The translations under genes were made by a program, and so were the position numbers. DNA of 64,000 nucleotides from Bradyrhizobium erythrophlei (GTDB taxonomy: Bacteria > Pseudomonadota > Alphaproteobacteria > Rhizobiales > Xanthobacteraceae): positions 7,084,501-7,148,500 of the forward strand of contig NZ_LT670849.1 of assembly GCF_900142985.1 (NCBI RefSeq), read 5' to 3'. Position 1 is the stretch's first letter; each line of letters begins with the position of its first letter. The notes beneath the pieces were generated by a model, which had not been told where the DNA came from, searched no databases, and saw only the letters and a program-made list of their open reading frames with translations. Shown piece after piece: positions 1-64,000 of the stretch.

Positions 1-106
1 CGCACCCCTTATCCACAATCACAATCTTGCAGCGGCTTTATCCCATTCGCGCCTCAATTGCGGACGCCAATGATGACGGGACGCGAATCAAGTTCAAGGG
101 ATGGGC

Positions 107-292
107 ATGAGCGAACGATACGATCGGCTCGCGCGCGAGCGTGAAGAAATCGCAGCACGCGTGGCGAATTTCAAAGCCACTCAGGAGAAATTCAAACGCG
201 AGCGCGAGGAATATTTTACGACCACGCTGGACAACGCGCGCCATGGAGAGCCGTCAAAACGCGCCCTTGAATTCGCCCACGCCTGGCCGTGA
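107..292 (+). CDS. Small hypothetical charged helical protein
   Basis: A 61-residue protein of unknown function. The start at 107 is preferred over the in-frame ATG at 101 because AAGGG lies about six bases upstream of it. The N-terminal half is rich in Arg, Glu and Lys with heptad-like spacing, suggesting a short amphipathic or coiled-coil helix. There is no signal peptide or membrane segment. It is followed by a rho-independent terminator shared with the convergent gene. The support is its size, start context and position only. Confidence 0.45.
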   Translation: MSERYDRLAREREEIAARVANFKATQEKFKREREEYFTTTLDNARHGEPSKRALEFAHAWP

Positions 293-349
293 CGCGCGCA
301 GGATCGTCGGTTGTCGACCGAAACCGCGAACAAAAACGTGGACAGAAAA

Positions 350-371
350 AGCCCGGAGATCGCTCCGGGCT
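350..371. terminator. Bidirectional rho-independent terminator
   Basis: A perfect 9-bp stem (AGCCCGGAG / CTCCGGGCT) with an ATCG loop, followed by TTTT on the plus strand and preceded by AAAAA, which is a U-run on the minus strand. It sits between the convergent genes ending at 292 and 395. Confidence 0.85.
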
Positions 372-394
372 TTTCCTTTATTTATCAGGTCAGG

Positions 395-697
395 TTACCA
401 ATCGTAACGGTGGTAATACCGGTGGCGCCAGTATGGTCCACCGTAAGGCCCGCCGTAATAAGCGTAACCTGGTCCGTAAGCGGGTCCGTAATACGGATCG
501 TATCCATAGTAGCCGTAGCCTGGACCGTAATAGCCGTAGGCACCGTAGGCGCCGGCCGCGATCGCACCGGCCGCCAGACCAAAGGCGAGGCCAGGTCCAA
601 TACCGCGGAAACCACGCGCCTCAGCCGGCGCTGTCGCCGTGACGGTGGTCGCGCCAATTGCTGCGACCGTCGCCAATACCACGAGTGTTTTTTTCAT
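395..697 (-). CDS. Gly/Tyr-rich small secreted protein
   Basis: About 100 residues. A clear Sec signal peptide starts MKKTLVVLATVAAIG and ends near an Ala-Glu-Ala site. The mature part is a low-complexity Gly-Tyr-Pro region with repeated YYG, GYG and YGP triplets and a His/Arg/Tyr tail. The start at 697 is chosen because GGAGG lies about seven bases upstream; an in-frame ATG at 721 lacks this and would precede the signal peptide with unrelated residues. Such proteins are common in rhizobia and their function is unknown. Confidence 0.75.
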   Translation of the reverse strand: MKKTLVVLATVAAIGATTVTATAPAEARGFRGIGPGLAFGLAAGAIAAGAYGAYGYYGPGYGYYGYDPYYGPAYGPGYAYYGGPYGGPYWRHRYYHRYDW

Positions 698-796
698 GCG
701 CGTTCCTCCATTCGCACTCATGTATCAACGCAGGTCGGTTGTGATGGTTGCTTTGGAACCGCTGATCAAATTTGAGCCTTGCGGGAACCAAAAGAA

Positions 797-822
797 AAGA
801 GCGGCCCGGTCAGGCCGCTCTT
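797..822 (-). terminator. Rho-independent terminator
   Basis: A 10-bp perfect stem AAGAGCGGCC / GGCCGCTCTT with a 6-base loop. On the minus strand it is followed by a T-rich tract. It lies about 25 bases past the stop of the BA14K protein gene. Confidence 0.8.
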
Positions 823-846
823 CTCTGGTTCAGCACAGCAAACGCC

Positions 847-1485
847 TTACGGGCAGGGGTGCCGCAAGCCATCGAAGCCAAGATACGTCCCGCTCGCCGG
901 ATCCCAGGAACGGTAACGCTGCGCGCAATATGACGCGTCGCCGCCAACGGCCACGGGGCCCTCGACCGGCACCGCCTGATCGAAGGTGACGAGCGGAATG
1001 CCGGCGTCGTACGTCGCGCCGGTATCATAGGCGTAGCTGTCGCCGTAATAGCCGGAGTCATAAGCGTAGTTGTCGCCATAGTATGGGTCATAGCCGCCCG
1101 CCGCGATCGCAGCGCCGGTAGCTACACCTACGGCCGCCGCGCCGACGGCAAAGCCGGCATCGCGCCGGAAGCCACGGTCGCGATCACCGCGGAATTCACC
1201 GCGCTGCGCGAACTGCGGATTGCCGCGATTGAACTGCGCCGCGTTACCGCGAGCAGCAAAGTTCGCATTACCGCTGGCAGCAACATTTGCGCGGCCAACA
1301 TTGGCCTGAGCGCCCATGTTGGGCTGCATGCGCGGGCCACCCATCCGTGCGCCACCCACGTTTCCACCTGCCGCGTGCGCACCACCGCCCGGCCGGCCGC
1401 CATGGGCTTCTTGCGCCAATACCGGGGTTGCGATCGCGAGTGAAAGCGAAAGAGCCGAAGCTCCCAAAACACCTAACCTGGTCAT
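847..1485 (-). CDS. BA14K family secreted protein
   Basis: 212 residues. An N-terminal signal peptide ends at a VLAQ-type site. Residues ~30-100 are Gly/Asn/Ala/Arg-rich low complexity, a hydrophobic Gly/Ala stretch follows near 115-130, and then a Tyr/Asp-rich repeat. The C-terminus has Cys-x2-RYRSWDPASGTYLG...RHPC, the signature of the BA14K domain, a lectin-like immunoreactive domain first described in Brucella. AGGAGA precedes the start. The protein is probably periplasmic or surface-associated; its function in this organism is unknown. Confidence 0.85.
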   Translation of the reverse strand: MTRLGVLGASALSLSLAIATPVLAQEAHGGRPGGGAHAAGGNVGGARMGGPRMQPNMGAQANVGRANVAASGNANFAARGNAAQFNRGNPQFAQRGEFRGDRDRGFRRDAGFAVGAAAVGVATGAAIAAGGYDPYYGDNYAYDSGYYGDSYAYDTGATYDAGIPLVTFDQAVPVEGPVAVGGDASYCAQRYRSWDPASGTYLGFDGLRHPCP

Positions 1486-1576
1486 ACCGTCTCTCCTGGA
1501 CTGTGAAGAGAAGGAAACAGCGTGGCGGGGTGATCGTTCCGGTGCATCGCAAAATGCCGCACTTATCGGACCAGCA

Positions 1577-1699
1577 TCAGATGCTGGCGAGAACGATGGC
1601 TCCGATCAGGCCGCTCAGAAAAACGGCGCGACGAAACGGCGTGTTGAGAATGATCTCACCGCCGCGGGCCTTTTCAGCCGGATATGGCTTTTGATCCAT
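1577..1699 (-). CDS. 40-residue single-pass membrane micro-protein
   Basis: A short ORF encoding 40 residues: MDQKPYPAEKARGGEIIL, then a Thr-Pro-Phe-Arg-Arg motif and one C-terminal hydrophobic helix ending Leu-Ala-Ser-Ile. AAGGAG lies eight bases upstream of the ATG. The soluble positively charged N-terminus followed by one transmembrane helix is a layout I recognise from conserved micro-proteins of Bradyrhizobium. No function is known. It probably forms its own transcript between the BA14K gene and the divergent glyoxalase gene. Confidence 0.7.
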   Translation of the reverse strand: MDQKPYPAEKARGGEIILNTPFRRAVFLSGLIGAIVLASI

Positions 1700-1815
1700 C
1701 CTGCGGCTCCTTCGGGAGTCAAGATTTGAACGCCGCATTGGTTCCGAAAGGCGCGGCTGCCTGCTATTGAAGTTCCCGAGAACCGAAGTAACGGTCCATC
1801 CTGGGAGAACAGAAC

Positions 1816-2265
1816 ATGCGTTACCTTCACACCATGCTGCGCGTCCGCAATCTCGATACCGCGCTGAAATTCTATCGCGACGCGCTCGGATTGAAGGAAG
1901 TTCGCCGCGTCGACAACGACAAAGCCAAATTCACCCTGGTATTCCTCTGCGCGCCCGAGGATGAAGGAATCCTGGCGGCGTCGAAGGGGCGCGGGGCGCC
2001 GCTCGTTGAACTCACCTATAACTGGGACGAAGAAAAATACGGCGAGGACCGCTACTTCGGCCACCTTGCCTATGAGGTCGACGACATCTACGCGACGTGT
2101 GATCGGCTGATGAAGCTCGGCATCACCATCAACCGCCCGCCGCGCGACGGCCAGATGGCGTTCGTGCGCTCGCCGGATTTGCATTCGATCGAGCTTCTGC
2201 AAAAGGGCGATGCAAAGCCAGCGGCAGAGCCGTGGTCGTCGATGCCCAATACCGGTCACTGGTAG
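1816..2265 (+). CDS. gloA: Lactoylglutathione lyase (glyoxalase I)
   Basis: 149 residues, close to the bacterial GloA length. It isomerises the methylglyoxal-glutathione hemithioacetal to S-lactoylglutathione, the first step of cytosolic methylglyoxal detoxification. The vicinal oxygen chelate fold is recognisable, and all four metal ligands are present: His5 in MRYLHTML, Glu65 in VELTYNW, His83 in FGHLAYEVDD and Glu126 in SIELLQ. It starts like E. coli GloA. The C-terminal tail beyond ~130 is longer than in E. coli. It stands alone; the neighbours do not form a pathway. Confidence 0.9.
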   Translation: MRYLHTMLRVRNLDTALKFYRDALGLKEVRRVDNDKAKFTLVFLCAPEDEGILAASKGRGAPLVELTYNWDEEKYGEDRYFGHLAYEVDDIYATCDRLMKLGITINRPPRDGQMAFVRSPDLHSIELLQKGDAKPAAEPWSSMPNTGHW

Positions 2266-2365
2266 ACACAAGCAGTCGGCATTCTTCAGCGGACTTGCGG
2301 CCTCGCTATCACCGGAACTCCGCTTTGCCCCACGCGTTGCTCATCCATCGAGGAACGAGGAGGCA

Positions 2366-2449
2366 ATGATGGGACGAGGAATATTGCTTTGGCTATTAGG
2401 TGTACCGATTCCGGTGATCATTCTGTTGTGGCTGTTCTTCGGCCACTAG
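2366..2449 (+). CDS. 27-residue hydrophobic micro-protein
   Basis: The sequence MMGRGILLWLLGVP...IILLWLFFGH is almost entirely one transmembrane helix. A strong GAGGAGG site lies just upstream; spacing suits the second ATG (2369) better than the first. A strong terminator follows 30 bases after the stop, giving a complete mini transcription unit. Similar 26-30 residue Gly-Arg-Gly-Ile-Leu-Leu proteins are widespread in rhizobia. Function unknown. Confidence 0.65.
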   Translation: MMGRGILLWLLGVPIPVIILLWLFFGH

Positions 2450-2477
2450 CAAAGACGATCAACATCCCGAGTATGAG

Positions 2478-2511
2478 ATCAGGCTTCGCCGACCGCGAAG
2501 CCTGATTTTTT
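2478..2511 (+). terminator. Strong rho-independent terminator
   Basis: A 12-bp perfect stem ATCAGGCTTCGC / GCGAAGCCTGAT with a 5-base loop, followed by five T residues, 28 bases after the stop of the 27-residue protein. Confidence 0.9.
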
Positions 2512-2614
2512 ACCTTCACATCTCGTAAGCAGCATTGCATCGAGACAACAAGATACCTGCTTTTGTCCGGATTTTGCGCTATCACCCACAAATTCTTAGT
2601 GGGAGCGAAAAATC

Positions 2615-3262
2615 GTGTCGAACGATAACAACAATCAGATCACCATCTGGGGCCGTCCAAACTCCGTCAACGTGCAGAAAGTGCTGTGGTGCCTACACGA
2701 GCTTGACCTGCCCTACGCGCGCATCGACGCTGGCATGGCGTTCGGCAAGAATCGCGAACCCGAATATCTGGCGATGAACCCCAACGGCCGCGTGCCGACG
2801 CTTGTGGACGGCGACTTCGTGCTGTGGGAATCCAATTCCATCATGCGCTACTTCGTTCTCGCCTATCGGCCGCAATCCTCGCTCTATCCGCAAGCCCCGA
2901 AACTGCGCGCGAGTGCTGACCGATGGCTGGACTGGACACTTTCGACGCTGCAACCGGTCGATCGTCCCGTGTTCTGGGCGCTGGTGCGCACCCCGGCCGA
3001 ACAACGCGACATGGTCGCGATCCAGAAAGATGCCGACGCCGAAGCGGTGCAATGGCAGATCGTCGATGCCTATCTCAAGACGCGCCGCTTCATCACGGGG
3101 GATGAATTCACGCTAGCCGACATTGCGCTTGGCGCTTATGCGCGGCGCTGGTTCGGCGTCGAGGGAATTACCAAGCCGAGCTTTCCGCATCTGGAGCGCT
3201 GGTTCGCAGAACTCGGCGCCCGGCCCGGTTTCGTGCGGCACATCGCGCCGCCGATGTCGTGA
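2615..3262 (+). CDS. Glutathione S-transferase family protein
   Basis: 215 residues beginning at GTG, with GGGAGCG seven bases upstream. The thioredoxin-like N-domain (~7-85) carries the GST G-site: WGRPNSVNVQKV near the catalytic position, the cis-Pro in NGRVPTLVDGD, and LWESNSIMRY for glutathione gamma-Glu binding. The C-terminal helical domain includes FTLADIALG, the usual N-capping motif. The catalytic residue is probably Ser17 or nearby, as in theta/beta-like GSTs. It conjugates glutathione to electrophiles in the cytosol; the substrate cannot be told. Confidence 0.88.
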   Translation: MSNDNNNQITIWGRPNSVNVQKVLWCLHELDLPYARIDAGMAFGKNREPEYLAMNPNGRVPTLVDGDFVLWESNSIMRYFVLAYRPQSSLYPQAPKLRASADRWLDWTLSTLQPVDRPVFWALVRTPAEQRDMVAIQKDADAEAVQWQIVDAYLKTRRFITGDEFTLADIALGAYARRWFGVEGITKPSFPHLERWFAELGARPGFVRHIAPPMS

Positions 3263-3289
3263 AATCACGCGCTTTAAGGCCGCCGCTGT

Positions 3290-3544
3290 CTACTTGACGA
3301 ACTTGACGCCGAAGGAACGGCCCCGCCGCCAGACCACCTGGCATTTGCGGCCTTTGCTGGCGTCGCGCGAAAACGCCAGCCGTACCCTTCCCGAAAGTAC
3401 GCTCGAATCCGAGACCGTCAGCTTCGCGCCGGTGGTGGACAGGTCATGCACGACACACTCCCGCGCGGCAAAGCCGCCCTCGAGGGTGACCCAGCCCGTC
3501 TGCTGCACGGACCTGCGGACGTCGCGTTTGGTAGGTGCGGGCAC
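3290..3544 (-). CDS. PilZ domain protein
   Basis: 84 residues from GTG at 3544. RDVRRS near the start and DLSTTGAKL in the middle match the RxxxR and (D/N)xSxxG motifs by which PilZ domains bind cyclic di-GMP; the chain ends VWRRGRSFGVKFVK, the usual last strand. The frame stays open to a TTG at 3787, but those extra ~80 residues are Pro/Arg-rich and unlike a protein domain, so I prefer the shorter form. It probably acts as a single-domain c-di-GMP adaptor. It has no operon partner. Confidence 0.72.
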   Translation of the reverse strand: MPAPTKRDVRRSVQQTGWVTLEGGFAARECVVHDLSTTGAKLTVSDSSVLSGRVRLAFSRDASKGRKCQVVWRRGRSFGVKFVK

Positions 3545-3883
3545 TGTCGGCGATTCCCAGTTTGAAAACGGTCTCGCACCCTTCCTATCCGAACCGGCTT
3601 TAGAAACTGTTGCAAATTGCCGGGGGACAAGAACCGGGGCGGTATCCGCGAGGGGGCGCCAAAACAGGCGGGCCAAGCCCTGTGGGTAAAGCGGTCTACG
3701 CACGGCTTGCCGGGGAACGCAAACGCCACTATACGTTCGCGCGCCGGTCTTCGCTGCGTTTCGCGGCCGGGCCGACAAGGTAAACAAATCCTTCCAAGGC
3801 TTTGATTTACTGTGAGTATTTCGCTAGTTCAAAGCGAGGTGCGGCGCGGCCTCCGGGTTTGGCTGTGTCGCAGCAGGCGCCTT

Positions 3884-3958
3884 GCTCCCTTCGTCTATCG
3901 GTTAGGACGCCACCCTTTCACGGTGGAGAGAGCGGTTCGATTCCGCTAGGGAGCGCCA
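3884..3958 (+). tRNA. tRNA-Glu (anticodon TTC)
   Basis: A 75-nt cloverleaf: acceptor GCTCCCT pairs with AGGGAGC, the anticodon stem CCACC/GGTGG encloses CTTTCAC with anticodon TTC, the T arm AGCGG-TTCGATT-CCGCT is intact, and the 3' end is GCCA with CCA encoded. It is the integration target of the island that follows; its last 16 bases are repeated at 39180-39195. The gene stays intact on the left side. Confidence 0.96.
3943..3958 (+). repeat. attL core (16-bp direct repeat)
   Basis: CCGCTAGGGAGCGCCA covers the T-stem 3' strand, the acceptor 3' strand and CCA of tRNA-Glu, and is repeated exactly at 39180-39195 in the same orientation. Confidence 0.88.
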
Positions 3959-4034
3959 AAACTCCTTCGTCAAATCGCAGTAAAATCAATTACATAACAA
4001 AGGTAGTTGACGGTTCGGGGCTCCCCGTGGGACA

Positions 4035-4058
4035 AAAACGTCCTACAAAACGTCCTAC
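4035..4058 (+). repeat. Tandem putative integrase arm sites (left)
   Basis: Two adjacent copies of AAAACGTCCTAC (4035-4046 and 4047-4058) lie between attL and the integrase start. A third exact copy in the same orientation lies at 39097-39108 next to attR. Distances from the cores are about 77 and 72 bases, as expected for arm-type binding sites; binding is inferred. Confidence 0.6.
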
Positions 4059-4075
4059 ATCGATGAGCCTAACCG

Positions 4076-5401
4076 ATGAGCGAGAACGGCCAGTACCTCA
4101 CCATCCGCGACGGCACATGGCATTACTATAGGCGCGTGCCGAGCAACTACGCTCACCTCGACAAGCGCGGCAGCATCAAGCTCTCCACCAAGATCAAAGT
4201 CGCCAATGATCGCGCAGGCACGAAGGCCGGTCGCATCGCCGCTCGCATGAATGAGACCCACGAGGCTTACTGGCGCAGCCTTGTCGAGCAGAAGGCAGGT
4301 GAAGCGCGGCGATCCTACGAGGACGCCGTGAAGCTCGCGCGCTCCCTTGGTCTCGATTACCTGCCGCCGCCGGTCTGGGCGCAGCAGCCGATCAGCGACG
4401 TCGTTACGCGTATCGAGACGGCGATGGTCGACGGCAGGATGGACGACGCTGCCCTACGAAAGGCCATTCTCGGCGGCGTCGAAAAGCCGAAGATCATGTT
4501 GTCGAACCTGTTCACTGAGTACGAAGCGACGCAGCGCACCAAGATTGCGAAGATGTCGCCCGACCAGCTTCGCAAGTGGACGAGCGCGAAGAAGCGTGCC
4601 GTCGATATCCTGATCGAACAGCGCGACGACAAGGCGCTCGACGCGCTGACCCGTGAAGACGCCCTCGCCTTCGCCGATTTCTGGGAGAGCCGCGTGATCG
4701 AAGATGGGATCAGCGCCGCCACGGCGAACAAGAACATCACGCATATCGGCGGCATGATCCGGGCAGTCAACAAGCGCCTGCAACTACGTCTGGACAACGT
4801 GTTTGCCGGTACTCGCATTGAAGGCGGCAGGGATGGCAACCGTAAGCCGTTCGCGGTCGAGCACATCCGCGACGTCATCCTTGCCCACGGTCAACTCGCC
4901 GCCTTGAACGAGGAAGCGCGCGACGTGGTGTACATCGTCATGGAAACCGGTGCGCGGCCGAGCGAGATCATCAACCTCTCGGCGGCGCGGATCGTCCTCG
5001 ACGCACCGATCCCATACATCAGGATCGAGGCCGAAGGTCGCCTCCTGAAGACCGAACACAGCGAGCGCGATGTCCCGCTCGCGGGCATGGCACTGGACGC
5101 GATGCGTCGTCACCCTCAAGGCTTCCCCCGCTACCACGACAAGGGCAGCAACTTGAGCGCAACGCTGATGAAACACTTCAAAGCGCGCGAGCTGTTGCCG
5201 ACGCCCAAGCACAGCATCTACAGCTTCCGGCACAGCTTCAAGGATCGGCTAAAGGCGGTCGAGTGCCCCGAGGAGATGGTCGACGAGATGATGGGCCACG
5301 CTGTTGGCAAGCCGAAGTACGGCGACGGCTATGGGTTGAAGCTCAAGCTGAAATATCTTCAGGCAATAGCCTTCACTGTGCCGCTGCTCGTCGCAGCCTG
5401 A
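4076..5401 (+). CDS. Site-specific tyrosine recombinase (integrase)
   Basis: 441 residues. The N-terminal ~10-65 region, with TWHYYRRVPSNY, resembles the arm-binding domain of island integrases; ~140-240 is a SAM-like core-binding helical domain. The catalytic domain shows Arg294 in ETGARPSEI, a Lys at about 325, Tyr382-Ser-Phe-Arg385 where HxxR is usual (His replaced by Tyr), His408 in MGHAVG, and a nucleophile Tyr415 or Tyr419 in KYGDGY. It faces into the island beside attL, the usual arrangement for self-integration into the tRNA 3' end. The length is full and there is no frameshift, so it may be active. Confidence 0.92.
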   Translation: MSENGQYLTIRDGTWHYYRRVPSNYAHLDKRGSIKLSTKIKVANDRAGTKAGRIAARMNETHEAYWRSLVEQKAGEARRSYEDAVKLARSLGLDYLPPPVWAQQPISDVVTRIETAMVDGRMDDAALRKAILGGVEKPKIMLSNLFTEYEATQRTKIAKMSPDQLRKWTSAKKRAVDILIEQRDDKALDALTREDALAFADFWESRVIEDGISAATANKNITHIGGMIRAVNKRLQLRLDNVFAGTRIEGGRDGNRKPFAVEHIRDVILAHGQLAALNEEARDVVYIVMETGARPSEIINLSAARIVLDAPIPYIRIEAEGRLLKTEHSERDVPLAGMALDAMRRHPQGFPRYHDKGSNLSATLMKHFKARELLPTPKHSIYSFRHSFKDRLKAVECPEEMVDEMMGHAVGKPKYGDGYGLKLKLKYLQAIAFTVPLLVAA

Positions 5402-5598
5402 TCCCAAACCTGTTCGAGATAATGCCGGGCGCGCGACACGGTGTCTTCCTTGGCGCGCATCGCCGCGATCTCACGCTCCAGCCGCTCCAACACAGGCGCG
5501 TAGACCGAGCCATCCAACTGGATCGCATATGAGATCGCCAAAAGCGCCCGCTCCAAGCGCTCAATCGTTACCTCATCGGGCACTTTTCGCTTGGTCAT
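5359..5598 (-). CDS. Conserved hypothetical protein beside integrase
   Basis: 79 residues starting MTKRKVPDEVTIERLERAL, highly helical and charged, with the C-terminal end overlapping the 3' end of the integrase gene by 43 bases on the opposite strand. The repeated LERLEREIAAMRAKE stretch suggests a coiled coil. The ribosome site is weak; the frame is open upstream to 5757 but those residues look non-coding. I recognise it as a type often found next to Bradyrhizobium island integrases. Function unknown; the convergent overlap could allow antisense effects on integrase mRNA. Confidence 0.55.
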   Translation of the reverse strand: MTKRKVPDEVTIERLERALLAISYAIQLDGSVYAPVLERLEREIAAMRAKEDTVSRARHYLEQVWDQAATSSGTVKAIA

Positions 5599-5814
5599 TG
5601 TACGCAACACACGCAGCGGGCCATGATCGCTCCCGTATGCGAGGGGGCAGAACTGCGTCAACGATCTTGAGGTGTCTACTTGTTGCACGACGGGCATTTT
5701 CCGTTTTGCGCTCAAGCCTTTCCAACTATTCGCGCACGCCCCGATTTTGGCGCGCAAAACATACGCAACTGTTCAAAAACGGACAGCGTTGCCACATTCA
5801 TTCGCCGATGAGCT

Positions 5815-6148
5815 TCAGGGAACCCGCAGGTCGAACTGCTCGACGACGGCGAGACCCGCGTTCGTGACGGTCATAGACGTCGGCCGCGTGCTGCCCTCGG
5901 TCGGTGGCACGAGCGTGCCGTCCGGCGCGATCTCGAACTTCTGCCGGATCGCATGCGGCAGGATGCGTTCGGTCGTGCCGGTCTTCATGACGGCGTAGCC
6001 GAGCGCGGCGAGTTGATCCGGCAATGGTCTCAACGCAATGTTGCACCGGACCGAGCGTCAAAGAATACCGTCCGGGTGATAGAGCACCGCCGAGGTAACC
6101 GCCATCTGCAGCGAGAACAAGCTCATCGAGCTGCTTCTCCGCAGACAC
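5815..6148 (-). pseudogene. Possible frameshifted hypothetical gene
   Basis: Two minus-strand frames seem to belong together. One starts near 6148 (GTG) and reads VSAEKQLDELVLAADGGYLG before losing protein-like composition near 6060. The other runs to 5815 and reads GYAVMKTGTTERILPHAI, then ends VVEQFDLRVP, from a TTG at 6033. A one-base shift around 6040-6070 would join them. Family not recognised. Either half alone could be a real short gene, so the pseudogene call is tentative. Confidence 0.3.
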
Positions 6149-6448
6149 TGCAGCGATGCGCTTTACCCCAACGAACAGATCTCGTCAGCGTGGCTGGTCA
6201 TGTCGGTCTAACTGCCATTAGCGAAAGTCGTCGGGCATCATTCAATCACCTGATCCGCGCATGTCCGACGGCCTCGAATCGCCTACTGTTCCACTTTGGT
6301 AAACTGCACCCTGGAACGCGAAGACCGAGACATTATAACAACAGTCGTCGTGCGAAATTCCAAAATGCTGACCCGGACGCGTGGTTAAGAAAGCGTTAAC
6401 TGATTTGTGGGGATATAAGCGGACCGATGATTCCAGAAGGAGTTCTCG
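6034..6448. other. Non-coding stretch with repeat debris
   Basis: Apart from the proposed remnant's 5' part, this stretch holds no convincing gene. It has scattered ATGTC/GTCGG words of the interspersed repeat type near 6198 and 6260, and an A/T-richer stretch (6310-6420) that may hold the promoter of the gene at 6449. Confidence 0.4.
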
Positions 6449-6625
6449 ATGGCGAAGTTCGCGATTGGCGAGACGGTCGATAACGCAGCCGACGACCATG
6501 AGGTGGGTAAGGTCATCGCCGTGTTCCCAACAGATGACGGTAACTTTAGATACGCGGTTGACATGGAAGGGTACGGCGCGCTCCAGTTTTTCAACGAAGA
6601 AAAGCTAGTCGTTCACCCCTGCTAG
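6449..6625 (+). CDS. 58-residue acidic hypothetical protein
   Basis: MAKFAIGETVDNAADDHEVG, then KVIAVFPTDDGNFRYAVDME and a short tail ending VVHPC. AGAAGGAG seven bases upstream gives a strong ribosome site. The pattern of short beta strands with a KOW/SH3-like rhythm (GE-V...GKV-AVF...YAV-ME) suggests a small beta-barrel; this is inference from composition. Not recognised by name. A GC-rich hairpin (6644-6662) without a U-run follows the stop. Confidence 0.65.
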   Translation: MAKFAIGETVDNAADDHEVGKVIAVFPTDDGNFRYAVDMEGYGALQFFNEEKLVVHPC

Positions 6626-6762
6626 ACTGGAATGGCGCATGATGGGCCGCTTTGCGCGGCCCGTGGTGCCGTCAATTTGGCAAGATCAAACTCAATCGTT
6701 TGTACGCGTAACCGTGGGGCCGCTTCCACCCGAACAGCGGACATCGCGAGCACAGCCGGGAC

Positions 6763-6792
6763 ATGTCGGCTAAGTGCCCCAACAACCGACAT
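6763..6792 (+). repeat. Interspersed repeat unit (ATGTC...GACAT)
   Basis: A 30-bp unit beginning ATGTCGGC and ending CCGACAT. Related 29-30 bp units occur at 12864-12892, 30620-30649, 30668-30696 and 32384-32412. In one frame they read like Ser-Ala-Pro-x-x-x-Asp-Ile, a peptide commonly seen in spurious Bradyrhizobium ORFs. Confidence 0.5.
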
Positions 6793-6837
6793 CCGTTTGA
6801 TGCCTAACCGCCCATCGGCGTGCGTGCGATCACGGCC

Positions 6838-7599
6838 TCACGGACTTAGCGGCAAAAGCGCATTGCGCAGCGTCGCACTTGAAATCCCCATTAGCCCCGT
6901 GAAGGGGCTATCCAGTTCCAGGACCAGAAAAATCGCCCCGGCAAATGATAGCGCGCAGACAAATAACGAGGCCACCACGACCGGATTGGTTGGCGCAAAC
7001 AAAGTGAAACTAACGAAAATCGCGCTCAGCCAGAAAACCAGCACGATCAGAAACGGCGCCGGGATTGAACCGCCAGCCTGCGTAAACAGAAGCAGCCGGG
7101 TCTGCGCGCCTTCCGTAAAGGCCGCAATGGCGCGCGACTGCAGCGGGCGTTGCGCGTCATTGGCCGGCGACAGGCCTTCCAGTTCATTTTCGAAGGCCGA
7201 CGACTGAGCGCTCGCCTCGAAACGGACGGGCTTGCTGGCCGGAAGTCCTCCTTCATGCCAAATGCCGTTGGCCAGTGGCTCAATGCTTTGCCGCAGGCGA
7301 GTTCGGACAGGAATTGCTTCCGGACCATATTGTGCGAGCAACTCGTCGAGAAGAATGATTTTGGCGGTCATCTGCCTGACTTGACCGGTTTTCTGGTCGA
7401 ACGAGCTTTTCGCGGATGCGATCAACAGGCCCAATACAAGAGCGGCCAGTGTACCGATCAGGCCGGTTGCCATTTTGACAACGTCCTTTGAGTCCGGCTG
7501 CAGATGTCTTTCCGACAAGCGAGGTCGAACCACGACGCCGACTAGGGCGCCGCCTGATATCACCGCGAAGACAAGGAGCGAGATCAACAGGTCATTCAT
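6838..7599 (-). CDS. DUF4239 (bestrophin-like) membrane protein
   Basis: 253 residues from ATG 7599, preferred over ATG 7614 because GGTGAG lies seven bases upstream. Hydrophobic segments lie at ~3-23 and ~47-65 near the N-terminus, with a C-terminal pair at ~185-245; between them is a soluble helical region. The four-helix, 2+2 layout and the KDVVKMATGLIGTLAALVLG stretch fit DUF4239, a family annotated as bestrophin-like but of unproven channel function. It starts 35 bases after the TAXI-type gene and is probably co-transcribed with it. Confidence 0.75.
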   Translation of the reverse strand: MNDLLISLLVFAVISGGALVGVVVRPRLSERHLQPDSKDVVKMATGLIGTLAALVLGLLIASAKSSFDQKTGQVRQMTAKIILLDELLAQYGPEAIPVRTRLRQSIEPLANGIWHEGGLPASKPVRFEASAQSSAFENELEGLSPANDAQRPLQSRAIAAFTEGAQTRLLLFTQAGGSIPAPFLIVLVFWLSAIFVSFTLFAPTNPVVVASLFVCALSFAGAIFLVLELDSPFTGLMGISSATLRNALLPLSP

Positions 7600-7634
7600 G
7601 GGTATTCTCACCATCTACACCGGTCGAGGGTCGC

Positions 7635-8960
7635 TCAGGCTGCCGAGACGATCGCCGGCTTCCTCGCAAGCATGTTTCGTCGATCGTGTATCAAACCCTC
7701 CAGCCGATGCGCGGCCACGTTGAGCGTCGCGTCATCTACCGCGTTCTCATCCCCGCCGGCGGATTTGGTGCGCTGCGCGTTGAGGATGCCGTCGATTTCC
7801 TCTTCGACATCGGCAAGCTCAGCCTCGGTCGCGGCCTTGCGGATCAGGCGTCCCAGGGCGTAGAGAGAATCCAGCGGGCCTTGTCCGGTTGCGGGCTGGC
7901 CTAGCCCAAGGAATTTCCAGGCCGCGGCGAGTAAGGTGGCCGCGCCCCCGAGCGCCATCGGCGTCAGGTAAATCCAGTTGCCGTATTCATCCATGAAGCT
8001 TTGCTGGGTGCTGTTATAGACGGCTGCCGCGCCAGGATGCAGCGGAAGATAGGCATCCTGATCGGTGCTGGGCGCGGTGATCTGTGCGAAAATCGGGTCC
8101 TCGGCGAGAAGCTCCCTGCGCACTTTCATGATCGTTACCGTAAGGCTGGTGATCAAATCAGCGCTGAGCTTCTTGTGCGCAACCAGATACAATGAAGCCC
8201 TCAAGGTCGTCAGATCATCTTCAGGAACCGGCGGCGATCCTCGTAGCGTGCCCTTGGGAACGTCGAAGCTCTCATAAGCGCGCTCGGCCTGTGCGATTGC
8301 CCCGGCGGACTCGATCGGGACCAGCACCGGCAATGCTTTGGAGCCTCCCTGTTGAAAGAAGTCCCGCACCAGTGACAGATATTTTCCAGCCAGTGGAATC
8401 ACGACCAGCAGCGCACTCACCTCTTTGGATTGAATGGCGCGCCGGGCATCCGGCAACGCAATGTCCTTGAAGACCTTGGCGCGGTCGAGGCCGAATTCCC
8501 TGCTCAGCACGTCGACAATTTTGCTATTGGCGTCCCCGCCAATCACGCCGACGCGGCGGCCCTTCAACTTGTCGATACTGTCGATGGGAGAGCCCGGCGG
8601 CGCGATGATGAGCACGACCACATGGCTCACGACGACGACGGCTTGCGCTTGCGACAGATCGCCGGCGTCGCCGCGAACCACCGCGAGGTCCGCCTTGCCC
8701 GCCGAAAACGCACTGGCCGCTTCAAGCGCGGTGCCGCTGTCGATAACCTTGAGCCGCACCGGCGCGTTGGTCGAGACCAGCCGGCTCGCAATAGCCGACA
8801 TCGCCTTGGCGGCTTCGCCGTCGATCGACCCCACCGCCACGCTCAGCGTTACCGGACGGGTATAGTACCGATAGGCAAGAAGGCTTGCGCCCGACGCAAG
8901 ACCGATCACGCCGACAAGCAGGACAAAACGAAGCCAGAGTGGCCAATTTTGCGAAGCCAT
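7635..8960 (-). CDS. TAXI-family TRAP-type solute-binding protein, membrane anchored
   Basis: 441 residues. An uncleaved N-terminal helix (LWLRFVLLVGVIGLASGASL) anchors it. Residues ~35-300 form the TAXI binding domain: SVAVGSIDGEAAKAMSAIAS, GKADLAVVRGD, and DKLKGRRVGVIGGDANS match the family's ligand-lobe motifs. A second helix near residue 328-350 is followed by a cytoplasmic charged helical tail, which ordinary secreted binding proteins lack. ATG 8960 has AGGAG eight bases upstream; 8966 is an alternative. No TRAP permease is nearby, so it may be a sensor or partner of a remote transporter. It follows sulfatase A by 181 bases. Confidence 0.8.
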   Translation of the reverse strand: MASQNWPLWLRFVLLVGVIGLASGASLLAYRYYTRPVTLSVAVGSIDGEAAKAMSAIASRLVSTNAPVRLKVIDSGTALEAASAFSAGKADLAVVRGDAGDLSQAQAVVVVSHVVVLIIAPPGSPIDSIDKLKGRRVGVIGGDANSKIVDVLSREFGLDRAKVFKDIALPDARRAIQSKEVSALLVVIPLAGKYLSLVRDFFQQGGSKALPVLVPIESAGAIAQAERAYESFDVPKGTLRGSPPVPEDDLTTLRASLYLVAHKKLSADLITSLTVTIMKVRRELLAEDPIFAQITAPSTDQDAYLPLHPGAAAVYNSTQQSFMDEYGNWIYLTPMALGGAATLLAAAWKFLGLGQPATGQGPLDSLYALGRLIRKAATEAELADVEEEIDGILNAQRTKSAGGDENAVDDATLNVAAHRLEGLIHDRRNMLARKPAIVSAA

Positions 8961-9141
8961 GCTCATTGCTCCTAACGGGTCGACTAATCGCCGCCAGTGT
9001 TCGGCTGGCTTTCTTCGTGATATCACTTGAAGCCGCTTTTTACGACCATCCACGGTCAACGGACAACGATTAGCGCGAGCCGTTATGCTTCGTCCGACGG
9101 GTGCCCCGGGTTGTGAGGCACCCGCCGCATACCTTGGCGGG

Positions 9142-10836
9142 CTACTTGGCGATCGAGTTCCTGGCCGCCTCGATCTTTGCCTTCACGGCATCGAGGTTGA
9201 AGCTGGCCCCTCGCTGCATCGGTGGAAACTCGATCGCCGTCATCGCCAGCTTTTCGACCTGCTGCTGAACAAATACGAAGCGCCAGAATTCGTATTTGAA
9301 CCAATCGAAATATTGCTGCGCGCCGTCCTTTGTGCCGTTATTCGGCCACCCCGTGCGTTCGAAGGGATCGAGGCGAAGATTGATCAGATACGGCACGTCG
9401 GGCTTGGTCTTGTCACCAAGCCAGCCTCCGGGCTGGTCGATGAAGCGATATTTGTAGTCGTCGATGCGCACGGCACCCAATTCGCTTTCACCGAAGTACC
9501 AGATTTCGTGCCGGTTCGACGGGCCCTTGCCAGTGATCATGTCCATCTGGTTATAGCCGTCCAGATAACACTTGTAGGTCGTGTCGCCGATCTGCTTGCC
9601 CTTCTTCAGTTCGTCGGCAATGTTCGGGTTGCCAGCCGCCGCAACGAAGGTCGGAAACCAGTCCAGCCCGGAGATGATGCCGTTCTCGACCTTGCCCGCC
9701 GGCACCTTGCCTGGCCAGCGGATCATGCAGGGTACGCGGAAGCCGCCCTCAAAAACCGTCCCTTTGCTCTGCGCGAATGGCGTCTGTCCGCCATCAGGCC
9801 AGGTGAAGACCTCGGTGCCGTTGTCGGTGGTGAAGACGACGATGGTGTTGTCGTCGACGCCCATGTCCTTGAGTTTCTGCATCACGATGCCGACGTCGTC
9901 GTCGAGCTGCGCCATGCCCGCCTCGTGGATGGTCCAGCCGTTCTTGGAGTTGCGCAGCGCCTCGTACTTCGGCGACAGATGCGTGACGATATGCATGCGG
10001 GTCGGATTGAGCCAAAGGAAGAACGGCTTGTTGTCGGCCTTGGCCTTCTCGATGAACTTCAGGGCGAAGTCGCGGATTTCGTCATCCACGGTTTCCATCC
10101 GCTTGGGATAGAGCGTTCCAGCATCCTCGATTCTCTGCTTGCCAACCTTGCCCCAGCGCGGATCTACGGTAGCGTCGTCGACATTGGTCGCATACGAATG
10201 GACCATGTTGCGCGGCCCGACCGTATTCAGCAACTCCTGCGGATAGCCGGGATGCGCCGGATCTTCCATCGCGTCGAGATGATAGAGGTAGCCGAAGAAC
10301 TCATCGAAGCCGTGCACTGTCGGCAGAAATTCGTTCTTGTCGCCGAGATGATTTTTGCCGAACTGGCCGGTGGCGTAGCCCATTCCCTTTAGTGCGGTAG
10401 CGATCGTCGCCGCCTGCGCCGGTATACCGGTCGGTGCGCCGGCCTGCCCGACCGTGGTCATGCCCGTGCGAATCGGCAGTTCGCCGGTGATGAAGTTGGC
10501 ACGGCCCGCCGTGCAGCTCGCCTCCGCGTAGTAATCGGTGAACAGCATGCCTTCGGCGGCGAGCTTGTCGAGGTTGGGCGTTCGACCGGCCATCATGCCG
10601 CGGTGATAGGCACCGATATTCCACATGCCGATGTCGTCGCCCATGATGACAACGATGTTGGGCTTTTGCCCAGCGGTGGCCGGCGCTGGCTGTTGCGCTT
10701 CTGCCGGACTTGTCAGCCCAACAGCCGAGAGTGCCGAAGCGGCGACGAGAGAACTGCCGCTCAATAACAGATCACGGCGTTTCAATGCTCCGCCGGCCAG
10801 GCTCGTATCGCTATCCAGTTTTTTCATCTCGCTCAT
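9142..10836 (-). CDS. Arylsulfatase A (CTAGR type), Tat-exported
   Basis: 564 residues. A Tat signal (LKRRDLLLSGSSL...) is followed by an alkaline-phosphatase-fold sulfatase domain. Asp67/Asp68 in MGDDIG and Asp338/Asn339 in TTDNG are metal ligands. Cys108 in SCTAGR is the residue to be oxidised to formylglycine, with Ala in place of the usual Pro of CxPxR; GKNHLGD near 160 holds the catalytic Lys/His. It hydrolyses a sulfate ester in the periplasm; the substrate is unknown. It overlaps the upstream FGE1 gene by 26 bases, implying coupled translation. It is a close paralogue of sulfatase C (19733-21448). Confidence 0.92.
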   Translation of the reverse strand: MSEMKKLDSDTSLAGGALKRRDLLLSGSSLVAASALSAVGLTSPAEAQQPAPATAGQKPNIVVIMGDDIGMWNIGAYHRGMMAGRTPNLDKLAAEGMLFTDYYAEASCTAGRANFITGELPIRTGMTTVGQAGAPTGIPAQAATIATALKGMGYATGQFGKNHLGDKNEFLPTVHGFDEFFGYLYHLDAMEDPAHPGYPQELLNTVGPRNMVHSYATNVDDATVDPRWGKVGKQRIEDAGTLYPKRMETVDDEIRDFALKFIEKAKADNKPFFLWLNPTRMHIVTHLSPKYEALRNSKNGWTIHEAGMAQLDDDVGIVMQKLKDMGVDDNTIVVFTTDNGTEVFTWPDGGQTPFAQSKGTVFEGGFRVPCMIRWPGKVPAGKVENGIISGLDWFPTFVAAAGNPNIADELKKGKQIGDTTYKCYLDGYNQMDMITGKGPSNRHEIWYFGESELGAVRIDDYKYRFIDQPGGWLGDKTKPDVPYLINLRLDPFERTGWPNNGTKDGAQQYFDWFKYEFWRFVFVQQQVEKLAMTAIEFPPMQRGASFNLDAVKAKIEAARNSIAK

Positions 10837-11809
10837 CGCGTACTCCTCCTGTTCTTGTTATGCACCGAAAGCCGACATGGCTCATGGACGTGTCGACCGG
10901 CTGCGGGTGACGCGCTGCCGGCCGATAGCGGCGGCAGTAGTTCGGCGCGCACAGATGCGAGCCGCCCTTGACGACCTTGCGGGGAATTCTGATTTGCGGT
11001 TGGCATGGGTCGTAGCTTCCCGCCTCGATGCCGCCGCGCGGATTTTCTGGAACGCAGCAAACTTTCGGCGCGTCGCCGGCATGCCGGGTCGAATACCAGT
11101 CGGTAGTCCACTCCCAGACATTGCCGATCATATCGAAGAGACCGAAAGGGTTCGGCGGAAACGCACCGACCGGCGAGGTACGTGCGTATCCATCGCTGGC
11201 GAGATTCTCGTGCGGAAATGCGCCCTGCCACGTGTTGGCCATATGCCGGCCGTCCAGGGTGAACTCGTTGCCCCACGCAAACTCGGCCTGATCAAGTCCG
11301 CCGCGTGCCGCATATTCCCACTCGGCTTCGGTCGGTAGTTGCTTGCCGGCCCAGGCGGCGTAGGCCTCGGCATCCCGGTACGAAATATGCACGACGGGAT
11401 GGTCGTCGAGGCCGCGGATCGAACTGCCCTTGCCGTAAGGACGACGCCAGTTCGCGCGGAACTTGAAGCGCCACCAGTTTGCAAAGTTGTTCAGATCGAC
11501 CGAGTGATCGGGCGGATCGAAGACCAGCGAACCCGCGTTCAGCATGTGAGGCAGCGCGCCGGGATAGTCCTCAGGTTTCGGCGCGATCTCGGCAAAGGTG
11601 ACGTAACCGGTCGCCGCGACGAATTCGCGGAATTGCCGGTTCGTGACCGGCGTGCGATCCATCCAGAACCCGTCGACCGTGACGCGATGGACCGGCGCTT
11701 CTTCCGGATAATGCTTGTCCGATCCCATGCGGAATGTGCCGCCGGGAACAAGCCGCATCCCGGCTTGCTCCTGGTGTCGTGCAGCAGAGTCTGCGTCGGC
11801 AAGACTCAT
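10811..11809 (-). CDS. Formylglycine-generating enzyme 1 (SUMF1/FGE family)
   Basis: 332 residues spanning the whole FGE-sulfatase domain from VPGGTFRMGSD (~21) to HVGFRC (~316). The catalytic Cys pair is present: Cys287 and Cys292 in GGSHLCAPNYCRRYRPAAR. LPTEAEWEYAARGG and GNVWEWTTDW are the family signatures. No signal peptide, so it acts in the cytoplasm on nascent sulfatase, converting the motif Cys to formylglycine using O2 and copper. The 26-base overlap with sulfatase A points to that protein as its client. It is very similar to FGE2 (21482-22474). Confidence 0.93.
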   Translation of the reverse strand: MSLADADSAARHQEQAGMRLVPGGTFRMGSDKHYPEEAPVHRVTVDGFWMDRTPVTNRQFREFVAATGYVTFAEIAPKPEDYPGALPHMLNAGSLVFDPPDHSVDLNNFANWWRFKFRANWRRPYGKGSSIRGLDDHPVVHISYRDAEAYAAWAGKQLPTEAEWEYAARGGLDQAEFAWGNEFTLDGRHMANTWQGAFPHENLASDGYARTSPVGAFPPNPFGLFDMIGNVWEWTTDWYSTRHAGDAPKVCCVPENPRGGIEAGSYDPCQPQIRIPRKVVKGGSHLCAPNYCRRYRPAARHPQPVDTSMSHVGFRCITRTGGVRDERDEKTG

Positions 11810-11980
11810 GGTGACCTGACTTGATCTTGTGAAGGTATGCCCTTCGGCCCATCAACAGCGCTGCCGGATGTTTAAGGTCGATCAATTTCAGAGCAGAAAT
11901 TTTCGATAATTGCCGCATGACGCGGATTGGAATCGATATGGCGCGAGCCGTCATGCGAAACGTGTCAGGTGCCCTGACAT

Positions 11981-12193
11981 TTATCGACGCCAAACCCTGC
12001 GATGAACCCCGTACCTTGGCGCCACGGCAACGCGACGTACGCCGGGATGAACAACACCAACGCCGCCGACGCAGCCTGCCCGGTACAGTCCGCGCGCACA
12101 AACTATGGCGTTTGCTTCTGTCGTGGTCAGGACAACGAAGCCCAAAGCGAAGCTTCCAACCAGCAAGGCGGGGATAATCAGATGTTTCACCAT
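11981..12193 (-). CDS. Small basic secreted protein
   Basis: 70 residues. A signal peptide (MVKHLIIPALLVGSFALGF...) ends near ANA, and the mature part is short, with Cys-Ala-Arg, two Cys in all, Gly/Val repeats and an Arg-rich end (VHRRVWRR). AAGGAG precedes the start. Such proteins abound in Bradyrhizobium and have no known function. It divides the FGE1 operon from the convergently placed gene at 12374. Confidence 0.65.
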   Translation of the reverse strand: MVKHLIIPALLVGSFALGFVVLTTTEANAIVCARGLYRAGCVGGVGVVHPGVRRVAVAPRYGVHRRVWRR

Positions 12194-12373
12194 CGCGCTC
12201 TCCTTGAGTTTGTTGCGTCTATGATAGGCGGCCGCCTTTGGCGTGTCTGAGCAATATTGCTCATCCTGGACGGGTTTTTGGTGCTACCGACTGAGGACGC
12301 CAAGCGCGGGGCTCATGCCTGCGGCATACCGGGAAACCGAGACGTTCCTGATCCCATTGAAGGAGCTGAAGCC

Positions 12374-12793
12374 ATGTTGAACTTGAGCCGATCGACTGGA
12401 TTGTGCGCCTTGCTCGCTTGCAGCTGTTTTCTTCTATCTTCGCAGGCGCTGGCCTTCGATTTAACCGGCGCTTGGGCGACGAGCGCCGATCAGTGCAGCA
12501 AAGTCTTCGTCAAGAAAGGCGATCAAATCAGTTTTGCTCAATTTTCCGAAGAGTTCGGCGGCGGCTTTGTCGCGGCCGGAAACGAGATCAAAGGCAAAGC
12601 CGCCCGATGCACCATCAAATCGAGGAAAGAAACTGGTGACACCATCGACCTTCATGCGGCGTGCGCCTCGGAAATCATGGCGTCGAGCATTCATCTGCAA
12701 ATAAAAATACTCGATGACAACAGCGTGTCGCGAATTTTCCAGGATCCGGATTTTGAGGGAATGCAACTGACCTTCCACCGTTGCGCGATGTAA
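12374..12793 (+). CDS. Secreted hypothetical protein (139 aa)
   Basis: 139 residues from ATG 12374, with GAAGGAG about eight bases upstream. A signal peptide (MLNLSRSTGLCALLACSCFL...) cleaves near ALA-F; an alternative lipobox is not convincing. The mature domain begins FDLTGAWATSADQCSKVFVK and is a small beta-rich domain with four Cys (in DQC, ARC, AAC and HRC), probably two disulfides. Family not recognised. It is the only plus-strand gene in the sulfatase block and has its own promoter region. Confidence 0.7.
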   Translation: MLNLSRSTGLCALLACSCFLLSSQALAFDLTGAWATSADQCSKVFVKKGDQISFAQFSEEFGGGFVAAGNEIKGKAARCTIKSRKETGDTIDLHAACASEIMASSIHLQIKILDDNSVSRIFQDPDFEGMQLTFHRCAM

Positions 12794-12863
12794 TTGCCGG
12801 CGCGGCGACTGCGCGCGATGTCGGTTGTCGGTCAAAAGCCGACGTAGCGACGTAGACCACAGA

Positions 12864-12892
12864 ATGTCCTCTTCGCCCCGAGAAGCCGACAT
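12864..12892 (+). repeat. Interspersed repeat unit (ATGTC...GACAT)
   Basis: 29 bp starting ATGTCCTCTTCGCCCC and ending CCGACAT, closely matching the unit at 32384-32412. A looser 28-bp neighbour with a GACGT end lies at 12818-12845. Located between convergent genes. Confidence 0.5.
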
Positions 12893-12930
12893 CGTCATCG
12901 CGACCTCAGAACAGCTCTGCCGCTGAACCA

Positions 12931-13785
12931 TTAGTAGGTCACATTAAGCCTGACCTGCGTCTTCAAATTATAGACCGGATAATCCTTGATGATGGGCACG
13001 CCAAACTCAAACGACACCGCGATATTGTTCGAGAATTGACGCCCAACCCTGACGTCAAACGGCAGGAACAGCCGGCCGGTCTGACCCGTGATAGGATCGC
13101 CGTAGTTGATCCTGATGTCCGGGCTTGGATAGAAGGTGAGAAACCATCGGTCGGGAAGGCCGACATTAAGTGTCGGCGCAAATTGAAGGTTGCTGATATT
13201 TCTCTTGGTTGGATCGCCGGCGAAACTGACATCGTAGCGGATCACCGGCTCGAAATAGCTCGACGGGCTGATCTCCCATAACGCGTAGCGAAAGCCGCCG
13301 GCCGGCATGATCTGCCATTTTCCGGAACCGAGCGTGTCGCCACCCGTGGGGGTGATGAGGCGCGCACCGAAACCGACCGTCCAGCGCAGGTCCAAATTGT
13401 GAATGATAACGGCTTGAACGTCGGTATCCCCGACGCCTCCGACGTAATCGCCATTGGGGTTGTCTGATGTGATCGGGTTTTTTGCAACCAAAGGCAGATC
13501 TGCCCGTAATGCTAGGATCCACATCGGCGCGAGATCCAGCGAGTGGTCCATCCGCAGGTTGAGCGTCTCCGTCGTGACGTCGCGCGTGGTTCCCGGCGCA
13601 CTGCCGCTGCCGGGAGCCGTCTTGTAATCATACATCATCTGGAAAAGGTTGGCCGGAGGACGAAAGAGATCGTTGCCAGTATTGGCATTTTGATCCTGGT
13701 AAGATGCGCTCTGTGCCACCGCGCCATCGGGGCGCAGGATCACGACTGCGAGCAAGCAACCACCGATCAGTGCGCGGGCCATCAT
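12931..13785 (-). CDS. Outer-membrane beta-barrel (porin/transporter-like)
   Basis: 284 residues with a signal peptide ending GAVAQ, then alternating amphipathic strands throughout and a final strand ending QVRLNVTY, an aromatic C-terminal residue as the assembly machinery requires. The pattern resembles the phenol-degradation MetA-type transporter fold, but I cannot assign a family. Its ATG overlaps the stop of the upstream sensor kinase by four bases (ATGA), so the two are translated together. In context it could admit the substrate or product of the sulfatases. Confidence 0.75.
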   Translation of the reverse strand: MMARALIGGCLLAVVILRPDGAVAQSASYQDQNANTGNDLFRPPANLFQMMYDYKTAPGSGSAPGTTRDVTTETLNLRMDHSLDLAPMWILALRADLPLVAKNPITSDNPNGDYVGGVGDTDVQAVIIHNLDLRWTVGFGARLITPTGGDTLGSGKWQIMPAGGFRYALWEISPSSYFEPVIRYDVSFAGDPTKRNISNLQFAPTLNVGLPDRWFLTFYPSPDIRINYGDPITGQTGRLFLPFDVRVGRQFSNNIAVSFEFGVPIIKDYPVYNLKTQVRLNVTY

Positions 13786-15128
13786 AGCGGCGGGGTCGCT
13801 ATAGGGGCCACCCGCGGCAGGGTGATCCTGATTTTCGTTCCCTCGTCAGGTTCGCTAGCAAGGCTGATCTGGCCGCCCAGGCAGTTGGTGGCGATGGTGT
13901 GGACGATGTGCAAGCCAAGACCCGTACAACCCTGATCGCGCCGCGTCGTAAAAAATGGGTCGAAGGCCTTATGCCTGATGTCGGCGGTCATACCACAACC
14001 GTTGTCAGCAAATCGGATTTCGACCTCCTTGTCACCCGACGCCTGCACCTCGATGCCAATGGTACCCCCCTTTCCGTCTGGAAAGCCATGCGTCATCGAG
14101 TTGAGAAAGAGATTGCTCAACATCTGTCCATACGGCCCGGGATAACTGTTCATGGTCAGATCCGGTGGGCAGTCGAGGCAAACGGTCAGCCCCTGATCTC
14201 TGAAACCCGCCTGTAGGCTCTTGATGGCCTGCCTGGTGATATCGCCCAAATCAAAGATACGCCGATTCGACGAACTCCGGTCGATTGCCACCTGTTTGAA
14301 GGACTGAACCAGTTCGGCCGCGTGATTAAGGTTGGCGACAAGTTGCGTCGATGCCGCCCGGCTAACCTCGAGAAAATTGTTGAGGCTTGATCGCCTGAGA
14401 TTGCCTTGCGCCACTCGCGCGGCAAATTGAGCCGTCTTGCTCTCCAGTGACGAGGCGATGGTGAGGCTGGTACCAACGGGACCATTCACCTCGTGTGCGA
14501 CCCCCGCGACCAGCCGCCCGAGAGCGGCGAGCTTTTCGGATTCGATCAGCGATTCCTGCGTCTCCTGCAAATGTCGCAACGCAGCCTGAGCCGCGTCTCT
14601 GGCGCTGCGCAGCTCCCTTTCGTGGGCTTGCAATGCTGCCGCGGCTCGTTTGCGCTCGGTAACTTCCTCGGCGGCAACATTAATCCCGACAATGTCGCCC
14701 GCGTCGTTCCGTAGTGGATGCCAATAGGTCACCCACCAGCGTTCATCGGTTTGATCGGCACGCTGGCCGGCGACCTCGATGCCGGTTACCGGCTCGCCCG
14801 TTTCCATGATCGAGCGGACAATATCCTCGACCGCGTCGGCCAGCCCCGGCACGCAGTCCCGGACCGATCGTCCTAGATGATCCTCGACGGAGATGCCGCA
14901 TATCTCGGTGAGGCGCTGATTGATGTGCAAGTAGCGGCAATCCGGAGAAAGAACGGCAAGTCCTATCGGCGCCGTATCATAGATGAGCCGCAGGGCCGGC
15001 TGCTCTGGAACCGGCACGTTGAGCGTCGGCGGCGACCGCGCGGAAGTTACCCCATGTTCCCCACTCGTTGACAACAAACGCCCCTCTACGAGAACCAGCC
15101 TTTGCTCAACAACATCGCAGTATACCAC
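13782..15128 (-). CDS. PAS-domain sensor histidine kinase
   Basis: About 448 residues. A PAS domain (~45-160; RLIYDTAPIGLAVLSPDCRY) with PAC-like WWVTYWHPLRNDAG is followed by a coiled coil and a HisKA region with phosphoacceptor His in VAGVAHEVNGPVG. The HATPase has the N box NLFLNSMTHG and G boxes DNGCGM and GLGLHIV. No membrane segments, so it senses in the cytoplasm. The start is uncertain: GTG 15128 or TTG 15074; the frame is open to 15290 but that part is unlike protein. There is no response regulator in the window. It follows sulfatase B in the same direction and is coupled to the porin gene. Confidence 0.82.
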   Translation of the reverse strand: MVYCDVVEQRLVLVEGRLLSTSGEHGVTSARSPPTLNVPVPEQPALRLIYDTAPIGLAVLSPDCRYLHINQRLTEICGISVEDHLGRSVRDCVPGLADAVEDIVRSIMETGEPVTGIEVAGQRADQTDERWWVTYWHPLRNDAGDIVGINVAAEEVTERKRAAAALQAHERELRSARDAAQAALRHLQETQESLIESEKLAALGRLVAGVAHEVNGPVGTSLTIASSLESKTAQFAARVAQGNLRRSSLNNFLEVSRAASTQLVANLNHAAELVQSFKQVAIDRSSSNRRIFDLGDITRQAIKSLQAGFRDQGLTVCLDCPPDLTMNSYPGPYGQMLSNLFLNSMTHGFPDGKGGTIGIEVQASGDKEVEIRFADNGCGMTADIRHKAFDPFFTTRRDQGCTGLGLHIVHTIATNCLGGQISLASEPDEGTKIRITLPRVAPIATPPL

Positions 15129-15264
15129 CGTCAAAACGGGTTGACGTAATTCGTGATCGCGATCTGGCGCAGCAATACCTCGCGGATGACGTGGGCAGCC
15201 GTCACGCGGACGGTGAAAATCGCCGCCATGCTGCCTGCCCGAAAATTTCCGGCCAACATAACCG

Positions 15265-16752
15265 TCATGGCCTTGCTCCCGGCGGCACATATGGATCGGG
15301 CGTTCCCATCGCGATCAGAGGGTATTTCTTCGTGCTCGCCTCGAATTCTCCGACCATCTTCAGCACCGGCCCGAAAATCCAGCTATCGGTAATCTGCTTA
15401 TCCTGATCCTCCCGCGGGTTGGTGTAGAGGTTGAACAGTAGCGGTATCGCTAGCTTGACCGGTGGCGAGACCATGGTCTCCTGCTGGTAGAAGTGAACCT
15501 TGAAATTTTTCCACTTCACCGCCTGCAAACGATCCGCGCACCAGATCAGGATTCCATCGCGAGCGGACTTCTCTGTTTTTCCGGTGAAGAAGTCGGATTG
15601 GTCGACGCCATCGATGGGCCGATCCTTTGGCACCTCGGCCCCAGCGAACTTGGCCAATGTGGGGAACAGATCGACGGCATGGACGATCTCGTCGCTCACG
15701 CGGCCGGCCGGGACCTTCCCGGGCCAGCGGATCAGGAAGGGCACACGAATGCCGCCCTCCCAGGCCGTGAAGTATTGGCCCTTCCAGGGTCCAGCCCAAC
15801 CTTCCCAGTCCCTTAGAAACTCCGGCCCGTTGTCGCTCGCAAAGATAACGATGGTCTCGTCGCGGATTCCGAGCCGGTCGACCGCATCGAGCATCTCACC
15901 GACGTTGTGATCCATCTCGGCCAGCATGTCGGCCCAGTCGCCGTTGCCGGTCTTGCCGACGAATGCGGGGTTAGGCAAGGTCGGCAGGTGCGGCTGTGTC
16001 AGGGTCGCATAGGCGAAGAAAGGCTTTTTCGTTCTCGCCTGCCGTTCCATGAACGCGATCGACCGCCGCGTGATTTCCGCGTCGATCAGTCGCCGTTGTT
16101 CGAGGTCGTAAATCTTGACGTCACGGCTAGGCTCGCCCTTGCGTCCCTCCATGATCTGTTCCGGCGGCATGATGTTGGGCGAATAGCCGGGCGAGCCCGG
16201 CCACATAGCCTCGTCCGTGATGCGCGGGATGCCGTACCACTCATCGAATCCCTGATCGTTCGGCAGGCGGCCGTTGTGGCTGCCGAGGTGCCACTTTCCG
16301 TTGAGCGCTGTTGCGTAACCAGCCGCCGACAGCGACTCGGCAAGCGTTACTTCCCACTGCGTAAGCCCGTCGGCGACGCCGCCGAATGGCACCGAATGGG
16401 TGCCCGACCGAATCGCGTAGCGCCCGGTTAGGATCGCGGACCGGCTTGGCGTGCACTGCGCCTCCATGTTCATGTTGGTGAGGCGAAGGCCTTCGCTCGC
16501 GAGCCGGTCGATGCGCGGTGTCGGCGCGCCGCGCGTCGCACCGCCGCCATAGACGCCAAGTTCGCCGTAGCCGAGATTGTCGACGAGCATGAACAGGATG
16601 TTGGGCGGTCGTTGCCTTGCCGGCTGCTGTGCCTGCGCGCGATGCGTGCGCTCGGCCACGCCCACCGCGGCCGCTGCCACCGCCGAGCCGCCGAGCAAGA
16701 TGCTGCGGCGACTAAACGAACGATCTCCAGACATCTCGCCTACGTTCGCCAC
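15265..16752 (-). CDS. Arylsulfatase B (CTPSR type), Tat-exported
   Basis: 495 residues from GTG 16752, with GAAGGAG six bases upstream. Tat signal SRRSILLGGSAVAAAAVG. Metal ligands Asp58/Asn59 in LVDNLGYGE (Asn where the other two have Asp). Cys100 in QCTPSR is the canonical CxPxR formylglycine site; LNGKWHLGS and FASDNGPE are the other active-site motifs. It belongs to a different subfamily from sulfatases A and C. The gene starts 15 bases after the DUF1254 protein A gene in what looks like one operon. The periplasmic sulfate-ester substrate is unknown. Confidence 0.92.
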   Translation of the reverse strand: MANVGEMSGDRSFSRRSILLGGSAVAAAAVGVAERTHRAQAQQPARQRPPNILFMLVDNLGYGELGVYGGGATRGAPTPRIDRLASEGLRLTNMNMEAQCTPSRSAILTGRYAIRSGTHSVPFGGVADGLTQWEVTLAESLSAAGYATALNGKWHLGSHNGRLPNDQGFDEWYGIPRITDEAMWPGSPGYSPNIMPPEQIMEGRKGEPSRDVKIYDLEQRRLIDAEITRRSIAFMERQARTKKPFFAYATLTQPHLPTLPNPAFVGKTGNGDWADMLAEMDHNVGEMLDAVDRLGIRDETIVIFASDNGPEFLRDWEGWAGPWKGQYFTAWEGGIRVPFLIRWPGKVPAGRVSDEIVHAVDLFPTLAKFAGAEVPKDRPIDGVDQSDFFTGKTEKSARDGILIWCADRLQAVKWKNFKVHFYQQETMVSPPVKLAIPLLFNLYTNPREDQDKQITDSWIFGPVLKMVGEFEASTKKYPLIAMGTPDPYVPPGARP

Positions 16753-16767
16753 GCTTGCTCCTTCGAT

Positions 16768-18285
16768 CTAGACCTGCTCGAAGTCCGGCAACGGCCAGGA
16801 CCGGTCGAAATAAGCCTCGGTCGGCTGGTAGAAGCGGAAATACGCAAACCAGTTCTTGCCGGGGACGGTCGGAATCCAGTTTTGTACGAACCCGGCCGGC
16901 GCCTGCGGTCCGCAATGGATGTCCACCGAGCCGTCCGCGTTCCGCCGCAGGTCCATGCGCGAGGAGCGATCGGCAATCTTCTGCTGGTTCAGGATCAGCG
17001 CGCGCGTATCGACGTCGTACAGCGTCACTGACCAGAACAGCTTGATCGGCGGATTGGGCGGAACGCGCAGGCGATACGATCTGCCGCCGTCCAGCCACTC
17101 CCCGGCCTTGTCCTTGTATGCGCCGAGGTACGCCGACGAAGGTCCTGGCCGCTTGGGCGCCATGTCCGGCCCAGCGCCGATTGCTTCGTAGAACCAGGAG
17201 GCGCGCTCGTCGAGCAGGTTCCAGAATGCATCGGGATCGTCGGCGTCCAGTTGCAACGCGAAGTCCCAGTGGGCGTCGGACCGATATTGCGAACCCGCGA
17301 AGCGGCGCTCCGCGGTATTGGCTTTCGCCATGGCCTCGCCGATCAACGCGGCATCGGTCAGGATCCTCGTCTGCCGCGCGTCCGGCTTGAAGGGTAGGCC
17401 CTTTTCCAAGCCGAGCGGCCGCAGCATCGCGTGGTAGAAGATGTCGCGCGGCTCGATAGGCTCACTCTGAATCACGTCATCGAGCCGCTCCCAATACGCC
17501 ATCCCGCGCGGCGGCAGACCGCTCCATGCTTTCGTGCCCGCGTCCAGGACCTCCATCTTAGGCGGATTGTCGCGCTGCGCGTAGGGATACATCCGCAGTT
17601 GCGCCAGCGCCGCCTTCACACTTTCCGGATCGGGATCGGTCAGTCGCACGCCGAGGAAGATGTTGACGGTTGGCGAGCGACGCACGATGAAGCCGTCGAC
17701 GTTGTCCGGCGCGTTCTGCCCCGGCCCCAACACGAGATACTTGCCGGGCGCTCCGGTCCCCGGAATGGCGTGCTGCAATGAGTCGTTCATCGCACCCTGG
17801 ACGCCGCGCGTCGGCATTTCCAATACCAGCGGTCCCGCGGAAAGATCGGCGAACCCGAGATAGTACGGCGTCGTGGCATTGGCGGTCAGGACGCTGCGCT
17901 TTGCCTCATAAGACAGCAGGGACACGATCTGTCCGTTCCTGGCGCCGAGCTCCTTCGTGAGTCCGTGCTGAAACGAAGTGAACGCGACCGCCGGAAGGGA
18001 CCAGAGATAGGCCTGGCAGGCGCGTTGAAAATCGCGCTCGTCGTAGAGCTTGTCGATCGTCGCGTCGGTCGGGTAGCCGTTGGCGAAGTCGTGGGTAAAT
18101 TCAAGCGGGCCGATGCGCGTTTCTATTGTCTGAGGCCCGTTCACGCCCGCCGCCGCCCCCGCTTTGCCTGGCTTCGCGCCCTGGGCATTGGCCGGGACTA
18201 CCGTTCCGGTGGCAGCAAATGCGCCGAGTGCCGCAGGCGCAGCGCCGGCGAGCAGCGAGATCGCTTCTCGACGATTGGGCCTCAT
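16768..18285 (-). CDS. DUF1254/DUF1214 protein A, Tat signal
   Basis: 505 residues from ATG 18285, with AAGGAG seven bases upstream. A Tat-like signal (NRREAISLLAGAAPAALG) is followed by a DUF1254 domain (~60-200: ACQAYLWSLPAVAF, TANATTPYYLGFADLS) and a C-terminal DUF1214 domain (~370-500: YRLRVPPNPPIKLFWSVTLY, RRNADGSVDIHCGPQAP, NWIPTVPGKNWFAYFRFY). Biochemical function of this pair of domains is not established; periplasmic. It lies 10 bases after DUF1254 protein B and 15 before sulfatase B, so it probably works in the same process. Only about a quarter to a third identical to its neighbour by eye. Confidence 0.88.
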   Translation of the reverse strand: MRPNRREAISLLAGAAPAALGAFAATGTVVPANAQGAKPGKAGAAAGVNGPQTIETRIGPLEFTHDFANGYPTDATIDKLYDERDFQRACQAYLWSLPAVAFTSFQHGLTKELGARNGQIVSLLSYEAKRSVLTANATTPYYLGFADLSAGPLVLEMPTRGVQGAMNDSLQHAIPGTGAPGKYLVLGPGQNAPDNVDGFIVRRSPTVNIFLGVRLTDPDPESVKAALAQLRMYPYAQRDNPPKMEVLDAGTKAWSGLPPRGMAYWERLDDVIQSEPIEPRDIFYHAMLRPLGLEKGLPFKPDARQTRILTDAALIGEAMAKANTAERRFAGSQYRSDAHWDFALQLDADDPDAFWNLLDERASWFYEAIGAGPDMAPKRPGPSSAYLGAYKDKAGEWLDGGRSYRLRVPPNPPIKLFWSVTLYDVDTRALILNQQKIADRSSRMDLRRNADGSVDIHCGPQAPAGFVQNWIPTVPGKNWFAYFRFYQPTEAYFDRSWPLPDFEQV

Positions 18286-18295
18286 CGCACTCTCC

Positions 18296-19708
18296 TTACT
18301 GAGCAGAAACCCGCTCGATATCCGGCAGCTTCCAGGTCTTCTCGACGTAAGCCTTTTCGGGGCCATACAAGCGAAACAGCACTTCGAATTGCCCACTCGA
18401 ATTCGTCGGCACCCAGTTCGTCTCCCGGCCAGTTGGCGCCTTCGGTCCGAAATAGATGTCCACCGAGCCATCCGCGTTCTTTTGCAGCCCAGGGCTTTGC
18501 GATCCGCGACCCGAACGGGTCATGTTGCGAATAAGGCCGTGTGTGGCACGATCGTAGACCGTCGCCGACCAATACTGGCTCACCGGCGCGTTTGGGGGCA
18601 CGGTAAGGCGATAGCTCTTGTCGCCGTCCAAATTCTGTCCTTCCTTGTCCTTGAGGGTCATCAGATAGGACTGGCCCTGCCCGAGATGCTTCGGCGTGAA
18701 GAAGGCAAAGGTGAACGCAAGGCCGCGACTGTCGACGGGATATGCGTTGGGATCCGAGAAGCCGTTTGATGACGCCTTGAGATAGTCAGGCATCGCCGGG
18801 AGCGACCAGCGGCTGATATCGAAATAGGGTCTGAACATGCCTTCGTACCTGATTTCCAGCAGCGCGCGGGCCTCGCGCACGGCCGAATCCAGGACGTCTT
18901 CCGTTTGGGCATCCGGATTGAACGGCTTGCCCTTCTCGATGCCGATCGACTTGAGCATGTCGATCATCATCTTGTCGCGCGCGAGCCACGGCTCCATCTG
19001 CACAACGCGGTCGAGCGACCGAAAGAACCTTGCATCGTAAGGTATCGTGGAGTCGTAGACGACGTCGATCGCATCAACGAATGTGGTCGGCGGCGGGTTG
19101 GCCGCCTGCGCGAGCGGATAGACCTTGATCCGCTTGGCATAGGCAACCGCCTTGGCGACATCCGCATCGCTGCCGCTCTGGAGAATTGAACGCAACAGTG
19201 CGTAGCCCTGGTAGTTCGGCGAGGGCAGAGCGATGTAGCCGTCCGGAACGACGGCCGCATAGCCGGGCGGCAAGATCAGATATTTGCCGCCTTTGCCCTT
19301 GTCGACGCCAGCCGGCCCCACATCCTCAAGAGGCACTTGCCAAGCGTCCATGACGGTACCGTTGATCACACCATCATCGGCCGGCGGGATTTCCAACACC
19401 ATGGGACCGACGTCCTTGGTATTGAAGAACGGCATGAGATAGACCACGTCAGGATTAGGGGTCAGAGTCTGGTTTTTCCAATCCGGAAGTCGGGACCAAT
19501 AGACAATCTGATTGGGCTTACCTTTGGTGCTGCCGATCATCGCTTGAAGCATCAGGTCCAGATTAACCGCCGGCATGCCCCAGATCACAGCCTCAACCGC
19601 GCGTCGTTCGATGGCGCTGCGGTTCAGCTTGTCACCCGATGAATTTTGCCCGACCGCGGAGACGATCGTTAACAACATCATCATTACTGAAAGTATCGAT
19701 CTCTTCAT
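18296..19708 (-). CDS. DUF1254/DUF1214 protein B, Sec signal
   Basis: 470 residues. A Sec signal peptide (MKRSILSVMMMLLTIVSAVG) leads to a DUF1254 domain (AVEAVIWGMPAVNLDLMLQA, TPNPDVVYLMPFFNTKDVGP) and a C-terminal DUF1214 domain (YRLTVPPNAPVSQYWSATVY, LQKNADGSVDIYFGPKAP, NWVPTNSSGQFEVLFRLYGP). Periplasmic, of unproven function. Its export route differs from that of its neighbour, DUF1254 protein A, which suggests they are not simple recent duplicates. It is 24 bases after sulfatase C. Confidence 0.88.
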   Translation of the reverse strand: MKRSILSVMMMLLTIVSAVGQNSSGDKLNRSAIERRAVEAVIWGMPAVNLDLMLQAMIGSTKGKPNQIVYWSRLPDWKNQTLTPNPDVVYLMPFFNTKDVGPMVLEIPPADDGVINGTVMDAWQVPLEDVGPAGVDKGKGGKYLILPPGYAAVVPDGYIALPSPNYQGYALLRSILQSGSDADVAKAVAYAKRIKVYPLAQAANPPPTTFVDAIDVVYDSTIPYDARFFRSLDRVVQMEPWLARDKMMIDMLKSIGIEKGKPFNPDAQTEDVLDSAVREARALLEIRYEGMFRPYFDISRWSLPAMPDYLKASSNGFSDPNAYPVDSRGLAFTFAFFTPKHLGQGQSYLMTLKDKEGQNLDGDKSYRLTVPPNAPVSQYWSATVYDRATHGLIRNMTRSGRGSQSPGLQKNADGSVDIYFGPKAPTGRETNWVPTNSSGQFEVLFRLYGPEKAYVEKTWKLPDIERVSAQ

Positions 19709-19732
19709 CGGTCTGCCTCCGCGTCCAGCGAT

Positions 19733-21448
19733 CTAATGAGCAGCCTCTAGGCTCCTCTGCATTTTCTCGACGATTTGATCGATGGTGAAGCTCTGGGCGC
19801 GCTGACTTGGAGGATAGTCCTTGAACGACGCAAGGAATTGTCCGACGACAGCCTGGGCCGCGACGATCACGTAGCCTTGGGACAGCAGCCAGTCATAGTA
19901 AGTGTTCGACGTAATATCGGCTCGTTCGTATGGATCGGCCCGCAAATCGAACAGCTTCGGCAGGCGTAGCTTAGTGAACGGCTCGGCCCACACCAGCAAC
20001 GTGCCGGGAGCGCGCTGCTCCTCGAAGACGAACTTCCAATTCTCATAGCGCAGGGAAACTAGATCGCCATCGTCGTTGAAATAGATGAATTCCTTGCGCG
20101 CACCCCGCTCCTGCTGGCCCGTGAGGTGCGGAAGTTGATTGTATCCATCTAGATGCACCTTAAAGGTCCTGCCCGCGGCGCCATATCCGGCCAGCAACTT
20201 GTTCTTAATATCGGGCTCGCCCGCTGCGGCCATTAACGTCGGGACCCAGTCAAGCGAGCTGACGATGTCGTTTGAAACCGACCCGGGCGCGATCTTTCCC
20301 GGCCATCGGATCATACAGGGGACGCGGTAACCGCCCTCCCAATTGGTGGTCTTCTCGCTACGGAATGGCGATGTGCCGCCGTCCGGCCAGGAGTTCTCGT
20401 GCGGACCGTTGTCCGTTGTATAGATGACGATGGTGTCATTCGCGATACCCAGATCGTCAAGCGTCTTGAGCAACAATCCGATATGGCCGTCGTGCTCGAC
20501 CATGCCGTCCGCATATTCCGTCTTTGCGGCCAACCCTGCCGGACTGCGGTGCTCTTCGCGCACGTGCGTCCGAAAATGCATGCGCGTCGAGTTGAACCAG
20601 CAGAAAAAGGGCTGGTTTGCACGGGCTTGGCGCTGCATATAGTCGATCGCCGCGGCGGAGGTCTCGTCGTCAATCGTCTCCATGCGCTTGCGCGTCAGCG
20701 GGCCGGTATCCTCGACAGTCTGCTTGCCGACCCTGCCAAAGCGAGGGTCGACGGTCGCGTCATCGCGGTCGGAAGCTTTACAGCGCAAGACGCCGCGGGG
20801 ACCGAATTTTGCGCGGAATGCCGGATCGCGCGGATAGGTCCGCTGCTCCGGCTCCTCCTCCGCATTGAGGTGATAGAGATTGCCGAAAAACTCATCGAAG
20901 CCGTGGACGGTGGGCAAAAACTCATTGCGGTCGCCGAGATGGTTCTTACCGAACTGGCCAGTCGCATATCCGAGGAGCTTGAGTAATTCCGCGAGGGTGG
21001 CGTCACGTGGCTGTATGCCGATTGTCGCGCCGGGAATACCGACTTTCGAAAGACCCGTGCGCAGCGTCGCCTGTCCCGTGATGAAGGACGATCGGCCGGC
21101 TGTACAACTCTGGTCGGCGTAGTAGTCGGTAAACATCATGCCTTCGCGAGCAATGCGGTCGATGTTCGGCGTTTTGTAACCCATGAGTCCGAACGTATAG
21201 GAGCTGATGTTTGACTGGCCGATATCATCGCCGAAGATGACCAGGATGTTCGGCTTGCGCCCCGATAACGAGGTCGCCGCCACCGCTGGAGCAGCCTTCT
21301 GAGCCTGCGCCAGCGCGCCTGATGTCAACGTCGTCGCTGCCACCAGTGCCGATGAACCCAAGAGGATATTCCGGCGGCTGAGCACGCTGTCGTCAGTCTC
21401 GTGCGATGACGCTTGGTGTCGGTCTCGGCCTTGAGTGTCGTCGGACAT
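19733..21448 (-). CDS. Arylsulfatase C (CTAGR type), Tat-exported
   Basis: 571 residues from ATG 21448 with AAGGAG six bases upstream (an in-frame GTG at 21466 is less likely). Tat signal SRRNILLGSSALVAATTL. GDDIGQSN (Asp74/Asp75) and TTDNGPHENSWPDGG supply metal ligands, Cys115 in SCTAGRSSF is the formylglycine precursor, and FGKNHLGDRNEFLPTVHGFD matches sulfatase A almost word for word. Sulfatases A and C are clearly paralogues. The gene follows FGE2 by 33 bases, repeating the FGE-sulfatase order seen at 9.1-11.8 kb. Confidence 0.92.
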   Translation of the reverse strand: MSDDTQGRDRHQASSHETDDSVLSRRNILLGSSALVAATTLTSGALAQAQKAAPAVAATSLSGRKPNILVIFGDDIGQSNISSYTFGLMGYKTPNIDRIAREGMMFTDYYADQSCTAGRSSFITGQATLRTGLSKVGIPGATIGIQPRDATLAELLKLLGYATGQFGKNHLGDRNEFLPTVHGFDEFFGNLYHLNAEEEPEQRTYPRDPAFRAKFGPRGVLRCKASDRDDATVDPRFGRVGKQTVEDTGPLTRKRMETIDDETSAAAIDYMQRQARANQPFFCWFNSTRMHFRTHVREEHRSPAGLAAKTEYADGMVEHDGHIGLLLKTLDDLGIANDTIVIYTTDNGPHENSWPDGGTSPFRSEKTTNWEGGYRVPCMIRWPGKIAPGSVSNDIVSSLDWVPTLMAAAGEPDIKNKLLAGYGAAGRTFKVHLDGYNQLPHLTGQQERGARKEFIYFNDDGDLVSLRYENWKFVFEEQRAPGTLLVWAEPFTKLRLPKLFDLRADPYERADITSNTYYDWLLSQGYVIVAAQAVVGQFLASFKDYPPSQRAQSFTIDQIVEKMQRSLEAAH

Positions 21449-21481
21449 CTTAGGCTCCTTCTTCACTATGAGGACTGCGAA

Positions 21482-22474
21482 CTATCCGGCGGCTCTGGTC
21501 CTCTTCACGCAGCGAAATCCGACATGGCTGGTCGATGTATCGATTGGCTCTGCGTGGCGCGCCGCAGGGCGGTAGCGGCGGCAATAGTTCGGCGCGCACA
21601 GATGCGACCCGCCCTTCAGCACCTTGCGCGGAATCCTGATGTTCGGCTGGCAGGGGTCGTAACTGCCGTCTTCGCGGCCGCCGCGCGGATTTTCGGGAAT
21701 GCAGCACACCTTCGGCGCATCGGCTTCATGCTTCGGCGTGTACCAATCGGACGTCCATTCCCAGACATTGCCGATCATGTCGAAAACGCCATACCCGTGG
21801 GGCGGAAACGACGTTACAGGCGAAGTCCGCTCGTAGCCGTCGCCGTTGTCGTTATGCAATGGAAAATCGCCCTGCCAGGTGTTGGCCATGTGCACGCCAC
21901 CCGGCGTCAACTCGTCGCCCCAGGCGAACTCGGCACCATCAAGCCCGCCGCGCGCGGCGAACTCCCACTCGGCTTCGGTCGGCAGGTCCTTGCCCGCCCA
22001 TCTAGCGTATGCCAGCGCGTCGGAATAGGAGATGTGCACGACCGGATGGTTTTCCGAGGTGTTGATATTGCTCTTCGGACCGTAGGGATGCCGCCAGTCG
22101 GCGCCTTTCGTGAAGGTCCACCATTGGCTCCAGTCGCGAAGGTCTAAGGTTGATCGCGGGGCGATGAAGACGAGCGACCCGGCATAAAGCATATGCGGCA
22201 GCGCGCCGGGATAATCTTTCGGATCGGGTGGTATCTCGGCGTAGGTCTTGTGACCGGTCGCTTTCACGAACTGCTTGAACTGCCGGTTGGTCACAGGCGT
22301 CAGGTCAATCCAGAAGCCGTCGACAGACACCCGATGCGCCGGCGCCTCCTCAGAATAATGATGGTCCGATCCCATGCGGAATATGCCGCCTGGAATCCAG
22401 ACCATGTTGTCAGTTCGGCGACCCTCGGCTCGTCGATCGATCGGTTCGACGTCGGTCGTCCTCTGCAACGTCAT
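21482..22474 (-). CDS. Formylglycine-generating enzyme 2 (SUMF1/FGE family)
   Basis: 330 residues, aligning end to end with FGE1: IPGGIFRMGSDHHYSEEAP, DYPGALPHML, LPTEAEWEFAARGG, GNVWEWTSDWY. The catalytic Cys293 and Cys298 are in GGSHLCAPNYCRRYRPAAR, identical to FGE1. Cytoplasmic, no signal. It is the first gene of an apparent seven-gene operon (FGE2, sulfatase C, two DUF1254 proteins, sulfatase B, kinase, porin). It could activate all three sulfatases. Confidence 0.93.
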   Translation of the reverse strand: MTLQRTTDVEPIDRRAEGRRTDNMVWIPGGIFRMGSDHHYSEEAPAHRVSVDGFWIDLTPVTNRQFKQFVKATGHKTYAEIPPDPKDYPGALPHMLYAGSLVFIAPRSTLDLRDWSQWWTFTKGADWRHPYGPKSNINTSENHPVVHISYSDALAYARWAGKDLPTEAEWEFAARGGLDGAEFAWGDELTPGGVHMANTWQGDFPLHNDNGDGYERTSPVTSFPPHGYGVFDMIGNVWEWTSDWYTPKHEADAPKVCCIPENPRGGREDGSYDPCQPNIRIPRKVLKGGSHLCAPNYCRRYRPAARHAEPIDTSTSHVGFRCVKRTRAAG

Positions 22475-22973
22475 GACGCCCGGTCCTTAACGTGCGTTGC
22501 TAGGGACGGGGGTCCCGCCACGTCACCGACGCGAGGCGACGAACCCGTCAGCACCTCTTACCTATCTATAGTTGCATCTTCAGTACGATCTTCCCAGAGA
22601 CCTTGATCGTCAACCGTGTAATTCGCTGTTCTTTGCTAGCCGTGACAACAAGCCACGCCGACGAAAAGTGTGGTTCTTGCGTTAATCCTCGAAGCGTGTC
22701 GTGGACTGATCAATTTGCATCTAGCGAATGCGGCATTGTCCGACAATTCGATTCAAACGATGTTGGAGCGAGTTCCGTCGCCTCTTCGATCAGCGCGACG
22801 CAATGGAATGTTTTCGGCTGTTACCGATCTGTCACGGACATCCGGCGTGGTCTGTGGCCTACTATAGTAGCGTGAGAGCCCGTAGTTGTTCGTCTGGTAA
22901 GGCTGTGGGTTCGCGCAATGCGGCCCCGGTGCGTCGGCCGCCACTGCTTGCAAGTTTCGAGTGGGGGTTTGCA
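22475..22973. other. Divergent intergenic region (promoters)
   Basis: About 500 bases between the divergent FGE2 operon and the SphA-like gene. Several short frames are open but lack ribosome sites and protein-like composition. The stretch must hold two promoters; I see no convincing operator. The sequence just upstream of the SphA-like gene (GTGGGGG) is its ribosome site. Confidence 0.4.
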
Positions 22974-24044
22974 ATGACAGTCTTTGCGTTAGCGGAGAAG
23001 AACTCAAAAATTCGACGACAGATCGGCTGCGCGGCAGCGATCATCGCTGGTCTTGCTTGTGCCGACGTCGCACGCGCCGACGAAGGCGGCGTTTCATTCT
23101 GGCTTCCGGGCCAGTATGCCAGCTTCGCCGCCACTCCACAGGTCCCGGGGTGGGCGCTCGGCGTGGTTTACTACCACACCAACGTCGAAGCGTTCGGGAG
23201 TGTGGCTGCGTCAAAGGAGATCACCATCGGCAGAATTCCCGCAAACCTGAACGTCAACTTGAATCTGAGTCTGGCCGGCCAAGGCGATCTTGTCGTTCTC
23301 GCGCCGAACTATACATTCGCCCAACCGGTACTTGGCGGGCAATTGTCCGTGGGCGTGTCGAGCTGGTTCGGCCAAAACGCCGCCAGTATATCCGGAATGC
23401 TAACGGCGTCCGTCGGATCGGTATTTGCTCAGCGCACCGGAATGATTTCGGATTCTCTGACTTCCTATGGAGACATCGTGCCGACAGCGACGCTGCGCTG
23501 GCACCAGGGTGTCAACAACTTCATGGCCTACGTGACCGGCGATATTCCAGTCGGCGACTACGACCCGATGCGGCTCGCTAATCTAGGCATCGGCCATGGC
23601 GCGATCGACTCGGGAGGTTCCTACACCTATCTCAATCCGGCAACGGGCAACGAATTATCGGCCACTGCCGGCTTCACCTACAACTTCAAGAATCCCGATA
23701 CGCAATATCGCAGCGGCATCGACTTTCACCTCGACTGGGGCGCATCGCATTTCCTATCGAAGCAGCTTTACGTCGGCATCGCGGGATACGCCTATCAGCA
23801 GGTCACGGACGATTCCGGTCAAAACCCCATTCTGGGCGGCTTCAGGTCGCGCGTTCTTGGTGTCGGACCGCAGATTGGATATCTCTTTCCAGTCGGCGGT
23901 ATGCAGGGCCTCTTGAGCTTCAGGGCCTATGGCGAGTTCGATTCAGCAAATCGTCCGCAAGGTTGGAATACCTGGCTGACATTTGCGATTTCGCCCGAAG
24001 CGCCGACAGCGGCTTCGCCGGCCCAGCGCCTGATAACGAAATAG
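22974..24044 (+). CDS. SphA-like outer-membrane protein
   Basis: 356 residues from ATG 22974, with GTGGGGG six bases upstream. A long signal peptide ends ADVARADE. The mature start GGVSFWLPGQYASFAATPQV is the hallmark of the SphA / phenol-degradation MetA transporter family, named for a sphingosine-induced protein of Pseudomonas. Beta strands alternate to the end (WNTWLTFAISPE). It probably forms an outer-membrane channel or binding barrel for a hydrophobic aromatic or lipid-like compound. It is divergent from the FGE2 operon and convergent with HupE. Confidence 0.82.
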   Translation: MTVFALAEKNSKIRRQIGCAAAIIAGLACADVARADEGGVSFWLPGQYASFAATPQVPGWALGVVYYHTNVEAFGSVAASKEITIGRIPANLNVNLNLSLAGQGDLVVLAPNYTFAQPVLGGQLSVGVSSWFGQNAASISGMLTASVGSVFAQRTGMISDSLTSYGDIVPTATLRWHQGVNNFMAYVTGDIPVGDYDPMRLANLGIGHGAIDSGGSYTYLNPATGNELSATAGFTYNFKNPDTQYRSGIDFHLDWGASHFLSKQLYVGIAGYAYQQVTDDSGQNPILGGFRSRVLGVGPQIGYLFPVGGMQGLLSFRAYGEFDSANRPQGWNTWLTFAISPEAPTAASPAQRLITK

Positions 24045-24199
24045 TCGCTATTACTCTACGGATATTGGCGCAGCCAAGCCCAATGTCCGTGCTGGGTCAT
24101 GAGCGTCGCTTTGAGCGGCGGCCCATCACTTCCGGTCTACCCCAACAATCGGACAGTGGGTGCGCGCGCATCCGGTCGTTGCGCGTTACGGCAGCTTCC

Positions 24200-25216
24200 T
24201 CATGCCCAAAATGCTGTCAGTCGTTCAACGAACCAGAACGCTGCCACGACGCCGACCCCATAGGCCGTGACGGTCCGCAGCCGACGTTCGACGATATCGG
24301 GGATACGAAATTGCCTGGCCAACTGCATCACGCCGAGAACGGCGGCGAAGAAAGCAAGCTGTCCCACCTCGACGCCGATGTTGAAGGCGAGCAGCGCTAT
24401 CGGAACGTCGCCTTGTGGAAGGCCGATATCGATCAATGCGCTGGCGAAGCCGAGGCCGTGCAGAAGCCCGAATGTAAAAGCGACCGCCCATGGCCAGGAG
24501 GCGGTCAGGCTGGGTTCCCCTCGCTGCCGCCGCAGGATCTCGCTCGCCAGAAGCAGAATGCTGAGAGCAATACACGCCTCGACCGGCGGTCCCGGCACGT
24601 GGATAACGCCCAAGGTCGCAAGCGAGAGCGTGATCGAATGTGCGAGGGTGAAGCCCGTCACCGTCCACAACAGCATCCGCGTGTTGCGCACGATGAGAAT
24701 AAGCCCGAGCACGAACAGAAGATGGTCGAAGCCGAACAGGATGTGCTCAATGCCGTGCGACAGATAGGCGCCGGCGACCGCGAGAGGCCCGAGCGACGTC
24801 GCGATGTCGACCCACGGCTGCGACGGCCGCACCAGGGTGGTCGAATGCGTGCCATCCAGCATCTGCACGCGCACCAGAACATCCGTGACCGTCGCCTGAA
24901 GCCCCACGAACTCAATGCGCTTCCCCGCCAGTCCCTGGGCGCCCACGTCAATGACCTGGCGTTCGACAAGGGAATCTGAGAGCTCTTGCGCGACAGGCGC
25001 GACGACATTGTGAATCTCGTCCGGGAGGCGCAGCACAACCGGCAAGCGCATGCCGGCAAGCATCGGCGTTCGCCAAAGCAGTTGGTAGCGGCCGGGCCCG
25101 ACTTCATCGATCTGCAGATAGGCCGGCCGGACCTCGTGAGCGTGCGCGGGCTGCATCGGCACCATCAACGCCGCCAGCAGACCGGCCAACGCGACCCGGA
25201 GCCGCCGCCATTGCAT
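24200..25216 (-). CDS. HupE/UreJ family membrane protein
   Basis: 338 residues from ATG 25216 with GAGGG upstream. A signal peptide ends AHAHEVRPAYLQ, the typical start of this family, followed by a ~120-residue periplasmic beta-domain and then about six to seven transmembrane helices. SHGIEHILFGFDHLLFVLG and FGLLHGLGFASAL carry the conserved His/Asp. HupE/UreJ proteins are proposed nickel (or cobalt) permeases, but this long form is usually annotated only by homology. No hydrogenase or urease gene is near. It is the last gene of the DUF3604 operon, 11 bases after the parvulin gene. Confidence 0.85.
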   Translation of the reverse strand: MQWRRLRVALAGLLAALMVPMQPAHAHEVRPAYLQIDEVGPGRYQLLWRTPMLAGMRLPVVLRLPDEIHNVVAPVAQELSDSLVERQVIDVGAQGLAGKRIEFVGLQATVTDVLVRVQMLDGTHSTTLVRPSQPWVDIATSLGPLAVAGAYLSHGIEHILFGFDHLLFVLGLILIVRNTRMLLWTVTGFTLAHSITLSLATLGVIHVPGPPVEACIALSILLLASEILRRQRGEPSLTASWPWAVAFTFGLLHGLGFASALIDIGLPQGDVPIALLAFNIGVEVGQLAFFAAVLGVMQLARQFRIPDIVERRLRTVTAYGVGVVAAFWFVERLTAFWA

Positions 25217-25227
25217 CGATCGCGCCC

Positions 25228-26226
25228 TCACTGCGGCAACACGCCTGTCGACGCGATTGGCGCCTGAGGATTCCGCAGGCTCCCGAAGTCGACCGATTCG
25301 ATGGGCGGGACCACGACCGTGTAGCGCGCACGCATCGCCTCGTATGCAATCCGTTTGATCTCGCTCTGCTTTTGATCCAGCCAGGCGGATTTGACGTCGG
25401 GCTCGACTTCCTCGAACAAAGGCACCCGGTCCGGCTCGATAGCGTCGACGAAGACGAGATGCCAGCCATAGCCCGACTGGATCGGCCCCTGCCATGCACC
25501 GGGCTTGAGCTGAAACACCGCTTTCGCGAAACCCGGGCCAAACTCCTTGGCGATCTGGTCGGGAGCGCGTTCGGCGTAGTAGTCCTGGAACATGAAGGGG
25601 TCGGCAACCGTAGCGACCTCAGGTGTATCGGCCGGCTTACCGGAGATCTTGTCGAGTATTCCAGCAGCCCTGTCGCGAGCACCAGGTCGATCGAAGGAGA
25701 AGTACAGGTGGCGAAAGCTCGCGCGCGGCGGAAGCGCAAAGCGACCCGAATTCTGCGTGTACCAGGCCCTGAGTTCGGCCTCGCCGGGATCCTGCAAAGT
25801 GGCAATATCTGCTGCGAGAAAATCCATCTTCTGAGCCAACCGGCGCTTGATGATCTCGTCGTCCTTGTCGAGCCCAAGCGCCACGGCTTCACGGGAGAGA
25901 ATCTCCTCGCTTACCCGCTGCTCGATCAGAGCGTGCATCTGATCAGCCGTCGGCAGTGGCCGACCTTGCGCGAGCCATTGCACCGCCAATTGGCGGAGAT
26001 CGTCCTTGGTGAGCGCGATCTGATTGGTTCGGTCTGTCCGGTTGGCGGTCGGGTTCAACAATTGATAGATCGCGAAGATCAGCGCACCGGCAAAAAGGAA
26101 ATGCAGCAGGGGTTCCCGCAACCACCTGCGCACAGGCGTTGGCGGTTTCGGCCCAGTCTGTGACTCATCCAGCGCTGACTCGGACAGTTCCGAGGTCGGT
26201 TGCGGTCGGGCAAGCTGCGATGCCAT
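25228..26226 (-). CDS. Membrane-anchored parvulin-type peptidyl-prolyl isomerase
   Basis: 332 residues from ATG 26226. A cytoplasmic N-tail, one helix (LLHFLFAGALIFAIYQLL, ~40-57), then a periplasmic SurA/PpiD-like N-domain and a parvulin-like domain (SFRHLYFSFD ... WQGPIQSGYGWHLVFVDAIE). It would assist folding of exported proteins. It is in a four-gene operon with DUF3604, an uncharacterised protein and HupE, so its client may be one of these. Weak AGGCC ribosome site. Confidence 0.85.
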   Translation of the reverse strand: MASQLARPQPTSELSESALDESQTGPKPPTPVRRWLREPLLHFLFAGALIFAIYQLLNPTANRTDRTNQIALTKDDLRQLAVQWLAQGRPLPTADQMHALIEQRVSEEILSREAVALGLDKDDEIIKRRLAQKMDFLAADIATLQDPGEAELRAWYTQNSGRFALPPRASFRHLYFSFDRPGARDRAAGILDKISGKPADTPEVATVADPFMFQDYYAERAPDQIAKEFGPGFAKAVFQLKPGAWQGPIQSGYGWHLVFVDAIEPDRVPLFEEVEPDVKSAWLDQKQSEIKRIAYEAMRARYTVVVPPIESVDFGSLRNPQAPIASTGVLPQ

Positions 26227-26251
26227 GGGTTGGCCTGTCAGGATGGGGGAT

Positions 26252-27385
26252 CTATTCAACAGCGGCGTTGGCGGACGCGGCGCGCTGCAGATAGTTGACG
26301 ACGGCAAATTCGGAGGCCGGATCCTTTATTGCATTGGACTTGAGCAGCGCCGCGTATTCCGTCGCGGCGTCCCAATAGTCCCAGTCAGCCAGCTGCTGCG
26401 CCACGAACCCGGCCATCGGCGCGCGCTCCCTGATGAAAGCTCGATACGCCTGGATCACACGCTGGCGGGGCACGGTGCGATTCGCGTCGCCGTGAACATC
26501 GAGTGCAAGCAGGGCCGCCTCGATCTCCGGCATCGTCCGGCTGTGATCGGCAAAATACTTCGCCTCGACCCAGCCAACGCGGGATGGCCCGCGCAATTCC
26601 AGGTCCGCACCAATCATCGCGGCGAGGTTCGTGTCGTCGTGAGCGCTCCATGCGGCCTCGATGTGCTGCTCGAGCCGCGCGGCATCGGCCGGACCGCCGA
26701 CGAAGCCAAGCAGGAGAGTATAGGCGGCATGGCGTGAGGCGAGTCTTGGATCGTCCAGCCAGATCCCAACCGTTGCCGCATCGATCCGCGATCTCACAAC
26801 GTCCATGATCGCATATGGGGCGCGTGCCAGCTCGCCCCATGCGATCTGGGCAGCCAGCGGATCGGGGTTTTCGAGGTAGGGCAGAACGAGCGCAACACGT
26901 TGCCGCCAGCCGGCGTAGCTGAGCGTGGACGACGTCTGCATGTTCGACGGCCAGGTAGGCCTTGGACGGTCGCCTTTGACGAAAGCGGTCGCAACCAGTT
27001 GCCGCAGCCAATCCGCATATTCAGCCCGGATGGTGCCGAGATCGGTCCATTGCGAAGCAAACGGGTCACGAACGAGCAGGCATGGATCAGAGCCCGGTGC
27101 CATTGCCTCGCCGAGGCCCGTCGGCGGGTCCGCGATGATATCGCCGACGGTATCCTTCCCCTTTACGACCTCGACAATCCGGAATCGAGTCGCGCCCGCG
27201 AAAGGCACGGCCAGCACCGCTCGATCTGCCATATCCAGGCGCTGGCCGATGGTCACCATTTGGCGAGCAGCTTCATAGCAGAGCTGGCATGCCACTGCGG
27301 CCGCTGCAGAGATCAGGAGGAAGAAGGCGGCCAGCGTACACTTCAGCCGCCTCGGAGCGGGAGACCGCGGCAGTTGAATCAACAT
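26252..27385 (-). CDS. Uncharacterised exported protein of DUF3604 operon
   Basis: 377 residues with a hydrophobic N-terminal export signal (LAAFFLLISAAAAVACQLC), possibly lipidated at a Cys near 33-36. The first third is beta-like (DRAVLAVPFAGATRFRIVEV); the rest is helical, with repeat-like aromatic/Ala helices resembling HEAT or TPR packing. Not recognised as a named family. It is 10 bases after the DUF3604 gene and 25 before the isomerase gene, so they surely share a transcript. It may be a periplasmic scaffold. Confidence 0.75.
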   Translation of the reverse strand: MLIQLPRSPAPRRLKCTLAAFFLLISAAAAVACQLCYEAARQMVTIGQRLDMADRAVLAVPFAGATRFRIVEVVKGKDTVGDIIADPPTGLGEAMAPGSDPCLLVRDPFASQWTDLGTIRAEYADWLRQLVATAFVKGDRPRPTWPSNMQTSSTLSYAGWRQRVALVLPYLENPDPLAAQIAWGELARAPYAIMDVVRSRIDAATVGIWLDDPRLASRHAAYTLLLGFVGGPADAARLEQHIEAAWSAHDDTNLAAMIGADLELRGPSRVGWVEAKYFADHSRTMPEIEAALLALDVHGDANRTVPRQRVIQAYRAFIRERAPMAGFVAQQLADWDYWDAATEYAALLKSNAIKDPASEFAVVNYLQRAASANAAVE

Positions 27386-27395
27386 CGATGCCTCC

Positions 27396-29795
27396 TCAGC
27401 GCAGCACCGGCTTACCCGGCAACGGACTGAGTTCGGGCACTGCCGGGATGATCTCGTAATTCGCGAAGCCGAACTCGTTGCTGCGGGCGCCGTAATACTT
27501 GTCTCCCAGCTTGTAGGCGGTGACTTCGATCGGCGTGCCGGCGATCACGGTGACGATCTTGCCATTGTTGACGTAATAGGGCGAGGGCGTGCCGAGATAG
27601 CTGGCCCCCGCCGGATCGCCGACGGCGCTTGGCTGGACAACGCCACGGCCGGCGTGATCGATCAGGCTCTGACCCTGATTTTGGGCGAGTTTTGACGTCA
27701 CATACGTCGGATCGATCGGCGTGAGCGTTTGCGTCGCATTGGCCGCCCCCGACGCGCTATAGGTGATCTTGAACTTCGTGCCGGTGACGTTGTTCTGCAG
27801 CCACGGGGACTTGTCGACGATCAGCGCCTTCAGCTGAGCATCGTTGAGCGCGACTGCCCCCTGCTTCATGAGATCGTCGACGGTGAGACCAGCCTTGGCG
27901 ATTTTCTGCGCCTCGGCGGTCGGGCTGTACCAGATTGGGGAACTCCACGCCCGCTCTTGTACGGTTGCCGCCACCACGTCGGGCGGCGCGATGCCGAGTT
28001 TCGCGGCCTGGATCGTCGTCCAGCGCGGCGTCGGAACCTCGAGCACACGCGCATAGTAGAACGCCGGAACGCCCGGATCGAACTCAGGATCGGTCCACAC
28101 GGTCTTCAGTTCGACCGCGCCGCTGCTGTTCGTGTATGTGGCTTTTTCGACGTCGACGGTGCTTGCGATCGGCGGCACGCGACCTGTCCACTTGTCGGGC
28201 TCACGGTCACCCGCCCAGGCGACGTCGAAGACCTTCTCGAAGCTTTGACCGCTCTTGGTCCAGCCCTTGATGACCTGGATGCGGTCGAGATTGCCAGACG
28301 TGGGATCCTTGACTGCCCACACCGCGAATGACGGTGTCTTGTCGCCAGCGGGCATGGGGGTGAGGTCCCCGCCCATGGCCACACCCTGCGCATAGGCAGC
28401 CTTGACCCAATCGCGATCCTTGATCCAGTCCGGCACGGACTTCCAGAACGCCCGCCGCTGCTCGGCCGTCGCAGTCTCGGCATAATTCCAGCCGCCGAAG
28501 AAGCGAACCTTGATGTGCGGGCCGCTGACCGCGAAGGTCTCCTTGCGCTTCATGGCGTTGAAGATCGACTCGCGCGTGTTCTCCTCCGCCCACACCCCGG
28601 TGAGCCCGGCGGGGCCTTCCATGCGCACATCGAGGCCGGCGAACAGATGTCCCGACATCCGCGTCTCGATGGTTGCGTCGGCGATTCCATGGGCCCCGAA
28701 GAAGTTGTCCTGGCGATAAGGCACCCCGGTGTCGTGCGAGTCGGAAGCGGCGCCGAAACCGAACCTGTAGGGGTTGAAGCCCTTGGTGTCTTCGAGTGCG
28801 AGCCCATCCTTTAGAGCCTGGCGGGCATAGCTGCCGATGACATGCGGAATGCGGCCGGAGGGATCGCCGAGGAGATAAGTAAGGATCTCGAAATTGGCGA
28901 ATTCGTCATTGGGCGAGAGCAGAGGGTGGGTCTCCGATTGCCCCTTGATCTGCTTGAGCTCGATCAGAGGTTCATTGCGCATCCGGGATTCAGCGTAGAC
29001 TTTGTCGATCGGTCGCCCCTTTAGGTCGACGTCGGTTGGATACATGCGCCCATCCGACAGGTTGGCGTTGTGCGAGATTGCGAGAAGTTCGTTGCCCGCC
29101 TTGCGCTGTCCGTCCATCCAGGTCCACAGGTCGGTCGGGTCAGGCGAATCGAGCGAACTGAACGGCATCGCCGGCACATGGGCGCAATCCTTGAAGAAGA
29201 CATTGCGGTGGAGGTTCATGTTGTTCGGCATGGATGTCCACTCATAGCTGCAGAAGGCGGTGAACTTGCCGGGTTCATTGGCCTTGTCCGCGAGTTGGAC
29301 GTTCTGTTCCCAGATCGTGTGCGCGATCTCGGGACTCGCGAGCGCCTTGACCGGGGCGCCACCGAGCAAATTGGCGCCGTAGAGATAAACTCTTTGCACC
29401 TCTTCTGGGCTGTTGTTCTTGAGGATCAGCGGCGCCGCGGCTGGCAGCTTGCTAATCGGCGAACCGGGATCATTGGCCAACTTCATCACACCGACATATT
29501 CGGAGTGATCGGTGACGCCCGCGAAGTCGAGCGGCGTCTCGATCTTGATGTCGTAGCCGAGCGGATGCTTGATGGTCTCGCCCTTGAAATATTTGTAGGC
29601 ATCGCCGGGATCCGTCACGCGATTGCCGAACAACCACGCATCCAGCGACCAGCTGGTGTGGACATGCAGCTCGCCGAAATACGCATCGCGGAGCGGGTTG
29701 ACCTGAGCTAACGCGGGTGAAGCGATCAGACCGATCAGACCGCCGGCGCCCAGTATGAACGTTGCGAGATAGCGTTGCTTGGACGTCCGTTTCAT
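27396..29795 (-). CDS. DUF3604 protein (PHP-like putative metallohydrolase)
   Basis: 799 residues. A Sec signal peptide ends ASPALAQ. YFGELHVHTSWSLDAW (His44, His46) and FAGVTDHSEY (Asp96, His97) mirror the first two metal motifs of PHP phosphoesterases; SHNANLSDG and GAASDSHDTG supply further His/Asp ligands, so the metal site looks complete. DUF3604 is a PHP-superfamily family with unproven substrate. Exported, full length. First gene of an operon with an uncharacterised protein, a parvulin and HupE. A hydrolase of esters or phosphates is plausible beside the sulfatases. Confidence 0.88.
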   Translation of the reverse strand: MKRTSKQRYLATFILGAGGLIGLIASPALAQVNPLRDAYFGELHVHTSWSLDAWLFGNRVTDPGDAYKYFKGETIKHPLGYDIKIETPLDFAGVTDHSEYVGVMKLANDPGSPISKLPAAAPLILKNNSPEEVQRVYLYGANLLGGAPVKALASPEIAHTIWEQNVQLADKANEPGKFTAFCSYEWTSMPNNMNLHRNVFFKDCAHVPAMPFSSLDSPDPTDLWTWMDGQRKAGNELLAISHNANLSDGRMYPTDVDLKGRPIDKVYAESRMRNEPLIELKQIKGQSETHPLLSPNDEFANFEILTYLLGDPSGRIPHVIGSYARQALKDGLALEDTKGFNPYRFGFGAASDSHDTGVPYRQDNFFGAHGIADATIETRMSGHLFAGLDVRMEGPAGLTGVWAEENTRESIFNAMKRKETFAVSGPHIKVRFFGGWNYAETATAEQRRAFWKSVPDWIKDRDWVKAAYAQGVAMGGDLTPMPAGDKTPSFAVWAVKDPTSGNLDRIQVIKGWTKSGQSFEKVFDVAWAGDREPDKWTGRVPPIASTVDVEKATYTNSSGAVELKTVWTDPEFDPGVPAFYYARVLEVPTPRWTTIQAAKLGIAPPDVVAATVQERAWSSPIWYSPTAEAQKIAKAGLTVDDLMKQGAVALNDAQLKALIVDKSPWLQNNVTGTKFKITYSASGAANATQTLTPIDPTYVTSKLAQNQGQSLIDHAGRGVVQPSAVGDPAGASYLGTPSPYYVNNGKIVTVIAGTPIEVTAYKLGDKYYGARSNEFGFANYEIIPAVPELSPLPGKPVLR

Positions 29796-30053
29796 CGTCG
29801 CCTCCCATCTTTGATTATTTTCGCTCGGTCAGGCTCCCTAATTTCAACACTGTTTCGTCACCGCCTGCTTCGTCACCGCACTGCGGCTTGCGTGGCATCG
29901 GTTGCAAGCTTCCAGCGCTCAACAATGAGTATAGCGCGAATTTCTGCGCTGGCGCATGAAGAAATAATGGCGATGAGCGCCGCTGGCCTTAGGTCTTCGG
30001 CAACACCATTGGTGTGCTGCCTCGGGGCTCAATATCGATCGCAAACTAGAAAC

Positions 30054-30372
30054 TTAGTAGCGACGGAAGCCACGACGGTAAGCATAGCCTCTACGCACAC
30101 CATAGCCATATCGATGGACACCGTAGCCGTACCGATAGACGGGGGCGGTACGAATACAGTGCCATCCCAAACCAGGGTCGCGCCAGACAACGAAAACGAT
30201 CGGACCAACAACGAGGGGCTCATGACATATTATCTTAGCGGCGGACAATTGCAGCGCGCTCACGGAAACGGGTCAACTCAAACTCCATTTCGTGTCAAAA
30301 GCGTCGGTTCCCGTTGAAGGCGAGTGCGAAAAGCACGGAGACGACGGCAAATGACCGCTTGCCACGTTTCAT
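30054..30372 (-). pseudogene. Broken gene for small basic secreted protein
   Basis: ATG 30372 has a perfect AGGAGG seven bases upstream and encodes only MKRGKRSFAVVSVLFALAFN plus GNRRF before a stop at 30295: a signal-peptide start with no mature domain. Downstream, a different frame ending at 30054 reads a Tyr-Gly-Val-His/Arg-rich tail (VYRYGYGVHRYGYGVRRG), typical of small secreted proteins such as the one at 11981-12193. A frameshift or small deletion most likely split one gene. The 25-residue piece could also be a real micro-protein. Confidence 0.35.
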
Positions 30373-30824
30373 GGCCCAGCCTCCTAAGGTCGAAAAACAC
30401 GGCGAGTTTGGAGTGACGGCGCAGTTCGTCATTGAGGTACAGCCTTTATTCATCCGCAACAGCTTCCAACAGTTTTTTGCCTGCGTGCCTTCGTATCAAC
30501 CAAAAAACCCTTTTGTTCAAACCGAAGTGGATCTGGAACAAGATTCCCGATGTCATCCGCGACAGGACCGCTCAGTAACCAGACCTGTCGCATTACGGAC
30601 TCAAGTCGGACATCGAGCCATGTCCGAAAAGGGGGTTAGAAGCTGACATGGCGACGGGGATCACGGGATGTCGGCTGTACCTCGAAAGGCGGACATTGTG
30701 CCAACAAGGGACATCCAACCTGACGCATTGCTTGATTTGGCATAGACGCGCGCGCAGAGCGAGCCTAGCCTTGCCGTGCCAGTCTACGTTGAGCCCAAGC
30801 CGCAAATCGGGAAGGAGTGTTCAA
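30373..30824. other. Intergenic region rich in interspersed repeats
   Basis: About 450 bases with no convincing gene. It holds two ATGTC...GACAT repeat units (30620-30649, 30668-30696) close together, and the promoter for the DUF1254 gene at 30825. Confidence 0.45.
30620..30696. repeat. Two interspersed repeat units
   Basis: Units at 30620-30649 and 30668-30696, each bounded by ATGTC and GACAT; the first aligns with the others when read on the minus strand (core TCAGCTTCTAACCCCC). They are separated by 18 bases. Confidence 0.5.
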
Positions 30825-32270
30825 ATGTTGACGAAACGCGATCTTCTTCGTTCCGCCGCCTTGGCTGCAATCATTGCCTCAACAGCGAAGTCCTTCCCGT
30901 TGCACGCACAGACGAGCGCCGACCGCCCCGGCTTTTTCAAGGCAAAAGACATCGCGGAAGCAGGTTTCATCTATGGTTTGCCGATCGTGATGAATTACGG
31001 CGTCATGTATGAATACGCCGTCGATCGCAATTCGGGGCAGTTCAAGGCCCCGTTCAATCAGCTCAAGAACGAGCCCAACGTCTTCACCTACAAAGACACA
31101 GCCATTCCCACGCCGAACAGCGATACTCCCTATTCGTTCGTCTGGATGGATTTGCGGGCAGAGCCCGTCGTCTTGTCGGTCCCGGCGGTAGACCCGAGGC
31201 GCTACTACTCGGTCATGCTCTGCGACGGCAATACCTACAACTACGGCTATATCGGCAGCCGGGCCACTGGAAGCGAAGCCGGCGACTACATGGTGGTCGG
31301 GCCGAATTGGAAGGGCGCAACGCCACCCGGGATCAAGAAGGTGTTTCGGTCAAGCACACAATTTTCGGTGGCCGGGTATCGCACCCAGCTTTTCAACCTG
31401 GACGACCTCGACAACGTCAAGAAGGTCCAGGCCGGCTACAAGGTGCAGACACTTTCCACCTATCTCAAGCAGCCGGGTACGGTAGCTGCCGCGGCGGGCA
31501 TCGACTTTCCGAAGATCGACAAGGAGCTCGTGAAGACGAATTTCTTCGAATACCTCGACTTTGCGTTGCAGTTTGCGCCCGCGCAAGAAAATGAAAAGGA
31601 GATGCGCGCCCAGCTTGCACGCATCGGCGTTGGGCCGGGCAAGACCATGAATTTCAAGGACCTCTCAATTGAGGACAAGCTTGAGATTGGCTTGGGTATG
31701 AAAGAAGGCGATCGAAAGGTTGACGGGGCTGTCGCCAATGCCGGCAAGGCGGTCAATGGCTGGCGGGTAAGTGGACTACCGGGCGACAGTACCCACTACA
31801 ATGGCGACTGGTTGATGCGCGCTGCCGCCGCGAAGGCCGGGATCTACGGCAACGATCCCGCGGAAGCGACCTATCCAATCACACGCATCGATAGCGACGG
31901 CCAGACGCTCGACGGTAGCAAACGTAATTACACGCTGACGTTCCCGCCCGGTCAGCAGCCGCCCGTGAACGCTTTTTGGTCGTTGACCATGTACGACGGC
32001 AAAACGCAGCTCCTGATCGAGAACCCAATCAATCGCTACCTGATAAATTCGCCCATGCTGCCGAACATGAAGACGAACGCGGATGGGTCGCTAACACTTT
32101 ACATCCAGAACAAATCGCCCGGTGCCGATAAGGAAGCCAACTGGCTGCCGGCTCCAAACGGCACGATCTATCTGGTCATGCGGCTCTACTGGCCGAAGGC
32201 CGAAGCGCCTTCGATCTTGCCCCCGGGTGAAGGGACTTGGCAGCCACCTGCGATCGCACGGGCGACATAG
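30825..32270 (+). CDS. DUF1254/DUF1214 protein C
   Basis: 481 residues from ATG 30825, with GAAGGAG seven bases upstream. The signal is Sec- or weakly Tat-like (LTKRDLLRSAALAAII...). DUF1254 domain: AEAGFIYGLPIVMNYGVMYE and TPNSDTPYSFVWMDLRAEPV; DUF1214 domain: NYTLTFPPGQQPPVNAFWSL, MKTNADGSLTLYIQNKSP, NWLPAPNGTIYLVMRLYWPK. It is more distant from proteins A and B than they are from each other. It stands alone on the plus strand and ends at a terminator 170 bases further on. Periplasmic, function unproven. Confidence 0.88.
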   Translation: MLTKRDLLRSAALAAIIASTAKSFPLHAQTSADRPGFFKAKDIAEAGFIYGLPIVMNYGVMYEYAVDRNSGQFKAPFNQLKNEPNVFTYKDTAIPTPNSDTPYSFVWMDLRAEPVVLSVPAVDPRRYYSVMLCDGNTYNYGYIGSRATGSEAGDYMVVGPNWKGATPPGIKKVFRSSTQFSVAGYRTQLFNLDDLDNVKKVQAGYKVQTLSTYLKQPGTVAAAAGIDFPKIDKELVKTNFFEYLDFALQFAPAQENEKEMRAQLARIGVGPGKTMNFKDLSIEDKLEIGLGMKEGDRKVDGAVANAGKAVNGWRVSGLPGDSTHYNGDWLMRAAAAKAGIYGNDPAEATYPITRIDSDGQTLDGSKRNYTLTFPPGQQPPVNAFWSLTMYDGKTQLLIENPINRYLINSPMLPNMKTNADGSLTLYIQNKSPGADKEANWLPAPNGTIYLVMRLYWPKAEAPSILPPGEGTWQPPAIARAT

Positions 32271-32383
32271 CAACCATCGCGTCGTCTCCGTATGCGGCGC
32301 ACCTACAAGCGCGCCCCATACGAGGAAACTCGTCGCGACCTCCGGTTCGGGTCATTGACGGAAGTCACAGCCCCGGCGTCGTC

Positions 32384-32412
32384 ATGTCTGCTTCGCCCCC
32401 AACAGCAGACAT
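32384..32412 (+). repeat. Interspersed repeat unit (ATGTC...GACAT)
   Basis: 29 bp, ATGTCTGCTTCGCCCC ... AGACAT; in frame it reads MSASPPTADI, the commonest spurious peptide of this repeat. It lies in the 3' region of the DUF1254 protein C transcript, before the terminator. Confidence 0.5.
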
Positions 32413-32437
32413 TCAACTCATGGTACCAAACGCAAGT

Positions 32438-32464
32438 GAGCCGCAGGTGGCGACCCTGCGGCTC
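32438..32464 (+). terminator. Rho-independent terminator
   Basis: 10-bp perfect stem GAGCCGCAGG / CCTGCGGCTC with a 7-base loop followed by TTTGT, downstream of the DUF1254 protein C gene. Confidence 0.75.
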
Positions 32465-33511
32465 TTTGTCTTGTGTCGTGTTGTGGACGCACGACGATTG
32501 CATCGCCGAGCCACGCCATGCCTTGCCTCGAGGCCACTGGACGGCGGATCGTCTGGACACTGATCGCTCTGGTCGCTGGTCCGCGTGGGACACTGGACGC
32601 TCTGGATACTGGTCGCTTGATTGCGGTCTCTGGGCCTTGTGTCGATCATAACCTAATCGACAGGCCGATCATGATCCCGTCAGCGCGGAATGCAAATCAC
32701 GAAAAAATAACCCCTTCAAAGAGAGCTACCGCGAAAACGCAAGCTGCCGTTTAGCGTGAGCAAGCTTTCACACCTTGCAATGATGCCAATCATCTCATCG
32801 TCTGCTAACGCTGCGATAACAATTTAGAAGGTCGAGCCCGCAGGAAGCCCGCTCATGCGTTCGACCTGTCGGCCGGTCAGTGAGAGCGGCGAGATCGTTC
32901 AACGAACCGGCAGCGCCTCCGCCGCGCGGCGCGGGCCATCGTGGCGCGCATCGAACCTTGCGTGTCGCGGCTTTTTTATTCGCACCTGAGTTCGGGGTGG
33001 AGTCCTGCTTTTTCGTCCGTCATCTGTTTCACCAAACCGGCGATGGCGTCCAAGGTACGTTGGTCGCTGACCTGCTTTGCTAATCTGTTGTATTGAGCAA
33101 TTTTGTCGGTCAATGGGGTGCACTTTGCACACATGGCTTCACCGCGAGATTTGGGCGGGAGCCTGAAGAACTCTCAGTCACCGATGATTGCCGGAACCGG
33201 GCGGTGATGTCAGCGGCCTAAACCTCAAGTCAGGTTCCCGACACAGAAATCTGCGGGCGAGCGCGGCCCTGCTGGGGCACCGGGTGCAGGACCGCGCAGC
33301 CGTCCTCCTCCTCGAACCTTCGATTGGACGACCACAGAAAAAATTCGCGAAGTACCCACGCCGTTCCCGCGCCGTCGAGTTTCAAAAAGGGACCCATGGG
33401 TCGGGTTCCCAAATACTGCAACTGAGCGCGGCTGTTCCCGGCAGGAGAACTACGGGGCACGGAGCTTTGTTCTCCGGCCGGAGAACTACGGGGCCGCCAA
33501 CCGAGGCGGCC
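32465..33511. other. Gene-poor region of the island
   Basis: About 1 kb without a supported gene. 32545-32635 has imperfect repeats of GGACACTGG/CGCTCTGG words. At 33444-33458 and 33480-33494 the 15-mer GGAGAACTACGGGGC is repeated, and TTCTCCGGCCGGAGAA (33470-33485) is a perfect palindrome. GGCCGCC-AACCGA-GGCGGCC (33492-33511) is a hairpin right after the stop of the next gene. Open frames here have weak starts and odd composition. Confidence 0.45.
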
Positions 33512-33652
33512 TTAGCTAAGGCGCTTACGTAGCCGCTCAATGATTTTCCGCAGATCATTCGCGTAATCTTTGATAACCCGCAGACGTTCATCCGAGGGTG
33601 GGGGCTCGGGGTCGGGCGCTTGCTCATCTCGCAGTTGTTCGCCGTTGCGCAT
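33512..33652 (-). CDS. 46-residue Pro/Arg hypothetical protein
   Basis: MRNGEQLRDEQAPDPEPPPS, then DERLRVIKDYANDLRKIIER and LRKRLS. An acidic Pro-rich N-terminus is followed by a basic amphipathic helix. I recognise the type as a frequent Bradyrhizobium island micro-protein, though I cannot name it. No clear ribosome site. A GC-rich hairpin follows the stop directly. Confidence 0.55.
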   Translation of the reverse strand: MRNGEQLRDEQAPDPEPPPSDERLRVIKDYANDLRKIIERLRKRLS

Positions 33653-34194
33653 CGTAGAGAACTTTAGACATCCAAGCTGACGCACACCTTACGGCCGCTG
33701 GCCGAAGCCAAGGCCGAACCGGAACAGGTGATCGAGCCTGTCGCAGTGACGCGTGATCCGGGCGAGACGCTGCAATAACCCAGTCCAATAGGGACGCGGT
33801 TTGTCCCTTGTCCAACGTCTTATCCCACGTTATGAGCCCGCCGCGCTGAAGCGCATCGAGGTCGGAGCCTACAACCCGCCGGAAGTGAAGAAGACCAACA
33901 TCGGCGGCACCGTCGATGTTCACCGGCGCGACGCCGTACTTCGTGTTGTCGTGTGACAAGGTGTTCGGAAAATTTTTCCAAAAATTGGAACCGGATTCCT
34001 CCAACAGCTCTCGAAATAGAACTGCCGCCGAAAACAGGTCCCTCTGCGAAAAGCGGCGCGCATGTGAACGAAGGGGGGATAAAAATTAAGAGACGTCGCT
34101 TTCACCTGCGGCCCCCACCGGCCCGGACGGCTCCCCTTGGGATTTGGCTATGTCGACGGTGGCGTGGTGTCAGGCCGGTGGTGGCGGTGGTGTC
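33653..34194. other. Decayed coding region
   Basis: No intact gene. Plus-strand fragments look protein-like but are in different frames: one ends at 33778 (...VIEPVAVTRDPGETLQ), another at 33954 (ALKRIEVGAYNPPEVKKTNI...). They suggest old deleted genes of the island backbone. An overlapping minus-strand frame of 126 codons has unusual composition and no ribosome site. Confidence 0.35.
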
Positions 34195-34878
34195 CTATTC
34201 GAGCATCCGTGCGACGGACGATGCGGAGAACATCGCGCCGCTGGAGTTGCGGTAGCCGTGCTCGGCAAGCGCGACCGAGACCTTGCGGAGCGAGATCGGC
34301 CGCTTGTTCGGATCAGGCCGGTGCAGTTGCCGGGCCAGCTTCACCATCTCGGGATCGCGTTCAGCCAATGTCTTGCGACCTTGAGCCCTACCGACGCCGG
34401 ACGCCCGCTTGCGATCCCGCGCGCCCTTCAGCTTCGCGACCAGCCGGGCCTTTTCGTATTGGTGAAATGCGCCTGCGATCTGCCGCATCATCGTGCGTGA
34501 CGGATCGCTGTCGTCGGTGAGATCGTCGCCCGATGCGGTGAGCACACGAACACCGCGTGTGATGAGAGCGATGAGACCGAGTTCCTGCGTCATGAGCTGG
34601 CGCGCGAACCTGCTGCCGTCCTCGATGATGACGACGCGGACCCCGTTGGACTCGATGCGATCCAATAGGGCAGAGAAGCCCGGCCGCGTCTCGATGGGAT
34701 CGGCACCGCGCACAGCTTGATCGGTGAACTCGCCGACCAGGGCGAACCCTGCGCGCTTGGCAAAGCCCGCAATCGCCACGCGCTGCCTCGGCTCGCTGTC
34801 CTTGTCCGCGCCGATGTTGGCGGCCGACGATGTACGGATGTACGAAACCGCCTCGACCAATTTCCCCTTGCGCGCCAT
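34195..34878 (-). CDS. Serine recombinase (resolvase family)
   Basis: 227 residues from ATG 34878, with GGAGG seven bases upstream. The N-terminal catalytic domain has AVSYIRTSSAANIG, with a YxRxS nucleophile (Ser17), and ESNGVRVVIIEDGSRFARQL with the active-site Arg residues. A C-terminal basic helix-turn-helix region follows: VSVALAEHGYRNSSGAMFSA. Small resolvase size. In its promoter is a perfect 12-bp inverted repeat, a likely crossover site or operator. It follows a DUF5681 gene and a small gene in the same direction. Confidence 0.88.
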   Translation of the reverse strand: MARKGKLVEAVSYIRTSSAANIGADKDSEPRQRVAIAGFAKRAGFALVGEFTDQAVRGADPIETRPGFSALLDRIESNGVRVVIIEDGSRFARQLMTQELGLIALITRGVRVLTASGDDLTDDSDPSRTMMRQIAGAFHQYEKARLVAKLKGARDRKRASGVGRAQGRKTLAERDPEMVKLARQLHRPDPNKRPISLRKVSVALAEHGYRNSSGAMFSASSVARMLE

Positions 34879-34894
34879 CTGCTTGCCTCCATTT

Positions 34895-34922
34895 TGTACA
34901 AATCTCTCAGGAGATTTGTACA
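34895..34922. promoter_or_regulatory. Perfect 12-bp inverted repeat before recombinase
   Basis: TGTACAAATCTC-TCAG-GAGATTTGTACA lies 16-44 bases upstream of the recombinase start. It lacks a U-run, so it is not a typical terminator. It could be the recombinase's own binding site, an operator for autoregulation, or part of a res-like site. Confidence 0.6.
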
Positions 34923-34956
34923 GAACAGGCGGATTCGCGTCAACGAGATGGCGCGA

Positions 34957-35256
34957 TTACAGCGGCCGGAGATCGCGCCGCCGTCTGCCAGCGATCAGCC
35001 GCAGCCGATCTGATGCTGTCCGATAGCCGAGCCGACGCAAGGTGGCGGCAATGCTTCGCACCTCGGACGATGTCGCGCCGCTGTGCCGAGCCAGCAACTC
35101 GCAGGCGTCGCCTTCGTCGTCATGATCGGCACGAGCACAGGCGATCAGATAGGCATACACGGCCGGGATCGTTTCAAGGACCGACAGGTCGGTGCCGGTG
35201 TCCGGCGTCGCGTCCAGCCTCGTTAGCTCGGCAAGATCACCTGCCCTAACCGCCAT
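34957..35256 (-). CDS. Hypothetical helical protein (99 aa)
   Basis: 99 residues, all-helical by composition, with an Arg-rich end (RLIAGRRRRDLRPL). ATG overlaps the end of the DUF5681 gene by 11 bases, so the two are translated together. Family not recognised. It probably belongs with DUF5681 and the recombinase in a mobile-element backbone operon. Confidence 0.65.
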   Translation of the reverse strand: MAVRAGDLAELTRLDATPDTGTDLSVLETIPAVYAYLIACARADHDDEGDACELLARHSGATSSEVRSIAATLRRLGYRTASDRLRLIAGRRRRDLRPL

Positions 35257-35623
35257 GTTCGATCACCTTCGGCGGTTGGTTCGGCAAAGCCTTGCGGGGT
35301 TTCGGCGTGTCGATGTTGCCCAGCAACTCAGCCGCCCTCGCAAACCGATCAGCGAACGCGACGACATCGACCGCGATGTTGAGATCGAGCGTTCGCGGCA
35401 TCAGATCGGCGACGACGCGAACGAACTTTTCCGGGTGTTCCAGCGCACATGCCTTCAGCGCGGCCTCGCCATGCTCGTTCCAGGCCGCAGCCAAGTCGGC
35501 GACAAAGCTGTCGGCCAAACGGTTGCGGCTTCCGCGCTGACGTCCGGCAGGGTTTCCGCTTTGCCCCGGCTTGAACCAGTGCGCGGGCCGCTGCTTCTCG
35601 TCTGCTGATGCAGTGTCGCTCAT
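35246..35623 (-). CDS. DUF5681 domain protein
   Basis: About 125 residues (start 35623; 35635 possible). HWFKPGQSGNPAGRQRGSRN is the DUF5681 signature, seen in phage and island proteins often near terminases and thought to bind nucleic acid. The rest is helical (FVADLAAAWNEHGEAALKAC). It lies in a possible operon with a 99-residue protein and the serine recombinase. Its biochemical role is unknown. Confidence 0.8.
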   Translation of the reverse strand: MSDTASADEKQRPAHWFKPGQSGNPAGRQRGSRNRLADSFVADLAAAWNEHGEAALKACALEHPEKFVRVVADLMPRTLDLNIAVDVVAFADRFARAAELLGNIDTPKPRKALPNQPPKVIEHGG

Positions 35624-35703
35624 GCCGGGCATCATAGCAGCTTACGAATTTCGCTGCACCCCTGTCTTAGGTAGCTCGGCATCGGTGGTGTTGATGCCGA
35701 TCT

Positions 35704-36483
35704 TCACGATGATGCATGCGTCAGTTTCGGATTGTTGTCTGTAAGGTAGGCAAGGAACTTGACGCAGTCTTCCGGTCTTTTCTCAAAGGTGCAGGCTTCG
35801 TCGATGATGTGGTCGATGTCGGTTATCTTGAGAAGCGCGCCGAAGGCGGCGCGCGCTGTTACTTCTTGGTTCGGACTAGAAAGAGGTCTCAGCTCGACGA
35901 GCTGTCGAAATGCTTGCTCCTCTCTATCCGCGAGTCCGGTAGCGCGCGGCGAAGCCGCGCTTCTATCTCTGTTCCTCTGTTCATATGTTCCGCCACACTG
36001 TGTGTCAGGTATGGATGGCGTTTTTGTCGGGTATGGAGCTGCATCCATAGGCGACAGAATCTTGGCAGGTATGAGGTCGTCGTTTTCTGCAACCGGATGC
36101 TCTTCTACATCGGGTTCCGCAGCCTGCGGGATGCAGAGCGTGATGTTGACCTTGTCGGTGCTGCCGCCGCGTTTGCCTGCGATCCAGCCGAGGGCTTTGA
36201 GCGCGGCGATCCCGCGTTGCACCTTGCGCTCCGAAACGTGCATCTCCTTCGCCAGCAAGTCTTCGCCGGGATCGCAGCGATGGGGTGGTTTGCAGCGGTG
36301 GTGAAGCGCGATGCGGTTGCCGAGGCGGACGACGAACTCAAGCGACACGTCGAATGCGGTTAGGTCGAAGGCACCCGCTGCTTCGTTGAACGCGATCATG
36401 TATCGGTCGCGACTTCGCAGATCGGTGACGATGTTCCTGGATGAAGTCTGTTGCGCTTTTTGTGCGCCGGGCTTATGGATCAT
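35704..36483 (-). CDS. Winged-helix protein (possible replication initiator)
   Basis: 259 residues, with GAGGAG eight bases upstream of the start. Residues ~40-115 form a winged helix: AFDVSLEFVVRLGNRIALHH, LLAKEMHVSERKVQRGIAAL and GWIAGKRGG. The middle is Pro/Asp-rich and disordered, and the C-terminus is helical (VTARAAFGALLKITDIDHII). This layout resembles replication-initiation or DnaT/DnaD-like helix-turn-helix proteins of phage and plasmids. No Walker motif. It may be the element's replication or regulatory protein; I cannot name the family. Confidence 0.6.
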   Translation of the reverse strand: MIHKPGAQKAQQTSSRNIVTDLRSRDRYMIAFNEAAGAFDLTAFDVSLEFVVRLGNRIALHHRCKPPHRCDPGEDLLAKEMHVSERKVQRGIAALKALGWIAGKRGGSTDKVNITLCIPQAAEPDVEEHPVAENDDLIPAKILSPMDAAPYPTKTPSIPDTQCGGTYEQRNRDRSAASPRATGLADREEQAFRQLVELRPLSSPNQEVTARAAFGALLKITDIDHIIDEACTFEKRPEDCVKFLAYLTDNNPKLTHASS

Positions 36484-36811
36484 ACGCCTGCTCCTCTTCG
36501 CGGTGGACCGGCGCTCGTTGCTCTTTCAGGGAGCACAATTCGCCGCTCTCGGTTTTCACCAGCCGAGGGCGGCCCCTCTTTACTCCCGAACAATTTCGCA
36601 GGTCAAAGCGCGCACGCCGGAAACGGCGCTGTTACGCGGCCTTCGTTTTTTTTGTTACAACGGCTCGTGCTTGCTATCGCACGATGACGCCGAATGAATC
36701 CGGCGCGCGGCTTTTGCGATAAACGAGTTCGGAATTATTTTAACGAAGCGGTGGTCGGCACGTCGTTGTCCGTCTCGCGCGAGCTTCCGGCGAGGCGACG
36801 GCCTGTGGCTA
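36484..36811. other. Intergenic region with imperfect hairpin
   Basis: About 330 bases without a gene. CGCCGCTCTCGG (36541-36552) nearly matches the reverse complement of CCGAGGGCGGCC (36563-36574) and forms a stem-loop ~60-90 bases upstream of the winged-helix gene on its transcribed strand. This could be a 5'-leader structure. A T-rich tract lies at 36645-36660. Confidence 0.35.
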
Positions 36812-37120
36812 TCACCAGTCGTTGAGTTCGAGGATCAGATCAGCATTGGGACCCTCATCGGGATCAGCTCTGCCGCTAAGTGCATTCAGTTGATCGTTCA
36901 TGCCTGCAAGTCGTATCTGGATCGTTTTCAATCGCATTTCGAGTTCGCTGGCCATCGACACCGTGAACGCGCCGAGAAAACAGATCAGCGTGTCAGTCTG
37001 ACCCAGACTGAAAAACCATGGTGCGGTCAACGCTCCGAGTACCACGATCACCATTCCAGCGCGTCGCCACGACCGCATCCGACGATACTTTTTCAGCGCG
37101 CCCTTAAGCTCGAATTCCAT
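36812..37120 (-). CDS. Two-helix membrane protein (102 aa)
   Basis: 102 residues from ATG 37120, with GAGAGGGGC upstream. A basic N-terminus (MEFELKGALKKYRRMRSWRR) precedes two helices (MVIVVLGALTAPWFFSLG and LICFLGAFTVSMAS) separated by a short Asp/Thr turn, then a cytoplasmic helix (ELEMRLKTIQIRLAGMNDQL). The frame is open to 37225 but the extra residues are not protein-like. Function unknown. Confidence 0.65.
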   Translation of the reverse strand: MEFELKGALKKYRRMRSWRRAGMVIVVLGALTAPWFFSLGQTDTLICFLGAFTVSMASELEMRLKTIQIRLAGMNDQLNALSGRADPDEGPNADLILELNDW

Positions 37121-37233
37121 CTCGCCCCTCTCCGAACACTCAATAATCGTAGACCTGTTCGCTAGCTGGGGGCAGGTAGTTTGCCGGTATCCACAGCCGA
37201 AAACATAGTTGGACGGGCAAACCAACTCGCCCG

Positions 37234-37317
37234 TTACCGACCTACCATGTTCCAGATCAGCGCGAGCGCCACGATGATCGCCATGCAGATCAGGGTGCGG
37301 CGGCCGATGCGGTTCAA
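37234..37317 (-). CDS. Possible 27-residue membrane micro-protein
   Basis: From TTG 37317, eight bases after the stop of the upstream gene: LNRIGRRTLICMAIIVALAL then IWNMVGR. A basic N-terminus and one helix make it protein-like, but there is no ribosome site and a rare start. It may be translated by reinitiation from the preceding gene. Confidence 0.3.
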   Translation of the reverse strand: MNRIGRRTLICMAIIVALALIWNMVGR

Positions 37318-37325
37318 GTGGTCTA

Positions 37326-37565
37326 TCAGGCTTTCTTGATAACTATGATGTCGTAGAGCCCAACACTGAACCCAGTGCTCTTGTGATCATGCACAACTTC
37401 GTAGCTGCCATCATTGCGTTCGAGTGCATCTAAGGCAACGCGCTGAAATCGGCGGACAGAGTCCTCGCTATCTTGGTCGACGGCCATGATCGAGAATGTA
37501 TCCTCGCTGTTGATCATCACTGTGTGCAACGGAGAGCCTTGTTTCAACCGGTGATAAGCGTCCAT
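37326..37565 (-). CDS. 79-residue hypothetical protein
   Basis: MDAYHRLKQGSPLHTVMINS and so on, ending VGLYDIIVIKKA. AAGGGG seven bases upstream of the ATG. A mixed alpha/beta pattern. Not recognised. It sits between membrane micro-proteins, all in one direction. Confidence 0.6.
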   Translation of the reverse strand: MDAYHRLKQGSPLHTVMINSEDTFSIMAVDQDSEDSVRRFQRVALDALERNDGSYEVVHDHKSTGFSVGLYDIIVIKKA

Positions 37566-37611
37566 TTGTTACCCCTTATCTAGTAGTCCTGTCACGCGGT
37601 GTCGCAATCGA

Positions 37612-37875
37612 TTATTTGCCGAATACCGCTACAAGAACTGCGACGATGATCCCGACCAGGCCAATCAACGCTGCTGCTTTTGCCCACCACAACGTGTCGG
37701 CTTGAAGCTTTGACGCCTCACTATCCTTCTTCGCGAGCCAACCCTCCACATCGCTGTGCGATACTTCCGGCAAAACTGAGGTGCCACCGACACGAGCGTA
37801 TTGTAAGCGCTCTCTGACATTCGACGGACCGAGTTTATCGAGCATGTCGATCTGTTCTGCTGTGAGTGGCAACAC
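37612..37875 (-). CDS. Hypothetical protein with C-terminal membrane helix
   Basis: About 87 residues from GTG 37875 (or TTG 37872), just after GAGGTGAA. It starts VLPLTAEQIDMLDKLGPSNV, has an SDVEGWLAKKDSEASKLQ stretch, and ends in a helix, AALIGLVGIIVAVLVAVFGK. The C-terminal anchor with a soluble helical N-part is a layout I recognise from Bradyrhizobium genomes. The frame is open to 37977 but overlaps the small broken gene upstream. Function unknown. Confidence 0.6.
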   Translation of the reverse strand: MLPLTAEQIDMLDKLGPSNVRERLQYARVGGTSVLPEVSHSDVEGWLAKKDSEASKLQADTLWWAKAAALIGLVGIIVAVLVAVFGK

Positions 37876-37882
37876 TTCACCT

Positions 37883-38015
37883 CTAGCTGTCGAACTGATG
37901 CGCGGCGATGGCGTCGCGCTTGGTCGGGTTCTCCTCAGCAAAGTAGTCCCGCATGGCCTCGACGAAGCCGCGCGCAACCTGCGGCGGGAGATCGAGCGGC
38001 GGCTTGCGGATCATG
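37883..38015 (-). pseudogene. Frameshifted small conserved gene
   Basis: From ATG 38015 it reads MIRKPPLDLPPQ, then an extra base near 37980 shifts the frame. After removing one A the reading continues VARGFVEAMRDYFAEENPTK, RDAIAAHQFDS and stops at 37883. MxKPPLDLPP...FV..M..F.AE.N..KRD.IA is a conserved small rhizobial protein that normally runs ~15-20 residues longer. So the gene carries both a frameshift and a lost C-terminus. Sequencing error in a short A run is the alternative. Confidence 0.5.
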
Positions 38016-38128
38016 TGCTCTCGTCTTCGACAAATCCGGGGGGCATCTTCGGCGGATCAACTCCATCGCTGATCTCATTGTCGCTGACGGCGACGCTGGA
38101 CCGGATTCGTTCTGCGACTGGATTTTTT

Positions 38129-38707
38129 CTACTCAGAACTGGTTTTTGTAGCTGCCAACCGCTTTTGTGCGTCTCGGGTTAAACCCCGCAAAATCCAACG
38201 ATAATGACCATAAGTAAGCAGAGCAACGATAGAGATAAAAAGCCCATTTAGGGCAAACAACGTCAACAGGCGAAAGTCACCCGATAGCAAAGGGCACAGC
38301 CATGTTGACGAAATCGGGCACAGCCACGCTGAAAGTTTGATTTCGATGAAATCAGGAAGGTGTCCGGGAATAAGCTTCGCTCCGACTAGGCCCAAAATGG
38401 CACCCAACAGCGTCAATTTCAAAGCCCGCGATCTTGGCGTCTCGCCTTGCATCTCATAGCGAATGCGCATTGCGAGAAAAGCAAAACTCAATGAGTGCAA
38501 AGTCTGAGCGGTCGGGCTTCGCAGATCATCGATGATGGCAAGCCATTCGCTCTCGGCGACGACGCGCTCATCTTCGGGTAGCCGTGCTGCTGCGAACTTT
38601 ACGAGCCAAGTGCAGAACGGCTTATGCTGTGCGCCGATTTCCGCTCCCAGCCATCGGCCAGTGATGGCCAAGACGATCTTTGCGAGAATGCCAAGGATTA
38701 CGCCCAC
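38129..38707 (-). CDS. Membrane protein paired with PadR regulator
   Basis: 192 residues, with hydrophobic segments near 1-18, 95-115, ~125-140 and 150-170. A soluble part after the first helix (ARLPEDERVVAESEWLAIID) is helical. Its ATG overlaps the PadR stop by ten bases, so the two are cotranslated; PadR regulators often control an adjacent membrane protein. Not recognised as a named family. The function may be envelope stress or export, but that is a guess. Confidence 0.65.
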   Translation of the reverse strand: MGVILGILAKIVLAITGRWLGAEIGAQHKPFCTWLVKFAAARLPEDERVVAESEWLAIIDDLRSPTAQTLHSLSFAFLAMRIRYEMQGETPRSRALKLTLLGAILGLVGAKLIPGHLPDFIEIKLSAWLCPISSTWLCPLLSGDFRLLTLFALNGLFISIVALLTYGHYRWILRGLTRDAQKRLAATKTSSE

Positions 38708-39009
38708 GCGAGGCCCCCATTCGGCGCAACGGTGGGCGCATTCTCGCGGTAGGCCGTCTGACCGGCCGCAGTTAGCTTGTAATACCTACGTTTCGGGCGT
38801 CCGAGTTCGACTGGGTCATCGTCCTCCCATCGATCTTTCAGCCACCCGGCGGACTTAAACCTGATCAAGAGCGGATAGAGCGTGCCGGACAGGATGCCGG
38901 TGCGCTCCGCAATATCAGCGCCGGACAGCTCGCGGTTCCCGGCATCGAAAAACGTGTGAAGCACTTTCAGTCCCTTTGCGCTGAGGCGCGGTTCTTTCGC
39001 TTTGGCCAT
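38698..39009 (-). CDS. PadR family transcriptional regulator
   Basis: 103 residues from ATG 39009 (the frame is open to 39078). The winged-helix domain has RLSAKGLKVLHTFFD, GADIAERTGILSGTLYPLLI and GWLKDRWEDDDPVELGRPKR, matching PadR helix 3 and the wing, with YYKLTAAGQTAYREN at the end. The short C-terminus marks the PadR-s2 class. It overlaps the membrane-protein gene and probably represses the pair. It is the last island gene before attR. Confidence 0.85.
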   Translation of the reverse strand: MAKAKEPRLSAKGLKVLHTFFDAGNRELSGADIAERTGILSGTLYPLLIRFKSAGWLKDRWEDDDPVELGRPKRRYYKLTAAGQTAYRENAPTVAPNGGLAWA

Positions 39010-39096
39010 AGCTCCGTCTTTCACACTCCATCCCCTTACTAGAAACTCTACATAGGGTGAGTCGGGGCCGCCATTCAAGCGGGAACAACGTCACAC

Positions 39097-39108
39097 AAAA
39101 CGTCCTAC
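39097..39108 (+). repeat. Putative integrase arm site (right)
   Basis: AAAACGTCCTAC, identical to the two tandem copies at 4035-4058 and in the same orientation, 72 bases before attR. Confidence 0.6.
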
Positions 39109-39179
39109 AATGCCCTGCCCCAGCCTACTTAAGCTATTGAACTGATTTGTGGAAATGGTACCCAAAAGCCGGATCGGCC

Positions 39180-39195
39180 CCGCTAGGGAGCGCCA
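39180..39195 (+). repeat. attR core (16-bp direct repeat)
   Basis: CCGCTAGGGAGCGCCA, an exact copy of the tRNA-Glu 3' end at 3943-3958. No other part of the tRNA is present here, so it marks the right island border. Confidence 0.88.
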
Positions 39196-39396
39196 CCCTT
39201 AATTTCCAACCATCCCGATGTCCTTTTTTCCGCGCCGCCGGTTCGCTTCGCGGGTGTATTTATCGGCTCGCGCCAGCGCGGTGTGATCGTGTGCTGCAAT
39301 GATGTCGTGAGCCGACGATCTGGCTAGCAATCGACCGGCCACATCGGGCACCATCGGCAACCGCAGTTGCCCGCCCCTGCAATCCGTGATCCAGAA

Positions 39397-40518
39397 ATGG
39401 CCATGAAAACCGCCCAACGCTTGCCGGCTTCGCTCACGGCGCTCGATGCGGCTCTCGCCGCGCTCCTCGACGGTCTCGAACCGATCGCGGCCGCAGAACT
39501 GCCGTTGGCTGAAGCGCTCGGCTGTGTGGCGGCCGATATGGCGCCGGTCGGGGCGTATCCATCGCGAAACGTCGCCCTGGCTGACGGTTGGGCGTTGCGC
39601 GCCAGCGATCTGGTGGGTGCGTTCGCCTATGCGCCGCTCCCATTGACCTCGGCGGCCCATTGGGTCGATGCCGGCGATCCAATTCCCGATGGCTGCGATT
39701 GCGTGATCGATGCCGACGGCGTCGACCAACAAGGCCCGATTCCGCAGGTCGTGACTGAAGCCCTGCCGGGGTACGGTGTGCGTCGATGCGGCGCCGATTT
39801 TCCGGACGGCTTCACGATCGTCCCGGGCATGCCGCTTCACCCACTTGACATCCTGTTTGCCCGCGCGTCCGGGCTTGAGAAAATGAAGGTGCGTCGGCCG
39901 AGGTTGCGCGTGGTCAATGTACCCGCAACCAGCGGAGACATCGGAACGGCGCAGCTCATTCAGGAAGTCGCGCGACGCGACGGCGCCGACGTGACTTCCG
40001 CCACTGCAAAATCGCGCGACGCCGCCTCGATCGCTGCCGAACTGGAGCCGATGGGCTTCGATCTTTTGATTACGATCGGCGGCTCCGGCGTCGGCCGCAC
40101 CGACGCGAGCGTCCTCGCAATCGGCCAACGCGGTGATGTTGTTGCTCATGGTCTTGCTCTGAGACCCGGCGCGACGTCAGCGATCGGCAGGATCGAAAGA
40201 ACCCCGGTCATCGCGCTGTCCGGTTCGGCCGCTGACGCGATGGCAGCGTGGTGGACACTGGGACTTCCTGTGCTGGATCGACTGTCCGGACGGAAGCCCC
40301 GGGAAACCACGACCCTGCCGTTGGCGCGCAAACTTGCTTCCAGCGTTGGAATTACCGAAATCGCCCTTCTCGAGCGAGACGGCGGCAGTTGGCTGCCGCT
40401 GGCGCTGGCGGATCTTCCGTTCAGGGCTATCCTGCAGGCCAGTGCATGGCTGGCGGTCCCAGGAAACAGCGAAGGATTTGCGGCGGGAACACCGGTCAGC
40501 GCCTATATCCTGCGTTAA
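39397..40518 (+). CDS. MoeA-like molybdopterin-binding protein
   Basis: 373 residues from ATG 39397 (ATG 39403 is close by). The MoeA N-domain is recognisable: LPLAEALGCVAADMAPVGAY, SRNVALADGWALRASDL, VDAGDPIPDGCDCVIDADGV. In the MogA-like domain, LLITIGGSGVGRTDASVLA and GHGLALRPG-type motifs are present, and SAADAMAAWWTLG replaces the usual GNPVS loop. The catalytic residues are less well kept than in the other two MoeA proteins, so it may not insert molybdate itself. It is 16 bases upstream of the fused moeA gene, in one operon. The first gene past the island. Confidence 0.82.
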   Translation: MAMKTAQRLPASLTALDAALAALLDGLEPIAAAELPLAEALGCVAADMAPVGAYPSRNVALADGWALRASDLVGAFAYAPLPLTSAAHWVDAGDPIPDGCDCVIDADGVDQQGPIPQVVTEALPGYGVRRCGADFPDGFTIVPGMPLHPLDILFARASGLEKMKVRRPRLRVVNVPATSGDIGTAQLIQEVARRDGADVTSATAKSRDAASIAAELEPMGFDLLITIGGSGVGRTDASVLAIGQRGDVVAHGLALRPGATSAIGRIERTPVIALSGSAADAMAAWWTLGLPVLDRLSGRKPRETTTLPLARKLASSVGITEIALLERDGGSWLPLALADLPFRAILQASAWLAVPGNSEGFAAGTPVSAYILR

Positions 40519-40534
40519 CGCCGCGAGTGCCGAC

Positions 40535-42484
40535 ATGACCGAGACATCGTTGCCGAAGGGCCGCAACAGCATCGATCAGGATCAGTTCCTGACGATCTTG
40601 TCGCGTGAGGAAGCGATGGCGCGTTTTGAAGCCGCGTTGTTTCCACGGGAATTATCCATCGAGCAAAGGAAGCTTGCGGAGACGTTGGGTTGCACGCTGG
40701 CGAGAGATATTTTCTCACCGATCGACGTACCGCCGTTCGACCGTTCAAACGTTGACGGATTTGCGGTCCGCTCGACTGATCTCGCTTCGGCGGCGGAATT
40801 CGCGCCGGTGCAACTGACCTTGAACGAAGAAGTCATTGCGTGCGGCACGGCTCCGACCCATCCGGTCCTGCCTAAAACAGCGACGCCGATCGCAACCGGG
40901 GGGCCAATTCCGCGCGGCGCCGATGCTGTTGTGATGGTGGAGCATACCCAGCTCTTGGGGGTTCGCGCGATCGAAGTGCGCCGCGCCGCTTCACCGGGAC
41001 AGTTCGTGTCATTTGCAGGGTCCGATATCGCTCGCGGCGAAGCGCTTTTGCGGGCTGGCACAGCGATCGGGTCGCGGGAGATCGGTATGCTTGCGGCCTG
41101 CGGAATTGCCGAGGTCCCGGTTGCGCGGAGCGTGCGCGTCGCGGTGATCTCGACCGGCGACGAGTTGGTCCAGCCCGGAGAGGCATTGCGACCCGCAGCG
41201 ATCTACGACAGCAATGGAGCCATTGTAGCCGCGGCGATCGACGAGAATGGTGGCAACGCGGTGTTTTGGGGCGCCGTACCCGACGACGAACAACAGCTCG
41301 AAGCGACGATGCAGCGGGCGCTCGCCGAAAGCGACATGGTCGTGCTGTCGGGCGGGACCTCGAAAGGAGCAGGCGATGTCACTCACCGCATTATCGCGCG
41401 CCTTGGCCAGCCCGGGATTATCTGCCACGGGGTTGCGCTCAAACCGGGCAAGCCCCTTTGCCTGGCCGTGTGTAAGGATAAGCCGGTGGTGATCCTGCCG
41501 GGCTTTCCGACCTCGGCCATGTTCACCTTCCACGACATGATCGTGCCGATACTTCGGCGCATGGCCGCCCTCCCGCCGCGCGCGGACGCGACGGTTACGG
41601 CAAAAGTGCCGGTGCGGATTGCCTCCGAACTCGGGCGCACCGAATTTGTCATGGTCTCGCTAGTCGACGGCGCTGACGGCCTGATTGCCTATCCGTCCGG
41701 CAAGGGATCAGGAGCCATTACATCCTTCTCGCAGGCTGACGGCTTCTTACGGATCGACGCACTGGCTGACCAAATGCCGGCCGGCAGCGAGGCTGAAGTG
41801 ACCCTGTTCACCCCGCATGTACGAGTACCCGACCTCGTCATTGTGGGCAGCCACTGCACGGGCCTCGATCTCGTCACGGCGCCGTTGGCGCATGCCGGTC
41901 TTACGGTGCGTTCGATTGCGGTTGGCAGCCTCGGCGGGCTGGCGGCGGCGAAACGCGGCGAGTGCGATCTTGCGCCAATCCACCTGCTCGACGACAAGAC
42001 CGGAACCTACAACACGCCTTTTCTGAGCGCGGGGCTCGAGCTGGTGCCGGGCTGGCGGCGGATGCAGGGGATCGTGTTTAAAAAAGGCGATCAGCGTTTT
42101 GAAGGTTTGAGCGCCGAACAGGCCGTGCGAGCCGCGATCGCCGACCCCAGCTGCATCATGGTCAATCGCAACCACGGCGCTGGCACGCGCATCCTGATTG
42201 ACCGCCTGCTCGGCGAAGCGCGCCCGGATGGGTACTGGAACCAGCCGCGATCGCATAATGCAGTCGCGGCCGCGGTGGCGCAGGGACGCGCCGATTGGGG
42301 CATGACCATCGCGCCGGTCGCTCGCGCATCGGATCTTGGCTTTATCCCTTTCGCCGAGGAACATTATGATTTTGCGGTTGTCACGGCGCGCAAACACCGA
42401 CCAGCGGTACAGGCCTTCCTCAGCGCCCTCGCCTCGCACCAAACTCGTGCAGCACTCGAGAGCGCCGGCTTCAGACCGGCATGA
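40535..42484 (+). CDS. moeA: MoeA fused to periplasmic-binding-like domain
   Basis: 649 residues from ATG 40535. Residues ~1-415 are a complete MoeA: PPFDRSNVDGFAVRSTDL, GADAVVMVEHT, ISTGDELVQPGE, YDSNGAIV, VVLSGGTSKGAGDVT and PGFPTSAMFTF. Residues ~430-649 are a PBP-like domain (VPDLVIVGSHCTGLDLVTAP, LAAAKRGECDLAPIHLLDD, MVNRNHGAGTRILIDRLLGE) as fused to MoeA or ModE-type regulators elsewhere. No signal peptide, so the domain works in the cytoplasm, possibly sensing molybdate or a Moco ligand. The enzyme inserts Mo into adenylyl-molybdopterin. Located beside the TonB/ModA-like pair. Confidence 0.9.
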   Translation: MTETSLPKGRNSIDQDQFLTILSREEAMARFEAALFPRELSIEQRKLAETLGCTLARDIFSPIDVPPFDRSNVDGFAVRSTDLASAAEFAPVQLTLNEEVIACGTAPTHPVLPKTATPIATGGPIPRGADAVVMVEHTQLLGVRAIEVRRAASPGQFVSFAGSDIARGEALLRAGTAIGSREIGMLAACGIAEVPVARSVRVAVISTGDELVQPGEALRPAAIYDSNGAIVAAAIDENGGNAVFWGAVPDDEQQLEATMQRALAESDMVVLSGGTSKGAGDVTHRIIARLGQPGIICHGVALKPGKPLCLAVCKDKPVVILPGFPTSAMFTFHDMIVPILRRMAALPPRADATVTAKVPVRIASELGRTEFVMVSLVDGADGLIAYPSGKGSGAITSFSQADGFLRIDALADQMPAGSEAEVTLFTPHVRVPDLVIVGSHCTGLDLVTAPLAHAGLTVRSIAVGSLGGLAAAKRGECDLAPIHLLDDKTGTYNTPFLSAGLELVPGWRRMQGIVFKKGDQRFEGLSAEQAVRAAIADPSCIMVNRNHGAGTRILIDRLLGEARPDGYWNQPRSHNAVAAAVAQGRADWGMTIAPVARASDLGFIPFAEEHYDFAVVTARKHRPAVQAFLSALASHQTRAALESAGFRPA

Positions 42485-42517
42485 ACGCTTTCGCGGATCA
42501 CGGCACGCAAGCCTCCC

Positions 42518-44809
42518 TCACAACGTCATCTGAAGGCTGAGCAGATATGTCCGCGGTGTCCCGAGGTAAGCAGTGTTGGCGCCGGGACTTCCCACAATGT
42601 TGCCGTCGGCAATCGACGAATAATAGAACGTATTGCCGATGTTCAGCACCTGAAAGCGCGTGGTTACAATGTGTTTGTCGACGGTTTTGGAAAAGCGAAT
42701 TCCGGCGTCGAACGTCGCGTAAGACGGCGCAAATGAATTGTTCAAATTGGTTGCCGCGCGTTCGCCCTCCGCGTGAACGCCGCCTGTCAGCGCGAAGCCT
42801 AGCCAAGCCGCCGGGTGATAGTCGAGGGCGACGTCGGTTTTGAAGAGCGGCACACCCACGACCAATCGGCCGTCAGTCGAAGCTACCCCTGTATTCAACA
42901 GCCTGGCGTCAATGTAGCTGATACCGCCAAATACCGAGAGGTCTTGAACTACCTCACCTTGGAGGAACAGTTCGGCGCCGTTATTCCGTTGAGTACCCAC
43001 GACCTGAAATACGTTTGTGGCCGCTACCGTTTCCGCCAGCGGGCGCGTCATGTGGAACAGCGCAAAGGTTGCGAGCAGTCTCGGCGTAACGGCGTATTTC
43101 ACGCCAACCTCGTATTCCTCATCGTGGTATGGCGCGAGGAATGCGTTTGCATTGGCAGTACCGGCCGGCGCCTGGTCGCTCTGTTCGACGCTGTTTGCCC
43201 AAGTGGCATAAGTGGTGATCTTTTCAGTCGGCTTGTAGATCAAGCTTACCGTCGGGCTAACGACACCGTCCGCCGAATTATTACTCGTCACACCACCAGC
43301 GGCGTTCCAGCTTTGCGAATGCAGGAAGGATGTGCTGAGCACGCTCTGTACGGCCCACTGATCGTTGAAATGGAATGTGTCGCCAGTGATGATCGTCTGG
43401 TTCTGAAGAATTGCGGATTTGAACTGGCCGCCGTTGTTTGGAACGGGCGGCAGGTTTGTGAATACAATAGGATCCGCCAGATTTGACACCCCGGAGAGAT
43501 TCTGCGCTATCGAATTTACATAGGAATACTGGCCGTTGAAGAATCCGTTGGTCCCGATGGTCAGTTCGTTCCGGAAGCCAAACAGGTCGAATTTTCCATT
43601 CAACGATGCTGTGTTGCTGGCGATGGTGAAGTGCGGAACGGCGTTGAAATTCTTGGTGACCGTAAAATTCCCGTTATTGTCGACAAACGTATTGGTGATA
43701 CCGAAGAGATTCCGGACGGCATCCTGATAGAGGCCGCCAATCTCGAAGTTCCAGTCATTGTTGAACTCGTGCTTGAGCTTGACGAGACCGGTGTTGGTGA
43801 TGAGGTCGGTACCCGCGCCCGGCTGTCCCAAGCCCAACTTGGTCGGATCGACCGCCGCCGGAAGGACGATGTTCGGCTTACCGAAATAAACGATACTACC
43901 AGGCAGTCCGGTGATGTTGGTTTCGTAGTGGCTGAAATTGGTTTCGACAACGGTTCGATTGCCCAAATAGAAATCGAGCGCTCCGCTTGCCAGCGTCCGA
44001 TTGGTCGAACTCTCCGGCGCCCAGCTTTCGCCTTCGCCATGGACCACGTTGAAGCGGTAGCCCACCTTGCCGTCGGGCGTGCGTCCGCCAACGTCGACGC
44101 TCTCGGTGAAGACCGAAGTGGAATCGAACCCCTGCGTGTAGCTTGCATACGGCGTGTCGGTCGGCCGCTTCAAGACGTAATTGAACACGCCCGCGGGAGT
44201 GGCGGGACCGTAGAGCGATCCTGCGAGCCCATTCAGGACCTGAATGCCGGCCAGATTTTCGGCCGGAATTGCGGTCGTGCCGATGATGCTGAGCCCATCC
44301 ATCCTCGTATTTTGCACGACGGTGCCTTGAAAGCCCCGCGCTTGCGGACGAGAAACCTCAAAACCCTGCTGATTCCGGATCTCTACGGAGGGCAGGTATC
44401 GAAGTGTGTCGTTGACGGTCTTTAGTTGCAGGTTCTCCATCATGTCCTGTGGGACCGACGTGATCGAGAACGGCGTGTCGAGCACGTTGCGATTGCCGAG
44501 CGGCCCAACGCTCACGCTGCGAACGTCGTAGTTCGGGTTCGTCGCGGCGTTGTGGACGCCGCCCGCATCAGCTTGCGCCGGTGCGGCGGCCGGAACCGGC
44601 GGCTGCGTCGGCCGGTTCGCCGATCGCTTCTTTTTCTTCGGGGCGCCGCTCTGTCGCGTAGCCTGCTGGCCCTGCTGCTGACCAGATGCGGGTTTCGAGG
44701 GATCCACCGTCACAGGTGGCAGACCCGGCGCTTGCTGAGCCCGCGCGACTTCAAACGTCTCGCACGTTAATCCCACCAGCAAAATGCTGGTTGTCAGCGC
44801 ATATTTCAT
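42518..44809 (-). CDS. TonB-dependent receptor (siderophore type)
   Basis: 763 residues from ATG 44809. The signal peptide is followed by a Lys/Pro/Gln-rich linker (GAPKKKKRSANRPTQPPVPA), the plug (VLDTPFSITSVPQDMMENLQ, LPSVEIRNQQGF, LNGLAGSLYGPATPAGVFNY) and a 22-strand barrel ending YLLSLQMTL. It is annotated by homology as a ferric siderophore receptor, but a Mo-box-like palindrome (44868-44891) sits in its promoter and a ModA-like gene diverges from it, so it may import molybdate or a Mo-chelator complex. It converges with the fused moeA gene, 33 bases away. Confidence 0.9.
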   Translation of the reverse strand: MKYALTTSILLVGLTCETFEVARAQQAPGLPPVTVDPSKPASGQQQGQQATRQSGAPKKKKRSANRPTQPPVPAAAPAQADAGGVHNAATNPNYDVRSVSVGPLGNRNVLDTPFSITSVPQDMMENLQLKTVNDTLRYLPSVEIRNQQGFEVSRPQARGFQGTVVQNTRMDGLSIIGTTAIPAENLAGIQVLNGLAGSLYGPATPAGVFNYVLKRPTDTPYASYTQGFDSTSVFTESVDVGGRTPDGKVGYRFNVVHGEGESWAPESSTNRTLASGALDFYLGNRTVVETNFSHYETNITGLPGSIVYFGKPNIVLPAAVDPTKLGLGQPGAGTDLITNTGLVKLKHEFNNDWNFEIGGLYQDAVRNLFGITNTFVDNNGNFTVTKNFNAVPHFTIASNTASLNGKFDLFGFRNELTIGTNGFFNGQYSYVNSIAQNLSGVSNLADPIVFTNLPPVPNNGGQFKSAILQNQTIITGDTFHFNDQWAVQSVLSTSFLHSQSWNAAGGVTSNNSADGVVSPTVSLIYKPTEKITTYATWANSVEQSDQAPAGTANANAFLAPYHDEEYEVGVKYAVTPRLLATFALFHMTRPLAETVAATNVFQVVGTQRNNGAELFLQGEVVQDLSVFGGISYIDARLLNTGVASTDGRLVVGVPLFKTDVALDYHPAAWLGFALTGGVHAEGERAATNLNNSFAPSYATFDAGIRFSKTVDKHIVTTRFQVLNIGNTFYYSSIADGNIVGSPGANTAYLGTPRTYLLSLQMTL

Positions 44810-44867
44810 CTCTTTAGCCCCCGCCAATTTCCCTCTAGGATCGCGGCCGATCGCTGAGAGATTTTAT

Positions 44868-44891
44868 CGTTATATTTCTAGGGATATAACG
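44868..44891. promoter_or_regulatory. ModE-type operator (Mo-box)
   Basis: CGTTATAT-TTCTAGGG-ATATAACG, perfect 8-bp arms and an 8-bp spacer. Arms and spacing match the E. coli modA operator as I remember it (CGTTATAT-N8-ACATAACG). It lies between the TonB receptor start (44809) and the ModA-like start, so ModE-Mo would repress both. No modE gene is in the window. Confidence 0.78.
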
Positions 44892-44977
44892 CTCTGTTCG
44901 GAAGTACTTTTATGCAACGCAGGCAAACAGACTATAGCCGCCAGGACACGATTGAAAAAACAAATGAAGCGATCCGA

Positions 44978-45826
44978 ATGACCGATCGACGAAGCGCTCG
45001 ACGAACCTTTACGCTCCCTGCCCTCGTCAGCCTGTCAATCGCCAGTTCCATCCTTTGGACGCCGGCGCGGGCAGACACGTTGAAGGTGATGGCCGCCGGC
45101 AGTCTTCGCGCAGCCATGACCGATCTGCTGCAGCGCTTTCCACGACAGTCGGATGAGGTCGACACGCCAGAGTTCGGCGCCTCAGGTCTGATGCGTCAGA
45201 AGATCGAAGGCGGCGCGGCCGTCGATGTTTTCGCGTCTGCGGATCTGGAGCAGCCGCACAAGCTCGCCGCGGGTCACCCCGAACGCCTGGTGATCCTCTT
45301 TGCGCGAAATAGCCTGTGCGCGCTGGCTCGCCCCGGCCTCGCGCTCAACGAAACCAGCTTTCTCGATCGCCTACTTGACCCCGCAGTGAGGATCGCGACC
45401 TCGACTCCTGGCTCGGATCCGCTGGGGACTTACAGTTGGGAGGTGTTCGCACGCGCTGATGCAGTCAGACCAGGAGCGCGCGCGACGTTAGAGGCAAAGG
45501 CAAAAAAGCTGGTCGGTGGTGGCGAGAAAACGCCACCGCTGGTGCCAGGAAAGGGAGCTATCGAAGGCATCTTTCTTTCCGACCAGGCGGATGTCATGCT
45601 GATTTATTGCAGCGCCGTCTCAGCGGTGCAAAAAGAAGTTCCGTCGTTGACCTCGGTTAAACTTCCACCGACGCTTTCCGTCGAGCCTGCGGACGGGTTG
45701 ATCATCATCAACAGCAAGCCTGTGGCCCTGCGCTTTGTTGCATTTGTGATGTCCGAAGAAGGACAGGCGACGCTGCAGAAGCACGGCCTGGAACCAATAG
45801 CATCGGTGGGACCACGCAACCCCTAG
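44978..45826 (+). CDS. ModA-like molybdate/oxyanion-binding protein
   Basis: 282 residues from ATG 44978, which gives a proper signal peptide (RRTFTLPALVSLSIASSILW...ARA). An upstream ATG at 44912 would add 22 hydrophilic residues. TLKVMAAGSLRAAMTDLLQR and FGASGLMRQKIEGGAAVDVF are ModA motifs; PGSDPLGTYSWEVFARADAV and LVPGKGAIEGIFLSDQADVM are its second-lobe motifs. Hydroxyl residues needed to bind MoO4 occur in AAGSL and FGASG. No modBC genes follow, so the ABC permease is elsewhere or it works with the TonB receptor. The Mo-box lies just upstream. Confidence 0.82.
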   Translation: MTDRRSARRTFTLPALVSLSIASSILWTPARADTLKVMAAGSLRAAMTDLLQRFPRQSDEVDTPEFGASGLMRQKIEGGAAVDVFASADLEQPHKLAAGHPERLVILFARNSLCALARPGLALNETSFLDRLLDPAVRIATSTPGSDPLGTYSWEVFARADAVRPGARATLEAKAKKLVGGGEKTPPLVPGKGAIEGIFLSDQADVMLIYCSAVSAVQKEVPSLTSVKLPPTLSVEPADGLIIINSKPVALRFVAFVMSEEGQATLQKHGLEPIASVGPRNP

Positions 45827-45928
45827 CGAGGCACGGCACGCCAGAACCAGCCCCACCGACGTTCCGATCGGGCGCGCCTGCTCTGAGAGGTGCTGACGCG
45901 CCCACCGCTTGATCCGGGCTATCGTGGT

Positions 45929-48694
45929 TTATTCCGCCGCCGTTCGTATCTCGATCTTCTCCGCGCGGGCAGCGCAGAATTTGAACTCCGGAATCTTGCC
46001 GAAAGGATCGAGCGCCGGATTGGTCAGAAGGTTCGCGGCCGCTTCGGCATAGCAGAATGGCATGAAGACCATATTTTCCGGTACGTCGCGGTCAGAACGC
46101 ACCTTCACCTCGATAGCACCCCGCCTCGTTTCCAGACGAATGAAGTCGCCGGGCCACAAGTTCATTCGCCGCATATCCTTGGGCGACATGAAGGCGACCG
46201 CCTCGGGCTCGATCTGATCAAGCACCTGGGCACGACGGGTCATGGAGCCGGTATGCCAGTGCTCGAGAACGCGGCCGGTCGAGAGCACCATCGGGTACTC
46301 ATCGTCAGGCAATTCGTCGGGCGGGATGACCTTCGCCGGCACGATCTTGCCTCGACCGCTCTCGGTCGGGAAACCGGTGGTGAAGATGATTTCGTTGCCG
46401 GGCTTGTTCGGGTCATCAACCGGATAGGTCACCGCGCCTTCACGCACCAATCGATCCCAGGTGATGTTCTTCAGCGATGGCATGAGTTCGGCCATCTCGG
46501 TGAAGACCTCGCCCGGACCCGAGTAATTCCAAGGCAGCCCCATGCGCTTGCCGATCTCCTGGATGATCCAGAGGTCCTGGCGCGCATCGCCCGGCGGTTT
46601 GACGACCTCGCGGGCCAGCTGCACGCGGCGATCGGTATTGGTGAAGGAGCCGGATTTTTCCGCAAACGCAGAGGCCGGAAGGATCACGTCGGCGTGGAAC
46701 GCAGTCTCGGTGACGAACAGATCCTGCACGACGAGATGATCCAGCTTGGCCAACGCTTCGCGCGCGTGCTGCAAGTCGGGATCGGACATCGCGGGATTTT
46801 CGCCCTCGACATACATGCCGTGAATCTGACCGGCATGGATCGCATTCATGATCTCGACGACCGTGAGCCCGCGCACGGGATCGAGTTCCTGTCCCCAGAG
46901 CTTCTCGAACGCACCTCGCATGTCGTCGCGACCGACCGGCTGATAGTCCGGCAGGAACATCGGGATAAGACCGGCGTCGGAGGCGCCCTGCACATTGTTC
47001 TGACCGCGCAGCGGATGCAGTCCCGTCCCCGGCCGCCCGATCTGGCCCGTGATCAGCGACAGCGCGATCAGGCAGCGCGCATTGTCGGTGCCGTGCACAT
47101 GCTGGCTGATGCCCATGCCCCAAAAGATGATGGAAGATTTCGCGCGCGCGTAGGTCCGGGCGACCTCGCGCAGGGTCTCGGCGGGAATGCCACAGATCGG
47201 CGCCATCTTCTCCGGCGTGAACTCGGTGATCTTGGCCTTCAGGTCGTCATAGCCTTCGGTGTAGCCGGCAATGTATTGCTCATCGGTCAAGCCTTCAGTG
47301 ATGATCGTGTTGATCATCGCGTTCAGCATCGCGACGTCACTGCCGGGCTTGAAAGCGAGATGCTCGGTCGCGTGGCGCGACAGCGTCTGGCGCCGCGGGT
47401 CCATCACATACAGCTTGGCGCCGCGCTTGGCGGCATTCTTGATGAACGTAGCAGCGACGGGGTGGTTGATGGTCGGATTGGCACCGATCACCCAGATCAC
47501 GTCGGCATCCGCGGCGGCCGCGAACGGTGCCGACACCGCACCCGAGCTTAGTCCTTCGAACAACGCCGCGACCGACGAGGCATGGCAAAGCCGCGTACAG
47601 TGGTCGACATTGTTGGAGCCGAAACCTGTCCGAACGAGCTTCTGGAACAGATAGGCTTCTTCGTTCGATCCCTTGGCAGAGCCGAAGCCGGCCAGCGCCT
47701 TGGGACCCTTCTCGTCTCGAATCTTGACGAGGCCCTTTGCGGCGAGGTCGAGCGCCTCTTCCCATGACGCTTCGCGGAAGTGGGTAAAGGGATTTGCGGG
47801 ATCGACCTGGTCGTTGGCGTCCTTCTTGACGCCTGGCAGCCGCACCAGCGGCTTGGTCAGGCGATTGGGGTGGTGGATGTAGTCAAAGCCGAAACGGCCT
47901 TTGACACAAAGTCTATTGTGATTGGCCGGACCGTCGCGGCCTTCCGCGTAGATGACCTTCTCGTCCTTGACTTCGTAGGTGACCTGACAGCCGACCCCAC
48001 AGTAAGGGCACAGGGAATCAACCTTCCGATCGGGATAGGTGACGCGGGTCTGGTTCTCGTCGAGCATCACGGCGGGCATCAGCGCGCCGGTCGGACAAGC
48101 CTGGACGCATTCGCCGCAAGCCACGCAGGTCGACTCCCCCATCGGATCGTCAAAGTCGAACACGATCTTGGCGTCGTGGTTACGATAGGCCATGCCGATA
48201 ACGTCGTTGACCTGCACCTCGCGACAGGCACGAACGCAGAGGCCGCACTGGATACAGGCGTCAAGATTGACGCGCATGGCAGGATGGCTGGCGTCGCCCT
48301 GCCAGCGCTCGGCCGCCGGGAAGCGGCTTTCGGTAACTTCGATCTTTTCCGCCCAGTGCCAGAATTTCGAGTCCGGGTCGTGAGAGGTCGCCCGCGGCGG
48401 CTGGTCGGCAACCAACAGTTCCATCACCATTTTCTGTGCGGCGATGGCGCGGTCGCTCGCGGATTTCACCTTCATGCCGACGGACGGCGTCCGCTTGCAC
48501 GAAGCCGCCAGCACGCGCTCACCCTCGATCTCGACCATGCAGGCACGGCAGTTGCCGTCGGGTCGGTAGTCCGGCGCGGGCGAATAGCACAAATGCGGAA
48601 TCTCTCGACCCTGGCGTTTGGCGACCTGCCAGATGGTTTCGCCCGCATTGGCCTCGACTTGCTTGCCGTCGAGCTCGAACTGGATCTTGGTCAT
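45929..48694 (-). CDS. fdsA: NAD-dependent formate dehydrogenase, alpha subunit
   Basis: 921 residues. N-terminal NuoG-like 2Fe-2S domain (Cys36, 49, 52, 66), then clusters in CIQCGLCVRAC and CVACGECVQACP, and the 4Fe-4S of CPYCGVGC at the head of the bis-MGD domain. The Mo ligand is Cys370 followed by His371 in DHCTRLCHAS, matching the Sec-His pair of E. coli FdhF. The C-terminal MGD-binding domain ends near LTNPALDPFGKIPEFKFC. It oxidises formate to CO2 in the cytosol, passing electrons to FdsB. Its ATG overlaps the fdsGB stop by four bases. The small subunit FdsD is not seen downstream. Confidence 0.95.
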   Translation of the reverse strand: MTKIQFELDGKQVEANAGETIWQVAKRQGREIPHLCYSPAPDYRPDGNCRACMVEIEGERVLAASCKRTPSVGMKVKSASDRAIAAQKMVMELLVADQPPRATSHDPDSKFWHWAEKIEVTESRFPAAERWQGDASHPAMRVNLDACIQCGLCVRACREVQVNDVIGMAYRNHDAKIVFDFDDPMGESTCVACGECVQACPTGALMPAVMLDENQTRVTYPDRKVDSLCPYCGVGCQVTYEVKDEKVIYAEGRDGPANHNRLCVKGRFGFDYIHHPNRLTKPLVRLPGVKKDANDQVDPANPFTHFREASWEEALDLAAKGLVKIRDEKGPKALAGFGSAKGSNEEAYLFQKLVRTGFGSNNVDHCTRLCHASSVAALFEGLSSGAVSAPFAAAADADVIWVIGANPTINHPVAATFIKNAAKRGAKLYVMDPRRQTLSRHATEHLAFKPGSDVAMLNAMINTIITEGLTDEQYIAGYTEGYDDLKAKITEFTPEKMAPICGIPAETLREVARTYARAKSSIIFWGMGISQHVHGTDNARCLIALSLITGQIGRPGTGLHPLRGQNNVQGASDAGLIPMFLPDYQPVGRDDMRGAFEKLWGQELDPVRGLTVVEIMNAIHAGQIHGMYVEGENPAMSDPDLQHAREALAKLDHLVVQDLFVTETAFHADVILPASAFAEKSGSFTNTDRRVQLAREVVKPPGDARQDLWIIQEIGKRMGLPWNYSGPGEVFTEMAELMPSLKNITWDRLVREGAVTYPVDDPNKPGNEIIFTTGFPTESGRGKIVPAKVIPPDELPDDEYPMVLSTGRVLEHWHTGSMTRRAQVLDQIEPEAVAFMSPKDMRRMNLWPGDFIRLETRRGAIEVKVRSDRDVPENMVFMPFCYAEAAANLLTNPALDPFGKIPEFKFCAARAEKIEIRTAAE

Positions 48695-50400
48695 TCCGCG
48701 GCCTCTTTCGGCACGAATTCTTCCGGAAAATATTTAATGACGGACGTCAGCGGATTCGAGGCCGCCTGCCCCAGCCCGCAGATCGAGGCGTCACGCATGG
48801 CCTGGCTCAATTGACCAAGCAACTCCTGGTTCCAAACGGGCCGCTGCATCAGTAAGGCAGCCTTTTCGGTGCCTGCACGACAAGGCGTGCACTGTCCGCA
48901 GCTTTCGTCCTCGAAGAACTTCATCAGATTGAGGGCGGCTTCCCTGACGCTGTCGGCCTGCGAAAGAATGATGACCGCGGCGGAGCCGATGAAGCAGCCG
49001 TATTTCTCCAGCGTGCCGAAATCGAGAGGGATGTCGTCCATGTCAGCCGGCAGGATGCCGCCTGAGGCGCCGCCCGGAAGGTAGGCGTGGAACGTGTGAC
49101 CGTCCGCCATACCGCCACAGAATTCGTCGATCAATTCACGCACGGTAACGCCTGCGGGCGCGAGTTTCATGCCGGGATTCTTGACCCGACCCGAAACCGA
49201 ATAGCTGCGCAGGCCGTGACGGTCGTTGCGGCCATGGCCTTTCCACCAGTCGGCCCCCTTCTCGACGATGTCCCGCACCCACCACAAGGTCTCGATATTG
49301 TTGATGAGCGTCGGCAGGCCGAATAATCCGACTTGAAACGGATACGGCGGTTTGTGGCGCGGAAGTCCACGTTTGCCTTCAAGACTTTCCAGAAGCGAGG
49401 ATTCTTCACCGCAAATGTAGGCGCCGGCGCCGCGTCGCATATGAATCGTGGGTCCGCCGGGCGGCAGCTTTGCAATTTCGGTTTCGAGGATTTGGCGCGA
49501 GGCCGGATATTCGTCGCGAAGATAGATATAGACGTCAGTCGCTTCGACCACATGCGCGCCGATCAGCATGCCCTCCAGAAAGCGGTGCGGGTCGGTTTCG
49601 AGGTAGTAGCGATCCTTGAACGTGCCAGGCTCGCCCTCATCGCCATTAACGGCCATCAGCCGCGGGCCAGGCTCGCCCAGCACCGAACGCCATTTGCGTC
49701 CGGTCGGAAAACCCGCGCCGCCAAGGCCGCGCAAACTCGCATCGTCGAGCGATTTCAGTAGATCTTCTTTCGGAAGAGCGCCGGATCGCAGGCGCGAGAG
49801 CAGCTTGTATCCGCCATCCGCTATGTAGGCGTCATACCCGACGTAATCTGGAACATGGGTATGCGTATCGCCGCTCTTCGCTGCCGCAAGCACCTTGGAG
49901 ACGGTCGCATGATCCACGAAGTTGTGGCCGACCTCGGCAGCCGGAGCAGTGTCGCAACGGCCGACGCAGGGCGCGCGCACCACGCGAACGCCTACGCCGG
50001 CTTTGCTCTGTAGTTCCTGCAACAGTCTTTCGCCACCGAGCATCGCGCAGGTCAGCGAATCGCAGACGCGAATGGTCAGCGGCGGGACGTTCGGTTCGCC
50101 CTCCTTCACGATGTCGAAATGCGCGTAAAAAGTTGCGGTCTCGAACACCTCGGCGAAGGAGAGCTTCATCTCGTCGGCCAGGGCGGCCAGGTGCGCGGCC
50201 GAGATCTGATGATACGTGTCCTGGATCAGGTGCAGGTATTCGATCAACAGGTCGCGTTGTCTGGGCCGGTTGCCGAGCAAAGCTTCAACTTCGTGCGCGG
50301 CCGCCGGATCGACCTGACGCCCTTTGGGGGTCGATTTGGCTCGTTTTCGCCCCTCGCCGGGGTGCTCAAAGGCGCGAACTTTGTGGACGTCTTCGCTCAT
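48691..50400 (-). CDS. fdsB: Formate dehydrogenase fused gamma-beta subunit (FdsG-FdsB)
   Basis: 569 residues, equal to FdsG and FdsB in one chain. The NuoE-like part (~30-170) holds a 2Fe-2S site: Cys113 and Cys118 in CDSLTCAMLG, Cys145 and Cys149 in CVGRCDTAPA. The NuoF-like part has RGLGGAGFPTGRKW, GDEGEPGTFKDR and GAGAYICGEESSLLESLEG for FMN and NAD, and 4Fe-4S at Cys501, 504, 507 and 541. It transfers electrons from FdsA to NAD+. In several bacteria fdsG and fdsB are separate genes. Upstream 140 bases hold a perfect palindrome. Confidence 0.93.
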   Translation of the reverse strand: MSEDVHKVRAFEHPGEGRKRAKSTPKGRQVDPAAAHEVEALLGNRPRQRDLLIEYLHLIQDTYHQISAAHLAALADEMKLSFAEVFETATFYAHFDIVKEGEPNVPPLTIRVCDSLTCAMLGGERLLQELQSKAGVGVRVVRAPCVGRCDTAPAAEVGHNFVDHATVSKVLAAAKSGDTHTHVPDYVGYDAYIADGGYKLLSRLRSGALPKEDLLKSLDDASLRGLGGAGFPTGRKWRSVLGEPGPRLMAVNGDEGEPGTFKDRYYLETDPHRFLEGMLIGAHVVEATDVYIYLRDEYPASRQILETEIAKLPPGGPTIHMRRGAGAYICGEESSLLESLEGKRGLPRHKPPYPFQVGLFGLPTLINNIETLWWVRDIVEKGADWWKGHGRNDRHGLRSYSVSGRVKNPGMKLAPAGVTVRELIDEFCGGMADGHTFHAYLPGGASGGILPADMDDIPLDFGTLEKYGCFIGSAAVIILSQADSVREAALNLMKFFEDESCGQCTPCRAGTEKAALLMQRPVWNQELLGQLSQAMRDASICGLGQAASNPLTSVIKYFPEEFVPKEAAE

Positions 50401-50440
50401 GCAAACCAGTTTCCACCCAATATCGACTTAGTAGACATTA

Positions 50441-50460
50441 GCCTCTGGTATACCAGAGGC
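50441..50460. promoter_or_regulatory. 20-bp palindrome upstream of fdsGB
   Basis: GCCTCTGGTATACCAGAGGC is a perfect palindrome 41-60 bases before the fdsGB start. The core TGGTATACCA resembles operators of GntR/FadR-type regulators. GTGTT-TTAG-AACAC lies just beyond at 50464-50477. Probably the control site of fdsGB-fdsA. Confidence 0.65.
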
Positions 50461-50540
50461 AAGGTGTTTTAGAACACGTCTAGATGAAGAGAAATTATCC
50501 TTTCCGCCAACGGCTTGCATAATCGGTCTCCAGCGCTGCG

Positions 50541-50786
50541 TTAGGCTTTGGCAATTGTCGGCTTGGCTTTTTCGATCAGAAAAACGATTCTTCGGTCGCC
50601 GCGTTCGGTGATCTCGACCTTATCGCCGGTCTCTCGAATGAGGTTCGGGATATCGATGACGGACAAAGGGTCGGTGCAATGCACTTCGAGAACGTCGCCG
50701 GGCGACACCGACGTGAGCGCCTTGCGGGTCTTGAGCGCGGGTATCGGGCATCGAAGACCGGTGAGATCGAGCTTGATGGTGGCCAT
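50541..50786 (-). CDS. tusA: TusA-family sulfurtransferase
   Basis: 81 residues from ATG 50786. LDLTGLRCPIPALKTRKAL has the signature Cys13-Pro-x-Pro that carries persulfide, and the two-layer alpha/beta fold is complete (PNLIRETGDKVEITER, RRIVFLIEKA). TusA relays sulfur for tRNA thiolation and, in E. coli, for Moco sulfuration via FdhD. Here it is ten bases after moeA and just before fdsGB, with fdhD diverging beyond, so it is probably a dedicated FdhD sulfur donor. Confidence 0.85.
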   Translation of the reverse strand: MATIKLDLTGLRCPIPALKTRKALTSVSPGDVLEVHCTDPLSVIDIPNLIRETGDKVEITERGDRRIVFLIEKAKPTIAKA

Positions 50787-50796
50787 GCGCTGGAAC

Positions 50797-52050
50797 CTAC
50801 AACAGGTCGGCGTAGCCGAGGAACCCAACGCTGTCTCCCGGAGCGACCTTGATGACGTCTTCCCTGAGTTCGACGAGGCCATCGGTTTCGACCAGCGATG
50901 ACAAAAGGCCAGCTCCTTCGCGCGGGAATTTTATCGCCTCCAGCGGGCCGTCCTCGGCTTTTCGAAGGGTAACGCGAACGTATTCGCGGCGGCCGATCTT
51001 TTTCCTGTAAGTGAACGCCGCACGGACCGGTAACGCTACCAGCGGTGCGGGCACCGATCCCAGAAGCGCCAGCACGGTCGGCCGCACCACATGGACAAAT
51101 GTAACAAAGCTCGCCACGGGATTTCCGGGTAAACCAATCAAGGGCGTTCCATCGATAACCCCCATGGCCACGGGACGGCCAGGCTTTATGGCCATGCGCC
51201 ACAGAACAAGCGATCCCGCTTTTTCAACCCCGGCTTTGACGTAGTCCTCTTCACCCGTCGAAACACCGCCCGTGGTCAGAATCAAGTCATGCTGCGCTGC
51301 TGCTCGCTTGAGCGCGCTCGACAGCGACGTAGGCTCGTCTCGCAGAATCCCGAGGTCGCTGACCTCACAGCTGAGCCTGCGCAGCATCGCCATCAACATG
51401 TAGCGATTGGAGTCGAAGAGTTGAGAGGCCGCCCGCGTCGTGCCGGGCGAGGCTAACTCGTCTCCGGTCGAAAATACTGCAATGCGAAGGCGTCGCACGA
51501 CGTCCAGGTGCGTCAATCCGAATGCGGCGGCAAGCGCGACGTCCTGAGGACGCAGCCGGTGACCAGACCTCAGGGCGATATGACCCTGAGGTATGTCCTC
51601 GCCCGCCGGCCGAACATTGGCGCCGGGCTTGAGGCCCGCAGGCAAGACCACATGGCCGGCGTCATCAATCCGCACGTCTTCCTGCATAAAAACCGTGTCG
51701 GCGCCTTGCGGCATCGGAGCGCCCGTGAAGATGCGAACCGCATGGCCGGGCGTTGCAGCTTCGGCGCTGGCCCCCGCCTGCACACGCCCGCTCAGCGGGA
51801 ACGCGCGCTCCTCGCCGCTCGGCAACTCCCGACTTCGAACGGCGTAACCATCGACGGCGGAATTGGTGAACGGGGGAAGCGGCAGAGGCGCGGCAAGATC
51901 GTCGGCGAGGGTGCGGCCATCGGCTTCCACCAATGGAACCGCTTGGCTCTCGCCGATCGCCCTGACGCGTGACGTGATGATGCCGACGGCCTCGTCGACC
52001 GAAAGCATCGGTCCACCGAACGCAAAGCAGTCGTCCGACAGCTGCGCCAT
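50797..52050 (-). CDS. moeA: Molybdopterin molybdotransferase
   Basis: 417 residues, the family's normal length. LPLPPFTNSAVDGYAVRS, GAPMPQGADTVFMQED, FSTGDELASPGT, LFDSNRYML, LTTGGVSTGEEDYVKAGVEK and GLPGNPVASFVTF match all MoeA motifs including the catalytic Asp and the GNPV loop. It inserts molybdate into adenylyl-molybdopterin in the cytosol. Third MoeA homologue of the window and the most typical. It leads the moeA-tusA-fdsGB-fdsA transcript; paired MITE-like repeats lie in its promoter region. Confidence 0.93.
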   Translation of the reverse strand: MAQLSDDCFAFGGPMLSVDEAVGIITSRVRAIGESQAVPLVEADGRTLADDLAAPLPLPPFTNSAVDGYAVRSRELPSGEERAFPLSGRVQAGASAEAATPGHAVRIFTGAPMPQGADTVFMQEDVRIDDAGHVVLPAGLKPGANVRPAGEDIPQGHIALRSGHRLRPQDVALAAAFGLTHLDVVRRLRIAVFSTGDELASPGTTRAASQLFDSNRYMLMAMLRRLSCEVSDLGILRDEPTSLSSALKRAAAQHDLILTTGGVSTGEEDYVKAGVEKAGSLVLWRMAIKPGRPVAMGVIDGTPLIGLPGNPVASFVTFVHVVRPTVLALLGSVPAPLVALPVRAAFTYRKKIGRREYVRVTLRKAEDGPLEAIKFPREGAGLLSSLVETDGLVELREDVIKVAPGDSVGFLGYADLL

Positions 52051-52080
52051 TAATTCTCGAATCCTTCGCCGCCGAGGCTA

Positions 52081-52153
52081 CTAGTGGTCCAATTCTAACA
52101 TTCGCACCCTGCTCGATCTGCCACTTTTGCGGATGTTAGAATTGGACCACTAG
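52081..52153. repeat. MITE-like inverted repeat element 1
   Basis: A 73-bp element with 26-bp near-perfect terminal arms (52081-52106 and 52128-52153; one mismatch) that start CTAGTGGTCCAATTCTAACA, around a 21-bp loop. TA within each terminal CTAG could be the duplicated target. It lies in the divergent promoter region of moeA and fdhD. A decayed single arm is seen at 60672-60689. Confidence 0.8.
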
Positions 52154-52166
52154 CAAATATGTGTTT

Positions 52167-52245
52167 CTAGTGGAGTTTAGGATTTGACATTCGCTTTAGG
52201 AACCCGCGGCCGGCTGGGTAGCGAATGTCAAATCCACTCCACTAG
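52167..52245. repeat. MITE-like inverted repeat element 2
   Basis: A 79-bp element starting CTAGTGGAGT, with arms 52167-52195 and 52220-52245 that match except for a 3-base insertion in the left arm. It shares CTAGTGG ends and the ACATTCGC core word with element 1, which it follows by 13 bases, so the two are related but not identical. Confidence 0.78.
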
Positions 52246-52303
52246 GTAAGTATCCGTGATCCCTATATGCTGCGTAAGGCAGTATCATACAACCCTTGGC
52301 GAG

Positions 52304-53194
52304 TTGACCGTGCTTGAGAAGACCCCCGCTCCGCTGATCTTTCCGAATCCGGCTGATCCGCGTCTGACGGAAAGCGTCACGGGCATTGACCAGACCGGCG
52401 CCAAGACCGAAACCAAAGTGCCGGTCGAGCGTCCACTGACGCTGTATCTCAACGCGCAAGAGATCGTCACCATGATGACGATCAACGATTATCCGGAATA
52501 TCTCGCGCTTGGGTACCTGCTCAATCAGAACATGCTCAAATACGACGATGCCGTCACCGACGTCGAATATCATGACGATCTGCAGGTCGTCGTGGTACGC
52601 ACCGAGCATCACACCAATTTCGAAGCCAAACTGAAGAAGCGCACTCAAACGTCAGGGTGCGCTCAGGGCACTGCGTTCGGCGAATTGCTGGACGCGTTCG
52701 GGAGCGTGGCGCTGCCGCGAGCCACGCTACGCACGTCTTGGCTGTACCAAATGACCCACGAGATAAACACCGTGCCGTCGCTTTATCTGGAAGCCGGCGC
52801 TATTCACGGCTGCGCGTTATGCAAGGAGGGATCGCCGGTCTGCTACACGGAGGATGTCGGCCGTCACAACGCGGTCGACAAGATCGCAGGGTGGATCTAT
52901 CGCCACGGCGTCGATCCCTCCGACAAGATCCTCTACACCACCGGCCGGCTCACCTCGGAGATGGTGATCAAGACGGTACGAATGGGCATTCCCATCCTCG
53001 TGTCTCGTTCCGGATTTACCGCCTGGGGTGTCGAGCTCGCGCGACAAGTGGGGTTGACGCTGGTTGGTCGCGCGCGGGGGAAACGTTTTATCGCTTTGTC
53101 AGGCGAGGAGCGCATCGTCTACGACCAGAACCTCCAATACATCGAAGAGGAATCTGCGCGTCACAAGCGCAAGGGTGAAGGTAGCGATGACTGA
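52304..53194 (+). CDS. fdhD: Formate dehydrogenase accessory sulfurtransferase
   Basis: About 296 residues from TTG 52304; GTG 52310 and GTG 52256 are alternatives and none has a strong ribosome site. [20 protein letters not shown] and [18 protein letters not shown] are FdhD motifs; [20 protein letters not shown] contains the Cys-x2-Cys active loop and the [10 protein letters not shown] signature follows. FdhD carries sulfur to bis-MGD, making the sulfido ligand needed by FdsA. It diverges from moeA-tusA-fds across the MITE pair and overlaps mobA by eight bases. Confidence 0.93.
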
Positions 53195-53804
53195 AATCCC
53201 CGGCGTCATTTTGGCTGGGGGACTTGCGCGCCGGATGGGTGGCGGCGACAAGCCGATGCGAACCATCGCCGGCAAGACCATTCTAGAACGCGTGATAACG
53301 CGTCTCGGCGCGCAATGCGACGGGCTGATCTTGAACGCGAATGGCGACCCTGCCCGCTTCGCGCAGTTCGGCTTACCGGTCATTGCGGACAGCGTTTCAG
53401 ATTTTCCTGGTCCGCTCGCCGGCATATTGGCGGGACTCGATTGGATGGCGATAAACCGTCCCGACACCAACTGGATGTTGAGCACAGCGGGCGACTGCCC
53501 TTTCCTGCCCCGCGATCTGGTGGTCCGGCTCGATCAAGAGCGAAGGCGGCAAAATGCGGAACTCGCGGTCGCGGTCTCCGACGGCCAGACGCACCCGGTA
53601 GTGGGGCTTTGGAACGTTCGCCTTCGAGAGGACCTTCGCCAGGCATTGGTCGTCGAAGGCATCAGGAAGATTGACCGCTGGACCTCGCGCTACCCGATTG
53701 TCGCCGTCTCCTGGCCAACCGAGCCGTTCGACCCCTTTTTCAATGCGAACACGGTCGAGGATATTGCCGAGGCGGATAGGCTTGCGGCGCTTGATTCCCC
53801 GTAG
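53187..53804 (+). CDS. mobA: Molybdenum cofactor guanylyltransferase
   Basis: 205 residues from ATG 53187, which overlaps the fdhD stop by eight bases. [18 protein letters not shown] is the GTP-binding LAGGxxxRMGxxK loop; [29 protein letters not shown] and [14 protein letters not shown] are the remaining MobA motifs. It joins GMP to Mo-molybdopterin to form MGD, required by FdsA. Cytosolic. Cotranslated with fdhD. Confidence 0.93.
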
Positions 53805-53900
53805 TGGCCGCGAATATCTCCTTCCATTGTTGCATTTCCGTCTTGGTTTTCGGCGAAGCTTCGAGCTTCGGCCCTGCCCCCAAAGCTCACCGGTGTTCGC

Positions 53901-54620
53901 ATGAGACGCGAGATCACAATCGGAATTGCGGTCGTCGCGGGCGCCGCCGTGCTCGAAGCCGCGCTGGTGCCGGGTCTAATTCTCGGAGGCGCAGCGTGGC
54001 TCGCGCCGCGCCTTCTCGGCGGAGGGCGCGGCCAGACGGGCCGAAAAAAGGTCAAGCCCGCAGCGACCGCCACCTCTTCACGCGAAGTCACCATAAAGCA
54101 GCCATCCGAGCTACTCGCCAGATCGCAACTTGGCCGAGCGATTGCAAAAACCATCACGTTTCGCGTGGTGGTCACGACGCTCGATTTCACTACGAACTAT
54201 ATCGTTATCGGAGAGCTCGCGACCGCGGCGGGCCTGTCGACCTTCAATCTGATTGCCGGCCCCATCTTCTATTTCGCCCATGAGGCCGTCTGGAACCATC
54301 TCGGTCCCGCCGATGGCGATGCCGGCGTCCGCGTGCAATTGCCGACATCAAGCCCCGACGACGAAGCAACCGCGCTGACGATCAGCCCGGCCCTCGCCAA
54401 GACGATCACCTACCGCACGATCGCAACCATCGTCGACTTCACCACCAATTACGTTGTTGTCGGCAATGTAGCCGAAGCGACGATCCTGTCGGCAACCGGC
54501 TTCTTCCTCGGACCATTCGTCTATTTCGGCCATGAAAAGGCCTGGGAATATCTGGCTGGCGATCCCAAAACGAAAGCGCCCCCGACAAACGAAATTGCCC
54601 TGCTTCCAGCACTGGGCTAG
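53901..54620 (+). CDS. Membrane protein with duplicated DUF2061 domain
   Basis: 239 residues. One N-terminal helix (IGIAVVAGAAVLEAALVPGL...) is followed by two DUF2061 units: KTITFRVVVTTLDFTTNYIV...FYFAHEAVWNHL (~83-138) and KTITYRTIATIVDFTTNYVV...VYFGHEKAWEYL (~165-225). The two share the KTIT(F/Y)R..(T/A)(T/A)(L/I)(V)DFTTNY core, so it is an internal duplication. DUF2061 is an integral membrane family of unknown function. A single-unit relative is at 58952-59179. Confidence 0.85.
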   Translation: MRREITIGIAVVAGAAVLEAALVPGLILGGAAWLAPRLLGGGRGQTGRKKVKPAATATSSREVTIKQPSELLARSQLGRAIAKTITFRVVVTTLDFTTNYIVIGELATAAGLSTFNLIAGPIFYFAHEAVWNHLGPADGDAGVRVQLPTSSPDDEATALTISPALAKTITYRTIATIVDFTTNYVVVGNVAEATILSATGFFLGPFVYFGHEKAWEYLAGDPKTKAPPTNEIALLPALG

Positions 54621-54725
54621 CTGCTTCCGGCACAGGGCCAGGCCATTCCGTTAAACTATTGATTTGCCTCGAAAGTGATGTTCCTTTAGCGAGCGAACGT
54701 CAGTACTCACACGAGGGATCACAGC

Positions 54726-56045
54726 TTGCCGGGGGCCTCAGCAGCGGCGCGCCGCCTCGATAGCTTCAAGCGCCTGCTTACTCATATTAACGAGCTTGTC
54801 CTGCCCGACCTCGGCTTCGTGTTGTGGGACGGCTCGACGATACCTGCGGACCTTCGTCCCGATGCGCTGGCCTTCGTCATCGCCGACGAAGGCGCTATCG
54901 CTGCAATGATCCGGCGGCCGAACATCGATACCTTTCTCAATCTCTGGGTCACGTCGCGGTTCGACCTGCGCAATGGCTCGTTTTTTGATCTCGCGGCGCG
55001 CCGGCCGAAAATGCGCAGCCGCGCATTGATCAGATCCTTCAACAAGCCGCTGACGCTTGCGACACTCGCCCGGTTCCTGTTCCTGCCGCGCGGCGGACCG
55101 TGGCCGCTTGAGGCCGTTCGCAACGCCGAGACGCGCTCCGACGGTTCGGAGGCAACCAACAAGACCAACATTCACTACCATTACGACCTCTCCAATCGTT
55201 TCTACGAACTCTTTCTCGATCCGGAGATGGTCTACTCCTGCGCCTATTTCAAAGACTGGGACAACGATCTTGCGACCGCGCAGGCCGACAAGCTCGACAT
55301 GGTCTGCCGCAAGCTGCGCCTGAAGCCGGGAGAAAACTTCCTCGACATCGGCTGCGGCTGGGGCGCGCTGGTTTGTCACGCCGCCAAACATTACGGCGTT
55401 CGCGCGCATGGCGTGACGCTTGCGGAAGAGCAATTCGCCTATGCCAAGGAGAAAGTCGCTCGCCTTGGCCTCGAGGACAAGGTGGTACTCGAACTAAAGG
55501 ATTATTCGCTGCTCGATGGCGGCTTCGACAAGATCGCCTCAATCGGCATGTTCGAGCATGTCGGCATCGCCAATCATCCGACCTACTTTCAGACCATCAA
55601 TCGCCTGCTCAAGCCGGGCGGCCTATATCTTCACCACGCCATCGCGTTGCGCTCGAAGAGCTTTGAACGCTTCCGCCGCAGCCGTGGACGGGAAGCTGCG
55701 GCAGCCACCGCTATCGGCCGTTACATCTTCCCGGGCGGCGAGCTCGATCATGTCGGCATGTCGGTTGCCAATCTGGAGATGCATAACTTCGAAGTGCATG
55801 ACGTCGAAGGCTGGCGCGAGCACTATATGCACACCACCCGGCACTGGCACGACCGGCTGTCGGCGAGCCGCGACGAGGCCGAGCGCGAGGTCGGCCGCGA
55901 AAAGACGAGATTATGGATTGCCTACCTCGCCGTTGTCTCGATCGCGTTCATGCAGGGCACGGTCGGCATCTTCCAGACGCTGGCCTCTCGGCGTGTCCGC
56001 GGCCCGTCCGGCCTGCCGCCGACCCGCGCGGACCTCTACCGCTGA
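54726..56045 (+). CDS. CFA-synthase-like SAM methyltransferase
   Basis: 439 residues from TTG 54726, with GAGGG eight bases upstream. The N-terminal ~130 residues are the family's lipid-binding helical domain; NKTNIHYHYDLSNRFYELFL and YSCAYFKDWDNDLATAQADK are the CFA-synthase signature; FLDIGCGWGALVCHAAKHYG binds SAM; FDKIASIGMFEHVGIANHPT and the C-terminal helical region with HYMHTTRHWHDRL complete it. It methylates unsaturated fatty-acyl chains of phospholipids (cyclopropanation or similar) at the inner membrane. Known to help under acid or osmotic stress. Confidence 0.9.
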   Translation: MPGASAAARRLDSFKRLLTHINELVLPDLGFVLWDGSTIPADLRPDALAFVIADEGAIAAMIRRPNIDTFLNLWVTSRFDLRNGSFFDLAARRPKMRSRALIRSFNKPLTLATLARFLFLPRGGPWPLEAVRNAETRSDGSEATNKTNIHYHYDLSNRFYELFLDPEMVYSCAYFKDWDNDLATAQADKLDMVCRKLRLKPGENFLDIGCGWGALVCHAAKHYGVRAHGVTLAEEQFAYAKEKVARLGLEDKVVLELKDYSLLDGGFDKIASIGMFEHVGIANHPTYFQTINRLLKPGGLYLHHAIALRSKSFERFRRSRGREAAAATAIGRYIFPGGELDHVGMSVANLEMHNFEVHDVEGWREHYMHTTRHWHDRLSASRDEAEREVGREKTRLWIAYLAVVSIAFMQGTVGIFQTLASRRVRGPSGLPPTRADLYR

Positions 56046-56146
56046 GGCGGATCCGGCCACGATCACAAATCCTCTAGTCTATTGACTTCGCATGGCCTCG
56101 CCCTGTTAGAGAAGTCGACTGGAATTGCAGGGCGCGGCACACATCA

Positions 56147-56482
56147 ATGGCAGTTCAACGGAACCTCGTGATCTTCGCGGCTTTGGCGCTTGCGGGATGC
56201 GGCGCGATGCCGAACCTTTCCTTGCCCGATGTGAAGGCAAGAAACGATTTCAAGGGCAAGCCCCTCAGCGTGGTCACTGCCCAACTCGGCAATCCCGATG
56301 GTCAGCAAACCGTCAACAGGCAAAAGATCTACACCTGGCGCAGAGGCCAGGCTTTGCAGGACTGCCTGATTTCGGTGGTCATGACGCCGGCCGGCGACGT
56401 CGTCGAGTCCTACGGTACGTCAGGCGACGCGGCGATCTGTTCTCCCTATCTCGCTCCCGCCGAACCCGTTTCTGCCCAGTAG
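56147..56482 (+). CDS. Small lipoprotein
   Basis: 111 residues. Lipobox LALAGC (Cys18) after a short hydrophobic stretch. The mature domain begins AMPNLSLPDVKARNDFKGK and has a strand pattern with Cys73 and Cys97 in DCLISVV and AICSP, perhaps disulfide-linked. The sequence reminds one of SmpA/OmlA-type small periplasmic lipoproteins (GKPLSVVTAQLGNPDG...YTWRRG), but this is weak. It is 20 bases upstream of the amidohydrolase gene in the same direction. Confidence 0.72.
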   Translation: MAVQRNLVIFAALALAGCGAMPNLSLPDVKARNDFKGKPLSVVTAQLGNPDGQQTVNRQKIYTWRRGQALQDCLISVVMTPAGDVVESYGTSGDAAICSPYLAPAEPVSAQ

Positions 56483-56501
56483 CGACAGGCTTATCTGAAT
56501 C

Positions 56502-57734
56502 ATGAAAGACCATCATTCCAAAGCCAACCGCGCCCGCGTGCTTGCCGATCTCAACGCGCTTCGGGCGATCGGCGCCTACAAGACCGGCGTGCACCGGCCG
56601 ACTTTTTCCGAGCCGCACATCCATTCGCTGCAATGGCTGTTGCAGAAATTGCCGGAAGCAGAGCTTGCAGGCGAGATCGACGGTATCGGCAATGTGCTCG
56701 GCACCAGCGCGAAAGCGGGACCGAAATTGCTGGCGGGTTCGCATCTGGAGAGCCAGAACTTTGCCGGCTGGCTCGATGGGCCGCTCGGCGTCATCTATGC
56801 GCTTGAAGCTGCGCGCGTGATCAATCCGGATCCGAGTGCCAAAGGCGCGGTCGAAGTCGCCTCCTGGTGCGATGAGGAGGGCCATTTCGGTCAATTTCTC
56901 GGCAGCCGATCCTACGTCAGCGACGTGACAGAGCAGGAGATCGACGCGGCGCGCGATCGCACCAATGCACGGCCAATGCGGGAGGCGTTGCAGGCGGCCG
57001 GCTTCGCGGGCCGTCCGCGGCGGACCGCCGCGCGCGGCCGACACCTCGGATATCTCGAGGCCCATATCGAACAGGGGCGAACGCTCGAAGGCGCCAACCT
57101 CGCTGTCGGCGTCGTCACCTCGATCGTCGGCATCTGGCAATATCGGATCACGTTCACGGGCGAGCAAAATCACGCCGGCACGACGCGGATGAAGGATCGA
57201 AAGGACGCTGGCCTTGCGGCTGCAAGGCTGTGCGTTGCCATCGACGGTGGCTTTCCAAGCGCGTGCGGACCGCGGACGGTGTGGACCACCGGCCGCATCA
57301 CGCTCGATCCCGGCGCGCCGAGCATCATTCCCGGCCGCGCCGAAATGCTGTTTCAGGTTCGCGACGATAGCCCTGCGATCGTCGAACGTCTCGAAGCGTG
57401 CTTGCGTGAACTCGCCGCCGAAACCGGCACAGCGAGCGGATGCGGCGTCGAAGTCGAGCGTATCCGCACCGGCAAGCCCGCGATGATGGATGAAAAATTC
57501 CAGCGCACCATCGAAGAGGCAGCCTCGACATTCGCCGACGGCAAATCCGTTCGCATGCCGAGCGGCGCCGGCCACGACGCCCAGGTGCTCGCCACGATCA
57601 TGCCGGCCGGCATGCTGTTTGTGCCCTCAATCGACGGCATCAGCCATCACTGGAACGAGAACACCACCGACGCCGACATCGTCAGGGGCGCGGACGTGTT
57701 CGTCGAGACCTGCCGGCTTTTGCTCGCAAGCTGA
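56502..57734 (+). CDS. M20-family Zn amidohydrolase (carbamoylase/allantoate type)
   Basis: 410 residues. LLAGSHLESQNFAGWLDGPL supplies His81 and Asp92, SWCDEEGHFGQFLGSR supplies Glu125/Glu126, GYLEAHIEQGRTLE the family His, and SIDGISHHWNENT the last His. The dimerisation domain holds GIWQYRITFTGEQNHAGTTR. This places it with N-carbamoyl-L-amino-acid hydrolase and allantoate amidohydrolase, all cytosolic. The exact amide or ureido substrate cannot be decided; no purine-degradation genes are nearby. Confidence 0.87.
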   Translation: MKDHHSKANRARVLADLNALRAIGAYKTGVHRPTFSEPHIHSLQWLLQKLPEAELAGEIDGIGNVLGTSAKAGPKLLAGSHLESQNFAGWLDGPLGVIYALEAARVINPDPSAKGAVEVASWCDEEGHFGQFLGSRSYVSDVTEQEIDAARDRTNARPMREALQAAGFAGRPRRTAARGRHLGYLEAHIEQGRTLEGANLAVGVVTSIVGIWQYRITFTGEQNHAGTTRMKDRKDAGLAAARLCVAIDGGFPSACGPRTVWTTGRITLDPGAPSIIPGRAEMLFQVRDDSPAIVERLEACLRELAAETGTASGCGVEVERIRTGKPAMMDEKFQRTIEEAASTFADGKSVRMPSGAGHDAQVLATIMPAGMLFVPSIDGISHHWNENTTDADIVRGADVFVETCRLLLAS

Positions 57735-57771
57735 ACTTGCCGAGAGCATCGCGCCAGCGACCGTACAGGCT

Positions 57772-58551
57772 CTATTTTCCCTGCCAGCGCGGCGGCCGTT
57801 TCTCGGCGAAGGCTTTCGGACCTTCGATATAGTCCGCCGATGCCAACATCTCGCGCACAGCCGGATATTCGCGCTGCGCGATCATCGCTTCCGGCAATGG
57901 CACATTCAGTCCTTCCAGCACCGCCTGCTTCGATGCGCGGATCGACATTGGGCTGTTCTGGCAAATCTGGTTCGCCCAGCGCTGGGCTGCACCGAGCGCT
58001 TCGCCCACCGGCACCACTTCGTTGACGAAGCCGAGTTCAAAGCCCTCCCGCGCGGAAACATGCCGGCCGGTGAGGATCATACCCATCGCCCGCTTCAAGC
58101 CGATCTGGCGCGGCAGCCGTTGCAGGCCACCGGCCAGCGCCGCGAGGCCAACGCGCGGTTCGGGCAACGCGAAGGTCGCATTCTCCGACGCAACAATGAG
58201 ATCGCACGCCAGCGCGACTTCGAAGCCACCGCCCATCGCCACGCCGTTGACCGCCGCGATGATCGGCTTGTCGCAATGGAAGCGCAGCGTCAGTCCGCCA
58301 AATCCGCTCGAATTCCAGCCACGTTCACCGCCTGCGGCCTGCCACTTCAGGTCATTGCCGGCGCAGAAGGCCTTCTCGCCCGCCCCGGTCACGATCGCGA
58401 CCCATTGATCGGGATCGGCGGCAAAGGCGTTGAACACCTCGTGCAGCTCGAAATGCGCGGGCTTGTGCAGGGCGTTCATCACGGCAGGACGGTTGAGCGT
58501 CACGATCGTGATGTGGCCGATGACCTTTACGTCCACAAATTCAAAACTCAT
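57772..58551 (-). CDS. Enoyl-CoA hydratase/isomerase (crotonase family)
   Basis: 259 residues, normal length. The oxyanion-hole loops are EKAFCAGNDLKW (CoA binding) and NGVAMGGGFEVALACDL; the two catalytic Glu are Glu111 and Glu131 (ALPEPRVGL), 20 apart as in true hydratases. AKDA-type C-terminal helices end FAEKRPPRWQGK. It hydrates 2-enoyl-CoA in fatty-acid breakdown or a similar CoA pathway. It stands alone; no acyl-CoA ligase or dehydrogenase is adjacent. Confidence 0.9.
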   Translation of the reverse strand: MSFEFVDVKVIGHITIVTLNRPAVMNALHKPAHFELHEVFNAFAADPDQWVAIVTGAGEKAFCAGNDLKWQAAGGERGWNSSGFGGLTLRFHCDKPIIAAVNGVAMGGGFEVALACDLIVASENATFALPEPRVGLAALAGGLQRLPRQIGLKRAMGMILTGRHVSAREGFELGFVNEVVPVGEALGAAQRWANQICQNSPMSIRASKQAVLEGLNVPLPEAMIAQREYPAVREMLASADYIEGPKAFAEKRPPRWQGK

Positions 58552-58659
58552 TTTGAACCTCCCCTGAAAACGTTTCCTCTTGTTCTTATATGTTGTGTGA
58601 CGACCGCTCTTTTTCAGATGGCGGTACGCAAGTTTGCATTCCCTTCCGGCACGCGACGG

Positions 58660-58920
58660 TTAGGGCTGGATCTCGTTGCAGTTGGTGCGCCCGGACAGCA
58701 CGCAGTCCTGCATCTTGCTGGCTGCTCTCAGCTCATGCGCCAGCCACAGCCCGACCACCAAAAGCACCGCCGCAATCGCAAGCCCAGCTACGGCCGGCGT
58801 GTTGCTTTCCCGGGATTGCGGACTTTGCGGCCTGGGGTTGGCGGGCTTCGGGTTTTCAGCCTTTGGATTTTCAGGCTTCGAATTCTCATGCTTCGAATTC
58901 GCAGACTTGGGGTCGCTCAT
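58660..58920 (-). CDS. Repeat-bearing small membrane protein
   Basis: 86 residues. The N-terminal ~35 residues are a run of five-residue repeats of Lys/Glu-Asn-Pro/Ser-Lys type (e.g. NSKPENPKAENPKPANPR), encoded by matching 15-bp DNA repeats. One helix follows (PAVAGLAIAAVLLVVGLWLA), then a short C-tail with two Cys (DCVLSGRTNCNEIQP). The repeats suggest a disordered cytoplasmic tether. It precedes nothing and follows a DUF2061 gene by 31 bases in the same direction. Unknown function. Confidence 0.7.
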   Translation of the reverse strand: MSDPKSANSKHENSKPENPKAENPKPANPRPQSPQSRESNTPAVAGLAIAAVLLVVGLWLAHELRAASKMQDCVLSGRTNCNEIQP

Positions 58921-58951
58921 GACCTTCTTCTCGATTTTTTTCGGCGCGGGA

Positions 58952-59179
58952 TCAACTCATCCGGCGGCGTCCCCAGGGAATTGCTGCCCAAACCCGTTCG
59001 TGGAGATAGTACCACGCGATCTTGGTCACGATCTCAAATCCCGCGATCGAGCCCGCGATTTCGACGCGTCCGGTAAAGAACCAGCTGATCGCAAATGTGT
59101 CGAGGGTTCCAAGGGTACGCCAGCTGATGGCCTTGAAAACCGACCTTGCGTGCGTTTCTGCCCCGCGGAATAAAACCAC
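58952..59179 (-). CDS. DUF2061 membrane protein
   Basis: 75 residues from GTG 59179, with AGGGAGC seven bases upstream. SVFKAISWRTLGTLDTFAIS, then VEIAGSIAGFEIVTKIAWYY and LHERVWAAI match a single DUF2061 unit: two helices, a central Asp, and the HExxW end. A relative of both halves of the protein at 53901-54620. It is probably co-transcribed with the repeat protein. Function unknown. Confidence 0.82.
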   Translation of the reverse strand: MVLFRGAETHARSVFKAISWRTLGTLDTFAISWFFTGRVEIAGSIAGFEIVTKIAWYYLHERVWAAIPWGRRRMS

Positions 59180-59628
59180 CGGCGCGCTCCCTCGATATTG
59201 TTGGCCTTGAGCCTACCATGTAGGGGCTCGCGATCCGCTCTACGTTGTCATGCAGCGGAGGCAAAGGCCTCGGCTTCGAACATGCGTTGGCAATTTCGCA
59301 ACCAATTGATTTGGATAATATAATTTCCTTCGGCTGGAACATCGTCACCCGTTCGCTTTGGCTGCGCATGGCCGGCAGGCGTTGAATGGCCAGCACCAAA
59401 AACGACATCGGGGGATCAAGCCGCCAAGCGGATGCGGCGAAATGCGCACCATTGCTTATAGCGAACGCGGGAAAATAACTTATTTTGCCTTCCTTACGCC
59501 CAATCGCTCGTGATTTGACGTGACGGGAACTTGACCCTGTGATGCGCCTTTGCTTCTAACCGCGACTTTAGCAAACAGGGAGCCGCCGGTGCCGGCGGCA
59601 AAGCGAGTGTTAGAACAGGCGTAAGCAG
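59180..59628. other. Intergenic region without supported gene
   Basis: About 450 bases between the divergent DUF2061 and PrsW genes. Open frames have no ribosome sites; the area 59290-59330 is A/T-rich and may hold promoter elements. No structured RNA or terminator was recognised. Confidence 0.4.
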
Positions 59629-60636
59629 ATGTTGCTCCTCGAATCCCTCCCGACAGTCATCGGAACGGCCGCGGTGGCGCCCGCGCTTCTTATCCTGTGG
59701 CTCGTGGTTGCCGCCGATGAACGGCCGGGACCGCCGGCCAAGGTGTGGACAGCCTTTTTCCTTGGTGCGGCGAGCATTTCCCTGCTCGGGTTGATACGTG
59801 CGCCCTTCGCGGCGCTCTTGTCCGCACCCGACAATCCCTGGCTCGCCCAAGGACTGCATTCGCTGTTCGGCGTCGCATTGCCGGAAGAAAGTGTGAAGAT
59901 CTTCGTCATTGCGATCGTCTCGGTATGGCGAAGGCGGTTCAGCGACCCCATGGACACGGTCGTCTATGGCGCGGCCGCGGGTCTCGGCTTCGCGGCTTAT
60001 GAAAACCTCGCTTACCTCGTTCAGCATGCCGATATGTGGCAATCGCTGGCCGCGTTGCGCAGCGTTCTCACCGTTCCGTTCCACGGTGCGCTGGGGATCA
60101 TCGCTGGCGCTTACCTTGCGATCGCACGATCCGGTACGGCGCTCGGCGCCCACCGCCATCATCGCGACTGGGCCCGTATCGTGAGCCGCATTCTGGTGCT
60201 GGCGGGACCAGTGGGGCTGCATGCCGCGTTCGACTTTCCGCTGCTGACCTTGCAGAAGAATCCCGACATCGACAGCACCACCCGTCTCGTCCTGGGCGCG
60301 TCCAGCGTGCTGATCGGCTTCTCCTCGATCGCCTTTGCGGCGCGCCTGGTGCGACGGGTCGGCCGCCACCACGCGCCCCGAACCGCGCTGGCGCGCGAGC
60401 GGCTCAGCCAGCTTCGGCGAATGTGGGCCCTGCTGGTGGTAGGCGGCGGGGCGGGCTTTGCGGGCGTCGTTTTTGTCCTCTCGTCGGTCCACCACTGGCT
60501 GTCCAATCCGGATCGCAACGTCACGCTCGTGCTCATTCCGATCGGATTTCTCTCGATCCTGATCGGCTTTGCGTTGTTGGTGGTGACGACGGCGATCTAT
60601 TTTCTCGGCCGTGAGCGCATCCGCGCCCAGGCGTAA
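59629..60636 (+). CDS. PrsW-family intramembrane metalloprotease
   Basis: 335 residues with eight or nine transmembrane helices. Metal motif 1 is ALPEESVKIF (Glu86-Glu87 and Lys), motif 2 YGAAAGLGFAAYEN, motif 3 VPFHGALGIIAGAY and motif 4 GLHAAFDF, together the four PrsW/PrsW-like signatures. It cleaves membrane anchors of regulatory proteins (B. subtilis PrsW cuts RsiW); the target here is unknown. Its start ATG 59629 lacks a strong ribosome site. It is in front of the HdeD gene, 142 bases away. Confidence 0.87.
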   Translation: MLLLESLPTVIGTAAVAPALLILWLVVAADERPGPPAKVWTAFFLGAASISLLGLIRAPFAALLSAPDNPWLAQGLHSLFGVALPEESVKIFVIAIVSVWRRRFSDPMDTVVYGAAAGLGFAAYENLAYLVQHADMWQSLAALRSVLTVPFHGALGIIAGAYLAIARSGTALGAHRHHRDWARIVSRILVLAGPVGLHAAFDFPLLTLQKNPDIDSTTRLVLGASSVLIGFSSIAFAARLVRRVGRHHAPRTALARERLSQLRRMWALLVVGGGAGFAGVVFVLSSVHHWLSNPDRNVTLVLIPIGFLSILIGFALLVVTTAIYFLGRERIRAQA

Positions 60637-60671
60637 AATCTCCGATCCCTGCCGGGTCAAGGCTGACGCGG

Positions 60672-60689
60672 GTGTTAGAATCGGACCAC
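60672..60689 (+). repeat. Decayed arm of MITE element 1
   Basis: GTGTTAGAATCGGACCAC differs at two positions from 52133-52150 (ATGTTAGAATTGGACCAC type). No matching second arm is near, so it is a remnant. Confidence 0.5.
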
Positions 60690-60778
60690 AAGCCCGCCGG
60701 ATGCGCTATATTTGCGTCGTCACAGAACCGCGTCATTCTGATTGAGGCTGGATCGCTTAACCGGTACGGGAGATTGCG

Positions 60779-61345
60779 ATGACCCACGACAATGCGGAGC
60801 TACCGACGAAAATGCGCGATGCCGTTCGTGAGCACTGGAAAGCGCTGCTGATCGAGGGCATTCTGTTGTCGATTTTCGGACTGGCCGCCATCGTCGTGCC
60901 ACCAGCCGCCAGCCTTGCCGTGACGATCCTCCTCGGCTGGCTATTTCTGATCAGCGGCATCGCCGGGCTCGCTTTGACCTTCTGGGCCCGTGAATTGCCG
61001 GGCTTCTGGTGGTCACTGATCTCGGCTGCACTTGCGGTCCTCGCGGGCCTCATTCTTCTGGCCCAGCCGGCACAAGGCACGCTCACGCTGACGATCGTGG
61101 TCGGAGCCTATTTCCTGGCCGAAGGCGTCGCCACCATCATGTATGCGCTGGAGCACCGCCGCGAGCTCTCGGGCCGCTGGTCGTGGATGCTGATCGCAGG
61201 CCTCATGGACATCCTGATCGCAGCGATCATCATCACGGGGTTGCCAGGATCGGCCCTGTGGGCGATCGGCCTTCTGGTCGGCATCAACCTGCTGTTTGGC
61301 GGCGCGACCTTGATCGGCGTGGCGCTCGCGGCGCGCAACGCCTGA
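60779..61345 (+). CDS. HdeD family membrane protein (DUF308)
   Basis: 188 residues with six transmembrane helices in three paired repeats. HWKALLIEGILLSIFGLAAI, PPAASLAVTILLGWLFLISG, GFWWSLISAALAVLAGLILL and SWMLIAGLMDILIAAII are the HdeD repeats. HdeD is linked to acid resistance in E. coli at high cell density; the mechanism is unknown. The gene converges with the small secreted protein gene, five bases apart. Confidence 0.88.
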   Translation: MTHDNAELPTKMRDAVREHWKALLIEGILLSIFGLAAIVVPPAASLAVTILLGWLFLISGIAGLALTFWARELPGFWWSLISAALAVLAGLILLAQPAQGTLTLTIVVGAYFLAEGVATIMYALEHRRELSGRWSWMLIAGLMDILIAAIIITGLPGSALWAIGLLVGINLLFGGATLIGVALAARNA

Positions 61346-61350
61346 AAACA

Positions 61351-61578
61351 TCAGCAGCCGCGGCAAATGCTCTTGATCTTGCGATCGAGCTCGGCGTCTT
61401 CGCGCTTCTCGGCATCAGTCGCGGCGGGATTATTCTTGCCTTCCGGCACCTGGTCCGCCCGGGGCTGGCGGTGACCGACAGGCGCAGGCAACGGCCCGTC
61501 CCGCTTGGTGGTTTGCGCCATCGCCGCCGACCCGATCGTCAGCATCAGAACTGTTGCCGTCATCGCTAGTTTTTGCAT
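61351..61578 (-). CDS. Small secreted protein with Cys-x2-Cys end
   Basis: 75 residues from ATG 61578. Signal peptide MQKLAMTATVLMLTIGSAAM, then a hydrophilic mature part (TTKRDGPLPAPVGHRQPRAD) rich in Glu/Asp/Lys, ending KIKSICRGC. The ribosome site is weak. Not recognised; the pattern resembles small periplasmic proteins of rhizobia. Confidence 0.62.
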   Translation of the reverse strand: MQKLAMTATVLMLTIGSAAMAQTTKRDGPLPAPVGHRQPRADQVPEGKNNPAATDAEKREDAELDRKIKSICRGC

Positions 61579-61635
61579 CTGTCTGTTCCGTCTTCGACGC
61601 TTACCCCTGAAATCCACACCTTTCCAGAAAAGTGT

Positions 61636-62745
61636 TCACGGAGCCGGGGGGTAGAGGTGAACGTCACCGCAATAATCCACGATACGATAGCGGGTTTCGG
61701 CGGACTGTTCACGATCTGCGGAGAAAGATTTTTCGACCGAAAGGTAGTTCGGCCCCGCCGGCACCTTGCCGTGGCCGCCCGGGATATCGACCACAAAATC
61801 GGGCTGACACAGCCCGGACACCCGACCGCGCAGCGCACGCATGATGTCCTGGCCTCGTGCCAGCGTCGTTCGCAGATGCGAAGTCCCCGGCGCGAGATCG
61901 CCGTGATGCAGATAATAGGGCTTGATCCGGCACTCGACGAAACCGCGCATCAAGGCCTCGAGCGTCTCGGGATCGTCATTGACGCCGCGCAAGAGCACGG
62001 TTTGGCTTACCATCGGAATCCCGGCATCGATGAGGGCCGCGCACGCAGCGCGCGCGTTCGGCGTCAGTTCGCGAACGTGATTGGCGTGGAGCGACACCCA
62101 TGTCGCCACCCCCTCGATTTTCAATGCAGCAATCATCTTGACACTGATGCGCTGAGGTTCGGCGACCGGCACGCGGCTGTGGATGCGAACGACCTTCACG
62201 TGATCGATTTGCGCCAGATCCGCCATCACTTCGGAAAGGCGGCGCGGCGACAGCATCAGGGGATCGCCGCCGGTCAGGATGACTTCCCATATTTCCGAAT
62301 GCGCTCGGATATAGGCGAGCGCGTTGTTGTAGGCGCCTTCCGAAAGCGTGGTCGCCTTGCCGGGACCAACCATCTCACGGCGAAAACAAAACCGGCAATA
62401 GACCGCGCAGACATGTACCAGCTTGAACAGGACGCGGTCGGGATAGCGATGCACGATGCCGGCGACCGGCGAACGCGCGTCGTCGCCGATCGGATCGGGC
62501 TTCTCGTTGGCTTGCGCCACCAGCTCATCGGCGCTCGGAATGTACTGGCGTGCAATCGGATCGAGCGGATCGTCGGGATCGATCAGCGCCGCCACCTCGG
62601 GGGTCACCGCGATCGCATAGCGTGATGCGACTTTTTCCAGCGCCGGAAGATCCTCGACCGGCGCAAGCCCGCGCGCGACCAGTTCAGCCGGTTCGCGCAG
62701 GGTCGTGGTGGGTTGAATGGTTATACTACTTCTCATGTCTCTCAT
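61636..62745 (-). CDS. epmB: EF-P (R)-beta-lysine mutase, radical SAM
   Basis: 369 residues from ATG 62745, whose ATGA overlaps the epmA stop. The radical-SAM cluster is Cys113-x3-Cys117-x2-Cys120 in HVCAVYCRFCFRRE. VILTGGDPLMLSPRRL and VRIHSRVPVAEPQRI are SAM- and PLP-site motifs of the lysine 2,3-aminomutase family; PLP Lys lies in the IPGGHGKVPAG loop. It converts Lys to (R)-beta-lysine for EF-P modification. The adjacent epmA and divergent efp make the assignment strong versus a catabolic KamA. Confidence 0.92.
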   Translation of the reverse strand: MRDMRSSITIQPTTTLREPAELVARGLAPVEDLPALEKVASRYAIAVTPEVAALIDPDDPLDPIARQYIPSADELVAQANEKPDPIGDDARSPVAGIVHRYPDRVLFKLVHVCAVYCRFCFRREMVGPGKATTLSEGAYNNALAYIRAHSEIWEVILTGGDPLMLSPRRLSEVMADLAQIDHVKVVRIHSRVPVAEPQRISVKMIAALKIEGVATWVSLHANHVRELTPNARAACAALIDAGIPMVSQTVLLRGVNDDPETLEALMRGFVECRIKPYYLHHGDLAPGTSHLRTTLARGQDIMRALRGRVSGLCQPDFVVDIPGGHGKVPAGPNYLSVEKSFSADREQSAETRYRIVDYCGDVHLYPPAP

Positions 62746-63788
62746 TCTGGCGGCGTCCAAACCACCTGATCGACCGACGTGGCACCGCTTGCAAGCATCA
62801 CCAGCCTGTCAAAACCAAGCGCAACGCCGCTTGCCTCCGGCATGCAGGCGACCGCGGCGAGGAAATCTTCGTCCAGCGGATAGCGCTCGCCGTACCGCCG
62901 CTGCTTTTCATCCATGGCAAGGGTAAAGCGGCGACGTTGTTCGGAAGCATCAGTCAGTTCACCAAATCCATTCGCCAATTCCACACCGCAGGCATAGACC
63001 TCGAAACGCTCGGCGACGCGTGGATCGGTTGAAGCGACACGCGCGAGCGCGGCCTCCGGTATCGGATATTCGTAGAGTAAGGTAAGGCGTCCTTGCCCCA
63101 GATTTGGTTCAACGAACTCGACCAGTATCTTACTGAAGATATCGGACCATGTGTCGTCAGTAGTAATACGGACCTTGGTGCCCGTTGCCGTTGCGAGCTT
63201 CGTGCGGTCGCCTTCGCCGTCGACGACGGTGGCCAACATATCGATACCAGCGAAGCGCTCGAATGCCTGCGCAACTGTCAGCAGCTCCGGCTCCGCGAAA
63301 GGATCAGCGGCCCGTCCCCGAAACGTGAACTGTCCGATTCCCGTTGCTTGGGCTGCGTGAGCAATCAGCACGACAGCATCCGCCATGATGGCATCGTAGG
63401 CGGCGTTCGCGCGGTACCACTCCAGCATGGTGAATTCCGGCAAATGCAGCCGGCCGCGCTCGCGGTCACGAAACACCCGGGCAAACTCGAATATTTTGGC
63501 CTCGCCCGCCGCAAGCAGCTTCTTGCAGGCGAATTCGGGCGAAGTCCGCAAATATCTGGGGACATCGCCGCCGTCAGAACCGGTCAATTCGACGCGTGGC
63601 GCGTGCAAATGGGTCTCGTTGCCCGGCGAGACTTGCAGAATCGCCGTTTCCACCTCCGTGAAGCCCTGTTCATCGAACCAGGCCCGGGCGGCCCGGGTGA
63701 TGGCACTTCTGGCGGCTAAAAACGGCTTGATATCGGCGCGCCGGGCGGAGGACCACCATGGCGAAGGGCTCTTGTCCGCAGTCATCAA
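62742..63788 (-). CDS. epmA: EF-P lysine aminoacylase (GenX/PoxA)
   Basis: 348 residues, a class II Lys-tRNA synthetase catalytic domain without the anticodon-binding domain. Motif 2 is FEFARVFRDRERGRLHLPEF, motif 3 EASGVALGFDRLVMLASG; TSPEFACKKLLAAGEAKIFE is the paralogue-specific loop. It attaches beta-lysine to a conserved Lys of EF-P. It cotranslates with epmB through a four-base overlap. Start 63788 or the next ATG 63785. Confidence 0.94.
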   Translation of the reverse strand: MMTADKSPSPWWSSARRADIKPFLAARSAITRAARAWFDEQGFTEVETAILQVSPGNETHLHAPRVELTGSDGGDVPRYLRTSPEFACKKLLAAGEAKIFEFARVFRDRERGRLHLPEFTMLEWYRANAAYDAIMADAVVLIAHAAQATGIGQFTFRGRAADPFAEPELLTVAQAFERFAGIDMLATVVDGEGDRTKLATATGTKVRITTDDTWSDIFSKILVEFVEPNLGQGRLTLLYEYPIPEAALARVASTDPRVAERFEVYACGVELANGFGELTDASEQRRRFTLAMDEKQRRYGERYPLDEDFLAAVACMPEASGVALGFDRLVMLASGATSVDQVVWTPPE

Positions 63789-63927
63789 CCAATCGCCTTA
63801 TCGGGTCCGCAAAATGCTAGCTTCCAAGCACAAAATCAGTATGTTGCAGCCCGAAACCGCCCCCACCGGCCCCCAGGGAAGCCCCTGCCAGGCCCGACCC
63901 CGGGCCAGAATATCAGGAAAAACAGCT

Positions 63928-64000
63928 TTGAAAGTCATCGCCAGCTCTATTCGCAAAGGCAACATTATTGAGCAAGACGGCAAGCTCTATGTGGTGCTTA
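63928..64000 (+). CDS. efp: Elongation factor P, partial (runs off window)
   Basis: Only the first ~24 codons are present: TTG start at 63928, then KVIASSIRKGNIIEQDGKLY and VVL. This is the N-terminal KOW-like domain start of EF-P. AGGAAAA lies eight bases upstream of TTG. EF-P relieves ribosome stalling at polyproline. It diverges from epmA-epmB, giving a complete EF-P modification locus; the modified Lys (~34) is beyond the window. Confidence 0.9.
   Translation, partial: MKVIASSIRKGNIIEQDGKLYVVL

Follow-up and report, generated by a model that had tools for sequence, protein, structure and literature searches.

The window analyzed here, a stretch of 64,000 nucleotides from a Bradyrhizobium-like bacterium, contains what we consider, at a probability of roughly 0.6, to be a horizontally acquired locus for the periplasmic processing of sulfate esters, in which a pair of DUF1254 proteins would handle the organic substrate or product. 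In the proposed mechanism, a formylglycine-generating enzyme (FGE) would convert the motif cysteine of the sulfatases into formylglycine in the cytoplasm, and the folded sulfatases would then exit via Tat. A PF13557 outer-membrane barrel would admit a sulfated organic compound, the sulfatases would strip it of sulfate, and the exported DUF1254 pair would bind or transform the organic substrate or the desulfated product before uptake, with a PAS kinase controlling the locus.

Gene content and organization of the locus

Seven genes run on the minus strand from 22474 to 12931 in the order FGE-sulfatase-DUF1254-DUF1254-sulfatase-kinase-barrel, with gaps of −26 to +24 bp, and are probably co-transcribed. 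They encode FGE_C (21482..22474), the type I sulfatase SulfC (19733..21466), DUF1254_2 (18296..19708), the VPA0735-like protein DUF1254_1 (16768..18285), the type I sulfatase SulfB (15265..16752), a PAS-HATPase sensor kinase (13782..15290), and a second barrel of the PF13557 type (12931..13785). Gaps of 10–24 bp join the first five genes, and the kinase, whose true start is uncertain, overlaps SulfB by 26 bp and the second barrel by 4 bp. The listed start of DUF1254_1 (18471) runs into the neighboring gene; an ATG is present at 18285. The same strand carries FGE_A (10811..11809), the type I sulfatase SulfA (9142..10836), and, 82 bp after SulfA, a TAXI/NMT1-type binding protein (7635..9059). 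An SphA-like PF13557 outer-membrane barrel (22728..24044, plus strand) is divergent from the operon, and DUF1254_3 lies at 30648..32270 (plus strand). All of the genes named in the preliminary description were recovered at these positions, as was its observation that the FGE-sulfatase order occurs twice, with gaps of 15 bp for FGE_C-SulfC and −26 bp for FGE_A-SulfA.

The three sulfatases pass the PF00884 cut-off of 25 bits with scores of 169.6–178.9 bits (E-values of 1.9e-52, 1.3e-49, and 3.8e-50 for SulfA, SulfB, and SulfC, respectively). On the basis of leaders judged by eye, twin-arginine export is predicted for all three and for DUF1254_1, and a Sec-type route for DUF1254_2. Type I sulfatases are modified to formylglycine at a C-x-P/A-x-R motif, which is present as CTAGR in SulfA, CTPSR in SulfB, and CTAGR in SulfC. 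SulfC aligns with arylsulfatase A across the active-site motifs. The sulfate-binding active-site lysine, which we take to be Lys302 of arylsulfatase A, is found in SulfC by alignment and in SulfA by motif. SulfB has a tyrosine in its place, as does an 87% relative in locus L095, and this sulfatase may be impaired or altered. Both FGEs match PF03781 with E-values of about 1e-84. FGE_C aligns with human SUMF1 and retains both catalytic cysteines, which by this alignment makes it a canonical FGE; FGE_A shares a CAPNYC stretch with FGE_C, as seen by eye.

The arrangement resembles known loci that combine an FGE with a type I (PF00884) sulfatase: the FGE immediately precedes a CxA/P-x-R sulfatase, its cysteines are of the SUMF1 type, and the sulfatase has arylsulfatase A-like motifs. 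Of the 49 FGE rows used for the genus, 39 have a SulfC-like sulfatase on the same strand at a distance of at most 2.5 kb (10 of 59 rows were left out, 7 at 44–47% identity and 3 as second pieces). Unlike plain loci of this kind, the one described here gathers on one island two FGE-sulfatase pairs and a third sulfatase, oriented in the same direction as two DUF1254 genes, a kinase, and a barrel.

A probable tRNA-Glu island

The proposal that the region is a horizontally acquired island agrees with its anatomy. A tRNA-Glu (TTC) gene (3884..3958, plus strand), the probable integration site, is adjacent to a tyrosine integrase gene (4076..5401, plus strand; 441 aa), and the last 16 bases of the tRNA gene (3943-3958) are repeated directly on the far side (39180..39195, plus strand). 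This right copy, found by a sequence repeat search, probably marks where a 35-kb island ends on the right. The PF00589 score of the integrase is 24.9 bits, under the Pfam cut-off of 27.1. A search with a longer tRNA end (25 bases, at most 2 mismatches) matched only tRNA-Glu itself and a second tRNA-Glu; the 16-base repeat emerged when a shorter stretch was searched for in a second round. Composition gives no mark of an island and was ruled out as a criterion, the GC content being flat (0.597 versus 0.600 and 0.610 in the flanks). The tRNA-Glu gene is kept in 12 of the 12 congeners searched for an empty site, and the right flank of the island sits elsewhere in those genomes. The island is probably mobile, judging from this arrangement.

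DUF1254 proteins and their association with sulfatases in the genus

DUF1254_1, DUF1254_2, and DUF1254_3 each contain both Pfam domains, DUF1254 and DUF1214, above the cut-off. The VPA0735 fold is predicted for DUF1254_2 by a structure model and for DUF1254_1 by sequence. A fold search with the DUF1254_2 model returned VPA0735, VPA0106, and 6ans; all matches beyond these were weak, so that an enzyme class cannot be named. Asparagine, arginine, tyrosine, and aspartate positions are near-invariant in DUF1254 proteins, which suggests a ligand site. VPA0735 was deposited (PDB 2p3y and 3vb9) as uncharacterized, whereas here two of its relatives stand in one run with sulfatases and an FGE. The accessible portions of the open-licence literature yielded no experimentally proven function for DUF1254/DUF1214, and no open-licence paper was found that joins any two of VPA0735, DUF1254, DUF1214, and sulfatase.

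DUF1254/DUF1214 proteins are common, being present in 45 of 50 genomes in one survey and in 31 of 31 in the genus survey. A class survey with DUF1254_2 at an E-value of 1e-110, a cut-off that is perhaps too strict, matched only the source genome among 289 and so provided no outgroup test. The co-occurrence proposed from the window is not rare elsewhere: in the 31 genomes surveyed from the genus, a SulfC-like sulfatase is found no more than 10 kb away from 13 of the 61 DUF1254 clusters versus 0.54 expected (Poisson tail 3e-14), and an FGE lies near 8 of the 61 versus 0.39 expected (Poisson tail 9e-9), where the expected counts presume even placement along the genome. Genes in the fetched stretches were open reading frames called by a simple script rather than a gene finder, and 31 of 121 DUF1214 matches (one short protein of 195–257 aa per genome) and 5 of 88 sulfatase rows (second pieces or extra weak rows) were left out. 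A general tie between DUF1254 proteins and sulfatases, as the preliminary description had it, proved too broad. There is no SulfC-like sulfatase within 10 kb of 47 of the 61 clusters, outside the window, and because most DUF1254 clusters lie away from sulfatases, DUF1254 is no general sulfatase partner. Other sulfatases accompany 6 of these 47 clusters (5 long CSPTR sulfatases of a different type I lineage and 1 more) versus 0 of 20 control stretches, which is not significant (p 0.17). The controls, just 20 stretches at hand-picked round positions, contained DUF1254, sulfatase, and SphA genes in 0/20 cases each. Proximity of DUF1254 to type III alkylsulfatases as a rule was rejected, the nearest of the 35 PF14863 rows in the genus lying 35 kb from a DUF1254 gene.

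In the tree, the DUF1254_2 clade shows sulfatase linkage in 10 of 11 rows (10/13 once the sister pair is added), the clade closest to DUF1254_1 in 3 of 3 (5/9 for the wider clade), and a short-DUF1214 clade in 8 of 10, in comparison to 1 of 25 for two other large DUF1254 clades; these rows and the Fisher test represent non-independent samples, and the compared clades were chosen after viewing the tree. We conclude from the tree that the DUF1254-sulfatase link is clade-specific rather than general. DUF1254_3 falls in a mixed clade of 10 rows, with 2 SulfC-linked (itself included), 3 beside other sulfatases, and 5 unlinked, and it is probably outside the sulfatase system. The idea that the DUF1254 proteins of the window are sulfatase partners is supported for DUF1254_1 and DUF1254_2, which combine a tight gene run with clade-specific linkage, and probably does not extend to DUF1254_3. 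A DUF1254 clade that is nearly always sulfatase-adjacent in the genus narrows the search for function to sulfate-ester chemistry, and the recurring partnership gives the family a testable context.

An alternative is that DUF1254 proteins and sulfatases have no compound in common and are accessory catabolic genes gathering in mobile regions, as might be argued from the probable tRNA-Glu island, from the patchy distribution of both families, and from the increase of DUF1254 and sulfatase gene numbers with genome size (Spearman 0.40 and 0.66, respectively). The plasmid sample, for which 14 loci were fetched out of 56 plasmid records carrying a relative of DUF1254_2, bears on the same point. Whereas a type I sulfatase is present in 6 of the 6 Rhizobium loci, 7 of the 14 loci (from Cupriavidus, Sinorhizobium, Microvirga, and Streptomyces) lack a sulfatase within 10 kb, and one Cupriavidus locus places DUF1254 with AMP-binding, acyl-CoA dehydrogenase, and CoA-transferase genes. 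An FGE was found within 10 kb in 0 of the 14. Such gathering would not account well for the 10–24-bp spacing from FGE_C through SulfB, for six congeneric loci (L087, L088, L089, L092, L094, and L098) in which FGE-sulfatase-HAD genes are followed by DUF1254 genes, or for linkage confined to certain clades, and we regard this explanation as possible though unlikely.

Fuller loci and loci in other bacteria

The proposed sulfate-ester locus has fuller counterparts. Congeneric loci of this kind also carry an HAD phosphatase with a leader, a DUF3302-HlyD pair, a dCache cyclase, and an SsuA-like protein, and some of them have MoxR-DUF58-BatD. Models for HAD phosphatase, DUF3302, and HlyD gave no match in the window, and MoxR-DUF58-BatD was not found there. 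By this comparison of gene content, the window locus is a reduced version of a more extensive, patchily distributed gene set. DUF3302-HlyD pairs, known in E. coli as YiaW/YiaV, adjoin DUF1254 in several of the fuller loci (Pfam DUF3302 plus HlyD-type proteins) but were not found in the window.

Relatives of SulfC number at least 588; the best 80, with flanks of varying length, were used. DUF1254 is missing from 66 of these 80 loci, and it was found in 0 of the 30 gammaproteobacterial loci (24 with near-full flanks) and 0 of the 8 loci from Planctomycetes/Verrucomicrobia (2 with near-full flanks) among them. The sampled Vibrio genomes do have DUF1214 genes elsewhere, away from the SulfC-chosen loci. 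A MoxR or DUF58 match lies beside the CTAGR sulfatase family in 38 of the best 80 loci, a likeness to MoxR-DUF58-VWA-BatD (Bat-type) operons; no sulfatase-MoxR operon is described in the titles and abstracts of the open-licence papers found on MoxR and sulfatases. MoxR-type proteins are often seen as chaperones, and their genes beside this sulfatase family, together with DUF1254 genes that adjoin sulfatases of two type I lineages, could be taken to mean that DUF1254 proteins serve the sulfatases as accessory or folding factors and are not substrate enzymes or binding proteins. We consider this improbable, since same-family sulfatases manage without DUF1254 in those 66 loci, DUF1254 also occurs without sulfatases and, in a single case (Agrobacterium pusense), beside a non-homologous type III alkylsulfatase, and the near-invariant residues suggest the ligand site noted above.

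Extending the sulfate-ester reading beyond the window, we tentatively propose that certain DUF1254/DUF1214 clades may be dedicated sulfate-ester partners, exported enzymes or binding proteins acting on the organic part, and may form part of a larger mobile system that has so far gone undescribed and whose full form would comprise an FGE, CTAGR sulfatases, an HAD phosphatase, DUF3302-HlyD, a PF13557 barrel, a dCache cyclase, and a MoxR-Bat unit. A second lead open to testing is the pairing of CTAGR sulfatases with MoxR-Bat genes, seen from Vibrio to Rhizobium, which raises the question of which sulfated compound requires a phosphatase and a DUF1254 pair along with a MoxR-Bat unit.

Barrels, kinase, and binding protein

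The two barrels had been put forward as the entry route of the sulfated compounds. The SphA-like barrel is a recurrent neighbor of DUF1254 clusters in the genus. The second, kinase-coupled barrel has no Pfam match of its own, and PF13557 is found in most of the 120 relatives listed out of 1856. Distant relatives of it occur in 6 of the 14 plasmid loci picked by DUF1254_2, directly upstream of the DUF1254_2 relative in four of them (37% over 101 residues for the relative in L209), but none was found in the other 60 DUF1254 stretches taken from the genus. That the sulfatases scavenge ester sulfate and the DUF1254 proteins serve a separate carbohydrate or lipid pathway sharing the operon or a barrel is very unlikely in view of the tight gene run and the clade-specific linkage, even with the VPA0735 fold, the presence of SphA near DUF1254 in 13 of the 47 clusters without a SulfC-like sulfatase (versus 0/20 controls, p 0.007), and the beta-glucan hydrolase role proposed by modelling for a Malassezia PF06742 protein (PMC4634964).

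The kinase, a candidate sensor for the sulfate-ester locus, has Pfam PAS and HATPase matches; it gave no Pfam match to HisKA, and inspection by eye shows an H-box-like stretch. The TAXI-like protein matches Pfam NMT1_3 above the cut-off, with an NCBIfam TRAP_TAXI (TIGR02122) score of 66.4 bits, below the cut-off of 84.35.

A neighboring DUF3604 module

Between the SphA-like barrel and DUF1254_3, Pfam identifies HupE/UreJ_2, a PPIase, a HEAT-like protein, and DUF3604 (24200..29795, minus strand), a block inside the span of the preliminary description that was overlooked there. Its membership in the sulfatase system was rejected: 10 of 10 fetched DUF3604 loci, a set without the weak partial matches of genomes G065 and G106, have PPIase and HupE, 0 have a sulfatase or FGE, and 1 has DUF1254. 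Within the span first assigned to the sulfatase/DUF1254 module, the seven-gene run stands, and the DUF3604 block is a separate module.

Organization of the sulfatase region

Every gene named in the preliminary description was found in the window (G000:C1:7084501-7148500 of a 7.53-Mb, single-contig genome). The minus strand encodes the type I sulfatases SulfA (9142-10836, motif CTAGR), SulfB (15265-16752, CTPSR), and SulfC (19733-21466, CTAGR), the formylglycine-generating enzymes FGE_A (10811-11809) and FGE_C (21482-22474, with the SUMF1 cysteines kept), DUF1254_1 (16768-18285) and DUF1254_2 (18296-19708), which are both DUF1254/DUF1214 proteins, a PAS-HATPase kinase (13782-15290), a second barrel (12931-13785), and a TAXI-like protein (7635-9059). 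SphA, a PF13557 barrel (22728-24044), is divergent from FGE_C, and a third DUF1254/DUF1214 protein, DUF1254_3, is encoded at 30648-32270. The order on the minus strand is FGE_C, SulfC, DUF1254_2, DUF1254_1, SulfB, kinase, and second barrel, with successive gaps of 15, 24, 10, 15, -26, and -4 bp; 1121 bp separate this run from a second one comprising FGE_A, SulfA, and the TAXI-like gene (gaps of -26 and 82 bp). The second barrel was assigned to the PF13557 type on the basis of the majority of its 120 listed relatives (of 1856). SulfC was alignable with arylsulfatase A across the active-site motifs. SulfB has Tyr at the expected sulfate-binding Lys, as does its 87% relative in locus L095, and the two proteins may have an altered substrate or activity.

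A tyrosine integrase gene (4076-5401, slightly below the Pfam cut-off) lies downstream of a tRNA-Glu gene (3884-3958), the 3' terminal 16 bases of which have one exact further copy genome-wide, on the same strand at 39180-39195; past this repeat are genes for MoeA and an NAD-linked molybdopterin oxidoreductase, among others. The tRNA-Glu end and this repeat delimit a probable 35.2-kb element containing the entire set of sulfatase, FGE, and DUF1254 genes. GC content does not mark the element (0.597 inside versus 0.600 and 0.610 in the flanks; 0.602-0.624 in three other stretches of the genome). A search of 12 congeners for the unoccupied site found the tRNA-Glu gene retained in all of them and the right flank located elsewhere in those genomes. 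Another stretch of the same genome (L173, G000:C1:1547000-1566999) carries a further CTAGR sulfatase gene (1556283-1557971) amid genes that appear phage-like by eye, and an integrase-like ORF there adjoins the other tRNA-Glu (CTC) gene; L173 may be another sulfatase-carrying element located at a tRNA-Glu gene.

Association of DUF1254 and sulfatase genes

Co-occurrence within 10 kb was assessed by a survey of 31 genomes of the genus, in which 61 clusters comprised 90 long DUF1214 genes, alongside 83 SulfC-like sulfatases and a total of 49 FGEs. Assuming even placement, 0.54 clusters were expected near a SulfC-like sulfatase and 0.39 near an FGE, versus 13 (the window's pair counted) and 8 observed; 39 of the 49 FGEs adjoin a SulfC-like sulfatase. 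Each of the 10 genomes that lacked a SulfC-like sulfatase had 0 or 1 long DUF1214 gene, versus 0-11 in the 21 with one (Mann-Whitney p 1e-4), and the number of sulfatases and, more weakly, of DUF1214 genes rose with genome size. We also retrieved 13 stretches for the 12 linked clusters other than the window's own (one being split into two halves), 7 further sulfatase stretches, 47 stretches with clusters lacking a SulfC-like neighbor, and 20 control stretches. The 47 clusters included another sulfatase in 6 cases, SphA in 13, and an FGE in none; DUF1254, sulfatase, and SphA genes were each absent from all 20 controls, one of which had an FGE.

Sulfatase linkage was clade-specific in a tree built from 81 DUF1254 rows of the survey stretches. 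Of the 11 rows in the DUF1254_2 clade, 9 neighbor a SulfC-like sulfatase and 1 neighbors a different sulfatase; the remaining row (L162) comes from close to a contig end. The clade's sister pair (L150 and L159) is unlinked, both stretches being shortened by contig ends. All 3 rows of the narrowest DUF1254_1 clade are linked, as are 5 of 9 in the next wider clade and 8 of 10 in a clade of short DUF1214 proteins, versus 1 of 25 in two large clades (13 and 12 rows). The DUF1254_3 clade is mixed, with 5 unlinked rows, 3 by long CSPTR sulfatases, and 2 SulfC-linked, DUF1254_3 included. A separate tree of sulfatase-selected loci, biased through that selection, is in agreement.

Distribution beyond the survey

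Among loci selected by SulfC (the best 80 of at least 588), DUF1254 was present in 14, comprising 12 of 35 alphaproteobacterial loci and 2 of 6 others, with none in 30 gammaproteobacterial, 8 Planctomycetes/Verrucomicrobia, and 1 betaproteobacterial loci; an FGE was present in 30 of the same 80, none of these being gammaproteobacterial, and 38 had MoxR or DUF58. DUF1214 genes were found somewhere in 45 of the 50 genomes behind these loci, Vibrio genomes among them. Six congeneric loci (L087, L088, L089, L092, L094, and L098) have FGE-sulfatase-HAD followed by DUF1254 genes, and other fuller ones (L090, L096, and L097) add MoxR-DUF58-VWA-BatD; recurrent neighbors of these loci are DUF3302-HlyD, SphA, an AraC regulator, an SsuA-like protein, and a dCache cyclase. 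A leader was recognized by eye in the HAD protein, for which 4ovy is a solved relative. The 38 loci with MoxR or DUF58 (e.g., L010, L037, L050, L078, and L085) have SulfC-family CTAGR sulfatases next to MoxR-DUF58-DUF4381-VWA-VWA/TPR-BatD genes, and their hosts include Vibrio, Shewanella, Photobacterium, Rhizobium, Bosea, and Kaistia; the Vibrio locus examined (L037) additionally has multihaem cytochrome and TPR genes beside the sulfatase.

For DUF1254_2, 14 plasmid loci were fetched from 56 records. Within 10 kb, 6 loci (all from Rhizobium) carry a type I sulfatase and 1 (from Agrobacterium pusense) carries a type III alkylsulfatase; the other 7 (2 each from Cupriavidus, Microvirga, and Sinorhizobium, and 1 from Streptomyces) have neither type, and none of the 14 has an FGE. 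Distant relatives of the second barrel occurred in 6 of the 14; on four Rhizobium plasmids (L205, L206, L207, and L209), the gene for such a barrel lies immediately upstream of that for the DUF1254_2 relative. Across the genera sampled, the link is strong for Bradyrhizobium and Rhizobium and was not observed in the rest. In the A. pusense locus (L210, 8636-14518) the DUF1254 pair immediately precedes the alkylsulfatase (metallo-beta-lactamase family), and these genes adjoin a DUF900 hydrolase. On three Rhizobium plasmids (L206, L209, and L211), the DUF1254 pair is separated by a few kb from a gene of a putative sulfate exporter family (PF03601). The metagenome protein P0047 joins a DUF3302-like stretch and a DUF1254_2 relative in one frame and looks like two adjacent genes run together, not a true fusion.

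Proposed role of the DUF1254 pair

The suggestion that DUF1254 proteins are sulfatase partners proved too general for the whole family; it stands for the neighbors DUF1254_1 and DUF1254_2, which are probable partners, and is unproven for DUF1254_3. As the likeliest mechanism (probability about 0.58), the periplasmic sulfatases would remove sulfate from a sulfated compound, and the DUF1254_1/DUF1254_2 pair would then act on its organic part. Our confidence is slightly reduced because the widened DUF1254 clades and the Vibrio genomes count against such a pathway.

The DUF3604 block

Between SphA and DUF1254_3 lie DUF3604, HEAT-like, PPIase, and HupE/UreJ_2 genes (24200-29795), omitted from the earlier gene list. 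PPIase and HupE accompanied DUF3604 in all 10 fetched loci of the genus and the HEAT-like protein was matched in 2; we conclude that DUF3604-(HEAT-like)-PPIase-HupE/UreJ_2 is a separate recurrent module. A sequence search for solved structures related to the DUF3604 protein found none; by eye, the protein appears PHP-like.
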